A stretch of 64,000 bases of DNA from Sphingopyxis sp. MWB1 (GTDB lineage Bacteria; Pseudomonadota; Alphaproteobacteria; Sphingomonadales; Sphingomonadaceae): positions 124,001-188,000 of the forward strand of contig NZ_JQFJ01000001.1 in assembly GCF_000763945.1 (NCBI RefSeq), read 5' to 3'. The notes beneath the pieces are model-generated. The model ran no database searches, was not told where the DNA came from, and saw nothing but the letters and a program-made list of their open reading frames with translations. The translations under genes were made by a program, and so were the position numbers. Shown in pieces: positions 1-64,000 of the stretch (positions within the stretch are counted from its first letter, which is position 1; every line of letters starts with the position of its first letter).

Positions 1-114
1 AACCTCCATCGTTGACCGCCCTGTCAGCGACAGCGTATCGAGATGTTCGAAAACCGATGCGAGCAGCCGCCCGGCCTCTGCCATCACTTCGATCTCGGCG
101 GGGGACTTGATCAA
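1..114 (-). CDS. map: type I methionine aminopeptidase, N-terminal fragment (runs off the window)
   Basis: Only the first 38 codons are present; the gene continues beyond base 1. The visible residues read IKSPAEIEVMAEAGRLLASV and then a helix-like stretch, which matches the conserved N-terminus of type I methionine aminopeptidases (IKxxxEIExMRxAGRLAAxVL). The enzyme removes the initiator Met from new proteins in the cytoplasm; its metal ligands lie further downstream and cannot be seen here. The best start is TTG at 114, which overlaps the stop of the preceding ParD-like gene as TTGA, a typical sign of translational coupling. No ATG fits better: the first in-frame one would cut off the conserved IKSPAEIE segment. 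The two genes therefore form one operon. Confidence 0.82.
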   Translation of the reverse strand, partial: MIKSPAEIEVMAEAGRLLASVFEHLDTLSLTGRSTMEV

Positions 115-347
115 GGAACGGCTCCCGCCACCACGCTTGGCGTCGTCAAGCTCTCCGCCGCCTTGCTTTCCATGGCCTCACGCAGCGCGCGCGCCGTGAT
201 TTCGGAATAGCTTTGCTCGGGCGCCAGCTCGCCCATCATCCCGATCCTGATCCAATAGGCCGCCTGCGCGTTGATTGACCGTCCCGAAATTTTGCAAGCG
301 CGGCGAAGCTGGTCGTGCAGCGCATCGTCGATGTTCACGATCCCCAA
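111..347 (-). CDS. ParD-like antitoxin-family protein
   Basis: A 78-residue protein with the features of the ParD-like family (PF11903): an N-terminal ribbon-helix-helix-like segment (IVNIDDALHDQLRRACKISG) followed by the typical AQAAYWIRIG stretch, then an acidic helix. Members resemble the DNA-binding half of type II antitoxins, but no ParE or RelE toxin is adjacent. The downstream partner is methionine aminopeptidase, joined by a 4-base TTGA overlap. A GGAGGG ribosome binding site lies at about 352-357, and a large palindrome covers bases 358-387 directly upstream, so autoregulation is likely. Family assignment is from motif recall; whether it acts as an antitoxin at all is unknown. Confidence 0.78.
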   Translation of the reverse strand: MGIVNIDDALHDQLRRACKISGRSINAQAAYWIRIGMMGELAPEQSYSEITARALREAMESKAAESLTTPSVVAGAVP

Positions 348-357
348 TTTTCCCTCC

Positions 358-387
358 TATATGCGAATCATATATGATCCGTATATA
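358..387. promoter_or_regulatory. palindromic operator upstream of the parD-like/map operon
   Basis: Thirty-base imperfect palindrome with 13 of 15 positions paired and a perfect core ATCATATATGAT at 367-378. It is AT-rich in an otherwise GC-rich sequence and sits 11 bases upstream of the ParD-like start codon, next to its ribosome binding site. Ribbon-helix-helix antitoxins bind such sites to repress their own operons, so this is the expected position of an autoregulatory operator. Binding is inferred. Confidence 0.6.
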
Positions 388-427
388 AAGGTGGGACGGG
401 ATATAACCATCCCTTTGGGGACAGCGC

Positions 428-2155
428 CTATCCCGCGATCACGTCCGACAGCGGGACGTGGCGCCACAGCCTGCCTATCTCATCATCTTGCCCCGTCAGA
501 TCATAGCGAAGCAGCGAAACGGGCAGGCGGCCCGTGTTCATCAGATAATCGTGAAAATCCTTCAGTGAGAAATTTTCGCCCAGCTGGCGTTTGCGATCGA
601 CCAGCAGTTTTTGAAGCTGCATCGCGCCAATCGTGTAGGTCATGCCATATCCTGGCGGACGGCGGATATAGATGCCCGCATCGACTCGCGCGACATTGTC
701 ATCCAGATAGGGCGTCCAGCCTTTCCAGAAGCGCATCGTCTCCTCGACCCCCATCTCATTGCGCTGCATCTTCACATCGCCAATGGTGCGCGCCGCACGG
801 AAAATGCCGAAGATATAGATTAGCTCGCGTGTGCGGGGCCGGTCGTCGAACAGGCCGAGTTGCAGCGCGGTCTCTTCCAGGTAGAAGCCCCAGCCTTCGG
901 TGCGGCCGCTGTCGCTGATATGACGGCGAATGGGATGGGCGACGCGCGCGCGGGTCATGCCGTCGAAACGGTGTCCCGGAAAAGTCGCGTGTAAATGGTC
1001 GGGCGAGGCGTCGCGAAACTGCACCTGTTCCCAGAACATAGGCCCTTCGGGGCGCACGATCCACGGCGCATTATATCCCACTTCCTGATAGGTTTCGGGA
1101 ATATAATTGGGGATGGTGATAATCTCTTCATCGCGCAGCCATTTGCGGATTTTGGCGTCGGTTGCGGCAAGCTGCGCCTCATATTCCTCCGCCGATGTGG
1201 GCAGCGGCAGTTCAGGCAGCTTGCGGTTGCGGTGCCGCTCGGTCGTATAATTGGCCCAGTGCCGCTCCAGCTCGCGCTCGGCCAAGGTGACGATCTGGTC
1301 GGAATCATAGGGCATCAGGCGAACCTGCCGCAAAAACCAGTCATAGGCGGGCTTGCCGACCCCGGCATCATCGGTCATCGCCGGGCGCGCCGCCGCCAGC
1401 CAATCGCGAAAGCCTGCAATCGCCGCTTCGGCCGCAACAATATCGCCGACCAGTTCGGGCTGTTGCACTTCCGCGCGCCCGCGCAGATCGGCGAACCAGC
1501 CGACCAGCCCCGCAGGCTCGACCGCGCGATAGGGCATGCCATGCCCCACCCCGTCGCCGTTCGACAGGCTGTGCAGCGCCAGATCGGCATAATCGGCGGC
1601 GACAGCATCCAGATTGACCCGCGCCTGCGTCAGATAGGCTGGAATGGCGCGCAGCTGGGCGCGTAGCTCCGCCAGCGCATCCCCCTCCAGCGGCAGCTCC
1701 TTATAGGCCAGCCGCTGCAGCTCATCGACATATAGGCCGGGGTCGCGCGCCCAGGGTTTTGTGACATTCAGTGTGAAGTCCATCAGGTCCATCTGCGCGC
1801 GCACCGCCAGATAATCGACCTGCTGATGCCGGTCCCACCGCGCGACGGCGAAGCGAGGCAATTCCGCCTGAAAGCGGCGCAGCCGTTCGCGGCGTTCGTC
1901 GACGGTCGCAGGACTGTAATCGGCCATCACCCCCGCGCCGGCCTTTTTCCGCCACGCTTCATATTGCTCAAATAGGGCGGTGAAGGTCTTATAATCCGCT
2001 CTTCCGTCCGGCGGGGCGCCGGTGGCGGCAATGGGCGTACCGTGATCCGCTGTGCCGCTGGATGAGCCTGATGACGCCGTCACCGCTGCCGCCGGAGTCA
2101 TGGCGATGGCACCTAACATTAATGCCGCAACGGAGTTCATCGCTATTTTCTTCAT
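428..2155 (-). CDS. DUF885 family secreted protein with altered metal motif
   Basis: A 575-residue protein of the DUF885 (PF05960) family, whose members carry a metallopeptidase-like HExxPGH motif and a second EGWxxYxE motif. The start ATG at 2155 is preceded by GGGGGAGGA and gives a clear signal peptide (MKKIAMNSVAALMLGAIAMT, then an AAA cleavage region), so the product is probably periplasmic. At residues 388-394 the motif reads HATFPGH: the expected Glu after the first His is missing, while EGWGFYLEE at about 419-427 is kept. The paralogue at 7759-9432 has its motifs at the same residue numbers with the Glu present. It points away from the TonB-dependent receptor gene. Peptidase activity is doubtful; a binding or accessory role is possible. 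Confidence 0.8.
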   Translation of the reverse strand: MKKIAMNSVAALMLGAIAMTPAAAVTASSGSSSGTADHGTPIAATGAPPDGRADYKTFTALFEQYEAWRKKAGAGVMADYSPATVDERRERLRRFQAELPRFAVARWDRHQQVDYLAVRAQMDLMDFTLNVTKPWARDPGLYVDELQRLAYKELPLEGDALAELRAQLRAIPAYLTQARVNLDAVAADYADLALHSLSNGDGVGHGMPYRAVEPAGLVGWFADLRGRAEVQQPELVGDIVAAEAAIAGFRDWLAAARPAMTDDAGVGKPAYDWFLRQVRLMPYDSDQIVTLAERELERHWANYTTERHRNRKLPELPLPTSAEEYEAQLAATDAKIRKWLRDEEIITIPNYIPETYQEVGYNAPWIVRPEGPMFWEQVQFRDASPDHLHATFPGHRFDGMTRARVAHPIRRHISDSGRTEGWGFYLEETALQLGLFDDRPRTRELIYIFGIFRAARTIGDVKMQRNEMGVEETMRFWKGWTPYLDDNVARVDAGIYIRRPPGYGMTYTIGAMQLQKLLVDRKRQLGENFSLKDFHDYLMNTGRLPVSLLRYDLTGQDDEIGRLWRHVPLSDVIAG

Positions 2156-2610
2156 CCTGATCCTCCCCCACCTTTCTTTGCATGCGTGGACCGTTACAAT
2201 CGAAAGGAATATAATCATAAACATGTGAATATGGTCATGATGATGGTGCTTCCTCTATCGGTCAAGCGCAATATGGCGGATCGCAAGGGTCAGGAAGGAG
2301 GGTAGCGCCCGAATCGGCCCGGGGGCAATCAGGAGCATCTTATGGTAGGAAATTACGCAGATCGCTGTCTGAAATATTATAATCTCTTAACAGAATTTCA
2401 CTTCATGATTGCGAAATGATTTTCGCCTTGCGGTCCGGCTTGGCAGTGGGCAGGGCAGAATAAATGACAATTTTCACATTTTTTCATGACAGCTCATTGA
2501 CGGGCATTCCAGATTATGATCAAAATCACGCAACTGTTCACGCATATGGTGGCTGAGGGAGTCGCCAAGCGTGCCTGTTGCCAAAATATTCCAGGTGGGG
2601 AGTCAGCAAG
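2156..2610. other. divergent intergenic region, DUF885 gene / TonB receptor
   Basis: A 455-base gene-free stretch between two divergent genes, clearly AT-richer than its surroundings around 2340-2540. It holds the ribosome binding sites of both genes and the 19-base element at 2222-2240. No open reading frame with a start, ribosome binding site and coding-like composition is seen. Promoters for both directions should lie here, but no convincing -35/-10 pair was recognised. Confidence 0.6.
2222..2240. promoter_or_regulatory. shared 19-base element (copy 1), candidate MarR-type operator
   Basis: Reads CATGTGAATATGGTCATGA. A copy with 17 of 19 identical bases lies at 20211-20229, upstream of the M24 peptidase gene. 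The left part is a dyad (CATGT-GA-ATATG, one mismatch from perfect). It lies 67-85 bases upstream of the DUF885 start at 2155. Two MarR regulators are encoded in the same cluster. The regulator that binds is inferred only. Confidence 0.45.
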
Positions 2611-5445
2611 ATGAATATCAAGCGGGTCGCAACATTTCGAAATGGCCTAAAGGGTGGATCAGCATTTTTTCTGTCGATGGCGGCAATGGGCACGGCGGCA
2701 GCGCAGGATGTCGCACCCGCTGAGGAGGCCGGTGCCATCGTCGTGACGGGCTCGCGCATCCCGCGCCCCGATGTGGAATCGAACAGCCCCGTCAATGTGG
2801 TGGGCGAGGAAGAAATAAAGCTCGCCGCCACCAATGAAACCGAACAGCTTTTGAACGCGCTGCCTCAGGCCGTGTCGGGCTCGGGGGCGCAGTCGAACAC
2901 CGGCAATGGCTCGGCGACGGTCAATCTGCGCGGCCTTGGCACCGTGCGCACGCTGGTGCTGCAAAATGGCCGCCGCATCGTCGGCGCCTCGCAGGATGGC
3001 GTGGTCGATCTCAACATGATCCCGCCCTCGCTCGTCGCGCGCGTCGAAGTCGTCACCGGCGGCGCGTCGGCGGTTTACGGCTCGGACGCGATGGCCGGCG
3101 TCGTCAACTTCGTGATGAAGGATGATTTCGAAGGCCTCGAAGTCGGCGGCTCCTACGGCATCAGCGACGAAGGCGATGCCGAGCGTTACAATCTTGAACT
3201 TACCGCGGGCGGCAATTTCGCCGATGGCCGCGGCAACCTCGTCTTCCACGGCAGCTATTATGACCGCGCGCAGGTGAAGGGCGCCGCGCGCGATCACGCC
3301 ACCGTCTATCTCAATGACGCGATCGTCGACGGCAAGCCGGTGCTCGTCCCCTCGGGCAATGGCGTCACGCCGCAGGGCACGATCTTCGGCCCCGGCCTTG
3401 TCGGCCTGACCGATCCCAATGGCGACACCATCGGCACGGCGGGCATTTTCTTCGCGCCCGAGGGCTGGCGCGCCTATCGCCCCAGCGACGGCTTCAACGA
3501 CCGTCCCTACACCAATTTGCAAATGCCGATGCAGCGCTGGTCGGGCTCGCTTCTGGGTCATTATGATGTGACCGACAATGTCCGCGCCTTCTGGGAAGGC
3601 TCCTATGTGCACAGCAAGATTAATTCGACGCTGGGCGCGGTACCGATGAGCAGCTCGGGCTTCATCCCCGGCTTCCAGCTCGACATTCGCAATCCCTATC
3701 TCGACCCAACGCTGCGCGATTTCCTCAGCAGCAATCTCGACAGCGACGGCGATTCGATGGTGCCGGTCAACATCAACCGCCGCCTGCTCGATGGCGGGTC
3801 ACGTACCAGCGACCAGACGCGCGATTTCTGGCGCTTCGTCGTCGGTTTGAAGGGCGATCTTACCGACCGGCTGAACTGGGAAGTCTTCTACAATCAAGGC
3901 CAGACCAAGGTCACGGACGTCCAGGGCGGCGGCGTTCTCATTGATAATTTCGCCAATGGCTTTGTCACCAATCCCTCCGATCCGTATAAATGCGCCGCCG
4001 CCGATCCCAAATGCGTGGTGCTCAATCCCTTCGGGCTGAACTCGCTCACGCCCGAAATGATCGACTATATCTATACCGATCTCACCAACATCACGACGAT
4101 CAAGCAAAAGCAGGTCGGGGCCAGCGTAACCGGCTCGCTCTTCACCCTGCCGGCGGGCGATGTCGGCATTTCGCTTGGCGCGGAATATCGCAAGGAAAGC
4201 TCGGCCTTCGATCCCGATCAGCTTTATGTGATGGGCAAGGCGCTGTCGCGTTCGGCGGGGCTCAGCCCGACGGCGGGTTCCTTCGACGTGTCGGAACTTT
4301 ACGGCGAAATCTATGTGCCGCTGCTCGCCGACATGCCGGGCGTGGAAATGCTCGCTTTCGAAGGGGGCGCGCGCTTCTCCGACTATTCGACCGCCGGTTC
4401 GGTCTGGTCGTACAAGCTCGGCGGTGAATATTCGCCCTTCCGCGGCCTGAAATTCCGCGGCCTGTACCAGCGCGCGGTGCGTGCGCCCAATGTGGTCGAG
4501 CTTTATTCGGGCGCGACCAATACGGCACCCGATGCCGTCGATTTCTGTAACGCCGGGCCCGATCGCACGGCTGCGGAGCGCGACTTCTGCGTCAATTCGC
4601 TCGGCATTCCGGCCGCGGTGATCGACGTCTTCCAGCAGGAAAATCGCCAGATCCGCGCGATCACCGGCGGCAATCCCGATCTTCAGGAGGAAACCTCGGA
4701 CACTTGGTCGGTCGGCGCGGTGCTGCGCCCCGAATTCCTGCCCGGTTTCCAGCTCACGGTCGATTATTATAATATCAAGATCGAGGATGCGATCGGCTCG
4801 TTCGGCGGCGGCCTTCAGTCGGTGATCACCGCCTGCAACGCCGATATGTCGCTCGACAATATCTTCTGCCAGCCGTTGCGCAAGCGCACGCCCGACGGCC
4901 AGCTTTACGACGTGCCGCTGCTCAACGCCAATATCGCCAAGATGGAAGCGTCGGGCATCGACTATCGCATCGACTATCGCCATGATCTCGGCGGCAGCAG
5001 CCTCGGCTATTATCTCGCCGGCACCTATTTGATCGACGCGATTTCGCAGGGCAGCCCGATCGTCAATCCGGTGAATTGCGCGGGCTATATCGGCGGCGGC
5101 AGCTGCTCGACCGCCAATCCCAAATGGCGCTTCACCCAGCGTCTGACCTGGGACATGGAAACACTCCAACTCTCGCTGCGGCATCGCTTCATCGGTTCAG
5201 CGAAGGATGGCCGCATCGCGGGCGCCAAGGCTTCGGGGGCGCCGATTCCCTTGCTCGCCGTCCCCGAAACCGGCGACGTCCATTATTTCGACCTCAGCGC
5301 GAATCTGGACGTAACCGACAACAGCAGCATCTATGCCTCGGTCGACAATCTCTTCGACCGCGACCCGCCCTTCTATCTGTACGAGCGGGAAACCTATGAC
5401 GCGATCGGCCGCCGTTTCACCATCGGCTTCCGCGCACATTTCTAA
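2611..5445 (+). CDS. TonB-dependent receptor
   Basis: A 944-residue outer-membrane transporter. The start ATG at 2611 follows the ribosome binding site GGTGGGGAG and gives a signal peptide ending near AAAQ. The mature start carries a TonB-box-like segment (GAIVVTGSRIPRPD), followed by a plug domain with VNLRGLGTVRTLVLQNGRR and VEVVTGGASAVYGSDAMAGV, then a long 22-strand-type barrel with NPDLQEETSDTWSVG and a C-terminus ending in aromatic Phe (GFRAHF), as needed for barrel insertion. The plug form without an N-terminal signalling domain resembles the sphingomonad receptors often paired with peptidases. The neighbours (S9 peptidase, DUF885 proteins) suggest that it imports peptides or amino-acid derivatives; the substrate is not visible in sequence. 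Confidence 0.93.
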   Translation: MNIKRVATFRNGLKGGSAFFLSMAAMGTAAAQDVAPAEEAGAIVVTGSRIPRPDVESNSPVNVVGEEEIKLAATNETEQLLNALPQAVSGSGAQSNTGNGSATVNLRGLGTVRTLVLQNGRRIVGASQDGVVDLNMIPPSLVARVEVVTGGASAVYGSDAMAGVVNFVMKDDFEGLEVGGSYGISDEGDAERYNLELTAGGNFADGRGNLVFHGSYYDRAQVKGAARDHATVYLNDAIVDGKPVLVPSGNGVTPQGTIFGPGLVGLTDPNGDTIGTAGIFFAPEGWRAYRPSDGFNDRPYTNLQMPMQRWSGSLLGHYDVTDNVRAFWEGSYVHSKINSTLGAVPMSSSGFIPGFQLDIRNPYLDPTLRDFLSSNLDSDGDSMVPVNINRRLLDGGSRTSDQTRDFWRFVVGLKGDLTDRLNWEVFYNQGQTKVTDVQGGGVLIDNFANGFVTNPSDPYKCAAADPKCVVLNPFGLNSLTPEMIDYIYTDLTNITTIKQKQVGASVTGSLFTLPAGDVGISLGAEYRKESSAFDPDQLYVMGKALSRSAGLSPTAGSFDVSELYGEIYVPLLADMPGVEMLAFEGGARFSDYSTAGSVWSYKLGGEYSPFRGLKFRGLYQRAVRAPNVVELYSGATNTAPDAVDFCNAGPDRTAAERDFCVNSLGIPAAVIDVFQQENRQIRAITGGNPDLQEETSDTWSVGAVLRPEFLPGFQLTVDYYNIKIEDAIGSFGGGLQSVITACNADMSLDNIFCQPLRKRTPDGQLYDVPLLNANIAKMEASGIDYRIDYRHDLGGSSLGYYLAGTYLIDAISQGSPIVNPVNCAGYIGGGSCSTANPKWRFTQRLTWDMETLQLSLRHRFIGSAKDGRIAGAKASGAPIPLLAVPETGDVHYFDLSANLDVTDNSSIYASVDNLFDRDPPFYLYERETYDAIGRRFTIGFRAHF

Positions 5446-5454
5446 GTGGTCAGG

Positions 5455-5491
5455 GGCTGGCCCGGGCGACATGATGTCGCTTGGGCCGGTC
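5455..5491 (+). terminator. strong hairpin between TonB receptor and S9 peptidase genes
   Basis: A near-continuous stem of about 17 pairs (including several G-T pairs) with a TGA loop; the inner part is GCGACA-TGA-TGTCGC at 5466-5480 and the outer arms contain GGCCC/GGGCC. It lies 10 bases after the receptor stop and is followed by a short CCCTTTAAAA run. It could end most receptor transcripts while letting some continue into the peptidase gene, or protect the 3' end of the receptor message. Confidence 0.5.
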
Positions 5492-5525
5492 GGCCCTTTA
5501 AAATATGATGTAATGGGTGAGAAAT

Positions 5526-7757
5526 ATGCTGAATTTTCGTGGGATTGGGGTTGCGGTTTTGGGGGCGGCCTTATTATCGACCGCCGCGCTGGCGCAGGAT
5601 CGACCCTGGCCGCATGCGCCGGTCCATGGCGGGGCCGAAACGGCGGGCACCTCGCTCTCGATTGATCAGCTTTATCGCTATAAAAGCCTGATCGGCACCT
5701 CTCCCGAGGCTTATAGCTGGGCGCCCGGCGGCGACCGTTTCCTCTTTCTGTGGAATGATGCGGGCTATAGTTTCCGCGACATCTGGTCCTATTCGGTCCG
5801 CACCGGCAAGAAAGAACGGCTGACCTTCCTCGGACAGGATAGCAAGCCGGAGGCAGAGGAAAAGGGCATCGCCCAGGCGATCTTCCTCGGTGGCGACCGC
5901 GTCGCCTTCACGCTTGGCGGTCAATTGCACATCCGCGAGGCCGACGGCACGATCAACAAGGTGGAAAGTGACAAGCGCGCGGTGCGCAAACTCACGCTCT
6001 CGCCCGATGGCAAGCATCTCGCCTTCGTTTCCGGCCATCCGGTCGACAGCCGCAACCGCGTGACGCTGGGCGGCGACCTCTGGGTCCGCGATGTGGCGGC
6101 CAAGGGGGCCGGCAGCACGCGGCGCATCGTCGGCTATGACGATCCCAAAATCTATGTGAACAGCTTTCAATGGTCGGACGACGGCAGCGCCATCGCCTTT
6201 GAACAGGCCGATGACCGCGCCATGCCCGAACGCGATATTTTCTATTATACGCGCGACGGGCTTCAGAATAACCGCGTGATCCGCGCCTTTCCCGGCGATG
6301 AAACGACAAAGGCGACGGTGGGCAAGGTCGATCTCGCCTCGGGCGACATCCGCTATTTCGACCGGCCCGATGCCAAGCATCATGTCTGGGACTATGGCCT
6401 GTCAAGCGATGGCGAGCGGCTCTTCATCAGCGGTTCCGACATGGAGGCGAAGGAGCATCGCATCTATGTCTATGACACGGCGACCGGCGCGCGCGAAACC
6501 TTCTATCAGCTTCGCGAGCCCAAGCATTTGCGCCCCGACTGGAAAGTCGCCTGGGCGCCCGGCGATGACGGGCTGATCATCCTCACCGACCGCGATGGCT
6601 GGCTGCATCTTTATCATCAGCGGGCGGCAGGCGAAGTCCCGCGTGCGATCACCAGCGGCCAATGGGAAATTGCCTCTTTCGACGTCGATAAAAAAGGGCG
6701 GCAGATTTATTTCACCGCCAATAAATCGCATCTCGCCGACCGCCAGATTTACCGCGTGCCCGTTGCGGGTGGCGCGGTGGAACGGGTGAGCGCGCCCGCC
6801 GCAGGCACGCATGAGCCCGTCTATTCACCCGATTTTCGGCATATCGCCGATTGGTATAGCAATGACGACATGCCGCCCGAGCTTTTCCTTGTCGATACGG
6901 GCAAGCCGGGGCAGGCCAAACAGCTCACCAAATCGCCCCAGCCCGATTTCTACAAACAGACGTGGGCGAATATCGGCTATGTCGAATTTCCGAGCCATGT
7001 CGATGGCACCAATCTGGTTGCGCGGCTCAGCCTTCCCGCCAATTATGATCCGGCGAAACGCTATCCGGTCATCGTCGGATCGGTCTATTCGGACGCGGTT
7101 CGCAACCAATGGGGCGGGCGCCGCGCGCATCCGACCTGGGGCCTCGACCAATATTTTGTCGGGCAGGGCTATATTGTCCTGAACGTCAACATCCGCGGCT
7201 CATGGGGGCAGGGACGCGAGCATAATCAAAGCCAGTATCACAGCTATGGCGAAACCGACATCAACGACCTGGAAAGCGGCGTCCGTTTCCTGATCGACAA
7301 GGGCTATGCCGATCCGAAACGCATCGGCATCTGGGGGTCGAGCTATGGCGGGCTGATGACGATCATGTCACTTTCCAAAAAGCCCGGCCTCTATGCTGCG
7401 GGCATTGCCGGGGCGCCCGCTACCAATGTCTGGCACGCCTATCCGGGGCAGATGTGGATCATGGGTCCGCCCGAAGGTGCCGACATGCCCGCGCGCTATG
7501 AAGCGCAATCGGCACTTTATCAGGCGCATGGCATCAAGGATCCGCTGATGATCATCCATGGCACGCGCGATCCGGTGGTGCTTTATTCGGATACGCTGGC
7601 GCTCGTCGATCATATGATCGAGCGCGAACAGATGTTCGAACTGGTCACCATCCCCGGCGGCAATCATGCCTGGGCCAGTGACACGCTGCCGCAGGCGCGC
7701 TTCGCCTTCAAGAAAATGGTCGATTACTTTAATCGCAATGTCAGGGATCGGAAATAA
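5526..7757 (+). CDS. S9 family prolyl-oligopeptidase-type serine peptidase
   Basis: A 743-residue secreted peptidase. The start is ATG at 5526 (GGTGAG just upstream); a GTG three codons earlier is an alternative. A signal peptide (LGAALLSTAALAQ) is followed by a beta-propeller half (residues about 40-480, with repeated SPDGKHLAFVS-type blades) and an alpha/beta hydrolase domain. The catalytic triad is visible as Ser606 in GSSYGG, Asp682 in GTRDPVV and His714 in GGNHAW. This is the DPP IV / acylaminoacyl peptidase architecture, which cleaves short peptides, often after Pro or Ala. It ends one base before the start of the next DUF885 gene, so the two are translated from one message. Probably periplasmic. 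Confidence 0.92.
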   Translation: MLNFRGIGVAVLGAALLSTAALAQDRPWPHAPVHGGAETAGTSLSIDQLYRYKSLIGTSPEAYSWAPGGDRFLFLWNDAGYSFRDIWSYSVRTGKKERLTFLGQDSKPEAEEKGIAQAIFLGGDRVAFTLGGQLHIREADGTINKVESDKRAVRKLTLSPDGKHLAFVSGHPVDSRNRVTLGGDLWVRDVAAKGAGSTRRIVGYDDPKIYVNSFQWSDDGSAIAFEQADDRAMPERDIFYYTRDGLQNNRVIRAFPGDETTKATVGKVDLASGDIRYFDRPDAKHHVWDYGLSSDGERLFISGSDMEAKEHRIYVYDTATGARETFYQLREPKHLRPDWKVAWAPGDDGLIILTDRDGWLHLYHQRAAGEVPRAITSGQWEIASFDVDKKGRQIYFTANKSHLADRQIYRVPVAGGAVERVSAPAAGTHEPVYSPDFRHIADWYSNDDMPPELFLVDTGKPGQAKQLTKSPQPDFYKQTWANIGYVEFPSHVDGTNLVARLSLPANYDPAKRYPVIVGSVYSDAVRNQWGGRRAHPTWGLDQYFVGQGYIVLNVNIRGSWGQGREHNQSQYHSYGETDINDLESGVRFLIDKGYADPKRIGIWGSSYGGLMTIMSLSKKPGLYAAGIAGAPATNVWHAYPGQMWIMGPPEGADMPARYEAQSALYQAHGIKDPLMIIHGTRDPVVLYSDTLALVDHMIEREQMFELVTIPGGNHAWASDTLPQARFAFKKMVDYFNRNVRDRK

Positions 7758-7758
7758 G

Positions 7759-9432
7759 ATGCTGCGTTCCTTGGCTTCTCTTGTGATGGGCGGTGCCGGT
7801 CTGCTCGCGGCGCAAGGCGCGGCGGCAGAGGAAGCGGTGCAACAGCTTGGCGCCGAATTTTGGGAATGGCGCGCCGCGACGCAGCCCGCGACCAGCGACG
7901 ATATTCCCCGCATCCTGCGCCCCGATGGCTGGACGCCCGACTGGACGCCCAAGGCTGTTGGGGCGCAGAAACAGCGACTTGCAGCCTTTGAGGCGCGGTG
8001 GAAAGCGCTCGCGGGGCGTCCTCGCAGCGTCAGCGAGTCGGTCGATTACCGTCTTGTGGGCTCGGCGCTCGCCCGGGTGCGCTGGGAAATGGACCATGTC
8101 GCTGCGTGGCAGCGCCAGCCCCATTTCTATGTCGCCCAGACGCTCAACCCGATTTTCGAAGTGCTGCTCCCGCCGCCCCCCGTCGAAAGTGCGCGGATCG
8201 ACGATGTCATCCGCCACCTCAACAATGCGCCCGCCATTCTCGCGGCAGGCCGCGCCAATCTCACCGACATGCGCGGTCCTTTCGTCAAGGCGGCGCTCCA
8301 CCAGATTGGAGCGGTTCCTGTCAGCGTAAACGGCATGATCGAAGGGTTGAAACCCTATGCGAGCGCGCGGCAGCGGAAACTTCTGGCCGTCGCTGGAACC
8401 CGGGCTTTGGCGGCCTTCGCGGATTTTGAGACTCATCTCCAATCACGTTCCGTGGCACTTTCGCAAACAACCGCGGTCGGGCGGGAGAGTTATATTTTCT
8501 TTCTGCGTAACGTCGCGCTTTATCCCTATTCGCCCGAGGAATTGCTGGTCATGGGCCGCCAGGAATGGGCGCGGTCGGTGCTGTTCGAGGAGCTGGAGCG
8601 GAACCGGAATGCCGGGGTTCCCGAACTGCCGATTGCTGCCTCGATCGAGGATGTCATCGCTAAACTCGACGCCGACGAGCGCAAGGTGCGCCAGTTTCTG
8701 CGCGACAAGAAGCTGCTCACCATCCCCGACTGGGCTGGCCATTATAAAGCCCAGCCTTTTCCCGCCTATCTGGCGCCGATCGGCTGGCTGGGGCGGACGT
8801 TCGACCTCACCGACCGCGCGCGCGTCGGGCAGGATGCGACCGTTTATCTTCCCGAACCCTCGCCCTCGCTCGGCTATTTCAACCTGTCGATCACGCGCGA
8901 CCCGCGTCCAATCATCGTCCATGAAGGGGTGCCGGGCCATTATTTCCAGCTTGCGCTGGGGTGGAAGCACCCCAATCCCCTGCGCCGCCATTATTATGAC
9001 AGCGGCGCCAATGAAGGCACCGGCTTCTATGCCGAGGAAATGATGCTGCAGGCCGGGCTGTGGGCCGACGACCCCAAATCGCGCGAGATCATCTATAATT
9101 TCGCGCGCGCGCGCGCCTTGCGGGTCGAGGTCGATGTAAAGCTCGCCCTTGGCGAATTCAGCATCGACGAAGCCGCCGATTATCTCGAGGCCATGGTGCC
9201 GATGGACCGCGCGACCGCCGAAGAGGAAGCCGTCTTCTTCGCCGCCGCCCCGGGACAGGCGATCAGTTATCAGATCGGCAAGATGCAGACGGCGGAATTT
9301 CTGGCCGAAGCGCGCGTGCGCGAAGGCGCGAAATTCAACCTGCAGCGCTTCCACGATTATCTCTGGCAAAATGGCAATGTGCCCATTGCGCTCCAGAAGG
9401 AAGAATATCTCGCCACGGTTGCGGGCCAGTAG
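7759..9432 (+). CDS. DUF885 family secreted metallopeptidase-like protein
   Basis: A 557-residue protein of the DUF885 family. The ATG at 7759 comes one base after the stop of the S9 peptidase gene. A signal peptide is visible (LASLVMGGAGLLAAQGAAA). The metal-site motif HEGVPGH lies at residues 388-394 and EGTGFYAEE at about 419-427, the same numbers as in the paralogue at 428-2155, but here the Glu is present. The segment RRHYYDSGANEGTGFYAEE also aligns with the RRHISDSGRTEGWGFYLEE of that paralogue, so the two arose by duplication. A zinc-dependent peptidase role in the periplasm, working on products of the S9 enzyme, is plausible but unproven for the family. Confidence 0.85.
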   Translation: MLRSLASLVMGGAGLLAAQGAAAEEAVQQLGAEFWEWRAATQPATSDDIPRILRPDGWTPDWTPKAVGAQKQRLAAFEARWKALAGRPRSVSESVDYRLVGSALARVRWEMDHVAAWQRQPHFYVAQTLNPIFEVLLPPPPVESARIDDVIRHLNNAPAILAAGRANLTDMRGPFVKAALHQIGAVPVSVNGMIEGLKPYASARQRKLLAVAGTRALAAFADFETHLQSRSVALSQTTAVGRESYIFFLRNVALYPYSPEELLVMGRQEWARSVLFEELERNRNAGVPELPIAASIEDVIAKLDADERKVRQFLRDKKLLTIPDWAGHYKAQPFPAYLAPIGWLGRTFDLTDRARVGQDATVYLPEPSPSLGYFNLSITRDPRPIIVHEGVPGHYFQLALGWKHPNPLRRHYYDSGANEGTGFYAEEMMLQAGLWADDPKSREIIYNFARARALRVEVDVKLALGEFSIDEAADYLEAMVPMDRATAEEEAVFFAAAPGQAISYQIGKMQTAEFLAEARVREGAKFNLQRFHDYLWQNGNVPIALQKEEYLATVAGQ

Positions 9433-9447
9433 GGAAGAGGGAAGAAG

Positions 9448-9927
9448 ATGCGACTTATTCGACTGATCGAGCCGCAATCGGGGCTTTCGGCCCGGTGCCA
9501 GCTTCTCGAAGACAAGGCGCCCGCCTCGTCGGCTTTCCTCTGGGACCTTGCAACCCGCAAGGCCTCGTTCGAGGCGATGCACGCCATCTGGACCGGGCCC
9601 GAAATCTCGGTTCCCATGCCGGCCTCGACTTTGCCGCAAGGCATGGCGACCCCCGCCATCCCCGCGGAAAATGCGACGGCTTATCCCGATGTGGGCGATA
9701 TCGTTCTCGCCTATCTTGCGGCGGGCAGCACCAAGGGACTGCCGCCGGGCGAATTTTACGACATCGGCCTTTTCTATGGGCCGGGCGGGCGCCTCCTGAT
9801 GCCTTTCGGCTGGCTTCAGGCCAATGTCGCGGCGCGCATCCTTGATGAGGATCTGGAGAAGGCGCAGGCCGATTGCCGGACCATTCGCCGCAACGGCGCC
9901 TGCACCCTGTCGCTTGAAACGGCATAG
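9448..9927 (+). CDS. DUF3830 family protein (cyclophilin-like fold)
   Basis: A 159-residue protein resembling DUF3830, a cyclophilin-like family: RLIEPQSGLSARCQLLEDKA, then APxSSAFLWDL, a HAIWTGPEI segment and a C-terminal GWLQANVAARI. No signal peptide is seen, so it should be cytoplasmic. The ATG at 9448 follows a GGGAAGAGGGAAG ribosome binding site, 15 bases after the DUF885 gene. Members of the family have no established activity that I can name; they often sit beside amino-acid or hydantoin-type catabolic genes. The next gene encodes a transporter 11 bases downstream, so this gene belongs to the same operon. Confidence 0.68.
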   Translation: MRLIRLIEPQSGLSARCQLLEDKAPASSAFLWDLATRKASFEAMHAIWTGPEISVPMPASTLPQGMATPAIPAENATAYPDVGDIVLAYLAAGSTKGLPPGEFYDIGLFYGPGGRLLMPFGWLQANVAARILDEDLEKAQADCRTIRRNGACTLSLETA

Positions 9928-9938
9928 GGGCGGGCGGC

Positions 9939-10838
9939 GTGAGCTATGACCAACTGATGGCGCTGCTGGGTGACTGGCTGCTTCCCGGCTCGCTCGTCGC
10001 GATTATGGCTTCGATGGGCCTGTCGCTGACCCCCGATGATTTCCGCCAGGTGTTCCGCAACAAGAGGGCGTTGATTTTCGGCGTCTGCTCGATGCTTGTC
10101 GTGCCGCCGCTGATCGGCATTTCTCTTGCTCTCACCGTGGCACCGACGGCGGCGCTGGCGGTCGGCTTCGTGCTGCTCGCCACGACACCGGGCGGCATGC
10201 TCTCCAACCTGTTTACCGACATGGCGAAGGGCGATCTTGCGCTTTCCATGTCGCTGACCTTGCTGGTCAGTATGCTCTATATCTTTCTCGTCCCCTTTTA
10301 CGCCCATTTCGCGTTGCTGCATTTCATGGGGCTGGAAACCGAAGTGCGCGTGCCGCTGGGCGCCTTTTTCTGGAATATTTTCTCGATCACGCTGCTGCCC
10401 GCCACCATCGGCTTCCTGATCCGTATGGCGCGGCCGCGTCTTGCCATCGCTGCCAAACGTCATCTGAAGCGGCTTGCGACCATCGTGCTGTTCAGCTCCT
10501 TTGGCGTGATCCTCTTTGACCAGCTACCTGTGCTTCGCGAAAATCTGGGAGCGCTGCTCTGGATCACCGTCGCGCTCAATCTGATCATGGTGGTGGTCGT
10601 CACCTCGATCGCCCGCTTTGCCGGTTTTTCGAAGCGCGAGAATATAGCCATCGGGGTCGAACATCTGATGCGGCAAGAAGGGACGGCCATCTTCATCGCC
10701 GTTTCCATCGTCGGCAATAATGAAATGTCGCTGCCGATGATCATGAACACGCCGATAGCGCTTTGTTTTGTCATCGCTTTTGTTGCCTGGGCCCGGCCGA
10801 GATCGGCGCGGGGGGATCCGGTGGGTGCGCGCATCTGA
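9939..10838 (+). CDS. bile acid:sodium symporter (BASS) family transporter
   Basis: A 299-residue inner-membrane protein with about nine hydrophobic segments. The pattern ASMGLSLTPDDFRQVF near the N-terminus and the ATTPGGMLSNLFTDMAKGDLALS block fit the BASS family, whose members carry organic anions with sodium; the second conserved block (GVEHLMRQEGTAIFIAVSIV) is at about residues 238-257. Starts with GTG at 9939 after GGGGCGGGCGGC. In this setting it may take up a carboxylate or amino-acid-derived anion, or export a product. It differs from the ACR3 arsenite carriers of the same superfamily (one is encoded at 53018-54091). The substrate cannot be read from the sequence. Confidence 0.82.
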   Translation: MSYDQLMALLGDWLLPGSLVAIMASMGLSLTPDDFRQVFRNKRALIFGVCSMLVVPPLIGISLALTVAPTAALAVGFVLLATTPGGMLSNLFTDMAKGDLALSMSLTLLVSMLYIFLVPFYAHFALLHFMGLETEVRVPLGAFFWNIFSITLLPATIGFLIRMARPRLAIAAKRHLKRLATIVLFSSFGVILFDQLPVLRENLGALLWITVALNLIMVVVVTSIARFAGFSKRENIAIGVEHLMRQEGTAIFIAVSIVGNNEMSLPMIMNTPIALCFVIAFVAWARPRSARGDPVGARI

Positions 10839-10878
10839 CCCCGTAAAATTGATATAAATCCGGAAAAATACCGGAAAA

Positions 10879-12270
10879 TTGCAGGAAGTTCGATCATATG
10901 ATGTTGTCCCGAGCAACGGGCTTCACCGGGATGATGCGCGGCGCCTTTTCGTCGGCACGGGTGCGGTGATGTTGCATTCCTCTTTTGCCGCCGCCGAGGC
11001 GCGGCCCGCGATTACCCCGCCGCTGTGGACCGAAACCGCCGCGCCAGCACCGCGCCTTGCCTCGCTGAAAGGCGATGTCGAAACCGATATATTGGTGATC
11101 GGCGGCGGCATTGCGGGGCTGACCACGGCGCTGCATCTGGCCGAGGCGGGGGCCGATGTGCTGCTGCTCGAACGCGGTCAGCCCGGCGACGGAGCGACCG
11201 GGCAGAGCGGCGGCCTCGTCGCGCCCGATTATATCCGCCATTCGCCGGAAACGATCCGCAGCGTGCTGGGCGGCGAAGCGGGCGAACGGATGACGCGGAT
11301 GATCGGTCGGTCGGCGCGCCAGACCTTTGACCTGATCGAGCGCCACGCCATCGAATGCGAGGCGCGGCAGGACGGATTTTACACCCCGGCGCATACGGGC
11401 GCCCTGGTGGAAGCGCAGCGCGGTATCGCCAATCAATGGCGCGCGCGCGGTTACAAGGTCGGCTTTGTCGAAGGCGCCGATGCGCGCCGTCGCTTTGGTT
11501 CCGACCGATATTGCGGCGCGCTTCATTTCGAGGAGGGCGGCAGCCTCAATCCGCTCGGCTATGCGCGCGGCCTTGCGCGCGCGGCGGCGGAAAAGGGTGC
11601 GCGCATCTGTGTCGAAACCCCGGTCGATGCCCTGACGCGAACGGGCGGGCGCTGGGTCGCGCGCACCGCGCGCGGCAGTGTCACCGCACGGCGACTGGTG
11701 CTGGCGGCCAATGGCGGCAATGCCGCGCTTCACCCGGCACTGCGCCGGACCGCCCTGCCGCTTAATGTGTTCCAGTTCGCCAGCGCGCCGCTACCCGAAG
11801 CGGTGCGGCGCGAGATATTGCCGCGCGGCGGCGGCTTTACCGACAAACGCCCCTATCTTTTTACCGCGCGGATCGACCCCGCGGGTCATATGGTGTCGGC
11901 CTTTCCCATGTCCTTTCTCGTGCGCGGGGCAGCGCGCTGTCACCGCGAGGCGAAACGGCGGCTCGCGCAGCATTTTGCCAGCTTGAACCAAGCCGAGATT
12001 AATTATCTGTGGCACGGCGTCGCCTGGGTAAACACCTCTTTTCTGCCCGAAATTTACGATCTGGGAGAGGATGCGCTGGCGATACAGGCGTGCAATGGAA
12101 GGGGTATCGCCACCAACACCGCCATCGGCATCGAAGTCGCGGCGGCGCTGGCCAGCGGTGACGACAAACTATTGTCGGTTCGTCCGCGCGCGCCCGTTCC
12201 CATTCGCTTTCATGCGGGCGCGACGCTGCTGCCCCAATGGTTGATGACGCTTGCCTATCTGTCGAACTGA
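10879..12270 (+). CDS. FAD-dependent oxidoreductase, DAO family, possible Tat signal
   Basis: A 463-residue flavoprotein with an FAD-binding GGGIAG motif at residues 75-80, a GGLVAPDY segment and a C-terminal NGRGI motif, as in D-amino-acid/amine oxidases of the PuuB/OrdL type. The long leader before the FAD fold contains ARRLFVGTGAVMLHSSFAAA, which looks like a twin-arginine signal, so the enzyme may be exported folded. The start is uncertain: TTG at 10879 keeps the leader, while GTG 10966 or ATG 10969 would remove it. The ATG pair at 10898/10901 is out of frame. Role inferred: oxidising an amino acid or amine released by the neighbouring peptidases to an oxo acid, with ammonia released. Confidence 0.82.
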   Translation: MQEVRSYDVVPSNGLHRDDARRLFVGTGAVMLHSSFAAAEARPAITPPLWTETAAPAPRLASLKGDVETDILVIGGGIAGLTTALHLAEAGADVLLLERGQPGDGATGQSGGLVAPDYIRHSPETIRSVLGGEAGERMTRMIGRSARQTFDLIERHAIECEARQDGFYTPAHTGALVEAQRGIANQWRARGYKVGFVEGADARRRFGSDRYCGALHFEEGGSLNPLGYARGLARAAAEKGARICVETPVDALTRTGGRWVARTARGSVTARRLVLAANGGNAALHPALRRTALPLNVFQFASAPLPEAVRREILPRGGGFTDKRPYLFTARIDPAGHMVSAFPMSFLVRGAARCHREAKRRLAQHFASLNQAEINYLWHGVAWVNTSFLPEIYDLGEDALAIQACNGRGIATNTAIGIEVAAALASGDDKLLSVRPRAPVPIRFHAGATLLPQWLMTLAYLSN

Positions 12271-12277
12271 AAGGCGG

Positions 12278-12748
12278 TCAGGGCACCAGCGGATCGAGAT
12301 TGTCATAGAGGCGGTGGAGCAGGGCAATCGCCTGTTCAAAATCGCCTTCCGAAAAATCGGCGACAAGATGGTCGTAGACCGGCGCGGCGGCCGTGCGCGC
12401 TTCGGCCAGCTTGGCCCGGCCCGCCGGGGCGAGCGTGACGAGCGTGACGCGCGTGTCCGCCCCGCTTTTCGCAACCTCGACCAACCCCGCAGCGGTCATG
12501 CGCTGAATGATGCGGGTCATCGTCGACAGATTGATCACCGCGGCATCGGCAATGTCGCGCGCGCCACGCGGCGATTTTTCGCCGAGGATCATCAGCACGC
12601 GCCAGGACGGAATATCCAGCCCGATGGCGCGCAGCCGCGCGTCGATGATGATGTTATAGCGGCTGACGAGCCGGTTGAGCAGGTAAAAGGGATAGCGTTC
12701 GACGCGAAAGGCGTCCGATCCCGGATTTCCAGACTGAATGGCGTCCAT
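12278..12748 (-). CDS. MarR family transcriptional regulator
   Basis: A 156-residue winged-helix regulator. DNA-binding helices are visible as ARDIADAAVINLSTMTRIIQRM (residues about 60-81) with a wing segment DTRVTLVTLAPAGRAKL, typical of MarR proteins. The start ATG at 12748 is chosen over an upstream extension because RYPFYLLNRLVSRY then falls at the usual distance. It converges on the FAD oxidoreductase gene (8-base gap) and is divergent from the third DUF885 gene, which it may repress. It shares the PFYxx…R(Y/W)RV layout with the second MarR protein at 19230-19751. Confidence 0.88.
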   Translation of the reverse strand: MDAIQSGNPGSDAFRVERYPFYLLNRLVSRYNIIIDARLRAIGLDIPSWRVLMILGEKSPRGARDIADAAVINLSTMTRIIQRMTAAGLVEVAKSGADTRVTLVTLAPAGRAKLAEARTAAAPVYDHLVADFSEGDFEQAIALLHRLYDNLDPLVP

Positions 12749-12825
12749 GAACGCCGCTTTAGACCATGCGGCGCGCGTTGCAATGCACGCCGTATCCACA
12801 GGGTCCTTGCCGGGGGGAGTTGATC

Positions 12826-14613
12826 ATGCCGCATACAGGAGCTTATCTATCGCGCTGCCTTTGCCTCGCGGCGATCACCGCGCTGGCTCTGCCCGGCGCG
12901 CTGCCGATCACGGCGGCAATGGCCGCCCCGGCAAGCGCCGTGGAGCCTCTAAGCCCGGCAGACGGGCTGGCGGCGATCATCGCCGATTATGAGCGTTTTT
13001 CCGCTGACTATCCGATGGAAGCGGGCCGCTCCGACCCCGCCTTTGCGCGCGACCGCTGGCCCGATGAAAGCCCGCCCGCCATGGCAAGGCGCCGCGCCGC
13101 GCTGGACGCATTTGCCGCGCGGCTCGATGCGCTTGATCCTGCGGGCCTGACGGCGGAGGCGCGGATCAACCGCGATTATCTGCGCGCGCTGATCGGGTGG
13201 CGGATCGAGGGGATCGACCTTGACGAGCGCCGCTTTGCCTTTGTCGCGCATGAAGGTTTTTACAACACACCCTATGCCGTGGCGCGGAGCCTGAGGATCG
13301 AGAGCGCGAGCGAGGCGCGCGCCTGGGTCGAGCGCATGGGCGGCATCACGGCCTATTTCGCGCAGCAGCGCGCCAATCTGGAACGCGGCATCGCCACCGG
13401 CTGGACGCACCCCGATGTCGTGATCGACGTCGCCGTCGCGGTGCTCGACAAGCAGATCGCCCGCGCCCCCGCGGACGATCCGATGGTCGAACCGCTCGCC
13501 CCCTATCCCGCAGAGGCCGCCCGGGCCGCCGCGCTGATCGAGCGCGAGATCCGGCCCGTGCAGCGCGCCCTGCGCGCCTATATCGACGGGTCTTATCGCG
13601 CCCATGCGCGCGACGCGCTGGGCATAGCGGCGGTTCCCGGCGGACGCGCCTATTATGATTTTCTGCTGCGCTATTACACCACCACCGACTTGTCGGCGGA
13701 GGAAATCCACCGCATGGGCCTGTCCGAAGTTGCGCGCATCCGCGCCGAGATGGACAAGGTGATCGCCTCCACCGGATTTGACGGCAGTTTTGCCGACTGG
13801 CTCCATTTTCTGCGGAGCGATCCGCGCTTTTACGCGACAAGCCGCGAAGGACTGATCGAAAAATATGCCGCCGCGACAAAGCGCATCGACGGTGTGTTGC
13901 CCCGCTATTTTTCGGTGCTGCCGCGCCAGCCCTTCACCATCATTCCCGTCCCGCGCGAGCTGGAGGAAGGCTATACGACGGCACGCGGCGGCGGGGGCGG
14001 CGATTTCGCCAAGGGCTTTGCCGGAACCTTCGTCGTCAACACCTCGCATCTCGACCAGCGGCCGCTGTATGAAGTGCCCGCGCTCAGCCTGCATGAAGCC
14101 GCGCCGGGGCATCATACCCATGCGGCGCTCAATCGCGAGAATGGGCAGCTTCCCTCCTTCCGCCGCGCAGGCGACCTGCTCGCCTTTCGCGAAGGCTGGG
14201 CGCTTTATGCCGAACGGCTGGGGCATGAAATGGGCGTGTACCGCGATGCCTTTGAAAAATTCGGCAGTCTTTCGACCGAAATGTGGCGCGCCTGCCGCAT
14301 GGTGGTCGATACCGGTATTCATGTCATGGGGTGGAGCTATGACCGGGCGCGGCGCTGTTTTTCCGACAATACGGCGCTTGCCGACGTCAATATCGACACC
14401 GAACTCGCCCGCTATATCGGCGCGCCGGGCGGGGCGGTCGCCTATAAGGTCGGCGAGCTCAAAATCGTCGAAATGCGCCGGCGGGCCGAAGCCGCGCTGG
14501 GCGATGGCTTTGACATCCGCGCCTTTCACGACCTGATATTGGCGCAGGGCCAATTGCCGATGACCTTGCTGGAACAGAAAATCGACCGCTGGATCGCCGC
14601 CGGCGGACGATAG
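12826..14613 (+). CDS. DUF885 family secreted metallopeptidase-like protein
   Basis: A 595-residue protein, the third DUF885 member of the cluster. The ATG at 12826 follows a GGGGGGAG ribosome binding site and gives a signal peptide (CLAAITALALPGALPITAAM). The metal motif HEAAPGH begins at residue 423 and the second motif EGWALYAERL at 456, both in canonical form, so this is the most typical family member of the three. It is more distant from the other two, which share the DSGxxEGxGFYxEE layout. It is divergent from the MarR gene at 12278-12748. A periplasmic peptidase role is inferred from the family motifs. Confidence 0.86.
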   Translation: MPHTGAYLSRCLCLAAITALALPGALPITAAMAAPASAVEPLSPADGLAAIIADYERFSADYPMEAGRSDPAFARDRWPDESPPAMARRRAALDAFAARLDALDPAGLTAEARINRDYLRALIGWRIEGIDLDERRFAFVAHEGFYNTPYAVARSLRIESASEARAWVERMGGITAYFAQQRANLERGIATGWTHPDVVIDVAVAVLDKQIARAPADDPMVEPLAPYPAEAARAAALIEREIRPVQRALRAYIDGSYRAHARDALGIAAVPGGRAYYDFLLRYYTTTDLSAEEIHRMGLSEVARIRAEMDKVIASTGFDGSFADWLHFLRSDPRFYATSREGLIEKYAAATKRIDGVLPRYFSVLPRQPFTIIPVPRELEEGYTTARGGGGGDFAKGFAGTFVVNTSHLDQRPLYEVPALSLHEAAPGHHTHAALNRENGQLPSFRRAGDLLAFREGWALYAERLGHEMGVYRDAFEKFGSLSTEMWRACRMVVDTGIHVMGWSYDRARRCFSDNTALADVNIDTELARYIGAPGGAVAYKVGELKIVEMRRRAEAALGDGFDIRAFHDLILAQGQLPMTLLEQKIDRWIAAGGR

Positions 14614-14657
14614 GGGCGACATCGAGCCACCCTGCGGCCGGACCCACCTACGAGGGA

Positions 14658-16097
14658 TCAGGACGCGAGCGCCAGCTCCAGCGTCTTGCCATCCTCATCT
14701 TCCAGCGCGGTTTCGCGCAGGCGGCGCAAGGTGGCGGCGTCACCGCCCCCGGTGCGATAGCGTTCGACGATGCGGCTATAGTTGCGCAGGCCGCGCTCGA
14801 ATGTGTCGCCATATCCCTTGATAAGCCGCTGGCATTTAACCAGTTCCAGCGCGGTGTCGGCGGGTGCCGAACGGATGAGCGACAGCCAGTCCTCAATGCG
14901 TTGCTGCTCCAGGCTGTAACGCAGCGTCCCGCGGCGCCAGCGCCGCCATCCGGCGAGGAGCGACAGGGTCAGATACCAGCGCAGGCTGGTCGTTTCGACA
15001 TGGCGTCCCTTGGCAAAAAGCGGCTTCAGGCGGCGCGCCAATGACTTGCTCGCCAGAATGCGGCGGCCCAGCGCGGCGGGCAGCGTTTCGCAAATCTCCT
15101 CGAGCCGGGGGTGCATATATTCGGTGAGCTGGACGATCTGGTCCTCGCGCGCCTTCACCTCGTCGCGCACCCGGGCAAAGCGGCTGGCGCGCAGTTTCAG
15201 CGCCGCGACGCGGATCGTATCCTCATAGCTCATCCACAGCGCAAGGTGGCGCGCCGCTTCGGTCATCAAGGTCGCATCGCCCTTCAGCGTGTCGAGCCGG
15301 TCAAGATAGAGGGCGGCATAATCGGCGTCCTGATAGTCGATCAGGCGGCGCACGCCTTCGATGGCAAAGCGATGCGCCGGGGCAGGAAGCGTCGCCTCGA
15401 TCCGGGCGAGCAAGGCGCGTCCCGCCGCGGTGGTGGGGGCAGGGACCGGCGACGGCGTTTCTGATGCCGCGGGTTCGGGCGTCCCGGTGGCGGCGTCGAA
15501 GCCCGAGGTAAAGCCGCGCAAATTGGCGTCCACCGCCTTGCCCCCGCCCCGGATCGCCGCTTCAAAGGCTTCGCGGGGGAAGGGGAGCGCGCCGCTTCCC
15601 GCCAGCGCGCCAAAGAGAATCGAGCTGATGACGCTTCCCGCGCGTTCGGCGGCAGCTTCCATGTCAAAGGCGATGAAGCGGCGCGCGCGTTCGGCGGCGG
15701 CGCTCAGGATGCGCTCGCCGCTCGCGCGCCCGTCGCCCATCGCCGATTTTTCGTCAATCGCATAGACGCGGTGGGTCGATCCGATCAGCAGACTGTCCTT
15801 CGACACAAAACCGCGCAGGATCGCGCGGCCCGCTTCCATCAATTCGGATGCCAGCACCACGTCGACATTGCCGGGAACGGGCATGAGCGCGAGCACCGGC
15901 GGCTTTGCGGCGCCTTTCGGAAACAGCTCGACATAATAGACGGTGGCGCCGGTGCGCTGGGCGACGCCGGGGACCGAGGTGGCTTGCGCAATATAGCCAT
16001 TGGCGGCGCCAAGCTGGACGATCCAGTCGGCGAGCACACCGCCGCCCTGACCGCCGAGGCCCAGGATGGCGATGCTGATGCGTTCTGTTCCGTTCAT
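14658..16097 (-). CDS. iorB: indolepyruvate ferredoxin oxidoreductase, beta subunit, long form
   Basis: A 479-residue protein. Residues about 8-190 form the gamma/beta-type domain of 2-oxoacid ferredoxin oxidoreductases (ILGLGGQGGGVLADWIVQLG, then SVPGVAQRTGATVYYVE). The remaining roughly 280 residues are a helical extension like the DUF6537 part found in long oxidoreductases, making it more than twice the length of archaeal IorB. The ATG at 16097 shares its A with the TGA of iorA (TGATG), showing tight coupling. With IorA it decarboxylates aryl-pyruvates (indole-, phenyl-, hydroxyphenylpyruvate) to aryl-acetyl-CoA using ferredoxin as acceptor. It is the last gene of a cyclase-iorA-iorB operon. 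Confidence 0.88.
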   Translation of the reverse strand: MNGTERISIAILGLGGQGGGVLADWIVQLGAANGYIAQATSVPGVAQRTGATVYYVELFPKGAAKPPVLALMPVPGNVDVVLASELMEAGRAILRGFVSKDSLLIGSTHRVYAIDEKSAMGDGRASGERILSAAAERARRFIAFDMEAAAERAGSVISSILFGALAGSGALPFPREAFEAAIRGGGKAVDANLRGFTSGFDAATGTPEPAASETPSPVPAPTTAAGRALLARIEATLPAPAHRFAIEGVRRLIDYQDADYAALYLDRLDTLKGDATLMTEAARHLALWMSYEDTIRVAALKLRASRFARVRDEVKAREDQIVQLTEYMHPRLEEICETLPAALGRRILASKSLARRLKPLFAKGRHVETTSLRWYLTLSLLAGWRRWRRGTLRYSLEQQRIEDWLSLIRSAPADTALELVKCQRLIKGYGDTFERGLRNYSRIVERYRTGGGDAATLRRLRETALEDEDGKTLELALAS

Positions 16098-18220
16098 CAA
16101 TAACCTCGTGCGGCAAGCTTGCGGTCGGCGCGGCGCTGCAGCGCGCCGATCACCCAGGATCGCAACCGGTGGCGCAGCCGGTCGCGGGAGTCGGGGTTGC
16201 TGATGACCCGCGCCTTGTAGAAGGACGGGCAGAGGATCGCCGCATGGCTGACCTCTCCGCACACGCCGCAGCCGACGCAGCTGTTCTCGACATGGGCGAC
16301 CGGGTCCTGACGCAAGGGATCGGGATTGTCGCGGATCGTCAGCGAAGGACAGCCGGACAGGCGGATACAGCTATGATCGCCGGTGCAGGTGTCGGGATCG
16401 ACGCCAAAGCGTTCGCGCACCACGCGCTTGCCGGCCTTCATCGCCCTGGCAATCTGCGGCTTGATCCGCCGTTGCCGGTTGAGCTGGCATTCGGACTGGG
16501 CGACGATCACCTTTGGCCCTTTTTCCGGCGCGGTCAGCGCCTCGCGAATGGCATCGCGCATTCCGGCCACATCATAGGTGCGCGTCATCGTGCGCGCCCA
16601 GCCGATGCCGATGCCGCGCACGGCGCGTTCGATCGGATTATTCGTCTTGCGATGCGGGGGGCGGGCGCGCGAGGAGGGGATATCCTGTCCCCCGGTCGCG
16701 GCCGAATAGCCATTGTCGACGATAATCGTCAGATTATCATCCTTGTTGAACACCGCATTGCCGATGCCCGACGTCAGCCCATTGTGCCAGAAACCGCCGT
16801 CGCCCATGATCGCGACCGCGCGTTTTCCTTCGGGCTTGAATGCCGAAGCGCCCGCGGTGCCCAGCCCATAGCCCATCGTCGTATTGCCGATGTGAAAGGG
16901 CGGCAGGATGGAGAAGAGATGACAGCCAATATCGGCGGAGACATGAAGCTCACCGACTTCGCGCTGCACCAGCTTCATCGCCGAAAAAATGGGGCGTTCG
17001 GGGCAGCCGGTGCAAAAGCCCGCCGGACGCTGGGGAATGGCGGCGGGGGAGATGGCGGGCAGGGCGGGCGCCTCTTCGGCGGGTGCGCGGTCCGGCGCAT
17101 GAGCGCGCAGGAATTTGGCGACACCATCCTTGATCACCCCCGCGGTATATTCGCCCGCGCGCGGCAGCACATCCTTGCCGATGATGCGCGTATCAAGGTC
17201 GGCGCGGCGGATGAGCGTGTTGAGCTCATGCTCGATAAATTCGGGCTGGCCTTCCTCAACCACCAGAACCGCGCGCTTGCCCGCACAGAAATCGCGCACC
17301 TCGTCGGGGATCAGCGGATAGGTGACGTTCATGACATAGATGGGCAGCGCGGCATCGCCGAAAGCGTCGGAAAGGCCAAGGAGTTCGAGCGCCCGGTTGA
17401 GCGAATTGAACAGCCCGCCCTGAACGATGATGCCAATCTCGTCCTGCTCGGTGCCGAAATATTCGTTGAGCCGCTGCTCGCGAACAAAGTCGATCCCCGC
17501 CGGCCAGCGCTTTTCGATCTTTTCGACTTCGTGCAGGAAATTGGCGGGGGGCAGGACGATGCGGCTGGTGTCGCGCGTTGGGCTGGCGGCGGCCTGGGCC
17601 ACTGTCATCGGCGGGCGGCGATTGTCGCGCGCGGTGAAGCTGCCCGTTACATGGCAGGCGCGCACGCGCAGTTCGAGCATGACGGGGGTGTTCGATGCCT
17701 CCGACAGTTCAAAACCTTTTTCGACCATGTCGACGATCAGCGGCAGGCTGGGGCGCGGGTCGAGCAGCCACATTTGCGATTTCATGGCAAAGGCATGGGT
17801 GCGCTCCTGCATGATCGAGGAGCCTTCGCCATAATCCTCGCCCAATATGATCAGCGCGCCGCCCGTCACACCACCCGACGCGACGTTCGACAGCGCGTCA
17901 GAGGCGACATTGGTGCCGACCACCGACTTCCACGCGACCGCGCCGCGCAGCGGATAGTTGACCGACGCCGCCAGCATCGCCGCCGCCGTCGCTTCGCTCG
18001 CCGAGCTTTCGAAATGAACGCCAAGTTCGGCCATCATCTCGCTCGCATCGGAAAAGACATCCATCAGATGGCTGATCGGTGAGCCTTGATAACCGCCGAC
18101 ATAGGCAACCCCCGACTGAAGCAGCGCCTTGGTCACGGCGAGAATGCCCTCGCCGTGAAAAAGCTCGCCTTCGCCGGCTTTCAACCGCTCGACTTCGGCC
18201 TTGAACGAACGTTCCGCCAT
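16097..18220 (-). CDS. iorA: indolepyruvate ferredoxin oxidoreductase, alpha subunit
   Basis: A 707-residue thiamine-diphosphate enzyme subunit. The N-terminal pyrimidine-binding domain shows VAYVGGYQGSPISHLMDVF; the middle has CTGCPERP, the TPP/Mg motif GDGGFWHNGL and the DNGYSAATGGQD stretch. The C-terminal ferredoxin-like part carries Cys612, 618 and 624, then Cys648, 651, 654 and 664, so two iron-sulfur clusters are possible; the first has unusual spacing. It acts in the cytoplasm on aryl-pyruvates derived from Trp, Phe or Tyr. It follows the cyclase gene by 19 bases and overlaps iorB by one base. In this cluster it may finish the breakdown of aromatic amino acids released from peptides. 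Confidence 0.92.
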   Translation of the reverse strand: MAERSFKAEVERLKAGEGELFHGEGILAVTKALLQSGVAYVGGYQGSPISHLMDVFSDASEMMAELGVHFESSASEATAAAMLAASVNYPLRGAVAWKSVVGTNVASDALSNVASGGVTGGALIILGEDYGEGSSIMQERTHAFAMKSQMWLLDPRPSLPLIVDMVEKGFELSEASNTPVMLELRVRACHVTGSFTARDNRRPPMTVAQAAASPTRDTSRIVLPPANFLHEVEKIEKRWPAGIDFVREQRLNEYFGTEQDEIGIIVQGGLFNSLNRALELLGLSDAFGDAALPIYVMNVTYPLIPDEVRDFCAGKRAVLVVEEGQPEFIEHELNTLIRRADLDTRIIGKDVLPRAGEYTAGVIKDGVAKFLRAHAPDRAPAEEAPALPAISPAAIPQRPAGFCTGCPERPIFSAMKLVQREVGELHVSADIGCHLFSILPPFHIGNTTMGYGLGTAGASAFKPEGKRAVAIMGDGGFWHNGLTSGIGNAVFNKDDNLTIIVDNGYSAATGGQDIPSSRARPPHRKTNNPIERAVRGIGIGWARTMTRTYDVAGMRDAIREALTAPEKGPKVIVAQSECQLNRQRRIKPQIARAMKAGKRVVRERFGVDPDTCTGDHSCIRLSGCPSLTIRDNPDPLRQDPVAHVENSCVGCGVCGEVSHAAILCPSFYKARVISNPDSRDRLRHRLRSWVIGALQRRADRKLAARGY

Positions 18221-18239
18221 GATCCGTCTTGACCCGCGC

Positions 18240-19019
18240 TCAGTCGGCGACGAGCGCGAGCACGCGCAGCGGGCTTCCCGATCCGCCCTTAATTTTCAGC
18301 GGGGTGGCAATGATTATGCTGCCGGTGGGCGGAAGCTGGTCCAGATTTTCGAGGCATTGCAGCCCATAGCGTCCGGCCCCATGGAAAAGGGCGTGGGCCG
18401 GGAAAGCAGGCTCGAGCAGATGCGCCTGGCCCGCATCGGTGCCGATGGTCTCCACCCCCAGGCCGTGTGCCTCGCGCTCGTTGACCAGAAAGGCGACGGC
18501 TTCCGCTGACGGCCCCGGCGTATGGGCACCATCTTCGCGGCGATTGGTGTAGGCGTCCCCTTCACGCTTCGACCAGTCGGTACGCAGCATCACCCAGGCA
18601 CGCGGCGGAATGCGCCCATGGTCTTCTTCCCACGCCTCGATATCGGCAACGGTCAGCAGATAGTCAGGGTCCGCCGCCGATTTTTCCGAAATGTCGATCA
18701 CCACCGCAGGCGCGATAAAATCGGCCGGGGGCACCGTATCGACCGAATTATTGGGCCGGTCCTTGCCGGTGATCCAGTGGACGGGCGCATCGAAATGGGT
18801 GCCCGTATGTTCGCTGACGGTGAAATTATTCCAGTACCAGGCGACGCCGCGCTCGTCATAGCGCGAGATTTCTTCCTGGCTGAAACCCGCGCACTGGTTG
18901 AATTCGGGCGGCAGAACGAGAGTCGGTGTGTCGCTCGACAAGGTTTGCGTAAGGTCGATCGTGCGAATGGCACCCGATGCCACACCGGCGGCAAATTGCT
19001 GTAAAATTGCAGTCGTCAT
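18240..19019 (-). CDS. cyclase / kynurenine-formamidase-like metal hydrolase
   Basis: A 259-residue member of the cyclase family (PF04199). The metal-binding motif HTGTHFDAPVHW is at about residues 72-83, and further conserved segments are present (VVIDISEKS, WVMLRTDWSKR, GLGVETIGTDAGQAH). Bacterial relatives include KynB, which hydrolyses N-formylkynurenine; others act on diverse amides or lactones. Start: ATG 19019, with an adjacent ATG at 19022 possible; GGGAGAGG lies just upstream. It heads the operon with iorA and iorB. Since no kynureninase or tryptophan dioxygenase gene is seen here, true KynB function is uncertain. Confidence 0.8.
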   Translation of the reverse strand: MTTAILQQFAAGVASGAIRTIDLTQTLSSDTPTLVLPPEFNQCAGFSQEEISRYDERGVAWYWNNFTVSEHTGTHFDAPVHWITGKDRPNNSVDTVPPADFIAPAVVIDISEKSAADPDYLLTVADIEAWEEDHGRIPPRAWVMLRTDWSKREGDAYTNRREDGAHTPGPSAEAVAFLVNEREAHGLGVETIGTDAGQAHLLEPAFPAHALFHGAGRYGLQCLENLDQLPPTGSIIIATPLKIKGGSGSPLRVLALVAD

Positions 19020-19059
19020 CATTCCTCTCCCTTGATCCATGGAGAGGCTGCCGCAAAAA

Positions 19060-19075
19060 ACTTGCATATGCAACT
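19060..19075. promoter_or_regulatory. MarR-type palindrome upstream of cyclase-iorAB
   Basis: ACTTGCATATGCAACT, a palindrome with a perfect TTGCATATGCAA core, 41 bases upstream of the cyclase start. The form matches common MarR operators (TTGCATATGCAA type). The neighbouring MarR gene (19230-19751) is the obvious candidate regulator. Confidence 0.6.
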
Positions 19076-19229
19076 AAATTCGCGGGTGGACTGAGAGCAA
19101 CACCTCGCAGTGATCGCTGGACCCCTCCACGGCACTGCATTTCATCTGGCCTTTCCCATTCCATCCGGCGGGCACGCCGCCCGGAAAGGCGAGGCTCCTT
19201 GCCGAGATGGACGGGTTAGGCGCGCCGGG

Positions 19230-19751
19230 CTATTCGATGGGCAATTTGCTGAGATTAGCGCTGATTTTCTGCAGGGTACGGAGCAGATGCGCGATGTCGC
19301 GATTGCTGATGCCGTCCATGGCGCGCGAGAATTGCCGGCCGACAATAGGCGTGAGCTTGCGAAGCGTCTGCTGGCCCGCAGGTGTCAGCGTAACCTCGGT
19401 AACCCGATTATCTTCCGCATTGGGCTCCGTCGTCACCAGTCCCTGTTCGAGCATACGGTCGATAATCCGGCTGATAGTCGATCTTTTGGTCAAGGCGGCC
19501 TCGGCAATCGTGCCGATGCTTGCCGGCTGGCGTTCCCGCAATACCGTCATGACGCGATAGATAGGTTTTGATACGCCATGCTTATGGAGAACCTTGTCCA
19601 TATCTTCATGATATTTGAAATCAGCATGTGCCATTTGATAAAAGGGTGAATCTTCGAGACGAAAACTCGGGCTGCTCGGATCATAATCGCCGCGACTTTC
19701 CATCTGTTCCTCCGCTTTTTTCGATGATTTCTTCATTGGCCCTATGCTCAT
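19230..19751 (-). CDS. MarR family transcriptional regulator
   Basis: A 173-residue regulator with a charged N-terminal extension (MKKSSKKAEEQMESRGDYD) before the winged-helix domain. The recognition region IGTIAEAALTKRSTISRIID and the wing DNRVTEVTLTPAGQQTL are typical of MarR proteins. The ATG at 19751 follows GAGGAAAAC; the frame stays open upstream to 20159 but that part has no coding character. It lies upstream of, and on the same strand as, the cyclase-iorA-iorB operon, and palindromes precede both transcription units. A small aromatic acid or oxo acid as ligand would fit the family; this is inference. Confidence 0.88.
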   Translation of the reverse strand: MSIGPMKKSSKKAEEQMESRGDYDPSSPSFRLEDSPFYQMAHADFKYHEDMDKVLHKHGVSKPIYRVMTVLRERQPASIGTIAEAALTKRSTISRIIDRMLEQGLVTTEPNAEDNRVTEVTLTPAGQQTLRKLTPIVGRQFSRAMDGISNRDIAHLLRTLQKISANLSKLPIE

Positions 19752-19828
19752 GTTTTCCTCAATTATATCATTCAGGCAAGCCGCGCGTGAGAGGGCGGGG
19801 CTGATTTGCCCCCGAACTAGCCGAAAAC

Positions 19829-19844
19829 ACATGTATTTGCACTT
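19829..19844. promoter_or_regulatory. degenerate MarR-type site upstream of MarR gene
   Basis: ACATGTATTTGCACTT. The centre TGTATTTGCA matches the TGCATATGCA core of the site at 19060-19075 in 8 of 10 positions. It lies 78 bases upstream of the MarR start at 19751, a position compatible with autoregulation. The match is imperfect, so this call is weak. Confidence 0.35.
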
Positions 19845-20016
19845 AGTTATCGCCGATTCCTCCCTGCTTGGCACAAATTTCTGAGGAGCAATCGCCCTCG
19901 GCAGGCTTCGCCCCGCTGTTAAGGAGCGTCCTTGCGCGGACCGGTAGCGGGAATGGCTTCGCCGTAGGGCTCTGCCGCGGTTCCTTTCATGAACGGATGA
20001 GGCGGGGGAGCGGTGG

Positions 20017-20035
20017 CCCCGGATCACGTCCGGGG
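20017..20035. repeat. short palindromic repeat core
   Basis: CCCCGGATCACGTCCGGGG, a near-perfect palindrome. Its core (CCCGGATCA-C-GTCCGGG) differs by one base from the core of the repeats at 32956-32996 and 60360-60400, so it belongs to the same dispersed REP-like family. Confidence 0.6.
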
Positions 20036-20210
20036 CGAGGATGGCCCTGCGACGATAGCGGAGGCAGCCAACTGCACGAATAAGAGAGCGGATCGGCTCA
20101 TGCCGCGGACTGCCGAGCGCTGCCAGCGGGCGGGCGAGGAGGCTGAAAAATTCCTGCAAAGGCGCCGAAACGAGGCGGCCATATCATCCTGACTAGTATT
20201 TGACGTAAAT

Positions 20211-20229
20211 CATATGAATATGGTCATTA
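20211..20229. promoter_or_regulatory. shared 19-base element (copy 2), candidate MarR-type operator
   Basis: Reads CATATGAATATGGTCATTA, 17 of 19 identical to the element at 2222-2240. It contains a perfect dyad CATAT-GA-ATATG (20211-20222) and lies 41-59 bases upstream of the chosen start of the M24 gene, a position where a repressor would block transcription. Confidence 0.5.
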
Positions 20230-20269
20230 AAGATTCGGTCAGCAAAGATTGATGAAGGGAGCAAAGGCG

Positions 20270-21634
20270 ATGGGGGAAGTGGGCGTTGCGATGAACCGGA
20301 AATATGCGATTCGGCGCCGCTGGATCATGGGCGCGCTGGGGCTGGCGATGGCCGCCGCGGGCTTCGTCGCGAGCCAGGCGAAAGCGGGCGAAGCGCGGCA
20401 GCGGTGGGAGCAGCTTTGCCAGATAAGGCAGGACAAGCTCGACCTGATCCTGCCCGATGCGATGCGGGAAAATGAGATCGACATGTGGATCGTCGCGGGA
20501 CGCGAGGGGCATGACGACCCCAATGCCGCGATGCTGGGCGGCGGATATATTGGCGATGTCGGCTTTTATATTTTTCACGATTCGGGCGCCGGCCGCATCG
20601 AGCGCATCGCGCTGGGTATTGGCGGCGCGGCCTTTCACCAATGTCCGCTTTATGATGTGACCGGCAGGGCGGAGCAATTGCGGGCTCTGGTGGAGGCGCG
20701 GAATCCGCGCCATATTGCGGTCAATATCGCGCAGCATATCGGCACGGCCGACGGGCTGAGCCATGGCCAATATGAGGCGCTGCGTGAGGCGCTTGGTCCC
20801 GACCTGTCGGCGCGGCTGGTGCCTGCGGAGAAGCTGGTTTCCGATTTTCGCTCGCGCCATAGCGCGACCGAAATTGCTGCCTTTGCCAAGGCGGGCGAAT
20901 ATGCGCGCCGGATCGCCGAGCGCGCGCTTTCGAGCGAGGTCATCGAGCCTGGCCGCACCACCATCGGCGAGGTTGCGTGGTGGATGATGGAAGAGCTGCA
21001 CCGCGAGGGGCTGGGCAACAGCTTTGGCCTTCCCAGCGTCTATATATTGGGGCCGGGCGAGAGGGGGCCGGTATCGGGCGATCATATCATTCAACGCGGC
21101 GATCTGATCACGCTCGATTGGGGCGTCAGCTATCTTCTGTCCTATACCGATATGAAGCGCATGGCCTATGTTCTGAAGCCGGGGGAGAATGCGCCTCCGC
21201 CGGGAGTTCAGCGGGCCTTTGATCAGGCGCGTGCGATCCGGGAGATGATCCGCGCGGTGATCCGGCCGGGGGTGCGGGCGGGGGATGCGCTTGCCGAGGT
21301 GAACGCGCGTGTTGCCGCCACACCGGGATTGGTGCTTGGCCGCTATGACGACCCTAGCGCGGACCCGCGCGTTTCGGACGTGGTGATCGGCAGCCACTCG
21401 GTTGGCGATTGGGGGCATGGATCGGGTCCCTCAATGGCCGATTTCAACCCGCTGCGCATGAGCTATGTCTTGCAGTCGACCAATTTCCTGTCAGTCGAAC
21501 TGTTCCTCTATACGCCGGTTGCGGAATGGGGCGGGCGGAAAATCAAGATTCCGCTGGAAGATAATGGCGTGGTGACGCCGCGCGGGCTGGAATGGGTCTA
21601 TCCCGCGAACAACCGGATATTGCTGGTGAAATAG
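20270..21634 (+). CDS. M24 family (Xaa-Pro peptidase-like) secreted protein
   Basis: A 454-residue protein of the creatinase/aminopeptidase P fold. The N-terminal domain (MRENEIDMWIVAGREGHDDP) and the C-terminal pita-bread domain (LGNSFGLPSVYILGPG, LITLDWGVSYLLSYTDMKRM, DWGHGSGPS) are visible. The pattern of metal ligands is not fully canonical: the Asp residues of DWG and TDM are present, but the usual HxxGHxxG and E…E segments are weak, so activity is uncertain. Start: ATG 20270 after GAAGGGAG; ATG 20252 and 20291 are alternatives. All give an N-terminal signal (WIMGALGLAMAAAGFVAS after RRR), so the protein is exported. It ends the peptide cluster and shares a promoter element with the first DUF885 gene. 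Confidence 0.8.
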   Translation: MGEVGVAMNRKYAIRRRWIMGALGLAMAAAGFVASQAKAGEARQRWEQLCQIRQDKLDLILPDAMRENEIDMWIVAGREGHDDPNAAMLGGGYIGDVGFYIFHDSGAGRIERIALGIGGAAFHQCPLYDVTGRAEQLRALVEARNPRHIAVNIAQHIGTADGLSHGQYEALREALGPDLSARLVPAEKLVSDFRSRHSATEIAAFAKAGEYARRIAERALSSEVIEPGRTTIGEVAWWMMEELHREGLGNSFGLPSVYILGPGERGPVSGDHIIQRGDLITLDWGVSYLLSYTDMKRMAYVLKPGENAPPPGVQRAFDQARAIREMIRAVIRPGVRAGDALAEVNARVAATPGLVLGRYDDPSADPRVSDVVIGSHSVGDWGHGSGPSMADFNPLRMSYVLQSTNFLSVELFLYTPVAEWGGRKIKIPLEDNGVVTPRGLEWVYPANNRILLVK

Positions 21635-21657
21635 GGGCGGGAGCGGCGCCTTTCGGG

Positions 21658-22365
21658 TCAGGAATAGATACAGGCGTCGAGCCCGTCGCGGCGGACGATG
21701 CCGATCCGCGCCTGAATGCTGTTCCCGTAACGGCGGGTAAAGCCCGAGGGGCTGACCGCTGCGCGCTTTTTGGGAAGCGGAAGGACGGCGGCGATCCGGG
21801 CTGCTTCGGCGGGAGAGAGGCGGTCCGCGCCATGGTTGAAATAGCGCTGCGCCCCGGCTTCGACGCCATAGGTGCCGATGCCGGTTTCGGCGATATTGAG
21901 ATAGACCTCCATGATGCGGCGCTTGCCCCATAATTTTTCGATGAGGAAGGTGAACCAGAGTTCGGGGACTTTCCGGACGTAGCGCGTCCAGCCGCTTCCT
22001 TGCCAGAGAAAGGCGTTTTTCGCCGTCTGCTGGCTGATCGTCGATCCGCCGCGCAGCCGTTTGCCCTTTACATTGCGTTCGATCGCCTGCTCGATCGCCT
22101 CGCGGTCAAAGCCCGCATGGGTGCAGAATTTGCTGTCTTCGGCGGCGATCGCCGCGCGCACCATATTGCGGTCGATATGCGAAAGGCTGGTCCAATCCTT
22201 TGTGAAACCATGGGGATCGGCGAGCATGGTGACGGTTACCGGCGGCGGGACGACGCGGTAGAGAAGCACCCACGCCGCGGAGAGCGCCATGATCCAGAGC
22301 AGCCATTTGACCGGGCGCAGAAACCAGGGAAGGCGGCGGCGCCGTTTTTGGGATGGTGAAGCCAT
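21658..22365 (-). CDS. mtgA: monofunctional biosynthetic peptidoglycan transglycosylase
   Basis: A 235-residue glycosyltransferase of family GT51 that polymerises lipid II into glycan strands at the outer face of the inner membrane. It has a basic N-terminus, one membrane anchor (residues about 20-38) and the GT51 motifs: EDSKFCTHAGFD with catalytic Glu76, RGGSTISQQTAKN, KxxELWFTFLIEKLWGKRRIMEVYLN, and YGVEAGAQRYF. No transpeptidase domain follows, and the length matches MtgA. It converges with the M24 gene (23-base gap). The gene downstream of the start (22464-23573) is on the same strand but 98 bases away. Confidence 0.95.
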   Translation of the reverse strand: MASPSQKRRRRLPWFLRPVKWLLWIMALSAAWVLLYRVVPPPVTVTMLADPHGFTKDWTSLSHIDRNMVRAAIAAEDSKFCTHAGFDREAIEQAIERNVKGKRLRGGSTISQQTAKNAFLWQGSGWTRYVRKVPELWFTFLIEKLWGKRRIMEVYLNIAETGIGTYGVEAGAQRYFNHGADRLSPAEAARIAAVLPLPKKRAAVSPSGFTRRYGNSIQARIGIVRRDGLDACIYS

Positions 22366-22463
22366 GGCTATGCCATAGCCGCTTGCCGACGCGCGGCAAG
22401 CGGCTGATTGGCGAAAAAAGCGCCGGACCCGGACAAAAGCCGGAGCGCCGCGCGCGTGGCGGC

Positions 22464-23573
22464 TTAGTTGCCGGGCTTTTTCCCGCTCCTGGCCGTGCTG
22501 GTTGTGCGCGCCGTAGCGGGCTTGGACGCTGGCTTTTTAGGCGCGCTTTTGCTTGCCGCCGTTTTTGTGGCAGCGGCCTTGGCCGGGCTTGCCTTGGTCG
22601 GCGCAGCCTTGGCGGCAGCCGGTTTGGCGGTCGCCGCTTTGGCTGTCGCAGCCTTGGCCGCCGGCTTTTTGCTGGCCGCTGGCTTGGCGGCGGCGCTGCT
22701 CGTGCGGGCGGGGCCTGTAGCGGCCGTCTTGGCCTTGACAGGCGCGCTTGCTGCCGCCTTGGCACCGGCCGTTTTGGGCGCCGCGGCTTTGGGCGCGGTT
22801 ACCTTGCTGGCTGCCCCCTTGGCGGGGGTCGCCGCCTTGGCCGTTTTGGCCGCGCCGCCGACCGCCTTGCTCGCGGTCGATTTGGTCGCACTGGCCTTTT
22901 TGGCGGCGGCAGGCGCGGCAGCTTTTGAAGTGGTCTTGGCCGTCTTGGCGACATCGTCGCTGGCGGATTCGACCGCATCGCTCACCTTGGCGCTGACATC
23001 CTTGGCGGCATCGCTTGCCTTGGCGGCGGCATCCTTGGCCGCGTCGGCTGCGTCGGACGCGAGCGAGCGCATCTTGGCCTCCGCCTCGTCATCCTTGCCG
23101 CTCATCACCAGCCACGCCATGGCGCCCGATGCAAGCAGCGCCAGCAGCGTGAGCCAATAGCCCATATGCCACTCGACATTAATCATGGTGAGTGCCGCGC
23201 GGTCCATTCCGCCCGTTCCCCCGCTTTTGGCGGCTTCGGCCAGAATGGCGTCCTTGCTGTAGCGCATGGTGCCCATGAAAATGAGGATCAGCGCCGCGGC
23301 GGATGTGCCGAGCACATATTTGGCACTCTCTCGCCCACGCGTGAAGAGGAAGAACAACCCTCCGGCGATAGCCAGCAGGGCAAGGACAAGCAGAATGTTG
23401 AGACCGGCGCCGTCGCCCGCCCCGCTGGCGCGGCCCATGGTCGATATATTGCCAAAAGCGAGGCCGAAGCCGGTCGCTTCGGCGACCTTTTGTTGAGAAC
23501 AGCTGACCGTCATCCAGGGCAGCAGAAAAGCGAGTAACGCAATTGCCTTGGGTATTCGTATCCACTTCCACAT
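22464..23573 (-). CDS. four-helix membrane protein with histone-H1-like Lys/Ala-rich tail
   Basis: A 369-residue protein of unknown function. Residues 1-160 contain four hydrophobic segments (about 10-26, 61-79, 87-104 and 140-157). Residues about 160-215 are a charged amphipathic stretch with repeats such as ASDAADAAKDAAAKASDAAK, like LEA proteins. Residues about 215-369 are almost only Ala, Lys, Thr, Ser and Pro (AAAKKASATKSTASKAVGG and similar), as in histone H1 and bacterial H1-like proteins. Start ATG 23573; an ATG seven codons upstream is possible. The arrangement suggests a membrane-anchored basic tail facing the cytoplasm that could touch DNA, RNA or acidic polymers. It lies downstream of rpoH on the same strand. 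Confidence 0.75.
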   Translation of the reverse strand: MWKWIRIPKAIALLAFLLPWMTVSCSQQKVAEATGFGLAFGNISTMGRASGAGDGAGLNILLVLALLAIAGGLFFLFTRGRESAKYVLGTSAAALILIFMGTMRYSKDAILAEAAKSGGTGGMDRAALTMINVEWHMGYWLTLLALLASGAMAWLVMSGKDDEAEAKMRSLASDAADAAKDAAAKASDAAKDVSAKVSDAVESASDDVAKTAKTTSKAAAPAAAKKASATKSTASKAVGGAAKTAKAATPAKGAASKVTAPKAAAPKTAGAKAAASAPVKAKTAATGPARTSSAAAKPAASKKPAAKAATAKAATAKPAAAKAAPTKASPAKAAATKTAASKSAPKKPASKPATARTTSTARSGKKPGN

Positions 23574-23716
23574 GGCGAGTTCCCCCTCGATCAATTTCGA
23601 CGAGAGGCTAACCGATCATGCTTCTGTGTCAATCGCGTAGCGTTAACCCTGGTTTCGGAACCGTTGGCAGCGCCGCGAAGCCATGCTCAACCGAGAAAGC
23701 AGCCGGCCGCGGCGCG

Positions 23717-24619
23717 TCAACCGGCCAAAAGGCGGCGTTCGCCTGCCAGATTCAGCATGGCCTTTTGCAGCTTTTCGAACGCGCGCACTTCGATCTGGCG
23801 CACACGCTCGCGGCTGACGTCGTAAACCTGGCTAAGATCCTCCAGCGTCTTAGGGTCATCGGTCAGCCGACGTTCGGTGAGGATGTGCCGTTCGCGCTCG
23901 TTAAGTGTTTCCAGCGCCTCGGTCAGCAATTCGTGCCGAACCTGGCGCTCCTGCGCTTCGGCGACGCGCTCGTCCTGCAGGGGACCGTCATCGTCGAGCA
24001 GATCCTGCCACTGGCTGTCGCCATCCTCGCCCATGGGGACGTTGAGCGACGTATCGCCGCCCATCGCCATGCGGCGATTCATGCTGATCACCTCATCTTC
24101 GGTGACGCCCAAATCCTTGGCGATTTTGGCGACATTTTCGGGGCTGAGGTCGCCATCCTCAAAGGCTTCAAGATTATTCTTCATCCGACGAAGGTTGAAG
24201 AAGAGCTTTTTCTGCGCCGCAGTGGTGCCCATTTTGACAAGGCTCCACGAACGCAGGATAAATTCCTGGATCGAGGCACGAATCCACCACATCGCATAGG
24301 TGGCGAGGCGGAAGCCGCGTTCGGGGTCGAATTTCTTGACCCCCTGCATCAGGCCGATATTGCCCTCTGAAATCAGCTCGCTGACCGGCAGGCCATAGCC
24401 GCGATAGCCCATGGCGATTTTGGCGACGAGACGCAGGTGCGAAGTGACGAGCTGCGCCGCTGCTTCACTGTCGCCATGTTCCTGAAAACGTTTGGCGAGC
24501 ATATATTCCTGCTCGGGCGTGAGCAGAGGGAATTTCCGAATTTCGGCCAGATAGCGGTTCAGGCTGGCTTCGCCGCCAAGCGCGGGCACTACGGCCGGAA
24601 CATTGCTTTTATTAGCCAT
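23717..24619 (-). CDS. rpoH: RNA polymerase sigma factor RpoH (sigma-32)
   Basis: A 300-residue heat-shock sigma factor. Region 2 is clear (ATYAMWWIRASIQEFIL after GLMQGVKKFDPERGF); the RpoH box QKKLFFNLRR follows, which separates RpoH from other sigma-70 members; region 4 ends with DVSRERVRQIEVRAFEKLQ. Length and order match RpoH. It directs RNA polymerase to heat-shock promoters (chaperones and proteases). The gene lies 80 bases after rluD on the same strand and has its own likely promoter at 24651-24679. Alphaproteobacteria may carry more than one RpoH; which copy this is cannot be told. Confidence 0.95.
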   Translation of the reverse strand: MANKSNVPAVVPALGGEASLNRYLAEIRKFPLLTPEQEYMLAKRFQEHGDSEAAAQLVTSHLRLVAKIAMGYRGYGLPVSELISEGNIGLMQGVKKFDPERGFRLATYAMWWIRASIQEFILRSWSLVKMGTTAAQKKLFFNLRRMKNNLEAFEDGDLSPENVAKIAKDLGVTEDEVISMNRRMAMGGDTSLNVPMGEDGDSQWQDLLDDDGPLQDERVAEAQERQVRHELLTEALETLNERERHILTERRLTDDPKTLEDLSQVYDVSRERVRQIEVRAFEKLQKAMLNLAGERRLLAG

Positions 24620-24650
24620 TGGAGAGCGTCTTCCCTATAAGTTGAAGATC

Positions 24651-24679
24651 ATTTTGCCGAGGTTGCGTCCGTCGGTCAA
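24651..24679 (-). promoter_or_regulatory. candidate rpoH promoter
   Basis: On the minus strand TTGACC (24679-24674), a 17-base spacer, then CAAAAT (24656-24651), about 30 bases before the rpoH start codon. The -35 is good and the -10 weak; a sigma-70-type housekeeping promoter is inferred. Confidence 0.4.
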
Positions 24680-24699
24680 AATAGATTTTCATTCAAAAT

Positions 24700-25656
24700 T
24701 TAAATGCGCAGTTCATTGATCAGTTCCCGCATGTCGGCGGGCAATTCACTGTCGAGCGCGATCTTTTTACCGTTCACTGGATGAATAAAAGCCAAATGGG
24801 CGGCGTGCAATGCCTGGCGCGCAAATCCTCGCGCTTTCAGCACGTCCGACAGCGGTTTGCGGGCGCGGCCATAGACGGGATCGCCCAGCAGCGGATGACC
24901 GATATGCGCCATATGGACGCGCACCTGATGCGTCCGCCCCGTTTCGAGCCGGCATTCGACGACGCTGGCGAAGGACAAGGGTTCGAGTGTGCGATAATGG
25001 GTGATGGCATGTTTGCCGCGTCCGGGGGCAACGACCGCCATTTTCTTGCGATTGGTGGACGAGCGGCCCAGCGCGGCGTCGACCGTGCCGCTTGCGGGCA
25101 TCGGACGGCCGGTGGCGATGGCGATATAGCGGCGGTCGATGCTGTGCGCGGCAAATTGCCTGGCGAGCCCTTCATGCGCCTTGTCGTGTTTGGCGGCGAC
25201 GATCAGCCCGCTTGTGTCCTTGTCGATGCGGTGGACGATGCCGGGACGCGCCACGCCGCCAATTCCCGAAAGCTGACCCCGGCAATGATGAAGCAGGGCG
25301 TTGACCATCGTGCCGTCGAGATTGCCCGCGGCCGGATGGACCACCATGCCCGCAGGCTTGTCGACGACGATCAGATGCTCATCCTCATAGGCGATGACGA
25401 GATCGAGATCCTGCGCGATATTATGCGCGGGCGCCGGGGCGGGGAGGCGGAGGGAGAGGGTGGCGGGCGCGGTGGCCTTGATCGCCGGGTCCCAGAGAAT
25501 AGCGCCGCTGTCGTCGGTGACGCGGCCGCCCTTGATCAGATTTTTGAGCCTTTCACGCGAAAGATCGGGCAGGGCGTCGGCCAGCGCGCGGTCGAGCCGC
25601 AGTCCGGCGGCGCTGCCGTCCAGCGCGATGGTCAAAATCTGGTCGTCCCCCTGCAT
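24700..25656 (-). CDS. rluD: 23S rRNA pseudouridine synthase, RluD family
   Basis: A 318-residue enzyme. The N-terminal S4 RNA-binding domain (LRLDRALADALPDLSRERLKN, residues 19-39) precedes the catalytic domain with HRIDKDTSGL, where Asp145 is the nucleophile, and with GRTHQVRVHMAHIGHPLLGD. This matches RluD, which converts uridines of helix 69 of 23S rRNA (1911, 1915, 1917 in E. coli). ATG 25656 puts the S4 domain at the usual distance; an ATG ten codons upstream is less likely. The gene is divergent from chpT and precedes rpoH. Confidence 0.92.
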   Translation of the reverse strand: MQGDDQILTIALDGSAAGLRLDRALADALPDLSRERLKNLIKGGRVTDDSGAILWDPAIKATAPATLSLRLPAPAPAHNIAQDLDLVIAYEDEHLIVVDKPAGMVVHPAAGNLDGTMVNALLHHCRGQLSGIGGVARPGIVHRIDKDTSGLIVAAKHDKAHEGLARQFAAHSIDRRYIAIATGRPMPASGTVDAALGRSSTNRKKMAVVAPGRGKHAITHYRTLEPLSFASVVECRLETGRTHQVRVHMAHIGHPLLGDPVYGRARKPLSDVLKARGFARQALHAAHLAFIHPVNGKKIALDSELPADMRELINELRI

Positions 25657-25782
25657 CGTGGGAAATGTGGGCGACGACGCGCGCATTTCAAGGGCATCGC
25701 CGCTTGCACTTCGGGGGATGCCTGCCCTAGTAGCGCTTCTGCGCCGGACCTTTTCCGATCATAGCGCTGGGGACCTTCATTC

Positions 25783-26424
25783 ATGACTGACGATCGCGTC
25801 GATTTTGCCTCCATGATGGCTTCGCGCCTCTGCCACGATTTGCTGAGCCCCGTGGGCGCCTTTGCCAATGGGTTGGAACTGCTGGCCGACGAACAGGACC
25901 CGGAGATGCGTGCCCGCTGCGTCGAATTGCTGGAACAAAGCGCACGGACATCGGCAGCGAAGCTGAAGTTTTTTCGCCTCGCGTTCGGATCGGCCGGCGG
26001 TTTTGGCGAAGCGGTGCCGCCGACGGAGGCCAAGGCGGCGATTGAGGGGATTATGGCCGACCGGCCGATCACGCTCAACTGGATGCTCGGCGATGAGGCG
26101 CTGCCCAAGCCGGCGGTGAAGATCATCCTCAACCTCGCGCTGATCCTGGTCGATGCGCTGGTGCGGGGCGGGCGGCTCGATGTGGGGTGCGAGCGGCAGG
26201 CGGACGGGGCGATTGAAATCGCGCTTCATGCCGAGGCCGAACGCATTTTGGTCGATGCCAATGTCGAGCGCATATTGGCGGAAGGCGAAGGGGCGGCCGA
26301 CATGACGTCGCGCACCGCAACCGCCGTGCTGGTCCAGGCGGTCGCCAGGCAAAATCGCGGCACGGTGATGCTGGCGCGCGAAACCCCGACCTCCCTGCTG
26401 GTGGGAGCGGTGCTGCGCCCCTGA
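25783..26424 (+). CDS. chpT: histidine phosphotransferase ChpT
   Basis: A 213-residue dimeric phosphotransferase. The DHp-like helix carries the phospho-accepting His18 (SRLCHDLLSPVGAFANGLE); the second half is a degenerate Bergerat-fold domain without ATP-binding motifs, as in Caulobacter ChpT. It moves phosphate from the receiver of CckA to CtrA and CpdR, controlling cell cycle, motility and often gene-transfer-agent genes in alphaproteobacteria. CckA is encoded at 40628-43063. The gene stands alone, divergent from rluD and 358 bases upstream of the che operon on the same strand. Confidence 0.92.
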   Translation: MTDDRVDFASMMASRLCHDLLSPVGAFANGLELLADEQDPEMRARCVELLEQSARTSAAKLKFFRLAFGSAGGFGEAVPPTEAKAAIEGIMADRPITLNWMLGDEALPKPAVKIILNLALILVDALVRGGRLDVGCERQADGAIEIALHAEAERILVDANVERILAEGEGAADMTSRTATAVLVQAVARQNRGTVMLARETPTSLLVGAVLRP

Positions 26425-26782
26425 TCGCAGGAGCTTTTTGAGGACCCGGACCGGAGATTGGCTTCGCCGGGCTCGCAATGACGTGCGTCGGGGATGAGTT
26501 TTTGGGCGAAAGTTGACGAAAGTGTCACGCAGCATAGGGCAAGCGTGCGGATGGGCGCCCCATTTCACGCATTATTATCAATGATTTAACTTGCATCGAC
26601 TTGATTTTCACCGGGGTTTCCGCGCGGGAAAGCTGAAGGGGTAGCGCGCTGCGGCGGTCCCTTGGCGGTGGATGCCGCCCCGAGGGGGGCAGTTTTCCTC
26701 CTTTTTTGACAAGGCGGTAAAAGTCTTTTTAACCATTATCGGTCAGGGTGACGGCTCGATATCGAGGCGTGCCAGGACCGCA
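26425..26782. other. intergenic region, chpT / cheA
   Basis: A 358-base stretch between two genes on the same strand. A repeat fragment lies at 26453-26483. The AT-richer part around 26560-26620 (with TTATTATCAATGATTTAACT) and the poly-T stretches near 26700-26735 may hold the che promoter; no clear -35/-10 was fixed. No gene is supported. Confidence 0.5.
26453..26483. repeat. REP-like element (short form)
   Basis: Begins GGAGATTG and ends GGGCTCGCAATGACG. The element at 48194-48233 has the same ends with about ten extra bases in the middle, so both are members of one dispersed intergenic repeat family. Confidence 0.6.
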
Positions 26783-29305
26783 ATGGACGATCTGCTGAAC
26801 GATTTTCTCGCTGAAACAACCGAAATCCTCGCAGAGGCTGGCGGGGCGATTGTGGCGTGGGAAGCCGATCCGGCGGATCGGACGCAGTTGGACGCGATTT
26901 TCCGCCTGTTGCACACGATCAAGGGCAGTTCGGGCTTTTTGCCACTGCCGCGCGTCACCGCCCTGTCGCATGCTGCCGAAGATGCGCTGGATCAGGTGCG
27001 GCGCGGCGCGCGAACCGCAACCCCCGCGCTGGTGAGCGCAATATTGGGAATTGTCGACCGACTGAACAGCCTGTGCGATGCGCTCGGCGATCAGGGCAGC
27101 GAACCGGCGGGCGATGACCGCGCGGTAATCGCGGCGCTGGATACGGCCGATGCTGCCGACGCTGCGGCGGAAGCGCCGCCATCGCTGGCACAGCCGGAGG
27201 AGCCGCAGGCGATGCCCGGCGATGCGGCCCCGGTAGAAGTCGCGGGCATTCCGCTGCGCCGCGAAGATGATCTAGCGGGCGAGACGCAAAGCTGGCGCTC
27301 GATCCGCGTGCCGCTGCAATTGCTCGATTCGGTGATGACCGGGGTGACCGACATCGTGCTCGCGCGCAATGAATTTGCCCGGATGCTGCGCGAATCGGGC
27401 GTTGATCCGGCGATAATCGGGGCGTTCGATCGCTTGTCCGATTCGATCGCGGCGATGCGCCAGTCGGTCAGCCATATGCGGATGCAGCGCATCGACAAAT
27501 TATTCGCGCCCCTGCCGCGCATCGTGCGCGATCTGGCGCGCGATCTGGGAAAGAAGGTTCATTTCGAAACGACCGGCGGCGAGGTCGAGCTGGACCGCGA
27601 AATGATGGAGAATATCCGCGACCCGCTGATCCACATCATCCGCAATGCCATCGACCATGGGGTGGAGCCGCTGGAAGACCGGGTGAAGGCGGGAAAGAAT
27701 ATCACCGCGACCCTGTCGGTGTCGGCGCGCCAGTCGGGCAATCAGATTGAAATTGCGGTGCGCGACGACGGGCGCGGCCTGTCCCCCGATAAAATTGTCG
27801 CCAAGGCCGTGGGTGCGCAATTGATCAGCGCTGCAGAGGCGCGTCAGCTGAGCATGGAAGACAAGCTCGACCTGATTTTCCGCCCCGGATTTTCCACCGC
27901 ATCGCGCGTTACCGAAGTGTCGGGGCGCGGGGTCGGCATGGATATTGTCAAAGCCAATATCGAGAAGATCGGCGGCGTCGTCGAATTGCAGAATGACGAA
28001 GGATGCGGGCTGGCCCTGATCCTGCGCGTGCCGATGACGCTGACGATCATATCGGGGCTGATGCTGCGCGCGGGCGGATATGATTTTGCGGTGCCAAGAG
28101 GCGCAGTGCGCGAAATTTTGCTGGAAAACAGCGATACGGTGCGGATCGACCGGGTCGGCGGCGGCGAAGTCGCGACCATTCGCGGCGAACGCTATCCCTT
28201 GTTGCGGCTCGAAACGGTGCTGGGATGCGGCGATACGCCCGGTCCCGATGTCGATGCGGACGAAGAAGAGGAAGACCGGGCCATCGTCGTGGTGCGGCCA
28301 AGCCAGGGACAAAGCTATGCGTTGAGCGTGGCGGCGATCCATGATCAGGAGGAGCTGGTGATCAAGCCTGCTGCGCCGATGATCATGGCGACGGGGCTTT
28401 ATGCCGGAACCACCCTGCCGGATCATGGCCGCCCGGTGCTGTTGCTGGATGTTCAGGGATTGATCGGCGCGGCCGGGATCGACGCCAGCGAGGCGGGGCG
28501 CAACGCGCTTCGCGAAGCGGACGCGGTCGCCGATAGCGGCGAGGATCTGGACCGGGCGCAATTGCTGTTGTTCGAAGAAGAAGGCTGCGCCCTGCGCGGC
28601 GTACGCCTGTCGGTCGTCGAGCGCGTCGAAGATATAGCCGCCGATGCATTTTTCATGACCGGGGGCCGGGTCGCGGTTCGGATTGGCGAGGATATATTGC
28701 CCGTCCATGCCGCGAAAAAGCCCGAGGGGCCGGCGAACGTCAAACTGCTGCGGCTTTATGACGGCCGCTCAGCGCTTTGCTATCCCATTGCCACCATCCG
28801 CGATATCGTGCGCCTTCCGCTGGATATGCAGCCCGCGCCGACGCCGGGAACCATTGCGGGGGTCACGCTGGTTTCGGGCGAGCCGGTGGAGTTGATCGAT
28901 CCCCATTGGCTGATGGCGCAGCATGTGCAGCCGATCCGCGAGGGCGCCGCCGGACAGCCGCTTTGCCAGCTGCTTGACGATGATGATGGCTGGGGCGAGC
29001 ATTTCCTCGCGCCGCTGCTTCGCGCCGCAGGCTATCGGGTGGAGCGCATCCGGCCCGAAACCGGGGAAAGCGCGACCGCCGCTGAACGAGCCGCCGCCGC
29101 GCCGCGGCCCGATATTCTCCTGTCGCTGACCGATGAAGGAAGCGATGCGGCGCGCGATGCCCCCGGCCCGGATGTGCCGGTGATCCGCTTGCGCAGCAGC
29201 GCGCTGCCGGCAGGACCCGAGGATCAGAGCGTCTATCGTTATGACCGCGCCGCCCTGTTCGAAGCGCTGGGTCGCCATGTCGGGCGAGGGCGCGGTCATG
29301 GATAA
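26783..29305 (+). CDS. cheA: chemotaxis histidine kinase CheA with C-terminal pseudoreceiver
   Basis: An 840-residue kinase. Order of domains: Hpt with His44 (LLHTIKGSSG); dimerisation; ATPase with HIIRNAIDHG and RGVGMDIVKANIEKIGG; CheW-like domain (about 470-610); a second CheW-like stretch (about 610-725); and from about residue 728 a segment like a receiver (LLDDDDGWGEHFLAPLLRAA) whose phosphoryl Asp and Lys are both replaced. The ATG at 26783 is chosen because the Hpt domain starts there; a longer frame upstream lacks support. It phosphorylates CheY and CheB after receptor signals. Overlaps cheW by eight bases. No receptor gene is adjacent. Confidence 0.93.
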   Translation: MDDLLNDFLAETTEILAEAGGAIVAWEADPADRTQLDAIFRLLHTIKGSSGFLPLPRVTALSHAAEDALDQVRRGARTATPALVSAILGIVDRLNSLCDALGDQGSEPAGDDRAVIAALDTADAADAAAEAPPSLAQPEEPQAMPGDAAPVEVAGIPLRREDDLAGETQSWRSIRVPLQLLDSVMTGVTDIVLARNEFARMLRESGVDPAIIGAFDRLSDSIAAMRQSVSHMRMQRIDKLFAPLPRIVRDLARDLGKKVHFETTGGEVELDREMMENIRDPLIHIIRNAIDHGVEPLEDRVKAGKNITATLSVSARQSGNQIEIAVRDDGRGLSPDKIVAKAVGAQLISAAEARQLSMEDKLDLIFRPGFSTASRVTEVSGRGVGMDIVKANIEKIGGVVELQNDEGCGLALILRVPMTLTIISGLMLRAGGYDFAVPRGAVREILLENSDTVRIDRVGGGEVATIRGERYPLLRLETVLGCGDTPGPDVDADEEEEDRAIVVVRPSQGQSYALSVAAIHDQEELVIKPAAPMIMATGLYAGTTLPDHGRPVLLLDVQGLIGAAGIDASEAGRNALREADAVADSGEDLDRAQLLLFEEEGCALRGVRLSVVERVEDIAADAFFMTGGRVAVRIGEDILPVHAAKKPEGPANVKLLRLYDGRSALCYPIATIRDIVRLPLDMQPAPTPGTIAGVTLVSGEPVELIDPHWLMAQHVQPIREGAAGQPLCQLLDDDDGWGEHFLAPLLRAAGYRVERIRPETGESATAAERAAAAPRPDILLSLTDEGSDAARDAPGPDVPVIRLRSSALPAGPEDQSVYRYDRAALFEALGRHVGRGRGHG

Positions 29306-29735
29306 GCTGTATCTGATCGCGCGGATCGCCGATACGCGCGTTGCGCTGCGCTCGCGGGCCATTCATTCGGTCGTGTCGGTTGGCACCCCGGTGCCGGTTC
29401 CCGGCGCCCCGCCGCATGTCGCCGGGCTGTTCGCCCTGCGGAGCCGGGTCTTTACGCTGATTGACCCGCATGTCGTGGTCGGGCTGCCGCCAATCAATAT
29501 ATCACCGGGCCAGCGGGTCGTTTTGGTGGAGGTGGCGGGTCATGGCTATGCCTTGCTGGCCGATGCCGTCGAAGACGTCTGTTTCATCGACGCCGAAGAA
29601 ACGCGAATCGCCAGCCGATTGTCGGACGGCTGGGCCCAGGTGGCCGATGCCATGATCGAACATGATGGCGCGTCGCTGCTGGTGGTCGATCCATCGGGCT
29701 TTGTCGCACTGCCGGCCATGCGAGTCGCAGGATAG
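29298..29735 (+). CDS. cheW: chemotaxis coupling protein CheW
   Basis: A 145-residue CheW-domain protein (LIARIADTRVALRSRAIHSV, then VPVPGAPPHVAGLFALRSRVFTLIDP and VVLVEVAGHGYALLADAVEDV). It links CheA to chemoreceptors. The ATG at 29298 lies inside the last codons of cheA (8-base overlap), so the two are coupled. The length is typical for CheW. The start upstream in the open frame would run deep into cheA and is rejected. Confidence 0.9.
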   Translation: MDKLYLIARIADTRVALRSRAIHSVVSVGTPVPVPGAPPHVAGLFALRSRVFTLIDPHVVVGLPPINISPGQRVVLVEVAGHGYALLADAVEDVCFIDAEETRIASRLSDGWAQVADAMIEHDGASLLVVDPSGFVALPAMRVAG

Positions 29736-29801
29736 TTTCATTAACGGGGTGAACACTCATTTGCTTTAGTGGCAGGTGATCCAGGGGGTCGGAGTAAAGA
29801 A

Positions 29802-30176
29802 ATGTCGAAAAGCTGCTTGGTCGTCGATGACAGCAAGGTCATTCGCAAGGTCGCGCGTCACATATTGGAAAGCATGTCCTTTGCCGTGGAGGAAGCGGCC
29901 GACGGACAGGAGGCCCTGAGCTTTTGTCAGGCGCACAGGCCCGATGTCATCCTGCTCGACTGGAATATGCCCGTCATGAGCGGAATGGAATTTCTGGGCG
30001 CTTTCAATGACTTGGACTATGGACGAGACGAACGCCCGCGAGTCGTTTTCTGCACCACCGAAAACAGCATGGACCATATTCGTGCGGCAATCGAAGCCGG
30101 GGCGGACGAATATGTGATGAAGCCGTTCGATCGCGAAACGCTCGAAGGAAAGTTGCAACTCGTCGGCGTCGCCTGA
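29802..30176 (+). CDS. cheY: chemotaxis response regulator CheY
   Basis: A 124-residue single receiver domain. Asp9 and Asp10 (VVDDSK) bind Mg, Asp53 (LLDWNMPVMSG) takes the phosphate from CheA, and Lys107 (YVMKPFD) completes the site. No output domain follows; the phosphorylated form binds the flagellar switch. Start ATG 29802 after GGAGTAAAGAA. It sits between cheW and cheB (8-base gap to cheB). Confidence 0.93.
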   Translation: MSKSCLVVDDSKVIRKVARHILESMSFAVEEAADGQEALSFCQAHRPDVILLDWNMPVMSGMEFLGAFNDLDYGRDERPRVVFCTTENSMDHIRAAIEAGADEYVMKPFDRETLEGKLQLVGVA

Positions 30177-30184
30177 GGCCCGCC

Positions 30185-31303
30185 ATGTCCGTTGTCCAAT
30201 CAAGAATTCCTGAATCAAGCCCGGCGCCTTCCCCCGGCAGCGGGCGTGCGGTGCGCGTCATGCTGGTCGACGACAGTCTGGTCGTCCGCAGCATTTTGGA
30301 AAGGATCGTCCAGCAAAGACCCGAACTGGAAGTATGCGCCTCGGTCCCCTCTGCCCAGGAGGCGCTGGCCTATCTCGACCGCGAGCCGGTCGATGTCATC
30401 ATCCTCGATATTGAAATGCCCGGAATGACGGGCATGGATGCGCTGCCCCATATCGTCGATCGGGCGGCCAATGCGCGCGTGCTGATCCTTTCATCCAATT
30501 GCGTGGAAGGTGGACCGGCGGCGATTGAGGCGCTTTCGCTTGGCGCGAGCGATACGCTGGCCAAGCCGGGGCGCGGCAGCTTTGCCGGGCGTTTTGCCGA
30601 AACGCTGACCGAGCGCATCCTGTCGCTGGGGCAACGCCCGCAACCCCTGCCGCTGCGCTCGCGCCCCGCTGCGGGGAAGGCCGCCACCCCGGTCGCAATG
30701 GCCGCTGCCGAACATCAGCGGCTCGATTGCATCGCCATCGCCGCTTCGACCGGAGGCATCCCGGCCTTTGCGACATTTCTGGCCAATCTCGACCCCCGCA
30801 CCACTGCCCCGATCCTGTTGACGCAGCATCTGCCCGCGGCCTTCATGGAATATTATGCGCGTCAGATCGCGACGCTGACGACGCGCAAAGTCTGTGTGGC
30901 GGAATCCGGAATGGCGGTGGAGCCCAATCATATCTACCTGGCGCCGGGCGATGCCCATCTGATGGTGGTGGTCAATGGCCGCCGCCGCGAAATTGCGCTC
31001 GACCGGCGGCCGGTCGATAATGGCTGCTGCCCCTCCGCCGACCCGATGCTGGCGTCGGTCGCCGAAGCCTACGGCAGCGGAGGCGTCGCGCTGATCCTGT
31101 CGGGCATGGGCCGCGACGGCGCGCGCGGCGCGGCGCGGGTCAAGCAGGTGGGGGGCGCGGTGTTCGCGCAGGCGCCCGAAACCTGTGTCATCTGGGGAAT
31201 GCCGGGCGCCGTCGCCAAGGAAGGCATTGCGAACGCGACGCTGAACCCCGATGCCATCGCCTTGTTGCTGCGAAGTTTCCAGAGCAGGCGGCCCCGCCCG
31301 TGA
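30185..31303 (+). CDS. cheB: chemoreceptor methylesterase/deamidase CheB
   Basis: A 372-residue protein. Receiver domain first (phospho-Asp75 in LDIEMPGMTG), a linker, then the methylesterase domain with catalytic Ser188 (AASTGG), His215 (LTQHLP) and Asp311 (GMGRDG). It removes methyl groups from chemoreceptors, giving adaptation, and counteracts CheR, encoded next. Its stop overlaps the cheR start (TGATG). The basic tail SFQSRRPRP is unremarkable. Confidence 0.95.
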   Translation: MSVVQSRIPESSPAPSPGSGRAVRVMLVDDSLVVRSILERIVQQRPELEVCASVPSAQEALAYLDREPVDVIILDIEMPGMTGMDALPHIVDRAANARVLILSSNCVEGGPAAIEALSLGASDTLAKPGRGSFAGRFAETLTERILSLGQRPQPLPLRSRPAAGKAATPVAMAAAEHQRLDCIAIAASTGGIPAFATFLANLDPRTTAPILLTQHLPAAFMEYYARQIATLTTRKVCVAESGMAVEPNHIYLAPGDAHLMVVVNGRRREIALDRRPVDNGCCPSADPMLASVAEAYGSGGVALILSGMGRDGARGAARVKQVGGAVFAQAPETCVIWGMPGAVAKEGIANATLNPDAIALLLRSFQSRRPRP

Positions 31304-32157
31304 TGGGAGGACATGGCAGCGGCTCGGCCTATCGCATTTTGATGAAAGTGCTTGAATCCTGCACCGGGCAGACGCTGGCGCCGGGGCGGCTGTGGCGGAT
31401 CGAAATGTCGCTGGGGCCGATCATGCAGCGGCACGGAATCGCCGATCTCGATACGCTGGTGGCCGAACTGGTGCGCGCCGAAAACCGGCGATTGCTCGAT
31501 GCGACGATCGGCGCAATGCTGAATAATGAAACCTTCTTTTATCGCGAGCGCAGCCTGTTCGACGATATTGGCGGGCCAGCGCTCGACCATTTGCGCGCGG
31601 TGAAGGAATCGCAACGCCGCCTGACCATCTGGCATTGTGGTGTATCGACCGGGCAGGAAGCCTATTCCATGGCGATGCTGCTGGCGGAGCAGGGGGAAAA
31701 ATGGGCGGGATGGCAGGTCGACATCGTCGGCACCGACGTCAGCTCGCAGGCCATCGCGCGCGCGCGGGTCGGGCTGTACAGCCAATTTGAAATCCAGCGC
31801 GGCCTGCCGATCAAGCAGATGGTGCGCTGGTTCGACCAGACCGAGGGCGGATGGCTGGCCAAGGCGGACTTGCGCCGCCGCGTCCATTTTTCGGTGCAGA
31901 ATATGCTGACCGACCGGCCGCCCCTGTCGGAGCCGGCCGATTTGATTTTCTGCCGCAATCTGCTGCTATATTTTGCGCCGCCGATGCGCCGGGAGGCGTT
32001 TCGGAAATTGCGGGCGTTGGCGCCGCCGCACAGCCTGCTGGTGCTGGGTGCTGGCGAAACGGTGATCGGGCAGACCGAGGATTTCGTCGCGAGCACACGC
32101 TTCCGGGGCTTTTACGAGCCTGCGTCCACTGACGCTCGATGTTCGGCGGCGGCCTGA
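31303..32157 (+). CDS. cheR: chemoreceptor glutamate methyltransferase CheR
   Basis: A 284-residue SAM-dependent methyltransferase. The N-terminal helical part contains NNETFFYRE (CheR motif), the SAM site is IWHCGVSTGQEAYSMAM, and DLIFCRNLLLYFAPPMRREAF is the late motif. It methylates receptor glutamates for adaptation. ATG 31303 shares one base with the cheB stop; GTG 31300 is an alternative. It is the last gene of cheA-cheW-cheY-cheB-cheR; no cheD, cheZ or receptor gene is seen. Confidence 0.93.
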   Translation: MGGHGSGSAYRILMKVLESCTGQTLAPGRLWRIEMSLGPIMQRHGIADLDTLVAELVRAENRRLLDATIGAMLNNETFFYRERSLFDDIGGPALDHLRAVKESQRRLTIWHCGVSTGQEAYSMAMLLAEQGEKWAGWQVDIVGTDVSSQAIARARVGLYSQFEIQRGLPIKQMVRWFDQTEGGWLAKADLRRRVHFSVQNMLTDRPPLSEPADLIFCRNLLLYFAPPMRREAFRKLRALAPPHSLLVLGAGETVIGQTEDFVASTRFRGFYEPASTDARCSAAA

Positions 32158-32226
32158 GCTTGCTTTTTCGCAGGGGCTGGCCCAAGCGTGACCGGGTCGG
32201 AACGTTTGGAGACGGGCGATAACGGA

Positions 32227-32916
32227 ATGAGCGATTATATCGAACGCTGGTCCCCCAATTGCGATGAGCGCAGCCTGCCCGTTTCGATGATTGTCCTTCA
32301 TTATACGGGGATGAAAAGCGGGGCCGAGGCCATCGACCGGCTCGCCGACCCCGAGGCGAAGGTATCGGCGCATTATGTCGTGAGCGAAGACGGGCAGATC
32401 ACCCAAATGGTGCCCGAGGACAAGCGCGCCTGGCACGCCGGACGCTCGCACTGGCGCGGGATCAGCGACGTCAATTCGGCGAGCGTCGGGATCGAGATCG
32501 TCAATCCGGGGCATGAGCATGGCTATGTGCCCTTTCCCGGTCCGCAAGTCGCGTCGGTTGTGCGGCTGGTTCATATGATCAAGGACCGCTATGCGATCAC
32601 GCGCGGCAATGTCGTGGGCCATTCGGATATTGCGCCCGCGCGCAAGCAGGACCCCGGTGAGCTTTTTCCGTGGGACGAGCTGGCGCGGCGGCGGCTGGCC
32701 CTGCCGCGCCCGACCAAAAATCTGACCGATCCCCTGTGGACCGATGCGGGCTTTCTGCTCGCGCTCGAACGCTTTGGCTATGACGTTACCGATGGTTTTG
32801 CCGCGACCGTGGCTTTCCAGCGCCGTTTCCGGCCCGAGCTGATCGACGGGACGATCGACGGCGAATGCCGGGCGATTTTGCTCGCGCTGCTCCTGCCCCA
32901 GCCGCAGGGCAGTTGA
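32227..32916 (+). CDS. N-acetylmuramoyl-L-alanine amidase (Amidase_2 type)
   Basis: A 229-residue zinc amidase that cuts the amide bond between muramic acid and the stem peptide. The zinc ligands are recognisable in IVLHYTGM, AWHAGRSHWRG and VVGHSDIAPARKQDPGELF; a C-terminal helical peptidoglycan-binding-like part (VAFQRRFRPELIDG) follows, as in AmiD. No clear signal peptide is seen, so it may act in the cytoplasm on recycled anhydro-muropeptides (AmpD-like) despite the AmiD-like layout. ATG 32227 is preferred over GTG 32188, which adds unconserved residues. It is 69 bases after cheR and not obviously related to chemotaxis. Confidence 0.88.
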   Translation: MSDYIERWSPNCDERSLPVSMIVLHYTGMKSGAEAIDRLADPEAKVSAHYVVSEDGQITQMVPEDKRAWHAGRSHWRGISDVNSASVGIEIVNPGHEHGYVPFPGPQVASVVRLVHMIKDRYAITRGNVVGHSDIAPARKQDPGELFPWDELARRRLALPRPTKNLTDPLWTDAGFLLALERFGYDVTDGFAATVAFQRRFRPELIDGTIDGECRAILLALLLPQPQGS

Positions 32917-32955
32917 GCGGGGCTGACTCTCTTCCGACATTTACTTCATAGCTGC

Positions 32956-32996
32956 GCCGTCGTCGTGGATCCCGGATCAAGTCCGGGATGACGAGA
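32956..32996. repeat. REP-like element, copy identical to 60360-60400
   Basis: A 41-base segment identical to bases 60360-60400 of this window, with a palindromic core CCCGGATCAAGTCCGGG. Intergenic, between the amidase gene and rnpB. Together with the related cores at 20017 it defines a dispersed repeat family, probably a bacterial REP/BIME-type element. Confidence 0.75.
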
Positions 32997-33040
32997 TTGC
33001 GCAAATAAACGTCCGCGGCCCTACCTCGCCTTACAATCGC

Positions 33041-33069
33041 TCGCCATCCCTCTTCATCGGCGCTATACT
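33041..33069 (+). promoter_or_regulatory. candidate rnpB promoter
   Basis: TCGCCA (33041-33046), a 17-base spacer and TATACT (33064-33069), ending 5-8 bases before the predicted 5' end of the RNase P RNA. The -10 is good, the -35 matches 4 of 6. Confidence 0.45.
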
Positions 33070-33074
33070 CGCAC

Positions 33075-33463
33075 CAGCCAGAGGGTCGGGCGATCGCCGC
33101 TTTCGCAAGAAAGGGGAGGAAAGTCCGGGCTCCACGGAAACCACGGTGCCGGATAATGTCCGGCGGCCTTGTGCAAGCAAGGTCAGGGAAAGTGCCACAG
33201 AGACAAGGTCGCCAGGGCTTCGGTCCGGCGAAAGGTGAAAGGGTGCGGTAAGAGCGCACCGCGCGGCTGGCAACAGGCGCGGCCAGGCAAACCCCACCGG
33301 GAGCAAGGTCGAATAGGGATGGCACGGGCTTCGCCCAGGGCTGGTTCCGGCCCCGCCGTCCGGGTTGACTGCTTGAGCCTGCGGGTAACCGCAGGCCTAG
33401 AGGAATGATCGCCCATTCCCTGCAAAGGGGTGGACAGAACCCGGCTTACAGACCCTCTGGCAC
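33075..33463 (+). ncRNA. rnpB: RNase P RNA (type A)
   Basis: The catalytic RNA that matures the 5' ends of tRNAs. Conserved core elements are present: GAGGAAAGTCCGGGCTCC near the 5' end (33115-33133) and GACAGAACCCGGCTTACAG near the 3' end (33433-33451). The terminal helix P1 pairs GCCAGAGGGTC (33077-33087) with GACCCTCTGGC (33451-33461) perfectly. About 390 bases, the usual size for bacterial type A. Ends are set from P1 and may be off by a few bases. Confidence 0.95.
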
Positions 33464-33482
33464 CGCTCTCCCCCTCGACAAG

Positions 33483-33501
33483 CGGAACCGCGCCGGTTCC
33501 G
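33483..33501 (+). terminator. hairpin downstream of rnpB
   Basis: Perfect eight-pair stem CGGAACCG-CGC-CGGTTCCG, about 20 bases after the mature RNase P RNA end. No T-run follows, so it may act as a processing or weak termination signal. Confidence 0.4.
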
Positions 33502-33543
33502 GCAACGTTATGTGGTGAAGAGTTTCGCAAAAGGAGACGCGAT

Positions 33544-33699
33544 ATGAAAGTCGTCGACGAACATGTTGAAGTCACGGATGAAGAAGCGACATCCGCGGTC
33601 AAGGGCCATGGCGTGCGCTATGTACTCGCCTTTTCCCTGCTGGCGGCGGTGATCATCCTGTCGGCGATCTGGATCGTGCCCGCGCTGCTTCAGCCCTGA
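33544..33699 (+). CDS. small single-pass membrane protein, function unknown
   Basis: A 51-residue protein: an acidic N-terminus (VVDEHVEVTDEEATSAVKGH) and one hydrophobic helix at about residues 27-48 (YVLAFSLLAAVIILSAIWIV), ending PALLQP. The ATG at 33544 has a good ribosome binding site (AAAGGAGACGCG), and the codon use fits the neighbours. No family is recognised. It lies between rnpB and greB and is convergent with greB. Confidence 0.7.
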   Translation: MKVVDEHVEVTDEEATSAVKGHGVRYVLAFSLLAAVIILSAIWIVPALLQP

Positions 33700-33729
33700 A
33701 GGTCTGACCCAAAACGCCTGCGGACACCC

Positions 33730-34227
33730 TCAGCTTGACGGCGCGTCCGGATAGGTGATGGCGATGACTTCCCATTCCTTGGGTCCGGCGGGTAGCACCA
33801 CGGTGCGAAGGTCGCCGATCGCGGCACCGCGCAGCGCGCGGGCGAGCGGGCTGTTCCAGCCGATCCGGCCTTCCCCGGCGTCTGCCTCATCATCGCCAAC
33901 CAGCGTGACATGGCGGCGCGCATCCTCCTCATCGGCGAGTTCGACGCTGGCGCCGAACCAGATGCGGCTCTTGTCGGGCTGGGCCGCGGGATCGACAACG
34001 CGCGCGGCCTTCATTCGCCGCGCCAGAAACCCTAAACGCCGGTCGATTTCGCGCAGCCTTTTGCGGCCATAGATATAATCGCCATTTTCGCTGCGATCGC
34101 CATTGCCCGCCGCCCAGCTGATCACCTCGACCAGCCTGGGGCGTTCGTCGCCGAGCAGCGCGTCATATTCGGCGCGCAGCGCGGCGAAGCCCGCCGGGCT
34201 GATGATATTGGCCTTGGCCCCTGGCAT
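33730..34227 (-). CDS. greB: transcription elongation factor GreB
   Basis: A 165-residue Gre factor. The N-terminal coiled coil carries GDRSENGDYIYGRKRLREID, diagnostic for GreB rather than GreA, and the C-terminal FKBP-like domain contains ISWAAGNGDRSEN before it and PLARALRGAAIGD after it. It rescues stalled RNA polymerase by stimulating transcript cleavage. ATG 34227 is seven bases upstream of nothing but the stop of slt (TAA at 34234-34232), so greB follows slt with a 4-base gap. The open frame extends upstream into slt and is not coding there. Confidence 0.9.
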   Translation of the reverse strand: MPGAKANIISPAGFAALRAEYDALLGDERPRLVEVISWAAGNGDRSENGDYIYGRKRLREIDRRLGFLARRMKAARVVDPAAQPDKSRIWFGASVELADEEDARRHVTLVGDDEADAGEGRIGWNSPLARALRGAAIGDLRTVVLPAGPKEWEVIAITYPDAPSS

Positions 34228-34231
34228 ATGT

Positions 34232-36265
34232 TTATCCGGGCGTGGTCTTGCCGAGATAAAAGCTGAGCGGCGTGGCCGGCAGGCGCCGGGTGCCGCTGTG
34301 CAGCGTGTCGTAAACCACCGCATTTTCGAGCACGCGCTGGACATAATTTTTCGTCTCGAAAATCGGGATCGCCTCGATCCAGTCGAGAATGTCGACGCTG
34401 CCGGTGCGCGGGTCGCCATTGGCGCGCAGCCATTTGTTCACATTGCCCGGCCCGGCATTATAGGCGGCGACGGCAAGCGGATAGCTGCCGCCATAATAGC
34501 GCAGCATCTGCTGAAAATAGGTCGAGCCCAGCGTCATATTATAATTGGTGTCGCTGGTGAGTGCCGAGGCGTCATAGCCCAGCCCCAGCTTGCCCGCGAC
34601 TTCGCGCGCGGTGCCGGGCATAAGCTGCATCATGCCGCGCGCGCCCGCATGGCTGATCGCTTCGCGGTCGAACTGGCTTTCCTGCCGCGCGATGGCGTGG
34701 ATGAAGGTCCAATTATCCTCATGCCCCGCAGGAACACGCACGGTGGGAAAGCCCGCGACTTCGACGGCGTCGAGGCTGTTCGCCTGTGCGCTGCGCCCGA
34801 TCATCACGCCCAGGTCGGGGCGACCGATAGCCGAGGCAAGCTGGCCCGCCAGCACATGATCGGCGGGCGTCTTGGCCTTTTGCGTGAGCGCGCGCAAAAA
34901 TTGGGATTGTTCGCGCCACGCGCCAATTTCGCCCAGAACGCGCGCCGCGCGGACGAGCCGGTCATCCTCAAAGGCGCGCTTTTCCTGTTCGCTGACGGCA
35001 ATGGCGGGGGTTGTCCGCGGCTTTGGCTGGGGACGGTTCAGCCTTTCCAGCGACAATTGTCCGTAAAACTGGTCATAATGTTCGCCCGCATCGGCAAATT
35101 CACGCTCGGCGCCGCTGCGGTCGCCCGCAGCAAGCAGCGCGCGGCCCGCCCAATAATAGCCCTTGGTCCGCGTCTGCGCCGAACGCGCGGCGTCGCCATA
35201 AGCTCGGAATAATTTGGCGGCTTCCCTGGGGCGGCGCAAATCCTTGAGCGCGATCTGACCTGCCAGCCAGGCGAGCGAGGTATAATCGTCGCGCACGCCA
35301 AGCGGGGCATCGCGCACCGCCATATCGGCGGGCAGCGCATCGTCGAGTTTGCTCGCGATGTTATAGGCGGTTGATTTGTCGCCGCCGCTGTCCGCTTGCC
35401 GCGCATTGGTGAGGAGGGTTTCGAGCCATTCCTCGGCATTGAGCGGCGGGGCCTTGAGATTGCGCGGCGCCATCAGCAGCGCGCGGGCTTCGCCGACGCG
35501 GCCCGACCGGCGCAGCCACGTCGCCTTTGCGGTGATGTAGCCTGCATCGGTGCGCGTCAGCGTGGGATCGGCGGCCTCGACCGCGGCGGCCTGCATCGCG
35601 GCATCGACCGCGCCCGACCGCATGGCGAGGCGGGCGGAGAAAACCGGCCGCTTGGCGGGCGAGGTGAAGCCGAGCTGGCGTGCAGCGGCAGCGGTATTGT
35701 TCGACCACAGCAGCTTGTCCATCCGCGCATCATGGTCCGCCGATGTCAGCGCGCCGGGAAAAAGGCTGAGAATCTGGCTGACTTCGGCCTCGTCGAGCGC
35801 GCCGCCGGTCCAGGCGCGGCGCACCGCGGCATTGGCTTCATCACGCTGGCCGCGCGCGTTGAGCGCGACCGCATAGCGCAATTCCCCGCTGGGCGTGGTC
35901 GGCGGATAGGCAGCAAAATAGGCGAGGGTGCGCGCCGGGTCGAAACTGCCGAGCGCAATCGCCTTTTCAGCACGCGCGCGCATCTTGCTGGCGTCGGGCC
36001 AGTCGCGATTGGCGAGGAGGAAACGCGACAGTTGGTCGAACGACGCATTGTCATTCTGCGTCAGGCGGCGCCATTCCATCACCGCATCGGCCACCGAACT
36101 GGAGGCGGGCGGCGGCGATACGCTGGTGGAGGCGAGCCCCATCTGGGCGCGATACCAGGCCATTTGTTCGGGGGTAAGCTCGCTTGCAAGGGCCGGGAAA
36201 GGCAGCAAAAGGGCGGCCGCAAGAGCCAGGCGAGAAATGGGGGGGAGCGAGATCATGGCAGGCAT
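34232..36265 (-). CDS. slt: soluble lytic transglycosylase
   Basis: A 677-residue periplasmic enzyme that cleaves peptidoglycan glycan strands to 1,6-anhydro-muropeptides. A signal peptide (LALAAALLLPFPALAS) precedes a long alpha-helical superhelix (about 40-500) rich in short repeat helices, then the catalytic domain (about 520-650): ARQESQFD with the catalytic Glu near 529, SHAGARGMMQLMPGTA, and AAYNAGPGN, and a YVQRVLENA end. This is the Slt70 layout. Start 36265; ATG 36256 is possible. The gene is divergent from dapA. Confidence 0.93.
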   Translation of the reverse strand: MPAMISLPPISRLALAAALLLPFPALASELTPEQMAWYRAQMGLASTSVSPPPASSSVADAVMEWRRLTQNDNASFDQLSRFLLANRDWPDASKMRARAEKAIALGSFDPARTLAYFAAYPPTTPSGELRYAVALNARGQRDEANAAVRRAWTGGALDEAEVSQILSLFPGALTSADHDARMDKLLWSNNTAAAARQLGFTSPAKRPVFSARLAMRSGAVDAAMQAAAVEAADPTLTRTDAGYITAKATWLRRSGRVGEARALLMAPRNLKAPPLNAEEWLETLLTNARQADSGGDKSTAYNIASKLDDALPADMAVRDAPLGVRDDYTSLAWLAGQIALKDLRRPREAAKLFRAYGDAARSAQTRTKGYYWAGRALLAAGDRSGAEREFADAGEHYDQFYGQLSLERLNRPQPKPRTTPAIAVSEQEKRAFEDDRLVRAARVLGEIGAWREQSQFLRALTQKAKTPADHVLAGQLASAIGRPDLGVMIGRSAQANSLDAVEVAGFPTVRVPAGHEDNWTFIHAIARQESQFDREAISHAGARGMMQLMPGTAREVAGKLGLGYDASALTSDTNYNMTLGSTYFQQMLRYYGGSYPLAVAAYNAGPGNVNKWLRANGDPRTGSVDILDWIEAIPIFETKNYVQRVLENAVVYDTLHSGTRRLPATPLSFYLGKTTPG

Positions 36266-36365
36266 GATAGGGGCAAACTCCTTGCAGGCAGCTTAATAGG
36301 CGTCCATGAGCGGGCGCGTCGCCTGATCCTATCGGGGGCGGCCAGAAGTTGTAAAGGAGTGCAGC

Positions 36366-37256
36366 ATGTTTTCGGGGTCGATTCCTGCCTTGGTAACGCC
36401 ATTTCGCGACGGAGCCTTCGATGCCTCCGCCTTTGCGCGTTTCGTCAAATGGCAGATCGACGAGGGATCATCGGCACTGGTCCCCTGCGGCACCACGGGG
36501 GAAAGCCCGACTTTGGGCTTTGGTGAGCATTATCAAGTCATTGACGCCTGTCTGGAGGCCGCTGAGGGGCGGGTTCCAGTGATCGCCGGTTGCGGGTCCA
36601 ACGACACGGCGACGGCGATTCGCCATATGCGCCATGCCGAGGCGGCAGGTGCGGCGGCGGCGCTTATCGTCGCGCCCTACTATAACCGGCCGACGCAGGA
36701 AGGAATCATCGCCCATTATCAGGCGTTGGCCGATGCGAGCGACCTGCCGATCGTCGTCTATAATGTGCCGGGGCGCACCGTGACCGACATCCAGCCGGAA
36801 ACCCTGGTTCGCCTTGCCGACATCCCCTCTATCGTCGCCATCAAGGATGCGAGCGGCGATCTGGGGCGCGTGACCCAGCATCGTTTGGGCGCGGGCACAG
36901 ATTTTTGCCAGCTTAGCGGCAATGACGATCTGTGGCTGGCCCATGCCGTGCTGGGCGGCGTCGGCTGTATTTCGGTGACCGCCAATGTCGCCCCGCGCCT
37001 GTGTGCCGATTTTGCCGCTGCCTGCGCCGCGGACGATTGGGATCATGCCCAGGCGATGCACGAACGGCTGTTTTCGCTGCACCGCGCAATGTTCAGCGAC
37101 GCTTCACCCGGCCCGGCCAAATATGCGCTGACGCGCATCCACGACTGGTTTCCGGGCGATGTGCGCTCGCCGATCCTGCCCGCCTCTGCCAAGGCGCGGG
37201 AGGTGGTCGACACCGCCCTTGCCGCAGCGGGCCTTGCCGCAGCGGGCGTCAAATAG
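36366..37256 (+). CDS. dapA: 4-hydroxy-tetrahydrodipicolinate synthase
   Basis: A 296-residue TIM-barrel enzyme that condenses pyruvate with aspartate semialdehyde, the first committed step to diaminopimelate and lysine. Motifs: VPCGTTGESPTL, the Tyr segment VVYNVPGRT near residue 132, and the Schiff-base Lys160 in AIKDASGD. Length and order match DapA. An Ala-rich C-terminus (AALAAAGLAAAGVK) is a little unusual. Cytoplasmic. Followed by a hairpin and then smpB. Confidence 0.95.
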   Translation: MFSGSIPALVTPFRDGAFDASAFARFVKWQIDEGSSALVPCGTTGESPTLGFGEHYQVIDACLEAAEGRVPVIAGCGSNDTATAIRHMRHAEAAGAAAALIVAPYYNRPTQEGIIAHYQALADASDLPIVVYNVPGRTVTDIQPETLVRLADIPSIVAIKDASGDLGRVTQHRLGAGTDFCQLSGNDDLWLAHAVLGGVGCISVTANVAPRLCADFAAACAADDWDHAQAMHERLFSLHRAMFSDASPGPAKYALTRIHDWFPGDVRSPILPASAKAREVVDTALAAAGLAAAGVK

Positions 37257-37273
37257 CATCAGGTCCGTCACCG

Positions 37274-37303
37274 CGCACCGGAGAGATTCCCGGAAGCGGT
37301 GCG
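37274..37303 (+). terminator. hairpin after dapA
   Basis: CGCACCG (37274-37280) pairs with CGGTGCG (37297-37303) around a 16-base loop, followed by TTTGAG. It lies between dapA and smpB; a weak intrinsic terminator. Confidence 0.4.
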
Positions 37304-37337
37304 TTTGAGATCGCAGAAGGTTTATTCCAGGTTTTTC

Positions 37338-37823
37338 ATGGCTCGTCCGCAATCCGCTGCTGAATTCGACAAAAAGAAGGTCGTCGCCGAAAACCGGCGC
37401 GCACGTTTCGACTTTGCCGTCGAGCAAGTGTTCGAGGCGGGCATCGCCCTGCAGGGGACGGAGGTCAAATCCCTGCGCTTTGGCGAAGGGACCATCGCTG
37501 AAAGCTATGCCGAGGTAACGGGGGGCGAGGTCTGGCTGATCAACGCCAATATTCCCGAGTTCAGCCATGGAAACCGCTTCAACCACGAACCCCGGCGTCC
37601 GCGCAAATTGTTGCTGACCGCGCGCGAGATCAACAAGCTGCACGCCGCCGTCATGCGTCAGGGCATGACGCTGGTGCCGCTGAGTGTCTATTTCAACAGC
37701 CGGGGGCGGGCCAAGGTCGAATTGGCGCTGGCCAAAGGCAAGAAGGCGCATGACAAGCGCGAATCGATCAAGGAACGCGACTGGAAGCGCGACAAGCAGC
37801 GCTTGCTGAAGGAGCGGGGATGA
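37338..37823 (+). CDS. smpB: tmRNA-binding protein SmpB
   Basis: A 161-residue partner of tmRNA in trans-translation. [31 protein letters not shown] and the basic C-terminal tail ([19 protein letters not shown]) are typical. The ATG at 37338 is chosen; upstream residues are not conserved. The stop overlaps the next gene as ATGA, so they are coupled. The tmRNA gene itself is not seen in this window. Confidence 0.95.
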
Positions 37824-38449
37824 CGGGCGGTGCGCCTCGCAAGCCCGGGCAGCGGGACAAGGCAGCGGTGATGAACTGGATCCGCCGCCATTCGCCCACG
37901 CGCGAGGAATTGCTGGCGAGCCGCTTTATCCGGCCCTTTGCTCACCGGGTGGCGCACAGCCATTTGTGGCGGTTTACCCGGACGTCGGTGCCGCGCGGCA
38001 CGGCGCTGGGATTGTTCGTCGGCATTTTCTTCCTGATTCCGGGCATTCAGATATTGGGCGTCGCGCTGCTCGCGCTGCCGTGCCGGGCCAATATCCCGAT
38101 TGGCGCGGCCATGACCTTTTTGTCCAACCCGGTAACAACCCCCTTCATCATTGCTGCATCGGTATGGCTGGGCGATCGCATGTTCGGCCTTCACGCCAAT
38201 GTGGCGACCTTTTCGGCGATGATCGAAAGCGGGGCGAGCATCGGCCAATGGGCGCGTTGGCTTGTGTCCGATGCGGCGCCTGCGCTGATCGCGGGATTAT
38301 TCGTCATTTCGGTGGTTTCAGCTGCGGTCGGCTATGTGCTGGCGGCCTTGTTTTGGGACAATTGGATCCGGCTGCGCTGGCGGAAGAAAATGCGTCGCCG
38401 CCGCGACGAACGACTTGACGTTTCGACGAGCGACACATCGGCTGGTTGA
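37820..38449 (+). CDS. DUF2062 domain membrane protein
   Basis: A 209-residue inner-membrane protein of the DUF2062 family: [37 protein letters not shown], then two or three further hydrophobic segments and a basic C-terminus ([13 protein letters not shown]). Members are widespread in proteobacteria without firm function. ATG 37820 overlaps the smpB stop by four bases, so it is co-translated with smpB. Confidence 0.85.
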
Positions 38450-38545
38450 ACCGGGCCAAGCGCGGCCTATAGCTTTTCCCATTGCAATATTGCGCCTTCG
38501 CCCAATGGAGAAGGCGGGTTTGATGATTCAAGACTGGGGAAGAGC

Positions 38546-40606
38546 ATGACGCCTATCAAGAAAAGTTCGCGCCTGATGGCCACAGCCGCACTTGCCGCGC
38601 TGATGCTGGGAAGCACCGCCGCCGGAGCGCGCGACAACGCTGTGCCCGCGAGCCAGCAGCAGCCCGCCTTGGCGCCTGAACTCGGCAGCTTTGGCTTTGA
38701 CACGAGCGGCATGGACCGGAGCGTCCATCCCGGCGATGATTTCTATGCCTTTGCCAATGGCGTCTGGGCAAAGAACACGCCGATTCCGGCCGACAAATCC
38801 AATTATGGCATGTTTACCGCGCTCGCCGACCTGTCGCAGACGCGCACGCGCGAAATTTTGGACAATGCCAAGGGCGATCAGGGCAGCATGATCGGCCGCG
38901 CTTATACGTCCTTTCTGGATCAGGCGACGGTCGAGGCCAAGGGGCTCGCGCCGATCCAGCCCTGGCTCGCCAAGGTGCGCGCTGCCGACAAGGCCAATCT
39001 CGCCAGCCTGCTCGCCGAGGCCGACCGCAATGGCATCCAGCATTTCTTCGGCGGCTATGTCGGGCAGGATGATAAGAATCCCGACAGCTATATCTATACC
39101 ATGTTTCAGGGCGGCATCGGCATGCCCGACCGCGATTTTTACCTGAAGGACAATGAGCGCAACGCCAAGTTGCAGGCGGCTTATCTCACGCATTTGCAGA
39201 ATGTGCTGACGCTGGCGGGTGAGGCCAATGCGGCGGCGCGCGCCAAGGCGATCTATGATTTCGAAAAGCAGATTGCCGCGGTTCACTGGGACAAGAATGA
39301 CAGCAGCGACGCGACCAAAACCTATAACAAGATGCATGTCGCCGATCTGGTGAAAGCGGCGCCGGGGTTCGACTGGGCGGGCTTTTTGCGCGGCATTGGC
39401 GTCAAGGAAGACACGCTGCTGGTATCGCAGCCGAGCGCCTTTACCGGCGAGGCGAAGCTGCTGGCCGAAGCGCCGGTAGGGGTGATCCGCGACCTGCTCA
39501 TCGTGCGCAGTCTCGACAGCTTTGCCGATGTGCTGCCCGATGCGGTGGCGAAAGAGAATTTCGCCTTTTACGGCACGGCGCTGTCGGGCACGCCCGAAAT
39601 GCAGGAGCGGTGGAAGCGCGCGGTCGATTTCACCACCGGCAATCTGGGCGATGCGGTCGGCAAGGATTATGTCGCCAAATATTATCCGCCTGAAACCAAG
39701 GCGGAAATGGACAAGCTGGTCAAAAATGTCCTCGCCGCCATGGGGCGCCGCATCGACGCGCTGACGTGGATGCAGCCCGAAACCAAGGCGAAGGCGCAGC
39801 AGAAGCTCGCCAATTTCACCACCAAGATCGGCTATCCCGACAAGTGGAAGGATTATGGCGCGCTCGAAATCCGCAGCGACGACCTGTTCGGCAATACGCT
39901 GCGTTCGCGCCAGTTCGCGCATGACGATAATATCAGCCGCCTGGGCGGACCGATCCGCCGCTGGGAATGGCTCATGACCCCGATGACGGTCAACGCCTAT
40001 GCCAATTTCGGGATGAACGAGATTGTCTTTCCCGCCGCGATTCTCCAGCCGCCCTTCTTTGACCCCCATGCCGATCCTGCGATCAACTATGGTGGCATCG
40101 GCGCGGTGATCGGCCATGAAATCAGCCATCATTTCGACGATCAGGGCGCGAAATATGACCAGAATGGCCGGCTTGCTGACTGGTGGACCGAAGCGGATGT
40201 GAAAGCGTTCGAGGCGGCGAGCGAGGCGCTGATCGCGCAATATAACGTCTATGAAGTGCTGCCGGGCGAGCATCTCGACGGCAAGTTCACACTGGGCGAG
40301 AATATCGGCGACCTCGCCGGGCTGACCATCGCCTATGACGCCTATAAGGCGTCGCTGGGCGGCAAGGAAGCGCCGGTGATCGACGGGATGACCGGCGATC
40401 AGCGCTTCTTCCTCGGCTGGGCGCAGGTGTGGCGGCGCAATTATCGCGAGCAGAATCTGTCGCAGCGCATCACGACTGACCCCCATTCGCCCTCGATCCA
40501 GCGGACTTGGGTCTCGCGCAACCTCGACCCTTGGTATAAGGCCTTTGGCGTGACGTCGGAGCGCGAACTCTATCTCGCCCCGAAGGATCGCGTCCGTATC
40601 TGGTAA
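38546..40606 (+). CDS. M13 family (neprilysin-like) secreted metallopeptidase
   Basis: A 686-residue zinc peptidase. A signal peptide (ALAALMLGSTAAGA) is followed by the N-terminal peptidase M13 region and the catalytic part with HEISHHFDD (His524, Glu525, His528) and the third zinc ligand in GENIGDLAGL (Glu585, Asp589). These are all canonical, so the enzyme should be active on short peptides in the periplasm. It precedes cckA by 21 bases on the same strand and may share transcripts with it, though no functional link is evident. Confidence 0.93.
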   Translation: MTPIKKSSRLMATAALAALMLGSTAAGARDNAVPASQQQPALAPELGSFGFDTSGMDRSVHPGDDFYAFANGVWAKNTPIPADKSNYGMFTALADLSQTRTREILDNAKGDQGSMIGRAYTSFLDQATVEAKGLAPIQPWLAKVRAADKANLASLLAEADRNGIQHFFGGYVGQDDKNPDSYIYTMFQGGIGMPDRDFYLKDNERNAKLQAAYLTHLQNVLTLAGEANAAARAKAIYDFEKQIAAVHWDKNDSSDATKTYNKMHVADLVKAAPGFDWAGFLRGIGVKEDTLLVSQPSAFTGEAKLLAEAPVGVIRDLLIVRSLDSFADVLPDAVAKENFAFYGTALSGTPEMQERWKRAVDFTTGNLGDAVGKDYVAKYYPPETKAEMDKLVKNVLAAMGRRIDALTWMQPETKAKAQQKLANFTTKIGYPDKWKDYGALEIRSDDLFGNTLRSRQFAHDDNISRLGGPIRRWEWLMTPMTVNAYANFGMNEIVFPAAILQPPFFDPHADPAINYGGIGAVIGHEISHHFDDQGAKYDQNGRLADWWTEADVKAFEAASEALIAQYNVYEVLPGEHLDGKFTLGENIGDLAGLTIAYDAYKASLGGKEAPVIDGMTGDQRFFLGWAQVWRRNYREQNLSQRITTDPHSPSIQRTWVSRNLDPWYKAFGVTSERELYLAPKDRVRIW

Positions 40607-40627
40607 CGCCCAAGGGAAAGAGTTGCA

Positions 40628-43063
40628 TTGACCGCGCAAAGCCTGCCTTCCGCTGAGCATGATATCGGTAGGGGGGCGGGCCCGGCAGCCTCCGTCGGTG
40701 CGCCGCATCTGTCGCGCGCCGATATGGCGCTGGTGGCGGGACTGGCGTTTTTTTCGCTGCTGCTGCTGTTCTGGCTGACGCGCGACCCGTTGCTGACCGG
40801 CGGGTTTTTCGCCGGTCTTGCGGTCGCGGGCGCCGGCGTGCTTCTGGTGCGGCGCCTTTTTCCGCCCGGCACGCAGGGGGAGGCGGCGGCGCCCGACTGG
40901 ACGATGCTGCGCCAGGCGGTCGATCATGACGATATCGCCATTGCCGTTACCGACCGTGCCGGACGGCTGGTGTGCGCCAATGATTTGTTCGCGAGCTGGG
41001 TGGGCGGGTTTATCACCCCGCCGGGCCTGCCGCTGGAAGGGCGCGGCGCGGATCTGTTGAAAGATGCCGGGCGCGCGGCCTGGCGCGACGGGGAAGGCCG
41101 CGTCGACGAGGCGCGGCTGGGCACGCTCAAGCTGCGCGCGCACATATTGCGCGCGGGCCAGGGCGATGATTATCTCGTCTGGCGTTTTTCAGCAGTGGAA
41201 CGGCGCGACCCGGCAGCTGAGATCATGCGTCATCTGGAAGGGGCGATGGGCACGCTGCTGGGGCAGGCGGGTGTCATGGCGGCGCTCGTCAGCGCCGAAG
41301 GGCGCCTGAGGGTCGCCAATCAGGCGTTTCTGCTGCGCGCGCTGGGCGAAGGCGATGCCGCCCATTATGCCGGGCGCGACGTCGCCGCGATGCTGCGCAT
41401 CGATGAGGCCGGCGGGCTTTATTTTGCGCGCGAAGGCGACCGGGCGACGCCGCTGCGCATGGTGCAGATTCCCTTGGTTCCCGGCGACGACCATGCCCCG
41501 CTGGCGATCGCGCTGCTGGACGAGGAAATGGGGCCGACCGATCGCGGCACTGCCCAGGCCTATGTCGAAACCTTGCTGTCGCTGCTGCCCTTTGGCTTGG
41601 CGATGGTCGATCGCGATGGCCGATTCCTTTATATGAACCGCGCCTTCACGCGCGCAGCGGGGGTGAGCGAAGGTCCGATGCCGCGCTATCCCGGCGATCT
41701 GGTGGTGCCCGAAGACAAGGGGCCGCTGGCGGACATGATCCGGCGTCACAGCAGCGGGCAACAGGTGGGCGGCGATTTGTCGATCCGCCTTGCCGGACTT
41801 GCCGATGATCCGGTCTTGATGCGGGTCGTGGGCGTGCGCGGGCTGGGCGAGGCGGCGGTGCTGCTGAGTCTGAAGGATTCGAGCGAGGAATCGCGGCTGA
41901 AGCGTCAGGTGGCGCAGCAATCGAAAATGCAGGCGGTGGGACAGCTTGCGGGCGGAGTTGCCCATGATTTCAATAATATACTGACCGCTGTTCTGGGAAG
42001 CTGTGACCTAATGCTGATGCGTCATACTCCCGGCGACAGCGATTATGACGATATTCAGCAGATTCGCAGCAACGCCAATCGCGCCGCGAGCCTGACGCGC
42101 CAGCTTCTCGCCTTTTCGCGGCAGCAGACCTTGCGTCCGCAGATATTGCAGCTGCCCGATGTCATTTCCGAAGTGTCGCATCTGCTCAAGCGCCTGATCG
42201 GCGAAAGGGTGGAGTTGCAGGTGCGCCACGGACGCGGCCTTGGCCCCGTGCGCGCGGATCCCGGCCAGCTGGAACAGGTGATCATCAATCTGGCGGTCAA
42301 TGCTCGCGATGCGATGGCGGGCGACGGGACGCTGACCATCGAAACCTATCCGGTTTCGGCGTCGGAGGTGCGGCAATTGGGCAATGAATTCATGCCGCCC
42401 GCCGATTATAGCGCGCTGAAGGTGAGCGATACCGGCTGCGGCATCGCTGCCGATGTGCTGCCCAAGATTTTCGAACCCTTTTTCACTACCAAGGATGTCG
42501 GCAAGGGAACGGGGCTTGGCCTGTCGACCGTCTATGGCATCATCAAACAGTCGGCGGGCTATATTTTCGCCGACAGCAAGGCGGGCGAAGGAACGAGTTT
42601 TACCATCTATCTGCCCGTTCACCACGCCGCGGACGAGCCCGCGGCCAGCCCGCCGCCCAAGGCGCGCAAGAGCCAATGGGGAAGCGGAACCATTTTGCTG
42701 GTCGAGGATGAGGATATGGTGCGCACCGTGGCGGAACGCGCGCTGACCCGCGCGGGTTATAGCGTCGTCACCGCCTCGCAGGGCGAGGAAGGGCTGGAGC
42801 GTTTTGAAAAGATGGAGAAGGTCGATTTGATCATCAGCGATGTCGTGATGCCGACGATGGACGGCCCGACAATGGTGAAAGCGCTGCGCGGCCGCCGTGC
42901 AGACCTGCCGGTACTTTTCATGTCGGGCTATGCCGAAGAGCAGCTGCGCCAGTCGATCAACATCGACGATGTGGCCTTTCTGCCCAAACCTTTCTCCGTG
43001 GTGCAATTGACCGAGGCGGCTTCGGCGGCGCTCGAAGAGGCGAGGTTGAGAAAGTCGGTATGA
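40628..43063 (+). CDS. cckA: hybrid histidine kinase CckA
   Basis: An 811-residue membrane kinase. Two membrane helices (about residues 35-52 and 57-78), PAS-like sensory segments (about 100-420), an H-box with His446 (GGVAHDFNNILTAVLGSCDLM), the ATPase domain (VNARDAM, GTGLGLSTVYGI) and a receiver with Asp738 (LIISDVVMPTMDG). This is the CckA architecture; the H-box sequence is distinctive. It feeds phosphate through ChpT (25783-26424) to CtrA. The start is TTG 40628 after CCAAGGGAAAG. It overlaps the receiver gene that follows by four bases (ATGA). Confidence 0.92.
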   Translation: MTAQSLPSAEHDIGRGAGPAASVGAPHLSRADMALVAGLAFFSLLLLFWLTRDPLLTGGFFAGLAVAGAGVLLVRRLFPPGTQGEAAAPDWTMLRQAVDHDDIAIAVTDRAGRLVCANDLFASWVGGFITPPGLPLEGRGADLLKDAGRAAWRDGEGRVDEARLGTLKLRAHILRAGQGDDYLVWRFSAVERRDPAAEIMRHLEGAMGTLLGQAGVMAALVSAEGRLRVANQAFLLRALGEGDAAHYAGRDVAAMLRIDEAGGLYFAREGDRATPLRMVQIPLVPGDDHAPLAIALLDEEMGPTDRGTAQAYVETLLSLLPFGLAMVDRDGRFLYMNRAFTRAAGVSEGPMPRYPGDLVVPEDKGPLADMIRRHSSGQQVGGDLSIRLAGLADDPVLMRVVGVRGLGEAAVLLSLKDSSEESRLKRQVAQQSKMQAVGQLAGGVAHDFNNILTAVLGSCDLMLMRHTPGDSDYDDIQQIRSNANRAASLTRQLLAFSRQQTLRPQILQLPDVISEVSHLLKRLIGERVELQVRHGRGLGPVRADPGQLEQVIINLAVNARDAMAGDGTLTIETYPVSASEVRQLGNEFMPPADYSALKVSDTGCGIAADVLPKIFEPFFTTKDVGKGTGLGLSTVYGIIKQSAGYIFADSKAGEGTSFTIYLPVHHAADEPAASPPPKARKSQWGSGTILLVEDEDMVRTVAERALTRAGYSVVTASQGEEGLERFEKMEKVDLIISDVVMPTMDGPTMVKALRGRRADLPVLFMSGYAEEQLRQSINIDDVAFLPKPFSVVQLTEAASAALEEARLRKSV

Positions 43064-43416
43064 GCGGCGACCCCCGTTTCCTGATCGTCGAAGATGATGT
43101 ACTCATTTCGATGATGCTGGTCGATATGTTCGAGGCATTGGACATGCCCGAACCCGCGCAGGCCGTCAGCCCCGCCCAGGCGATCGAGATTATCGGCGGC
43201 GAGGAAAGGCTGGCGGGCGCGCTGATCGACATTAATCTGGGCGAGGAAAAGGGATGGGCGGTGGCCGACGCACTGGCGGCCCGCGATATCCCCTTTGCCT
43301 TCACCAGCGGCGGCGGCGACGTTATTCCGGCCGAACATGCGCATCGCAAACTGGTGACCAAACCTTTTCGAGTCGACGATATCCGGCAGATATTGCAGGA
43401 TTTTCTCCTTCCCTGA
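43060..43416 (+). CDS. single-domain response regulator coupled to cckA
   Basis: A 118-residue receiver. Acidic pair Glu11-Asp12-Asp13 (VEDDV), Asp57 (LIDINLG) as phospho-acceptor and Lys101 (VTKPF) are all present, so phosphorylation is likely. There is no output domain. ATG 43060 overlaps the cckA stop, so both are translated together. It may take phosphate from CckA or compete with ChpT for it; this is inference from position. CpdR and DivK are other single receivers in this pathway, but the sequence does not clearly match either. Confidence 0.85.
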   Translation: MSGDPRFLIVEDDVLISMMLVDMFEALDMPEPAQAVSPAQAIEIIGGEERLAGALIDINLGEEKGWAVADALAARDIPFAFTSGGGDVIPAEHAHRKLVTKPFRVDDIRQILQDFLLP

Positions 43417-43436
43417 CGGTGTGGCGGCGCAACATT

Positions 43437-43451
43437 GTTCTCCCCTTGTTC
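43437..43451 (+). promoter_or_regulatory. LexA/SOS box of recA
   Basis: GTTC-N7-GTTC: GTTC at 43437-43440 and at 43448-43451, the alphaproteobacterial LexA operator, about 77 bases before the recA start. A GAAC lies five bases further (43457-43460). LexA repression lifted by DNA damage is the expected control. Confidence 0.8.
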
Positions 43452-43527
43452 TTTGCGAACAAATACGGTACATGGGGTTCAGCGTTGCGATAGGACTGCC
43501 ATCGCTCTAGAGCAGGAAGGGACGGTC

Positions 43528-44604
43528 ATGGCCGGACAATTGTCACTCGTCGACTTGGGGAAATCAGTGAACGGAACAGACAGGCAGAAGGCGCTCGACG
43601 CCGCGCTGGCGCAGATTGATCGTGCTTTCGGCAAGGGGTCGGCGATGAAGCTCGGTTCCAAGGAAGCCATGCAGGTCGAAGCCGTATCGACGGGCTCGCT
43701 GGGGCTCGATATTGCGCTGGGCGTCGGCGGGCTGCCGCGGGGCCGCGTGATCGAAATCTATGGGCCGGAAAGCTCCGGGAAAACGACGCTCGCGCTGCAC
43801 TGCATTGCCGAGGCGCAAAAGACCGGCGGGACGGCGGCCTTTGTCGACGCTGAACATGCGCTCGACCCCGTTTATGCGCGCAAATTGGGCGTGGATATCG
43901 ACGAGTTGATCGTGTCGCAGCCCGATACCGGGGAGCAGGCGCTGGAAATCGTAGATACGCTGGTGCGTTCCAACGCCATCGACGTGCTGGTGGTCGATTC
44001 GGTCGCCGCGCTGGTGCCGCGCGCGGAAATTGAAGGCGAAATGGGCGACAGCCATGTCGGGCTTCAGGCGCGACTGATGTCGCAGAGCCTACGCAAGCTG
44101 ACCGGCTCGATCAGCCGTTCGCGCTGCATGGTGATTTTCATCAACCAGCTGCGCATGAAAATCGGCGTGATGTATGGCAACCCCGAAACCACGACGGGTG
44201 GCAATGCGCTGAAATTCTATGCGTCGGTGCGCCTCGATATTCGCCGGACGGGTCAGATCAAGGATCGCGACGAAATCGTCGGCAATACGACGCGCGTGAA
44301 GGTGGTGAAGAACAAGGTCGCACCGCCGTTCAAGCAGGTCGAGTTCGACATCATGTATGGTCAGGGTATTTCGAAGATCGGCGAGATCCTCGACCTAGGG
44401 GTCAAGGCCGGGCTGGTTGAAAAAGCGGGCGCCTGGTTCAGCTATGATTCGGTTCGTATCGGACAGGGGCGCGAAAATGCGAAAAACTTCCTGCTCGAAA
44501 ATCCCGAACTGCGCGAGCGGCTGGAAGCTGCCATTCGGGGCCGGACCGAAGCGGTGGCCGAAGAAATGATGGCCGGGCCGGATAACGACAGCGACGAGGA
44601 TTAA
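43528..44604 (+). CDS. recA: recombinase RecA
   Basis: A 358-residue DNA-dependent ATPase for homologous recombination and SOS induction. Walker [11 protein letters not shown] (residues about 75-84), the strand-exchange region [39 protein letters not shown] and a short acidic tail (GPDNDSDED) match RecA. Start ATG 43528 with a CAGGAAGG ribosome binding site. An SOS box lies upstream. It is transcribed alone: the hairpin and 307-base gap follow. Confidence 0.98.
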
Positions 44605-44911
44605 GTCACAGCTTTCCGGCCGGTTTTCCCTTGGGGAGGCCGGCCGGCTAACGGCGGCGGGTTCCTTGCCCCTTGATACTGCGGATATGTCCACAGGATC
44701 GGCCCGCCCGCCGTTCTTGCCTTTTTGCTGACCTTGGTGCGCTTTCTGCATGTCGGCAGGCGTCTGACGGGCGGCTTCGGGGGCGTGTTTTCGAAATTTT
44801 GCGGGGCGCGGGGCCTCGATGGCAGGCAGGGCCCGCTAAACGGGAGGGGCAATGGCGATTATCGACGTTTCCCGACTTGTCGCATGGGGGGAAAGCCCCT
44901 AATTCGCGCGC
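44605..44911. other. intergenic region recA / alaS
   Basis: A 307-base stretch. It holds the hairpin at 44616-44647 and the alaS leader region; no convincing open reading frame or RNA gene is seen. The alaS promoter should be here but was not resolved. Confidence 0.5.
44616..44647 (+). terminator. hairpin after recA
   Basis: CCGGCCGG at 44616-44623 and again (self-complementary) at 44640-44647, with a nested CCC/GGG in the loop, 12 bases after the recA stop. No T-run; a terminator-like structure only. Confidence 0.35.
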
Positions 44912-47566
44912 ATGACCTCGACCAATGACATTCGCCGTTCCTTCCTCGATTATTTTGCCGGGGAGGGGCATCATGTGGAAGCATCGGCGCCGCTGGTGCC
45001 GCATAATGACCCGACGCTGATGTTCGTTAACGCGGGCATGGTGCCGTTCAAAAATGTCTTCACCGGTCTGGAAAAGCGCCCCTATGACCGCGCGGTATCG
45101 TCACAGAAATGCGTGCGAGCGGGCGGCAAGCATAATGACCTCGACAATGTCGGCTTCACCGCGCGCCACCACACATTTTTTGAAATGCTGGGGAATTTTT
45201 CCTTTGGCGATTATTTCAAGGAACAGGCGATCCACCATGCCTGGACGCTGATCACCGGCACCTGGGGCCTGCCTCCCGAAAAGCTGACCGCGACCGTCTA
45301 TCATACCGATGACGAGGCGTTCGATCTGTGGCGCAAGATTTCGGGCCTGCCCGAAGAGCGGATAATTCGCATTCCGACGAGCGACAATTTCTGGTCGATG
45401 GGCGACACGGGACCGTGCGGGCCGTGCAGCGAAATCTTTTATGACCATGGCGATCATATCCCCGGCGGCCCCCCGGGATCGCCCGATGAGGATGGCGACC
45501 GCTTCGTCGAAATCTGGAATCTGGTGTTCATGCAATATGAGCAGCAGGCCGATGGCGTGCGCAGCGACCTGCCGCACCCCAGCATCGATACCGGCATGGG
45601 GCTGGAGCGTATCGCGGCGGTGATGCAGGGCGTCCACGACAATTATGACACCGACACCTTCAAGGCGCTGATCGCTGCCTCGGTCGATCTGACCGGCGTG
45701 CCCGCCGATGCGGCGCGCAAAGCGAGCCACCGCGTGATTGCCGACCATCTGCGCGCGGCGAGCTTTTTGATTGCCGACGGGGTGCTGCCGTCGAACGAAG
45801 GGCGCGGCTATGTGCTGCGCCGGATCATGCGCCGCGCGATGCGGCACGCGCATCTGCTGGGGGCGCAGGACCCGCTGATGTACCGGCTGCTTCCCGCGCT
45901 GACGACCGAAATGGGGGCGGCCTATCCTGAGTTGATCCGCGCCCAGCCGCTGATTGCCGAAACGTTGGAGCGCGAGGAAAGCAAATTCCGCCAGACGCTC
46001 GACAAGGGGCTGCGCCTGCTCGACGAAGCGACGGGCGGGATGGACAAAGGCGCGGTGTTGCCCGGCGATGTCGCCTTCAAACTCTATGACACTTACGGCT
46101 TCCCTTATGATCTGACCGAAGACGCGCTGCGTGCGCAGGGCATTGGCGTTGACCGCGAAGGCTTTGACGCGGCGATGGCGCAGCAAAAGGCGGCGGCGCG
46201 TGCGGCGTGGAAGGGCAGCGGCGAAAAGGCGTCGGATGAAATCTGGTTCGACCTCGCCGAAGCCAAGGGCAGCACCGAATTCACCGGCTATAGCTCGACC
46301 GAGGGCGAGGGCGAAGTGATCGCCATCGTCAAGGATGGCGCGAATGTCGGGGCAGCGGAGAGCGGCGACAAGGTGGTGATCCTGACCAACCAGACGCCCT
46401 TTTACGGCGAGAGCGGCGGCCAGATGGGCGATGCCGGGACGATCAGTACCGCAAGTGGGCTGAAAGCCGTTGTGGCCGATACGGGCAAGCCGCTGGGCCG
46501 GTTGCACACGCATCAGGCGACCATCGAAAGCGGGCGCGTCGCGATCGGCGATACGGTGCATCTGAGCGTCGACGCTGAGCGCCGCGACCGGATTCGCGCC
46601 AATCACAGCGCGACGCACCTCCTGCATGCCGCGCTCCGCAAGAAGCTCGGAGAGCATGTGACGCAGAAGGGCAGCCTAGTGGCGGCCGACCGTTTCCGCT
46701 TTGACTTTTCGCACCCCAAGGCGCTGACGGGCGAGGAAATCGCCGCGATCGAGGCTGAGGTGAACGCGCATATCCGGACGAATGAGCCGGTAACGACCCG
46801 GCTGATGACCCCCGACGATGCGATTGCGGCGGGGGCGATGGCGCTGTTTGGCGAGAAATATGGTGATGAAGTGCGCGTGCTGAGCATGGGCCGCGCCGAT
46901 GACGCCAGCTATTCGGTGGAGCTGTGCGGCGGCACGCATGTGCAGGCGCTGGGCGATATCGCCCTGTTCAAGATCATCAGCGAAAGCGCGGTGTCGTCGG
47001 GCGTACGGCGGATCGAGGCGCTGAGCGGCGAGGCGGCGCGGCAATGGCTGCTGGCGCGCGACGAGGCGCTGAAGACTGTTGCGGCGACGCTGAAAACCTC
47101 GCCCGAAGAGGTGCCCGCGCGCGTGGCGGCGATGGCCGATGCGCTGAAGAAAGCCGAGCGCGAACTGGCCGAGGCGAAAAAGACGCTCGCGCTGAGCGGC
47201 GGTGGGGGCGGCGGCGGCGGCGCGAGCGGCGGCCCGGCGATTGAAGAGATTGGCGGCACCAAATTTCTGGCGCAGGTCGTCGAAGGGCTGGACCCCAAGG
47301 GGCTGCGCGGCGCGGTCGACGATATGAAGCAACAGGTTGGCAGCGGCGTCGCGATGCTCGTCGCGGTCAATGATGGCCGCGCCTCGGTCGCGGTCGGCGT
47401 CGCGGGTGATGCCAGCGCCAATGCGGTCGATCTGGTCAAGCTCGCCGTGGCGGCGCTGGGCGGACAGGGCGGCGGCGGCCGTCCCGACATGGCGCAGGGC
47501 GGCGGCCCCGATGGCAGCGCGGGCGACGCAGCGGTCGCGGCGGTCAAGGCGGCGCTGGCGGCGTGA
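44912..47566 (+). CDS. alaS: alanine--tRNA ligase
   Basis: An 884-residue class II synthetase. Catalytic motifs ([45 protein letters not shown]), an editing domain with [11 protein letters not shown] and CGGTHV, and a C-terminal C-Ala domain are all visible. A run of about eight Gly residues separates the coiled coil from the C-Ala domain, which is unusually long. The ATG at 44912 is directly followed by the conserved [12 protein letters not shown]. It charges tRNA-Ala. The next gene overlaps the stop (GTGA). Confidence 0.97.
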
Positions 47567-47568
47567 CG

Positions 47569-48009
47569 ATGCGCGCCGCGCTGACAGCCATGCCCTTGCT
47601 GTTGCTCGCGGCCTGTTCGGGCGGGGGCGATGATCCGGCGACCTCTGCCGAGGGCTGGGAGATTGCGCCGGGCACTTATGGCAATGTTGTCATGGCTGAT
47701 AGCAGCGATTCCTATCAGGGCGTCGAGCTGCGCCTGCCCGAAGGGAGCGAGAGCGAGACGGTCGAAATGGTCCGCTGCGATGGCTGGTGTGGACAGGTCG
47801 AGCGCCAGCCCGTGCGGCGCGGGCTGAACGGGCTTTCTTTCGCTTTTCATATCGGCGAGCGGACCGTCGATGTCGCGCTGACCCCCCATGGTCCCGACCG
47901 GATCGAACTCACCGCCGATTGGGGCGAGGGGGTGACGTCGCAGCCGCTGCTGCTGCTGGAGCAGCCCGTGGGACTGGCGGCGGCGCATGGCAAGCCGCCT
48001 GCTGAATAA
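47569..48009 (+). CDS. hypothetical lipoprotein
   Basis: A 146-residue protein of unknown function. The lipobox is LLLLAAC (residues about 12-18), so the mature protein begins with a lipidated Cys, and it is followed by SGGGDDPATS, a typical flexible linker. The rest is beta-rich (VELRLPEGSESETVEMV, FHIGERTVDVALTPHG) with a Cys pair in CDGWCGQ. ATG 47569 is used; GTG 47563 overlaps the alaS stop and could couple the genes. No family is recognised. It converges with the holin gene. Confidence 0.72.
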   Translation: MRAALTAMPLLLLAACSGGGDDPATSAEGWEIAPGTYGNVVMADSSDSYQGVELRLPEGSESETVEMVRCDGWCGQVERQPVRRGLNGLSFAFHIGERTVDVALTPHGPDRIELTADWGEGVTSQPLLLLEQPVGLAAAHGKPPAE

Positions 48010-48111
48010 GCGCCCCGGGGCCGAAGTTTCAGGCTGTTCGGGGTTATTATCATTGGGATTAACTTTTGTCCCGGCGAGGGCCGGGTTCGGACAGGGCAGA
48101 GCTAGGGTGCG

Positions 48112-48137
48112 TGCACCCCGGTTATCGCCGGGGTGCA
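48112..48137. terminator. palindromic hairpin between convergent genes
   Basis: TGCACCCCGG-TTATCG-CCGGGGTGCA: a ten-pair stem with a six-base loop between the lipoprotein gene and the convergent holin gene. A second short palindrome (CCCGGCGAGGGCCGGG) lies just before it. Plausible bidirectional terminator; also resembles a repeat element. Confidence 0.5.
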
Positions 48138-48193
48138 TCTGTCACATCGGGGAGAGTAAAGGGGGCAAGCTGGGTCGGGATTGGCCGCTTGCT

Positions 48194-48233
48194 GGAGATT
48201 GCTTCGCCCGGCGTTGCCGGGCTCGCAATGACG
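48194..48233. repeat. REP-like element (long form)
   Basis: Starts GGAGATTG and ends GGGCTCGCAATGACG, with an inner CGCCCGGCGTTGCCGGG hairpin-like core. The same ends occur in the shorter element at 26453-26483. Confidence 0.6.
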
Positions 48234-48255
48234 TTTGTGACAAAGCCTTTAACTT

Positions 48256-48669
48256 CTATCCGCCTGCGCCTTTTGCTTTTCCCCAGGCGCGTGCGGCGGT
48301 GTAGCCGAGATAGCCGGTGCCGAAGAGCGCGTAGAGGGGTTCGGGGATGCCCGAAAGATAGGCGTTCATCCCCTCGGCAATGGCGCGCGCCATATCGGGG
48401 CGCGCGGCGGCGATCAGGCCCATGGGGATGGCCCAGAGCAAAAGCGCATACATGACATAGAGGAAGCTGGGGCGTGCGCGGCTGGTCCACGGATCCTGGC
48501 TGTCCGCTTCGGCGATGATCGCGCTCATGCGGGTGCGGATTGTTTCCATTTCCTGGCTGCTTTCCAGTTTCAGCAATTCGAGCTTGGCACGGTCGCGCGC
48601 TTCGGGGTCGGGAATGATCTTGTCGATCAGCCGGGCGATGGGGCCGATCAGCCCGTCGATGATGCTCAT
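48256..48669 (-). CDS. GTA-type 3TM holin family protein
   Basis: A 137-residue protein resembling the holin family of gene transfer agents (Holin of 3TMs, PF11351). After an amphipathic N-terminus (MSIIDGLIGPIARLIDKIIP) and a charged helix, there are hydrophobic segments at about residues 72-93 (YVMYALLLWAIPMGLI) and 107-125. The endolysin gene lies immediately upstream on the same strand (61-base gap between endolysin stop and holin start). Holins let the endolysin reach the cell wall. No head, tail or terminase genes are nearby. Confidence 0.75.
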   Translation of the reverse strand: MSIIDGLIGPIARLIDKIIPDPEARDRAKLELLKLESSQEMETIRTRMSAIIAEADSQDPWTSRARPSFLYVMYALLLWAIPMGLIAAARPDMARAIAEGMNAYLSGIPEPLYALFGTGYLGYTAARAWGKAKGAGG

Positions 48670-48730
48670 AACTGGCCTCCTTTTGCGTCAAAGTTCAGTA
48701 AAGTTCAGCCCAATGGCGGGCGCAAATGCG

Positions 48731-49300
48731 TCAATCATCGGCGAGGCGGTTCGCGAGCCAGCCGTAGAGAAAGGCTTCCTGACTGGGGCGCCGTTCGGCG
48801 AGCGCGATATAGCGTTCGCCCTGAAGCGCCTCCATCGCGCGCAGCAGCACCGTTTCGCCGCGCCGACCGCGCACGCGCAGAAAGGCATCGAGCGCCGACA
48901 GCGTGCGCGGGCCAATATGACGGTCGAGCGCAATATCGGGATAATCGCGCGCCGCGCGATTGAGCGCGTTGAGCGCGCGCTGCAAAAAGCCGGTGGCCGT
49001 CGCGGTGCCCATGTTGACGCCGGTGTCGAACAATTCGGCGGCGATGCGCGGCGCGCGTGCCCCCACCTGATCGAAAGCGGGGCGCAGCCAATAGACGCGG
49101 CGATAAATATCAGCGGCGACGCTGCGCGGCAGTTTCTGCATCGGTCCGTCATAACCCTGCGCGCGGGCGACGGCCTGGGTGATGCCCCAGCAAGTGGGGC
49201 CGCCGCGGTCGGCTGGATGGTTTACATATCCGCCCTCGCGGTCGATGACGGCATCGATCAGGGCGTCAGCCTCGCGGATCGGGGAGAGGGGTGGCGACAT
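48731..49300 (-). CDS. GH108 endolysin (N-acetylmuramidase), GTA-like
   Basis: A 189-residue glycoside hydrolase 108 protein. The catalytic motif REGGYVNHPADRGGPTCWGI contains Glu22; C-terminal segments (HIGPRTLSALDAFLRVRG) resemble the GH108 peptidoglycan-binding part. No signal peptide. Start ATG 49300 after AAGGAGA. It hydrolyses murein glycan during phage or gene-transfer-agent release. With the holin gene next to it this forms a lysis cassette, as known in the RcGTA system of Rhodobacter capsulatus, where lysis genes lie apart from the main cluster. Confidence 0.85.
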   Translation of the reverse strand: MSPPLSPIREADALIDAVIDREGGYVNHPADRGGPTCWGITQAVARAQGYDGPMQKLPRSVAADIYRRVYWLRPAFDQVGARAPRIAAELFDTGVNMGTATATGFLQRALNALNRAARDYPDIALDRHIGPRTLSALDAFLRVRGRRGETVLLRAMEALQGERYIALAERRPSQEAFLYGWLANRLADD

Positions 49301-49370
49301 AAGATCTCCTTTGGTTCGTGATAGAGATCAGAATGAACCATATTGGATCAATGTAGGAAAGGAGAGACGG

Positions 49371-50348
49371 GTGCGGGCGTTGCAAGTGCGGGAATTGGCG
49401 GGTGATTATCGGGGTGTATCCCTTGCGGAAGTCCCCATGCCCGCGCCGGGGCCGGGCGAAGTGCGCCTGCGCGTGCGCGCCGCGGCGGTGAATTTTCCCG
49501 ATTTGTTGATGACCAGAGGGGAATATCAGCTCAAGCCGCCGCTTCCTTTCACCCTGGGGATGGAATTCTCAGGCGAGGTGGAAGCGGTTGGCGACGGGGT
49601 GAGCAACTGGCGCGTTGGCGATGCGGTGGTGGGCGGCAATCGTTACGGGGCGATGGCCGAATATATTGTCGTGCCCGCAGCCGTGCTGCGCGCCAAGCCT
49701 GCCGCGCTCGACTGGGATGCGGCAGCGGCTTATCCGGTCGCCTATCTGACCGCCTATGTCGCGCTGGTGCGCTGCGGCCAGTTGCAGGCGGGGGAGGCTT
49801 TGCTCGTTCACGGTGCGGCGGGCGGCGTCGGGCTGGCGACGGTCGATCTGGGGCAGGCGCTGGGCGCGCGGGTTGTTGCCGTGGCGAGCAGCGCGGAGAA
49901 GCGCGAAGCCATCGCCGCACTGCACCAGCCCGAGGCCGTGATTGGCGGGGCGCCGGGCTTTCGCGACGAGGTGAAGGCGCTGACCGGCGGGGCGGGAGCC
50001 GATGTGATCTTTGATCCGGTGGGGGGCGATGCGTTCGACGAATCGGTGCGCTGTATCGCCTTTGGCGGGCGCTTGCTGGTCGTGGGCTTTGCATCGGGCC
50101 GCATTCCGGAGATTTCGGCCAATATGCCGCTGATCAAGGGATTTTCGGTGATCGGCGTGCGCGCGGGCGAATATGGAAGGCGCTTTCCGGCGCGCGGCGC
50201 GGAAAATGTCGCGGCGGTCGACGGGCTGATCGCCGAGGGGCGGCTGCGCCCGCATGTCCATGCGGCGATGGATCTGGCAGACTGGCGCGACGCCTTTGCG
50301 ATGATCGAACGGCGTGAGGTGGTGGGCAAGCTGGTGCTGCGGCCGTGA
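49371..50348 (+). CDS. zinc-independent medium-chain reductase (quinone oxidoreductase-like)
   Basis: A 325-residue NAD(P)H-dependent reductase. The catalytic-domain pattern MRALQVREL…PFTLGMEFSGEVEAVG, and the Rossmann motif HGAAGGVGLATVDLGQALG (residues about 144-162), fit the quinone oxidoreductase (QOR) branch without zinc ligands. GTG start at 49371 after GGAAAGGAGAGACGG. It may reduce quinones or enoyl compounds; substrate unknown. Divergent from the endolysin gene (70-base gap) and convergent with the SDR gene. Confidence 0.85.
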   Translation: MRALQVRELAGDYRGVSLAEVPMPAPGPGEVRLRVRAAAVNFPDLLMTRGEYQLKPPLPFTLGMEFSGEVEAVGDGVSNWRVGDAVVGGNRYGAMAEYIVVPAAVLRAKPAALDWDAAAAYPVAYLTAYVALVRCGQLQAGEALLVHGAAGGVGLATVDLGQALGARVVAVASSAEKREAIAALHQPEAVIGGAPGFRDEVKALTGGAGADVIFDPVGGDAFDESVRCIAFGGRLLVVGFASGRIPEISANMPLIKGFSVIGVRAGEYGRRFPARGAENVAAVDGLIAEGRLRPHVHAAMDLADWRDAFAMIERREVVGKLVLRP

Positions 50349-50383
50349 TGGCGCGGGGCCTGTGGCGCCCGCGCCGCGGCCGC

Positions 50384-51142
50384 TCAGACCAGCCGTACCG
50401 AAATTCCGCCGTCGGCGAGCATCGCGGTTCCGGTGACAAAGCTTGACTGGCCGGAGAGCAGGAACAGCGCGACCTCGGCGATCTCGGCCGCGCTGGCCAT
50501 GCGCTTCATCGGGTGGAGGTCCGCGACAAAGGCGAGCAGGTCGGCGTCGCCTTCGCCGCCCATCGGGGTGACCGTCCCACCGGGAAGCAGGGCATTCACG
50601 CGAATTCCCGCTGCGGCGTGGTCTGAGGCCAGCGACTTGACCAGCCCGACCAGCCCCGCCTTTGATGCGGCATAGGCGCCCATCCCTGCCAGTCCGCCGT
50701 TGCTGACCCCTACGAAGGAGGAGGTGAAGACGATCGAGCCGCTACCGCGTTCGAGCATCGCGGGAATTTGCGCCTTGGCCGCGAAAAAGGCGCTGGTCAG
50801 ATTGGTTGCGATGACCTGATCCCAGTTCGCGATCGACATATCGGGGACGGCCAGCATATCGCCGACGATGCCCGCATTGTTGAAGGCGCCGTCCAGGCCG
50901 CCAAATTCGGTGCGGGCGAGATCGACGAGCGCGTCGGCATAGCCATATTCGGATACGTCTCCCGCCAGGATGATAGCGTTCGCGCCCGCGTTTCGGGCAG
51001 CCTGCGCCGTGCTTTCCAGTTCCGCCGCGCGGCGGGCGCCGAGGACGAGATTGGCGCCGGCCTTTCCGAAAAGCTGTGCGGCGGCGGCGCCGATGCCGCT
51101 GCTGGCGCCGGTGATGATGATGGTTTTGCCTTGAAGATCCAT
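50384..51142 (-). CDS. short-chain dehydrogenase/reductase
   Basis: A 252-residue SDR. TGASSGIG (residues 11-18) binds the cofactor; NNAG at 88-91, Ser141/142, Tyr157 and Lys161 (YAASK) make the catalytic set. The absence of a strict acidic residue after the second strand and the ARR segment suggest NADP use. The start ATG 51142 has GGAG ten bases upstream; ATG 51154 is possible. It reduces or oxidises a carbonyl or hydroxyl substrate that cannot be named. 90 bases from the TauE/SafE gene, same strand. Confidence 0.88.
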   Translation of the reverse strand: MDLQGKTIIITGASSGIGAAAAQLFGKAGANLVLGARRAAELESTAQAARNAGANAIILAGDVSEYGYADALVDLARTEFGGLDGAFNNAGIVGDMLAVPDMSIANWDQVIATNLTSAFFAAKAQIPAMLERGSGSIVFTSSFVGVSNGGLAGMGAYAASKAGLVGLVKSLASDHAAAGIRVNALLPGGTVTPMGGEGDADLLAFVADLHPMKRMASAAEIAEVALFLLSGQSSFVTGTAMLADGGISVRLV

Positions 51143-51232
51143 TGCCTGCTCCATTGTGTAGGGAAGCTGCGGCTAGGAGAGGGGCGCGCGATTGGCGTCC
51201 CGTAAATTGCGGCCAAACAGAGGTATTGCGGC

Positions 51233-52006
51233 CTAGAACAGCGACCAGATCGGGTTGGTAGGGTCGCTCAGCAATTTTATCGTCAGCGCGGCCGACATCA
51301 GCACGAGCACCGGGCGCACACCGCGTCCGCCATAGCGGATCGCCAGCCGCGCGCCGAGCTGGTTGCCCGCGACATTGGCAGCGGCCATCGCAAAGCCGAG
51401 CAGCCAGAGAACATGGCCGCCGAGCGCCATCGCGGCCAGCCCCGCGATATTGGTGGTGAGGTTGAGGAGCTTTGCATTGCCGATGGCGCGCACCAGCCCC
51501 AGCCCGCCGAGCGCGACCAGGGCGAGGGTGAAGAAGGAGCCGGTGCCGGGGCCGAAAAAGCCGTCGTAAAAGCCGATGGCGAAGGTGGTCAGGGTCAATC
51601 CGGCCTGACCGACGCGCGCCTGCCGGTCGACATCGCTCATCGACGGGGCGAGAAGGAAATAGAGCCCCATGGCGATGAGCAGCACCGGAACGAAGGCGGC
51701 CAGAAAGTCCGATGCGACGAACTGAACCGCGGTCGCGCCGAGCGCCGAGCCGACAAAAGTCGCGGCGACCGGCCAGGCGAAGCGCGCGAGATCGACATGG
51801 CCGCTGCGCCAGAAGGTATAGCAGGCGGAGGAGGTGCCGATCATGCTTTGCAGCTTGTTCGTCGCCAGCGCGGCGACGGGCGGAACGCCTGCCGCCATCA
51901 GCGCAGGGATGGTGAGCAACCCGCCCCCGCCCGCGAGCGCGTCGATGGTGCCCGCGATAAAGGCGATGGCCATCAGCAAGGCAATGGTTTCGGCGGCAAA
52001 TTCCAT
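51233..52006 (-). CDS. sulfite exporter TauE/SafE family membrane protein
   Basis: A 257-residue membrane protein with about eight hydrophobic segments. The TauE/SafE signature is visible in FIAGTIDALAGGGGLLTIPALMAAG near the N-terminus and again in the second repeat (GFYDGFFGPGTGSFFTLALVALGG). Proposed substrates are sulfite or organosulfonates; others are possible. Start ATG 52006. It precedes the SDR gene on the same strand and is divergent from the ars operon. Confidence 0.88.
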   Translation of the reverse strand: MEFAAETIALLMAIAFIAGTIDALAGGGGLLTIPALMAAGVPPVAALATNKLQSMIGTSSACYTFWRSGHVDLARFAWPVAATFVGSALGATAVQFVASDFLAAFVPVLLIAMGLYFLLAPSMSDVDRQARVGQAGLTLTTFAIGFYDGFFGPGTGSFFTLALVALGGLGLVRAIGNAKLLNLTTNIAGLAAMALGGHVLWLLGFAMAAANVAGNQLGARLAIRYGGRGVRPVLVLMSAALTIKLLSDPTNPIWSLF

Positions 52007-52150
52007 GCGCGCCTTTAGCCCCGAAGCGCGGGCGGTGGCCAGTGGTTTTGGATGGGGGAGGCGGGCTTTTCAAACCCAGCGGGCTTTCGCCGGGGTGCGG
52101 CTCCCTTTGCCGGGAAGCGCGGGCAAAGGGTGAAGCTAGCTTGCCACTTC

Positions 52151-52184
52151 AATGATTCGATGATAGTCGAACTATCGAATCATT
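52151..52184 (+). promoter_or_regulatory. dyad operator upstream of the arsenic operon
   Basis: Arms AATGATTCGAT (52151-52161) and ATCGAATCATT (52174-52184), perfect reverse complements, with an inner GATAGT/ACTATC dyad. It ends 13 bases before the arsI start, overlapping the likely promoter. An ArsR-family repressor binds such sites and is encoded as the second gene of the operon. Confidence 0.7.
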
Positions 52185-52197
52185 TGGAGAATGCATC

Positions 52198-52671
52198 ATG
52201 AAGCGTTTGCACATGCATATCAGCGTGGCCGAACTGGAGCCTGCCATTGCCTTTTATTCGCGGCTTTTCGACGCGCCGCCCAGCGTGACCAAGGGCGATT
52301 ATGCCAAATGGATGCTCGACGACCCGCGCGTCAATCTGGCCATTTCGGCGCGGGCCCGTGCGACGGGGATCGACCATGTCGGCATTCAGGTGGAGAGCAG
52401 CGAGGAGCTGGCGGCGCTCGCTGCGCGGTTGAAGGCGGCGGGCGATGTGACCTTCGATCAGGAAGCGACGACTTGTTGCTATGCCAAATCGGACAAGAGC
52501 TGGGTCACCGATCCCGCAGGGGTGCGCTGGGAAAGCTTTCATACGCTGGGCGAGGCGACCGTTTATGGCGAGGATGAGCAGCTTCCCGTAGCGATGATGG
52601 ACGGGGACGGGGACGGGGACGGGGCGGAAGGCGCGGGCGCCTGCTGTCCGCCCAAGGCGGCGTGCTGCTGA
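52198..52671 (+). CDS. arsI: ArsI/CadI-type metalloenzyme (glyoxalase fold)
   Basis: A 157-residue vicinal-oxygen-chelate protein of the ArsI/CadI family. The metal ligands His5 (or His7), His60 and Glu112 and the paired Cys93-Cys94 (TTCCYAKSDKSW) match ArsI, which breaks C-As bonds of organoarsenicals; CadI relatives bind cadmium. The C-terminus has a DGDGDGDG repeat encoded by GACGGG tandem copies and ends CCPPKAACC, a possible As(III)/metal site. ATG 52198. The TGA stop shares its A with arsR's ATG. Confidence 0.83.
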   Translation: MKRLHMHISVAELEPAIAFYSRLFDAPPSVTKGDYAKWMLDDPRVNLAISARARATGIDHVGIQVESSEELAALAARLKAAGDVTFDQEATTCCYAKSDKSWVTDPAGVRWESFHTLGEATVYGEDEQLPVAMMDGDGDGDGAEGAGACCPPKAACC

Positions 52672-53021
52672 TGCTGCTTCCCGATGCTGTCGAGGCGCTG
52701 TCGGCGCTGGCGCAGGGGCACCGCCTCGCGGTTTTCCGCCTGCTCGTCCGGGCGGGCGGGGACGGCCTGCCCGCCGGGGATATTGCGCGCGAAATTGGCG
52801 TGCGTCCCAATACATTGTCGACCCATCTGACCATTCTGTCGCATGCGGGATTGGTTCACTCGCGCCGCGAGGGGCGCCAGATCATCTATGCCGCCGATTA
52901 TGAAGCGATGAGCGGATTGCTCACCTTTCTGGTCGCCGATTGTTGTGGAGGGCGCGCCGAAATCTGCGCCCCCCTCGCCGAAATGGCGCAAAATTGCTGT
53001 GAAAAGGAGCGTAAGGCGTGA
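52671..53021 (+). CDS. arsR: ArsR family metalloregulator
   Basis: A 116-residue winged-helix repressor. The HTH is GDIAREIGVRPNTLSTHLTIL (about 40-60). A Cys-rich C-terminus (DCCGGRAEICAP, then NCCEKE) probably holds the As(III) ligands, differing from the ArsR of E. coli, where they are in the HTH. It overlaps arsI by one base and acr3 by four. It should bind the upstream dyad and release it upon arsenite binding. Confidence 0.88.
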   Translation: MLLPDAVEALSALAQGHRLAVFRLLVRAGGDGLPAGDIAREIGVRPNTLSTHLTILSHAGLVHSRREGRQIIYAADYEAMSGLLTFLVADCCGGRAEICAPLAEMAQNCCEKERKA

Positions 53022-54091
53022 CGCTGTTTGAACGTTATCTGACCTTGTGGGTCGCCCTGTGCATCGTCGTCGGGATTGCCGCGGGGCATTGGCTGCCCGC
53101 CATTTTTGCCGCCATTGGCGCGGCGGAAATTGCCAAGGTCAATCTGCCGGTCGCGCTGCTGGTCTGGCTGATGATCATTCCCATGCTGCTCAAGATCGAT
53201 TTTGCCGCGCTGGGCAAGGTGGGGCGGCATTGGCGCGGAATTGGCGTGACGCTGTTCGTCAATTGGGCGGTGAAGCCCTTTTCCATGGCGCTGCTCGGGG
53301 CGATTTTCATCGGCTGGCTGTTCGCGCCATGGCTGCCGGCGGACCAGATATCCTCCTATATCGCCGGGCTGATCCTGCTGGCGGCGGCGCCGTGCACGGC
53401 GATGGTCTTTGTGTGGTCGAACCTGTGCGAGGGCGAGCCGAGCTATACGCTGAGCCAGGTGGCGCTCAACGATGTGCTGATGCTGTTCCTGTTTGCGCCG
53501 CTGGTTGCGCTGCTCTTGGGTGTGGCGGCGATCATTGTGCCGTGGGACACGCTGATGCTGTCGGTGCTGCTTTATATTGTCGTGCCGGTGGTGCTGGCGC
53601 AGATGATTCGGCGCATGATGCTGGCGCGTGGCGGGGAGGTGGCGCTCGGCCGCCTGCTGGCGCGGCTGTCGCCCCTGTCACTCGCCGCCTTGCTTGCGAC
53701 CCTGGTGCTGCTTTTCGGCTTTCAGGGCGAGCAGATTGTCGCGCAGCCGCTGATTATCGCGCTGCTGGCGGTGCCGATATTGATCCAGGTCTATTTCAAC
53801 GCCGGGCTCGCCTATCTGCTCAATCGCGCGGTGGGGGAGGCGCATTGCGTCGCCGGACCATCGGCACTGATCGGCGCGAGCAATTTCTTTGAACTGGCGG
53901 TCGCGGCGGCGATCAGCCTGTTTGGCCTGCAATCAGGTGCGGCGCTGGCGACGGTGGTGGGCGTGTTGATCGAGGTGCCCGTGATGCTGTCGGTCGTCGC
54001 GATCGTTAACCGGTCCAAGGGCTGGTATGAACGCGGACGCGCGGTGGCGGCGCGGCAGGGCGCGGGCGCCGAAGGGGAGGCAAGGCTGTGA
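53018..54091 (+). CDS. acr3: arsenite efflux transporter ACR3
   Basis: A 357-residue membrane protein with about ten helices. Conserved Cys in LILLAAAPCTAMVFVW and the GASNFFELAVAAAISLFG segment match ACR3. It exports arsenite. GTG start at 53018 overlaps the arsR stop by four bases and its own stop overlaps arsC by four. Similar folds occur in the BASS protein at 9939-10838, but here the ars context decides. Confidence 0.92.
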   Translation: MTLFERYLTLWVALCIVVGIAAGHWLPAIFAAIGAAEIAKVNLPVALLVWLMIIPMLLKIDFAALGKVGRHWRGIGVTLFVNWAVKPFSMALLGAIFIGWLFAPWLPADQISSYIAGLILLAAAPCTAMVFVWSNLCEGEPSYTLSQVALNDVLMLFLFAPLVALLLGVAAIIVPWDTLMLSVLLYIVVPVVLAQMIRRMMLARGGEVALGRLLARLSPLSLAALLATLVLLFGFQGEQIVAQPLIIALLAVPILIQVYFNAGLAYLLNRAVGEAHCVAGPSALIGASNFFELAVAAAISLFGLQSGAALATVVGVLIEVPVMLSVVAIVNRSKGWYERGRAVAARQGAGAEGEARL

Positions 54092-54510
54092 GCGATTTTC
54101 CTGTCACCATCTATCACAACCCCGATTGCGGGACATCGCGCAACGCGCTGGCGATGATCGAGGCCGCGGGATATGCGCCCGAGGTGATTGAGTATCGCCG
54201 CGCGGGGTGGACCGCCGAGCAGCTGGAGCAGCTGTGCGCGGCAATGGGCGTGCGCCCGCGCGCCTTGCTGCGCGAAAAGGGGACACCCGCAGCGGAGCTG
54301 GGCCTGGTGGATGAGGACGTGTCCGACGCGGCGATGATCGCCGCGATGGTCGCGCATCCTATTTTGGTGAATCGCCCGATCGTCGTGACGCCCAAGGGGG
54401 TGAAGCTATGTCGCCCGTCCGAACAGGTGCTGGAATTGCTTGAGCGGGCCCCGGCACAGTTTCAAAAGGAAGATGGCGAGATTATCCTGCCTTTTCCGGG
54501 CGGCCAATAA
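54088..54510 (+). CDS. arsC: arsenate reductase (glutaredoxin-dependent)
   Basis: A 140-residue ArsC of the thioredoxin-fold family. Cys14 in [12 protein letters not shown] is the catalytic residue, and the arginine-containing segment [19 protein letters not shown] is conserved. It reduces arsenate to arsenite for export by ACR3. GTG start 54088 overlaps the acr3 stop by four bases. Last gene of the arsI-arsR-acr3-arsC operon. Confidence 0.95.
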
Positions 54511-54551
54511 GCGCGGCGCGCAAGGGGTGTTGGAATAAGGCTTTGGAAAAT

Positions 54552-54628
54552 TGGTCGGGACGAGAGGATTCGAACCTCCGACCCCCACACCCCCAGTGTG
54601 ATGCGCTACCAGGCTGCGCTACGTCCCG
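54552..54628 (-). tRNA. tRNA-Pro (anticodon GGG)
   Basis: Complete cloverleaf on the minus strand: acceptor CGGGACG pairs with CGTCCCG, the T-arm contains GGTTCGAATCC, and the CCA end is encoded (54554-54552). The anticodon loop is CTGGGGG, with a 5-pair stem TCACA/TGTGG, giving anticodon GGG, which reads CCC and CCU. The gene is convergent with arsC and precedes the yajC region in the opposite direction. Confidence 0.95.
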
Positions 54629-54920
54629 ACCGGCCCTGTTGGGCAGGCGAGGCCCCTAGCGCGGCTTGCGATGCGATGCAAGGCCATCCTCGCGCAAAGA
54701 TGCGATAAGGCGCCGCCGGGGTCGCCAAAGCGGCGGACGCACGCCCTTCGCCCTTGACCGGCGCGCGATCATCGCCATTTTGGGCGCGCCTGGACGGGAG
54801 TGGGCCGCGATCAGCCATTGGTTGCGCGTCCTTTCGCTGCGTGATAGGCGCCGCGCCATATCTGTGCAGCCTGTCCGGTGAGGGGTGGGCCGCATATGCT
54901 GAACGGAAAGTCATACATTC

Positions 54921-55250
54921 ATGTCGATGCAATTGCTTCTGACCCAGGCGGCCGGATCGGGGGGCGGGGCAGCCGGTTTCCTGATGCTGGTGCCCTATCT
55001 GCTGATCTTTGTCGTATTCTGGTTCTTCCTAATTCGCCCGCAGCAGGTGCGGATGAAGGAGCATAAGGCCAAGATTGCGGCGGTGAAGCCGCGCGATCAG
55101 GTCGTGACCGGCGGCGGGATCGTCGGCAAGGTCACGCGGGTCGACGATGATTTCGCCGATGTCGAAATTGCGCAGGGCGTGAAGATCAAGGTTGTGAAGG
55201 CAACCCTGTCGGACGTTCTGCAGCCCGGCGGCAAGCCCGCCAACGATTGA
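54921..55250 (+). CDS. yajC: preprotein translocase accessory protein YajC
   Basis: A 109-residue single-pass membrane protein with the YajC pattern: helix at about residues 17-40 (FLMLVPYLLIFVVFWFFLI), then RPQQVRMKEHKAKIAAVKPRDQVVTGGGIVGKV. It associates with SecDF and SecYEG. ATG 54921. It leads the operon yajC-secD-secF. Confidence 0.95.
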   Translation: MSMQLLLTQAAGSGGGAAGFLMLVPYLLIFVVFWFFLIRPQQVRMKEHKAKIAAVKPRDQVVTGGGIVGKVTRVDDDFADVEIAQGVKIKVVKATLSDVLQPGGKPAND

Positions 55251-55311
55251 CGGCGCACCGGGCCGCCCGATCGGCGGCGCGGTTCCCCCTAAAGGCAAGC
55301 GGAAACCATCC

Positions 55312-56925
55312 ATGCTCGATTTTCCTCGCTGGAAAACCATCGGTATCAGCATCATATTGCTGCTGGGCGTCCTTTTTTCCATTCCCAGCTTCCTGCCCGA
55401 AAAGCAGTTTGAAAGCCTGCCCGGCTTTGCCCAGGCGAAGGTCAATCTGGGGCTTGACCTGGCGGGCGGCAGCCATTTGTTGCTGGAAGCGGATCTTGCC
55501 GATCTGGAAAAGACGCAGCTTGCGAATATGGAGAAGACCGTCCGTGCAGCCATGCGCGGGGACCGGGGGCCGGAAGATGATATCGCCATTGGCGAGCTGA
55601 CCAATGCCAATGGCCGGATCAGCTTCCTTGTGCGCAACGGAGCGCAACTGGATGCCGCGCGCGAGCGGCTGTTCAGCGTGACGCAGGGCGCGGGACTGAC
55701 CGGGCAGCGCGACTGGGACGTCGATGTTGTCGATACCACCCGCATCGTGCTGACCCCGACGAGCGCGGGGCGCACGCAGGCGGTGGCCAATGCCATGGAT
55801 ACGGCGCGCGACATTATCGACCGCCGCGTCAATGCGCTGGGCACGCGTGAGCCGACGATCATTCGCGAAGGCGATGACCGTATCGTCGTGCAGGTGCCGG
55901 GCTTGCAGGACCCCGCGGCGCTGAAAGAATTGATCGGCAAGACCGCGCGGCTGGAATTTCGCATGGTCGATGCCAATGCGGACCCCAATGAAGCGCTGGC
56001 GGGCCGCGTTCCGGTGGGCAGCGAGATTGTCCCTTATGCCGAAGGCGAAGGCAATGGCGCGGCTTTTGAGGTGCTGCGCCGTCAGGTGATGATCAGCGGC
56101 GACCAGCTGCTCGACGCGCAACAGAGTTTTGACCCGCAATCGAACCAGCCGGTGGTGAGCATCCGTTTCGATTCGGCGGGATCGAGCACCTTCGCGCGCG
56201 TCACCGCGCAAAATGTGAACAAGCGTTTTGCGATGGTGCTCGACGGTAAAGTGTTGTCGGCGCCGTCGATCAATGAACCGATTTTAGGCGGAAGTGCGCA
56301 GATTTCGGGCAGTTTCACCGTGGCGAGTGCCAATAGCCTGGCCATTTCGCTGCGCTCTGGCGCGCTTCCGGTGAAAATGGAAGTGGTCGAGGAGCGCACC
56401 GTGACTCCCGAATTGGGGGCCGATTCGATCCGCCGCGGCGCGATTGCCGGGATCATCGGCACCGTTGCGGTGCTGGCCTTCATGATCGCCGTTTATGGGC
56501 GCTTCGGCATTTATGCGAATATCGCGCTGCTGTTCAACATCGGCCTGATCATCGCTATCATGGCGGCGTTCAACGCCACGCTGACACTGCCGGGGATTGC
56601 AGGTTTCGTACTGACCATCGGTGCGGCGGTCGACGCCAATGTGCTGATCAACGAGCGTATTCGTGAGGAATTGAAACGCGGGCGCCGGGTGTTCCAGGCG
56701 GTCGAGCTGGGCTATTCCGAAGCCAGCCGCGCGATTTTCGATGCGAATATCACCAATGTCATCGCCGCGGCGCTGATGTTCTGGTTCGGCTCTGGCCCCA
56801 TCAAGGGCTTTGCCGTGGTGCTGACCATCGGCATCGTCACCAGCGTCTTTACCGCCGTGACCGTCACGCGCCTTTTTGCCGCCCGCTGGCTGCACAAGAC
56901 GCGGCCGACCACGCTGAATATTTAA
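55312..56925 (+). CDS. secD: protein translocase subunit SecD
   Basis: A 537-residue membrane protein that helps pull secreted proteins across the inner membrane using the proton gradient. A first helix near the N-terminus, a large periplasmic part (GLDLAGGSHLLLEAD, VDVVDTTRIVLTP), and a six-helix C-terminal region with FVLTIGAAVDANVLINERIREELKRG match SecD. Length is somewhat shorter than E. coli SecD (615), common in alphaproteobacteria. 61 bases after yajC, 15 before secF. Confidence 0.96.
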   Translation: MLDFPRWKTIGISIILLLGVLFSIPSFLPEKQFESLPGFAQAKVNLGLDLAGGSHLLLEADLADLEKTQLANMEKTVRAAMRGDRGPEDDIAIGELTNANGRISFLVRNGAQLDAARERLFSVTQGAGLTGQRDWDVDVVDTTRIVLTPTSAGRTQAVANAMDTARDIIDRRVNALGTREPTIIREGDDRIVVQVPGLQDPAALKELIGKTARLEFRMVDANADPNEALAGRVPVGSEIVPYAEGEGNGAAFEVLRRQVMISGDQLLDAQQSFDPQSNQPVVSIRFDSAGSSTFARVTAQNVNKRFAMVLDGKVLSAPSINEPILGGSAQISGSFTVASANSLAISLRSGALPVKMEVVEERTVTPELGADSIRRGAIAGIIGTVAVLAFMIAVYGRFGIYANIALLFNIGLIIAIMAAFNATLTLPGIAGFVLTIGAAVDANVLINERIREELKRGRRVFQAVELGYSEASRAIFDANITNVIAAALMFWFGSGPIKGFAVVLTIGIVTSVFTAVTVTRLFAARWLHKTRPTTLNI

Positions 56926-56940
56926 AGAGGGATCGATCCC

Positions 56941-57921
56941 ATGCGTTTGCTGAAACTCGTCCCCGAAGACACGAATATCCAGTTTCTGAGATGGCGCCAT
57001 GTGGCGATGGCGATCAGCATATTGATGATCATCGCCTCCATCGCGCTGGTCGCGACGCGCGGGCTGAATCTGGGCGTCGATTTTGTCGGTGGCCAGTCGG
57101 TTCGGGTCGAATTTACCGGCCAGATGCCGAAAATCGACGAGATTCGCGAAAAGGTCGGCGCGATCGGCCTGGGCGAAGCGACAATCCAGCAATTTGGTTC
57201 GGATCAGGCGGTGTCGATCCGCACGGCGCTTCCCGAAGGGGACAAGACGGCGGCGGACCGTGCCGGACAACAGCTTGTAGCCGGCATTCAAAAGGCGTTT
57301 CCGACCGCAAAGACCGGATCGGTCGAGACGGTGTCGGGCAAGGTTTCGGGCGAATTGCTGCGCACCGGCGCGCTCAGCCTGCTGCTCGCGATGGTAGCCA
57401 TCTCCATCTATATCTGGATCCGCTTTGAATGGCAGTTTGGCGTGGGGGCCTTGTTCGGTCTGTTCCACGACGTGGCGCTGACCTTCGGCTTTTTTGCGCT
57501 GACGCAGATGCAGTTCGACCTCAATATCGTCGCCGCCTTGCTGACGATCATCGGCTATTCGCTGAACGATACGATTGTGGTGTTCGACCGTATCCGCGAG
57601 AATCTGAAGAAATATCGCAAGATGGAAATCATTCCGCTGCTCGATCTCAGCATCAATGAGACGCTGGCGCGCACGGTGATGACCAGCTTTACAATGTTGA
57701 TCGCGCTCGCCGTTCTCCTGTGGGTGGGGCCCGATGTGATCTTCGGCTTCACTGCGGCGATGCTGCTCGGCATTGTTATCGGTACCTATTCATCCATCTA
57801 TATGTCGGCGCCGATCCTCGTCTGGCTGAAGGTCGGCCCCGACAGCTTCATCCCGCGCACCACTGCGGCGACCGAGGGTGCCGAGCGGGTTACGCGCGAC
57901 GATGACGGTGCGGTGGTCTGA
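56941..57921 (+). CDS. secF: protein translocase subunit SecF
   Basis: A 326-residue partner of SecD. GLNLGVDFVGGQSVRVEF, FGLFHDVALTFGFFAL and GYSLNDTIVVFDRIRENL are canonical SecF motifs, and about six membrane helices are present. It overlaps nothing and follows secD by 15 bases with GGGATCGATCCC before the ATG. Confidence 0.96.
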   Translation: MRLLKLVPEDTNIQFLRWRHVAMAISILMIIASIALVATRGLNLGVDFVGGQSVRVEFTGQMPKIDEIREKVGAIGLGEATIQQFGSDQAVSIRTALPEGDKTAADRAGQQLVAGIQKAFPTAKTGSVETVSGKVSGELLRTGALSLLLAMVAISIYIWIRFEWQFGVGALFGLFHDVALTFGFFALTQMQFDLNIVAALLTIIGYSLNDTIVVFDRIRENLKKYRKMEIIPLLDLSINETLARTVMTSFTMLIALAVLLWVGPDVIFGFTAAMLLGIVIGTYSSIYMSAPILVWLKVGPDSFIPRTTAATEGAERVTRDDDGAVV

Positions 57922-57941
57922 CGTTTGACGTCTGATGCGCG

Positions 57942-59114
57942 TCAGCGCCGCGCGCAGCGGCGCAGATGTGCGGCGAGTTCGCGCCCGTTCCGGTCCCAGT
58001 CGAAGCGGCCTTCGAGGCTCGCTGCCACCCTTTGAGGGGAGGGCGGCGCGGCATGAAGCGCGCGCACGGCATCGGCAATGGCGGCGGGGGTGCGTTCGGA
58101 AAGAATGCGCCCGGCGTCGGGAGCGGTCACCAGTTCGGCGGCGCCCCCCGCATCGCTGATGACGATGGGCGTGCCGCAGGCGAGCGCTTCGACCCAGGCG
58201 TTGGCGAGGCCTTCGCTGACCGACGGCATGACGACGATATTGGCGGCGCGGTAGAGGGCGGGAAGATCAGCATTGGCGACCGGACCCAGAAAATGCACGC
58301 GCTCGGCAACACCCAGCCGGGCCGCAAGCGCGCGGTAGCGGCTTTCCTCCTCGCCTGACCCGGCGAGCCAGTAATGAAATTCGGGTAGCATCGGCAGCGC
58401 CTCGATCACGAGCGCCTGTCCCTTGCGCGGGATGAGCGCGCCGACGGTCAGAAGCGCGGGAGCGTCGCCAAGGCCTCGGGCGCGCCGGGCTTCGCTCCGG
58501 TCGCCGGGGCAAAAGCGGCTGCGGTCGATACCGGTATAGTGGACGGTGATTTTAGCGGGATCGATGCCGATGGCGGCCATGTCGCGGCGCATGGCGTCGG
58601 ACACGGCGAGCAGGCCTGCGGCTCCATCGGCGGCGCGGCGCAATTGGGGCGCGCTGGCCGGCGCGTGGCCGAAATGGCTGATGTCGGCGCCGCGCGCCTT
58701 GACCGAATAGGGCAGGCCGAGCGCCGCGCCCACGCGCATGGCGGCGGGGCCGTCGGGGTAGAAAAATTGCGCGTCGACGACGTCAAATTCCCGGTTTCCG
58801 ATCGCGCGGCGCACGGCGCGGGCGATGAGCGCGGGGTTGATGCGCGTGCCGACACGCGGGAGCAAAGGGAAGCGGGGACGCAGGACTTTAAGGCCATTCC
58901 AGCTTTCGCGATGCGGGAGCGAACGGAGCGCGCGGTAACGCGGGTGAAGCGACAGCGGAAAGGGCGGCAGGCCGATCGGCGCGACGATGAGAAGCTCGAC
59001 CCCGGGCTGCTGTGCGAGGACGCGCAGGCTGCGCTCGACGAACAGGCCGAAATTGGGCCGCGCCGCGTCGGGAAAAAGCGTTGCGATGGACAGGATGCGA
59101 AGCGGGGCGGTCAT
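57942..59114 (-). CDS. GT4-type glycosyltransferase
   Basis: A 390-residue GT-B enzyme. The C-terminal domain carries VHFLGPVANADLPALYRAA and the EX7E signature region (SVSEGLANAWVEALACGTPIV), typical of family GT4 (sugar transfer to polysaccharides or lipids). The N-terminal domain is recognisable (RILSIATLFPDAARPNFG, VVDAQFFYPDG). No signal or membrane segment. ATG 59114. It is convergent with secF (20-base gap). The sugar and acceptor are unknown, and no polysaccharide cluster surrounds it. Confidence 0.88.
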   Translation of the reverse strand: MTAPLRILSIATLFPDAARPNFGLFVERSLRVLAQQPGVELLIVAPIGLPPFPLSLHPRYRALRSLPHRESWNGLKVLRPRFPLLPRVGTRINPALIARAVRRAIGNREFDVVDAQFFYPDGPAAMRVGAALGLPYSVKARGADISHFGHAPASAPQLRRAADGAAGLLAVSDAMRRDMAAIGIDPAKITVHYTGIDRSRFCPGDRSEARRARGLGDAPALLTVGALIPRKGQALVIEALPMLPEFHYWLAGSGEEESRYRALAARLGVAERVHFLGPVANADLPALYRAANIVVMPSVSEGLANAWVEALACGTPIVISDAGGAAELVTAPDAGRILSERTPAAIADAVRALHAAPPSPQRVAASLEGRFDWDRNGRELAAHLRRCARR

Positions 59115-59163
59115 GGCGTTCCTTGAAAGCCGGCCCGATAGCGCAGCGGGCGCTGAGATTATG

Positions 59164-59724
59164 TTAAAGCGTGCGGATCAACCGGGTGGCGACTGCGGCC
59201 CAGGGCGGATTGCTGACGACCTGTTGCCGCTGACCGGCGCCGAGCGGGAGCAGGTGCAGCTTCTCGCCATCGACATTGAGCAGGCGCGCAAAGATGAAGC
59301 GCCCGGCGGGGCGCGGGACGAGCAGGTCGCGGTTGAGCGCGCCCGACCAGTCGCCCTCGATCCGGCGGCACCAGATTTCATCGCCCGCGCGATAATCGCC
59401 GATCGAGGAGGTGACGCGCACCGCCAGCATACCCTCGGTTGGGCGCGCGGTGAGGGCTTCTTCGACCCTGGTGGAGGCGTGCGCGCCGTCGGCGCCGAGA
59501 TGCGCGGTGATTTTAAGCTGCGTGTCCTGCGGCAGCCGCACCAGTTCGGATGCGTCCACGTCCAGCGCGGCGGCGATACGGTTCATCCAGTCCAGCGACA
59601 GAGTGCGGGTGCCGGTTTCCAGCCGCCCGATGGTCTGGGCCGTGGTGGCGGGCGAGCAGCGCTGCGCCACCTCTTCGAGGGTGAGGCCCTTGGCGCGGCG
59701 CACGGTGCGGATGCTGTTGATCAT
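59164..59724 (-). CDS. XRE family regulator with C-terminal ligand-like domain
   Basis: A 186-residue protein: an N-terminal helix-turn-helix (IRTVRRAKGLTLEEVAQRCS, with QTIGRLETGTRTLSLD) and a beta-rich C-terminal half (MLAVRVTSSIGDYRAGDEIWCRR) that resembles S24/LexA-like folds but has no visible Ser-Lys protease pair, so it is not predicted to self-cleave. ATG 59724 after AAGGGA; the next gene is divergent at 59817, so it could regulate that gene and itself. Confidence 0.8.
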   Translation of the reverse strand: MINSIRTVRRAKGLTLEEVAQRCSPATTAQTIGRLETGTRTLSLDWMNRIAAALDVDASELVRLPQDTQLKITAHLGADGAHASTRVEEALTARPTEGMLAVRVTSSIGDYRAGDEIWCRRIEGDWSGALNRDLLVPRPAGRFIFARLLNVDGEKLHLLPLGAGQRQQVVSNPPWAAVATRLIRTL

Positions 59725-59816
59725 GGCGGTCCCTTGGATAACCAATTTGGTTTCTTCTTTCCTATAAAATTTGCCGCTGTCAAGCGGGGGTGGAGTTGCG
59801 CGAAAGAGGAGACGCC

Positions 59817-60299
59817 ATGATCGCCCGCAAGCTGGAGAGCCGAATTCATCCCGACGATCTGATCGAACCCGGCAAGGCGGGGCCGCAGCTGATGCGGCAT
59901 GTGCGGGTCAATGTCGCTGAAAGCCCGCTCGGCTGGCTTGCGGCACGCGGATATCTGACCGAGGCGCAATATCGCGCGGGCGAGCGGCTGCGCGCCGATT
60001 ATGAGCGGGCGGGGCTGGCAGCGCGGGTGACGATGCGCTGGGATGCCGCGCCGCCCGCGCGGGTGCGGGGTGGGGCGCGCGCCGCCGATGCCTCGCTGGC
60101 GCGTATCGACGCGCATCGCCGCTTTCATGCCGCGCTGGAGGCGGCGGGGCCGGGGCTGGCCGACATATGCTGGCGCGTGATTTGCGGCGGGGAGGCGATG
60201 GCGGGGGCGGAAAAGGCGCTGGGCTGGCCCGCGCGGTCGGGGCGGGTGGTGTTGACACTGGCGCTCGACCGGCTGGTGCGATTCTACGGGACGGGGTGA
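59817..60299 (+). CDS. DUF6456 domain protein
   Basis: A 160-residue protein with the pattern ESPLGWLAARGYLTEAQYRAGERLRADYERAGL, characteristic of DUF6456, found in alphaproteobacteria next to or fused with HTH proteins. The rest contains a helical DASLARIDAHRRFHAAL and the terminal WPARSGRVVLTLALDRLVRFYG. ATG 59817 after GAGGAGACGCC. Possible DNA-binding or regulatory role; function not established. Divergent from the XRE gene (92 bases). Confidence 0.75.
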   Translation: MIARKLESRIHPDDLIEPGKAGPQLMRHVRVNVAESPLGWLAARGYLTEAQYRAGERLRADYERAGLAARVTMRWDAAPPARVRGGARAADASLARIDAHRRFHAALEAAGPGLADICWRVICGGEAMAGAEKALGWPARSGRVVLTLALDRLVRFYGTG

Positions 60300-60359
60300 A
60301 GGGGCGCGGGGGCTATGGCCTGCCTTGGTATCCCGGCCTGATCGGGAATCCATTACCGG

Positions 60360-60400
60360 GCCGTCGTCGTGGATCCCGGATCAAGTCCGGGATGACGAGA
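60360..60400. repeat. REP-like element, copy identical to 32956-32996
   Basis: A 41-base block identical to 32956-32996, core CCCGGATCAAGTCCGGG. Followed directly by tandem copies of its 3' end (see next feature). Confidence 0.75.
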
Positions 60401-60441
60401 AGGGGGAAGGGATGACGAAGGGGAAGGGATGACGAAGGGGG
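60389..60441. repeat. short tandem repeat derived from the REP end
   Basis: GGGATGACGA begins at 60389, 60409 and 60426, each followed by an AG/GGGGAA-like run, so the units are 20 and 17 bases long. The first unit is the 3' end of the REP element. It ends 25 bases before the ABC-F stop. Confidence 0.7.
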
Positions 60442-60465
60442 AGGGGCAGGAAGCGGGTTGGCTTC

Positions 60466-62250
60466 CTAACCCAGATTTTCCACCTCTTCGGCCAGTTCCA
60501 GCCAGCGATCTTCGGCTGCCGCTTTTTCCGCGCGCAGGGTTTCGAGTGTTTCGGTCAGCGCGGTGAATTTCGCATGGTCGCGGGTGAAGAGGCTGCCGTC
60601 CGACAATTCCCCCTCGATGCGCGTCATGTCCGCTTCAATTTCCTCGATCCGGCCGGGAAGCAGATCATAGTCGCGCTGATCCTTGTAGCTGAGCTTCTTG
60701 CGCTGTTGCGGCGGCGGCGCGGGGGTGGGGGCGGCGCTGCTCGTCGATTTGCTTTTGGCGGGCGCGGGCCTGCTGCGCTTTGCTTCCCAATCGGCATAGC
60801 CGCCCGCGACGATATCGACCTTGCCCGACCCGTCGAGGCCGAGCGTGACGGTGACGGTGCGGTCGAGAAAGTCGCGATCGTGGCTGACGAGCAGCACCGT
60901 GCCCTGATAATCGGCGATCACTTCCTGGAGCAGATCGAGCGTTTCGAGGTCGAGGTCATTGGTCGGCTCGTCAAGGACGAGCAGATTGGATTCGCGGGCA
61001 AATTCGCGCGCGAGAAGCAGGCGGGAGCGCTCGCCGCCTGACAGCGCGCTGACGCTGGCCTCGGCCACCGAGGGTTCGAAGAGAAATTCCTTCAAATAGC
61101 CCTGAATATGTTTTTTGACCCCGCGCACCTCGATCCAGTCGCCGCCGTCGGCGAGGACGTCGCGCACGCGCTTGTCGGGCGAAAGCAGGCTGCGCTGCTG
61201 ATCGATGACGATGCCGTCGAGCGTGGGGGCGAGGGTGACCTCGCCGCTGTCGGGCTGAATTTCACCGGTCAGCAGCTTGAGCAGGGTCGATTTGCCCGCG
61301 CCATTGGCGCCGACAATGCCGATGCGGTCGCCGCGCTGGATGCGAAAAGTGAAGTTGCGGATGATCGGGCGGTCGCCAAAGCTTTTAGAAATATCGTCGG
61401 CGACGATCACCGATTTGGAGCGCACATCATCATTGGCAAGGCCCAGCTTGGCGACGCCGGGGCCCCCGATCATGGAGGCGCGGGTGGCGCGCATTTCCAT
61501 CAGCTTTTCCAGCCGCCCCTGGTTGCGCTTGCGCCGCGCCGTCACGCCGCGTTCGAGCCAATGCGCCTCCAGCTTCAGCTTCGCGTCGAGCTTTTCGGCG
61601 GCGCGGGCTTCTTCGGCGAACACCGCCTCCATCCACGCGTCGAAGCCGCCAAAGCCGATTTCCTTGCGCCGGATGCTGCCCCGGTCGAGCCAGAGTGTCT
61701 GGCGTGTGAGCCGGGTGAGAAAGGTCCGGTCGTGGCTGATCGCGACAAAGGCGCCGCCGAAACGCGACAGCCAGTTTTCAAGCCAGTCGATGGCGGCAAG
61801 GTCGAGATGGTTGGTCGGCTCGTCAAGCAGCAGGACATCGGGATTTTGCGCGAGCGCGCGGGCGATGGCGGCGCGGCGACGCTCACCCCCCGATGCGCTG
61901 GCAGCTTCGCGCGACATGTCGATGCCAAGCTGGTCGGCGATGGCGGCGACTTCAAATTCCTGGGGGGGGTGGTCGCCGCCAATGGCATAGTCCATCAAGG
62001 TGGCGTAGCCGGTGAAATCGGGTTCCTGTTCCAGGAGCACGACATGGGTGCCGGGGACGATGGTGCGCTTTCCCTTGTCGGGGTCGATTCGATCGGCAAG
62101 CAATTTGAGCAGAGTCGTTTTGCCCGCGCCGTTGCGGCCGATCAGCGCGAGCCGGTCGCGCGCGCCAATATAGATGTCGAGGTCCTGAAACAGCCATCCG
62201 CTGCCCTGGACAAGGCCGAGGCCTTCATATGATAAAATCGGTGCTGCCAT
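60466..62250 (-). CDS. ABC-F family ATPase (Uup/EttA-like)
   Basis: A 594-residue cytoplasmic ATPase with two nucleotide-binding domains. Walker A GRNGAGKTTL and GANGAGKSTL, signatures SGGERRRAAIARAL and SGGERSRLLLAREF, and a coiled-coil-rich C-terminus (EIEADMTRIEGELSDGSL) with no membrane segments are visible. ABC-F proteins act on ribosomes or DNA; Uup-like ones have such a C-terminal tail. ATG 62250 is chosen so that MAAPILSYEGLGLVQG precedes the first domain; upstream residues have no conservation. Stands alone, divergent from the SIMPL gene. Confidence 0.9.
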   Translation of the reverse strand: MAAPILSYEGLGLVQGSGWLFQDLDIYIGARDRLALIGRNGAGKTTLLKLLADRIDPDKGKRTIVPGTHVVLLEQEPDFTGYATLMDYAIGGDHPPQEFEVAAIADQLGIDMSREAASASGGERRRAAIARALAQNPDVLLLDEPTNHLDLAAIDWLENWLSRFGGAFVAISHDRTFLTRLTRQTLWLDRGSIRRKEIGFGGFDAWMEAVFAEEARAAEKLDAKLKLEAHWLERGVTARRKRNQGRLEKLMEMRATRASMIGGPGVAKLGLANDDVRSKSVIVADDISKSFGDRPIIRNFTFRIQRGDRIGIVGANGAGKSTLLKLLTGEIQPDSGEVTLAPTLDGIVIDQQRSLLSPDKRVRDVLADGGDWIEVRGVKKHIQGYLKEFLFEPSVAEASVSALSGGERSRLLLAREFARESNLLVLDEPTNDLDLETLDLLQEVIADYQGTVLLVSHDRDFLDRTVTVTLGLDGSGKVDIVAGGYADWEAKRSRPAPAKSKSTSSAAPTPAPPPQQRKKLSYKDQRDYDLLPGRIEEIEADMTRIEGELSDGSLFTRDHAKFTALTETLETLRAEKAAAEDRWLELAEEVENLG

Positions 62251-62388
62251 GATGAACGGTTCGCTAGCGAGACGTTCAGCCGGGCGCAAGCGCGGCGCGG
62301 GCAAGGCAGGAACGCGTCCGATCCGTCTGCGTTACGGGAACAGACAGGCCAATGGGCCGGACGCCCGGATCAACAGGAGGGTTTTTTG

Positions 62389-63135
62389 ATGAAAAAGCGT
62401 ATATTTAGCGCAGTAGCCGCCAGCGCGGCGCTGATCGCGGCGACACCCGCCGTAGCGCAGCAGGGAGGAGCGAATGTGACGGTAGCAGCGAGCCAGGGAC
62501 CGATTTTGAGCTTCAGCGTCAGCGAGGAAGTGCGCGCGCGTCCCGATCAGGCGACAATTGGCGCGGGCGTCCAGACGAACGCCCCCACGGCGGTCGAGGC
62601 GATGCGCGCCAATGCCGCCGCCATGGAGAAGCTGGTCGCCGCCGTCAAAAAACAGGGCATCAAGCCCGAGGATATCCAGACAAGCGGCATCAGCCTGTCG
62701 CCGCAATATGACTATAATAATCGCAGCGACGGCCAGCCGCCGCGCTTCATCGGTTATCAGGTGACGAACAGCGTGCGTGCGACGACCGGCAAGGTCGATG
62801 GCGTGGGACCGCTGATGGATGCGCTGGTCGCAGCCGGCGGAACCAATATCGAAGGGCCGTGGTTCGCGATGAAGGACCCCGACGCGATGCTGGTCGGCGC
62901 GCGCGGCGCGGCGATCAAGGCCGCCGAAGCCAAGGCGGCGGATTATGCGCGGCTGGCCGGATATCGCGGCGCCGAACTGGTTTCCTTGAGCGAAGGCGGT
63001 TTTTCGGGACCGCAGCCGCCCATGCCCTATGCCCGCGGAATGGCGGCGATGGACGCGAAGGTTTCGACTCCGGTCGAACCAGGACAGGTCGGCAACACGC
63101 TGACGCTGAATTTTCAATATCGTCTGGTGCGGTAA
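62389..63135 (+). CDS. SIMPL domain (DUF541) secreted protein
   Basis: A 248-residue periplasmic or outer-membrane protein of the SIMPL/DUF541 family (about 200 residues after a signal peptide: RIFSAVAASAALIAATPAVA). ARPDQATIGAGVQT and QTSGISLSPQYDYNN are typical. Function unknown; E. coli relatives such as YggE are linked to oxidative stress. ATG 62389 follows AGGAGGG with good spacing. Confidence 0.88.
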   Translation: MKKRIFSAVAASAALIAATPAVAQQGGANVTVAASQGPILSFSVSEEVRARPDQATIGAGVQTNAPTAVEAMRANAAAMEKLVAAVKKQGIKPEDIQTSGISLSPQYDYNNRSDGQPPRFIGYQVTNSVRATTGKVDGVGPLMDALVAAGGTNIEGPWFAMKDPDAMLVGARGAAIKAAEAKAADYARLAGYRGAELVSLSEGGFSGPQPPMPYARGMAAMDAKVSTPVEPGQVGNTLTLNFQYRLVR

Positions 63136-63574
63136 CAAGGGCCAGGCAACAAGGCGTCGCCCCCGCCTTCGCGGGCACACCGATGTTATAACTCGCTGGA
63201 AACATCCATCTGAGTTTTTTCCATTGTCAGAATATTTGGTACAAGTCGGGGTGTGGATTAGCCGAGCACGGGTCTCGTCTGGAGGTCGATATCAAGCGGC
63301 AACGTCGATTAAGACGGAGACAGGGCTGGTGATCAAGGTGTGAACCTTGCGAGCCGGTCCTCGTCCAGATTTTCACAACGCGTATGTTATATGAATGGCA
63401 GCGCACCCCCTGTTGCCAATTTATTCGTCCCATCCGGTCGCAACAGGCGTTAGGTTCAATTTGAATATATTTCCTCCTAGACAGCGCCAGCATGTTGTGT
63501 AACTTTGAAATTGTTCGCGCAGTGTAGCCAGATATCCGCATTCTCGCGGGCAATTGGGTTCGTGGACTACTTAG
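63136..63574. other. AT-richer intergenic region before T1SS gene
   Basis: A 439-base stretch with no supported gene. It begins with a small GC-rich hairpin (CCCGC-CTTC-GCGGG, 63162-63175), then becomes clearly AT-richer than the rest of the window (63180-63560). A minus-strand open frame at 63227-63553 has no ribosome binding site and no protein-like composition. Confidence 0.55.
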
Positions 63575-64000
63575 ATGGCATCTTCGATGCTAAGTGGATG
63601 GCGCGCGTGGGGATTAGTCTTGACCAAAGGGGCGCAAGCCAAATTTGCAGGCAACTCTGAGTCGGGCTTGGTGGCGCTGGCCACGGTCCTGGCAATCCAC
63701 AAAATTGCTGTCGATCCAGACCAGCTACGGCATGAGTTGGGGCATGAGCGGCCATTGATAGCCGATGACATTCTCCGGTTAGCAAAGCGGCAACAAGGTG
63801 TGCGGGCTAAGGCCGTGCAAGTTACATTTGATAAGCTGAGCAGATTGCCTCTGCCTGTCGTCGCCGGTGGGCCGAGCGGTTGGTTCGTGATCGGCCGTGT
63901 TACCGTTTCTGAAGCCTTAATCCAACGTCCTGGCCAGCCCGTTGAGAAAGTGCAGCAATGCGCTCTGGCAGGCATTTGGTCCGGCGAAGTGATCTTGCTG
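63575..64000 (+). CDS. type I secretion ABC transporter, N-terminal fragment (runs off the window)
   Basis: The first 142 codons of a longer gene. The visible part aligns in pattern with the C39-like domain at the N-terminus of HlyB/LktB-type exporters: SGLVALATVLAIHKIAVDPD, LRHELG, LRLAKRQQGVRAKAV, LPLPVVAGGPSGWFVIGR, and a final QQCALAGIWSGEVILL before the membrane domain would begin. The catalytic Cys of true C39 peptidases is replaced here, as in HlyB, so it probably only binds substrate. ATG 63575 or 63587 is the start. Codons ATA, TTA and CTA occur here though rare in most of the window, which suggests recent gene transfer. Confidence 0.8.
   Translation, partial: MASSMLSGWRAWGLVLTKGAQAKFAGNSESGLVALATVLAIHKIAVDPDQLRHELGHERPLIADDILRLAKRQQGVRAKAVQVTFDKLSRLPLPVVAGGPSGWFVIGRVTVSEALIQRPGQPVEKVQQCALAGIWSGEVILL

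Follow-up and report, generated by a model that had tools for sequence, protein, structure and literature searches.

Between positions 428 and 21634 of the 64,000-nucleotide stretch of Sphingopyxis sp. MWB1 DNA that we analysed (the window) lies a conserved gene island, which we read, with a probability of about 0.6, as the upper half of a route for a peptide-borne indole-derived amino acid that leads via isatin to anthraniloyl-CoA. Gene identities, gene linkage, a common promoter motif, the signature of an isatin hydrolase and the lack of a PaaA match are established by sequence comparison. In the route that we propose, a TonB-dependent receptor would take up peptides, from which the exported S9, DUF885b, DUF885c and M24 hydrolases would free an unusual residue, and a BASS-family carrier would bring this residue inward. 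The DUF3830 protein, a DAO-type oxidase and an aminotransferase encoded on contig C2 may then convert the side chain, leaving isatin, whose ring would be opened by isatin hydrolase to isatinate (2-aminophenylglyoxylate, a 2-oxo acid). Oxidative decarboxylation by IorAB may turn isatinate into anthraniloyl-CoA, and the ring would be finished by an anthraniloyl-CoA monooxygenase/reductase and beta-oxidation-type enzymes encoded on C2. The reactions of this scheme, the steps up to isatin and the substrate are what we infer.

Conservation and spread of the gene island

All genes named in an earlier note on this DNA were found within 428-21634 by Pfam or profile matches, including its second MarR regulator, which is the minus-strand ORF 12278-12799. 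Their tight grouping is real and is not a matter of chance, since the gene set and its order recur in relatives while DUF3830 is rare in the order: a profile search found this family in 17 of 396 genomes, and among 18 sampled genomes of the genus only in that of MWB1. The S9 peptidase, the BASS carrier and the FAD oxidase were also present at every one of 24 DUF3830-anchored sphingomonad-like loci (tblastn, with E<=1e-8 as the threshold for gene-presence counts here and at the IorB loci below). The co-occurrence with Ior genes that the earlier note expected was likewise found, with IorB in 13/17 DUF3830 genomes versus 47/379 others (Fisher test ignoring descent). Its view of a single island holds for the conserved block, but IorAB and the protein it called a cyclase form a separable module that also occurs without the peptidase block.

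The gene set is repeated on a Caballeronia plasmid and, with a TPP enzyme replacing IorAB, on a Deinococcus plasmid, and Komagataeibacter holds a compact version. In distant DUF3830 genomes, a chosen set without a baseline that we do not count as evidence, IorA was found in 15 of 18 and an isatin-hydrolase-like protein of at least 48% identity in 13 of 18. The DUF3830 core occurs without IorB in 4/17 genomes of the order and without IorA in 3/18 of the distant ones. Furthermore, in rhizobia, where DUF3830 matches of several kinds were found in 35 of 151 genomes, DUF3830 and DAO lie beside an amino-acid ABC transporter with no adjoining isatin module. On these counts, the upper module may yield different products. 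The finding of the modules apart in several genomes would also agree with two functionally unlinked neighbours, a general peptide scavenging cluster and an isatin detoxification module. We consider this very unlikely, as Komagataeibacter, Caballeronia and Deinococcus have the peptidase/DUF3830 and isatin modules joined again, with their genes arranged differently, and a promoter motif (m2, below) is common to the TonB receptor promoter and the lower-pathway locus. A plasmid origin of the island was also considered and rejected: DUF3830 was found on nine plasmid records, every one below 60% identity.

Receptor, peptidases and carrier

The TonB-dependent receptor (2611..5445, plus strand; Pfam PF00593, PF07715) is followed by a DPP4-like S9 serine peptidase (5517..7757, plus; PF00326/PF00930), whose nearest relative among solved sequences is bacterial DPP4. 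Three DUF885 proteins are encoded at 428..2224 (DUF885a, minus strand, 143.7 bits in Pfam, with a true start probably downstream of 2224), at 7759..9432 (DUF885b, plus, 163.5 bits) and at 12826..14613 (DUF885c, plus, 484.4 bits). The zinc motif is intact in DUF885b (HEGVPGH; HE..PGH kept in 25/25 orthologues) and DUF885c (HEAAPGH; HExAPGH in 21/21), and reads HATFPGH in DUF885a, where the Glu of HE..PGH is replaced by Ala in all 23 of 23 orthologues. The number of DUF885 copies, which had been singled out as the most notable part of the island, is less special than it seemed, since the genome holds eight DUF885 genes. An M24 (Xaa-Pro-like) peptidase lies at 20291..21634 (plus; PF00557, 53.1 bits). 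Judged by eye, the S9 and M24 peptidases and all three DUF885 proteins carry signal peptides and are predicted to be exported. The BASS-family carrier is encoded at 9939..10838 (plus; PF01758, 87.8 bits).

Predicted isatin hydrolase and IorAB

The supposed cyclase (18240..19019, minus strand) is, by prediction, an isatin hydrolase. Solved isatin hydrolases A match it at 364-369 bits, and it carries all three published signatures of the Labrenzia and Ralstonia enzymes: the metal motif HxG[T/A]HxDxPxH defined for this family (PMC6117287), present as HTGTHFDAPVH, the sequence GLQC (signature GLQC/GLAS) and the aromatic pocket WYW (WXW/FXW). It differs from those enzymes in its conserved operon with IorAB. 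Kynurenine formamidase was rejected as its identity, with 22-28 bits versus 364-369 and GLQC rather than I(L/I)E. The corresponding Deinococcus hydrolase shows GLTS, neither GLQC nor GLAS, which counts against our reading.

Next to the hydrolase gene are those for an IorA/IadA-like alpha subunit (16097..18220, minus; TPP_enzyme_C; TIGR03336 at 284 bits, below its cut-off of 651) and an IorB/IadB-like beta subunit with DUF6537/POR domains (14658..16100, minus; NF006179 at 655 bits, above its cut-off of 348). Isatin hydrolase and IorA/IorB were found together at 18 of 20 IorB loci (tblastn E<=1e-8), these being a selection from the 30 best that omits G000, G199, G214 and G349, already examined, and six more; at E<=1e-5 one of the 20 gives a weak DAO match.

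The earlier note had peptide-derived aryl-pyruvates converted by IorAB to arylacetyl-CoA, as the family names of IorA and IorB would suggest. Part of its peptide-to-Ior reading stands, namely a conserved island that comprises an outer-membrane receptor, exported-looking peptidases (by eye), an amino-acid oxidase, IorAB and common promoter motifs. The arylacetyl-CoA endpoint, however, is unsupported, because IorAB is partnered by a predicted isatin hydrolase, the PaaA model TIGR02156 has no match genome-wide, and the lower pathway is of the anthraniloyl-CoA monooxygenase/reductase (ACMR) type; we regard it as highly improbable.

The proposed lower pathway

Contig C2 holds an anthraniloyl-CoA monooxygenase-type fusion enzyme together with beta-oxidation-type genes and an aminotransferase. 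The monooxygenase/reductase (G000:C2:848403) scores 1274 bits against NF006101, above the curated cut-off of 1078; its NCBI name is mostly salicylyl-CoA 5-hydroxylase, so that sources disagree between anthraniloyl-CoA and salicylyl-CoA. Only matches above the family cut-off were counted as ACMR, which leaves out a sub-cut-off match in G086 and fragments in G095 and G101. In four relatives the lower cluster directly adjoins the island; in MWB1, G065 and G199 it lies apart, which counts against our reading. Its content resembles the 2-aminobenzoyl-CoA (anthraniloyl-CoA) monooxygenase/reductase pathway in the fusion of a FAD monooxygenase with OYE, the acyl-CoA dehydrogenases, ECH and SDR. It differs in that a search with one query found no CoA-ligase homologue in either cluster; here we propose IorAB as the maker of the CoA ester.

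DUF3830, the DAO-type oxidase and the substrate

The DUF3830 protein (9448..9927, plus strand; PF12903 at 142.1 bits, cut-off 26) has 159 aa, and no signal peptide was seen in it. Its residues H45, E52, E74 and D105 are invariant. In its structure model (pLDDT 93), the predicted fold most resembles, next to that of DUF3830 entries, the fold of the L-Trp Pictet-Spenglerases (Foldseek, VIA-align). The fold appears to be common to DUF3830 and McbB/KslB, with about half of the Pictet-Spenglerase chain covered at ~15% identity; DUF3830 differs from these bacterial enzymes in its half length and its catabolic gene context. The DAO-type FAD oxidase (10969..12270, plus; PF01266, 166.9 bits), which would act on (imino) amino acids, is probably cytosolic. 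A secreted form was rejected: relatives conserve neither the Tat-like upstream stretch that was seen by eye in the window nor a signal peptide. The nearest NCBIfam model is that of L-pipecolate oxidase (NF050086, 243.8 bits, under its cut-off of 600), and in comparisons of predicted folds the best matches were tied between glycine oxidase, L-proline dehydrogenase and sarcosine oxidase, which do not fix its substrate.

These two proteins could point to tetrahydro-beta-carboline-3-carboxylate, formed from Trp and an aldehyde, as a substrate opened by a Pictet-Spenglerase-type DUF3830 and an imino-acid oxidase. The predicted fold next to KslB/McbB, the relatives of the DAO protein, the compact set in Komagataeibacter and the report of such carboxylates in many foods (PMC9335879) are consistent with this. 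The fold match, however, spans only about half of the chain, and isatin would need ring oxygenation, for which no enzyme was identified among the scanned ORFs, a part of the set, in Komagataeibacter and Deinococcus; we think this substrate quite unlikely. Within the isatin route that we prefer, an oxidised tryptophan (dioxindolylalanine or hydroxypyrroloindoline) is a candidate substrate, since no oxygenase acting ahead of isatin was identified in the smallest gene sets. We put forward only tentatively, as a doubtful extension, that a dedicated, horizontally spread route recycles peptide tryptophan, oxidised or cyclised, in which DUF3830, as a catabolic Pictet-Spenglerase relative, and an imino-acid oxidase would free isatin, and IorAB would act as a ligase-free isatinate:acceptor oxidoreductase giving anthraniloyl-CoA.

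Comparison with the iad locus

The iad auxin-degradation locus of Variovorax, Achromobacter and Bradyrhizobium is described as having IorA/IorB (IadA/IadB), MarR control, a hydrolase annotated as kynurenine formamidase and isatin and isatinic acid as intermediates, the latter as proposed here; the island has two MarR genes. It lacks an IadDE-type ring-hydroxylase and has instead the TonB receptor, the peptidases, BASS, DAO and DUF3830. The peptidases might free indole-3-acetic acid or oxindole forms from amino-acid conjugates, to be degraded by an iad-like route to isatin. IorAB are iad markers, AMP-ligase homologues were found at 6/20 IorB loci (tblastn E<=1e-8), G262 has a weak ring-hydroxylase match 6 kb from IorB, and Sphingomonas and Sphingopyxis are reported to carry iad-like clusters in fragmentary form (PMC11630574). 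We consider degradation of auxin conjugates unlikely, as the sole Ring_hydroxyl_A match of the MWB1 genome (C2:2048347) lies outside both clusters, an AMP-ligase homologue was not found in either cluster with one query, and DAO and the aminotransferase would be left without a role. Separately, Variovorax iadC-K2, by name without iadA/iadB, is reported to reach anthranilate (PMC12633357), a report that we count against the role proposed for IorAB in the anthraniloyl-CoA route.

A literature search found no description of this breakdown route among the papers listed, and no paper on DUF3830; for oxindolylalanines in bacteria, no description of the route was among the matches listed. If the proposed route is correct, it would be a breakdown route without a found description, giving a testable role to the uncharacterised family DUF3830 and a function to an IorAB class annotated as indolepyruvate oxidoreductase. 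It could also account for the fragmentary sphingomonad clusters, and would indicate a bacterial degradation route for damaged tryptophan residues.

Promoter motifs and regulators

Motif m1 (CATRTGAATATGGTCAT) has two exact plus-strand sites in the island, at 2222..2238 and 20211..20227, and genome-wide one further site, with 2 mismatches. The 17-base motif m2 (ATCACGCAAYTRTTCAC) precedes the TonB receptor gene (2525..2541, plus). At up to 2 mismatches in the 3.1 Mb genome it occurs only there and in the aminotransferase/monooxygenase promoter on C2, the two promoters from which it was chosen. In the named loci it precedes 19/22 TonB receptor orthologues (at most 3 mismatches); it was not found at G199 locus L107. 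Palindromes were printed for each promoter, and by eye none was common to more than one.

MarR1 (12278..12748, minus strand, with the ORF extending to 12799; PF01047 at 35.1 bits, cut-off 24.6) is the likely regulator of the isatin-hydrolase module, and a homologue was found at 9/20 IorB loci (tblastn E<=1e-8). MarR2 (19230..19754, minus; PF01047, 43.8 bits) stays close to the DUF3830 core at several loci without IorAB.

Gene content and recurrence of the island

All the gene families that an earlier note had listed for the island at 428..21634 were recovered with Pfam and NCBIfam. These are three DUF885 proteins (matches at 428-2224, 7666-9432 and 12766-14613; DUF885a, b and c), a TonB receptor, a DPP4-like S9 peptidase, DUF3830, a BASS carrier, a DAO-type FAD oxidase (10969..12270, plus strand; DAO), IorB of the DUF6537 type, IorA, a PF04199 'cyclase' (18240..19019, minus strand), an M24 peptidase and one MarR regulator (MarR2; 19230..19754, minus strand), with a second MarR on the minus strand at 12278-12799. 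Read by eye, signal peptides stand at the starts of S9, M24 and all three DUF885 proteins; none is conserved in DAO among the relatives compared. DUF885a has Ala for the Glu of the HE..PGH motif in 23/23 orthologues, and DUF885d, a copy elsewhere in the genome (L104:7390-9288), reads HNLPGH and lacks this Glu; judged from the motif, catalysis may be lost or altered in this branch.

A scan of genome contigs found 191 DUF3830 relatives, of which 80 were kept. The 24 closest loci belong to Blastomonas, Sphingomonas, Sphingopyxis, Sphingosinicella and others, a few being metagenome bins that carry other names or are assigned to a higher rank only; loci span 10 kb either side of DUF3830, so that larger islands are clipped. 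Co-occurrence in relatives, the check proposed with the gene list, came out positive for DUF3830 with IorB, and the gene set recurs around DUF3830: S9, BASS and DAO are each present in 24/24 of these loci, DUF885b in 22, DUF885a in 21, DUF885c in 20, IorA and IorB in 15 each and the cyclase in 14. Of 396 Sphingomonadales genomes, 17 contain DUF3830, and the genome studied here is its sole carrier among 18 sampled from the genus. A TPR protein with a C-terminal 2OG-Fe(II) oxygenase domain (L026:13642-15486 in one relative) has homologues in 19/24 named relatives, and none was seen in the island.

An isatin hydrolase associated with IorAB

Against isatin hydrolases A with solved structures the 'cyclase' scored 364-369 bits, against isatin hydrolase B 252 bits and against kynurenine formamidases at most 28 bits. 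It carries all three isatin-hydrolase signatures described in a published study, the metal motif HxGTHxDxPxH, GLQC and the WYW pocket motif (PMC6117287). The first two are present in 17/17 homologues with more than 200 aligned residues from named DUF3830 loci, a count that leaves out the homologues in L160 and L162, clipped at the locus end. By these sequence signatures, the 'cyclase' is an isatin hydrolase.

IorAB and isatin hydrolase belong together. Of 20 IorB loci that we selected among the order's 30 best, all have IorA and 18 have the hydrolase, and homologues of S9, the TonB receptor and DUF885 occur in one each; DAO, present in 76/80 DUF3830 loci, was found in 0/20 of these at equal threshold. 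One report takes iorA/iorB as exclusive markers of auxin-degradation (iad) loci, whose route is said to pass via isatin and isatinic acid to anthranilate (PMC9613470). Isatinate is a 2-oxo acid, and IorAB-like enzymes decarboxylate acids of this type to CoA esters, a step that IorAB would take here.

A 2-oxo acid as hydrolase product predicts a swap between TPP enzyme systems, as on a Deinococcus plasmid, where a single-chain TPP enzyme (L206:8553-10199) replaces IorAB beside an isatin-hydrolase-like protein. On this plasmid, three Xaa-Pro peptidases, a PLP enzyme, an FAD oxidase and DUF3830 adjoin the two genes; the hydrolase is 50% identical to ours and keeps the metal motif, with GLTS where GLQC/GLAS is expected.

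A proposed lower pathway

In two Blastomonas-type genomes (G343, G203) the island is followed downstream by genes for RidA, a small protein, acyl-CoA dehydrogenases, ECH, SDR and an FAD/OYE fusion enzyme. The fusion matches NF006101 (1266 bits; ACMR), named anthraniloyl-CoA monooxygenase by JGI but mostly salicylyl-CoA 5-hydroxylase/oxidoreductase by NCBI. In G349 and G214 (L105, L106) this set directly adjoins M24, MarR2, an amidohydrolase and the ior operon; in G065, G199 and our genome it lies apart from the island. Our genome has it on another contig, C2 (monooxygenase at 848400), next to an aminotransferase and a further DUF885. One distant query found no AMP-ligase homologue in the lower-cluster and island stretches. 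The arylacetyl-CoA endpoint originally proposed was not borne out: PaaA has no match in the genome, which counts against phenylacetyl-CoA.

The receptor promoter (2525-2541) shares a 17-base motif with the aminotransferase/monooxygenase promoter. With up to 2 mismatches these are its only sites in the 3.1 Mb genome (reversed control, 0), a count that assesses uniqueness, not discovery, as motif patterns were picked from these same promoters. Allowing up to 3 mismatches, 19 of 22 named loci have it in the 300 bases ahead of the TonB receptor orthologue, the exceptions being L131, L132 and L136. For the aminotransferase/monooxygenase promoter, L044, L045 and L105 carry exact copies, L106 has a copy with 3 mismatches and L107 has none. 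A second motif, common to the DUF885a and MarR2/M24 promoters, has one other, weaker genome site and patchy conservation in relatives.

Other lineages

Three Komagataeibacter loci carry DUF3830-DAO-aminotransferase-MarR divergent from IorA-IorB-hydrolase-ACMR-SDR-RidA, and neither the peptidases nor the TonB receptor of the island gave a hit there; in one (L157) a TonB receptor of a different kind lies farther away. On a Caballeronia plasmid, an amino-acid ABC transporter is flanked on one side by IorA-IorB-thioesterase-ACMR, MarR and cyclase, and on the other by a PLP enzyme, DUF3830 and DAO; its cyclase (63% identity to ours; IorA, 64%) has isatin-hydrolase motifs. The cupin protein and fumarylacetoacetate hydrolase after the ACMR-like enzyme (L207:5077-9528) suggest gentisate-type ring cleavage in place of beta-oxidation.

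Against one joint pathway, DUF3830 occurs without IorB in 4/17 genomes of the order and without IorA in 3/18 distant genomes, Fisher tests of such co-occurrence ignoring shared descent, and in 7 of the 13 genomes having both, IorB and DUF3830 are no more than 30 kb apart. Near DUF3830, two of the three IorA-less genomes (both from Burkholderia relatives) encode a Rieske oxygenase or a ferredoxin reductase. Variovorax is reported to reach anthranilate with iadC-K2 (PMC12633357). In a Paraburkholderia genome without an IorA match, a DUF3830-DAO pair precedes a gene for a Rieske oxygenase alpha subunit (L181:11863-13134).

The substrate

In sphingomonads the DUF3830 core is accompanied by peptidases and the receptor, whereas Rhizobiales and Caballeronia have an amino-acid ABC transporter with it; a substrate shared by all of them would therefore probably resemble an amino acid. 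Members of the S9 and M24 families often act at proline, and DAO is nearest to pipecolate oxidase (NCBIfam), a hint that the substrate is a cyclic imino acid. In the Komagataeibacter and Deinococcus sets, where part of the ORFs were scanned, no oxygenase that would act ahead of isatin was seen among the identified genes, so the indole carbons may arrive already oxidised. With dioxindolylalanine, deamination and retro-aldol cleavage would yield isatin and pyruvate or alanine.
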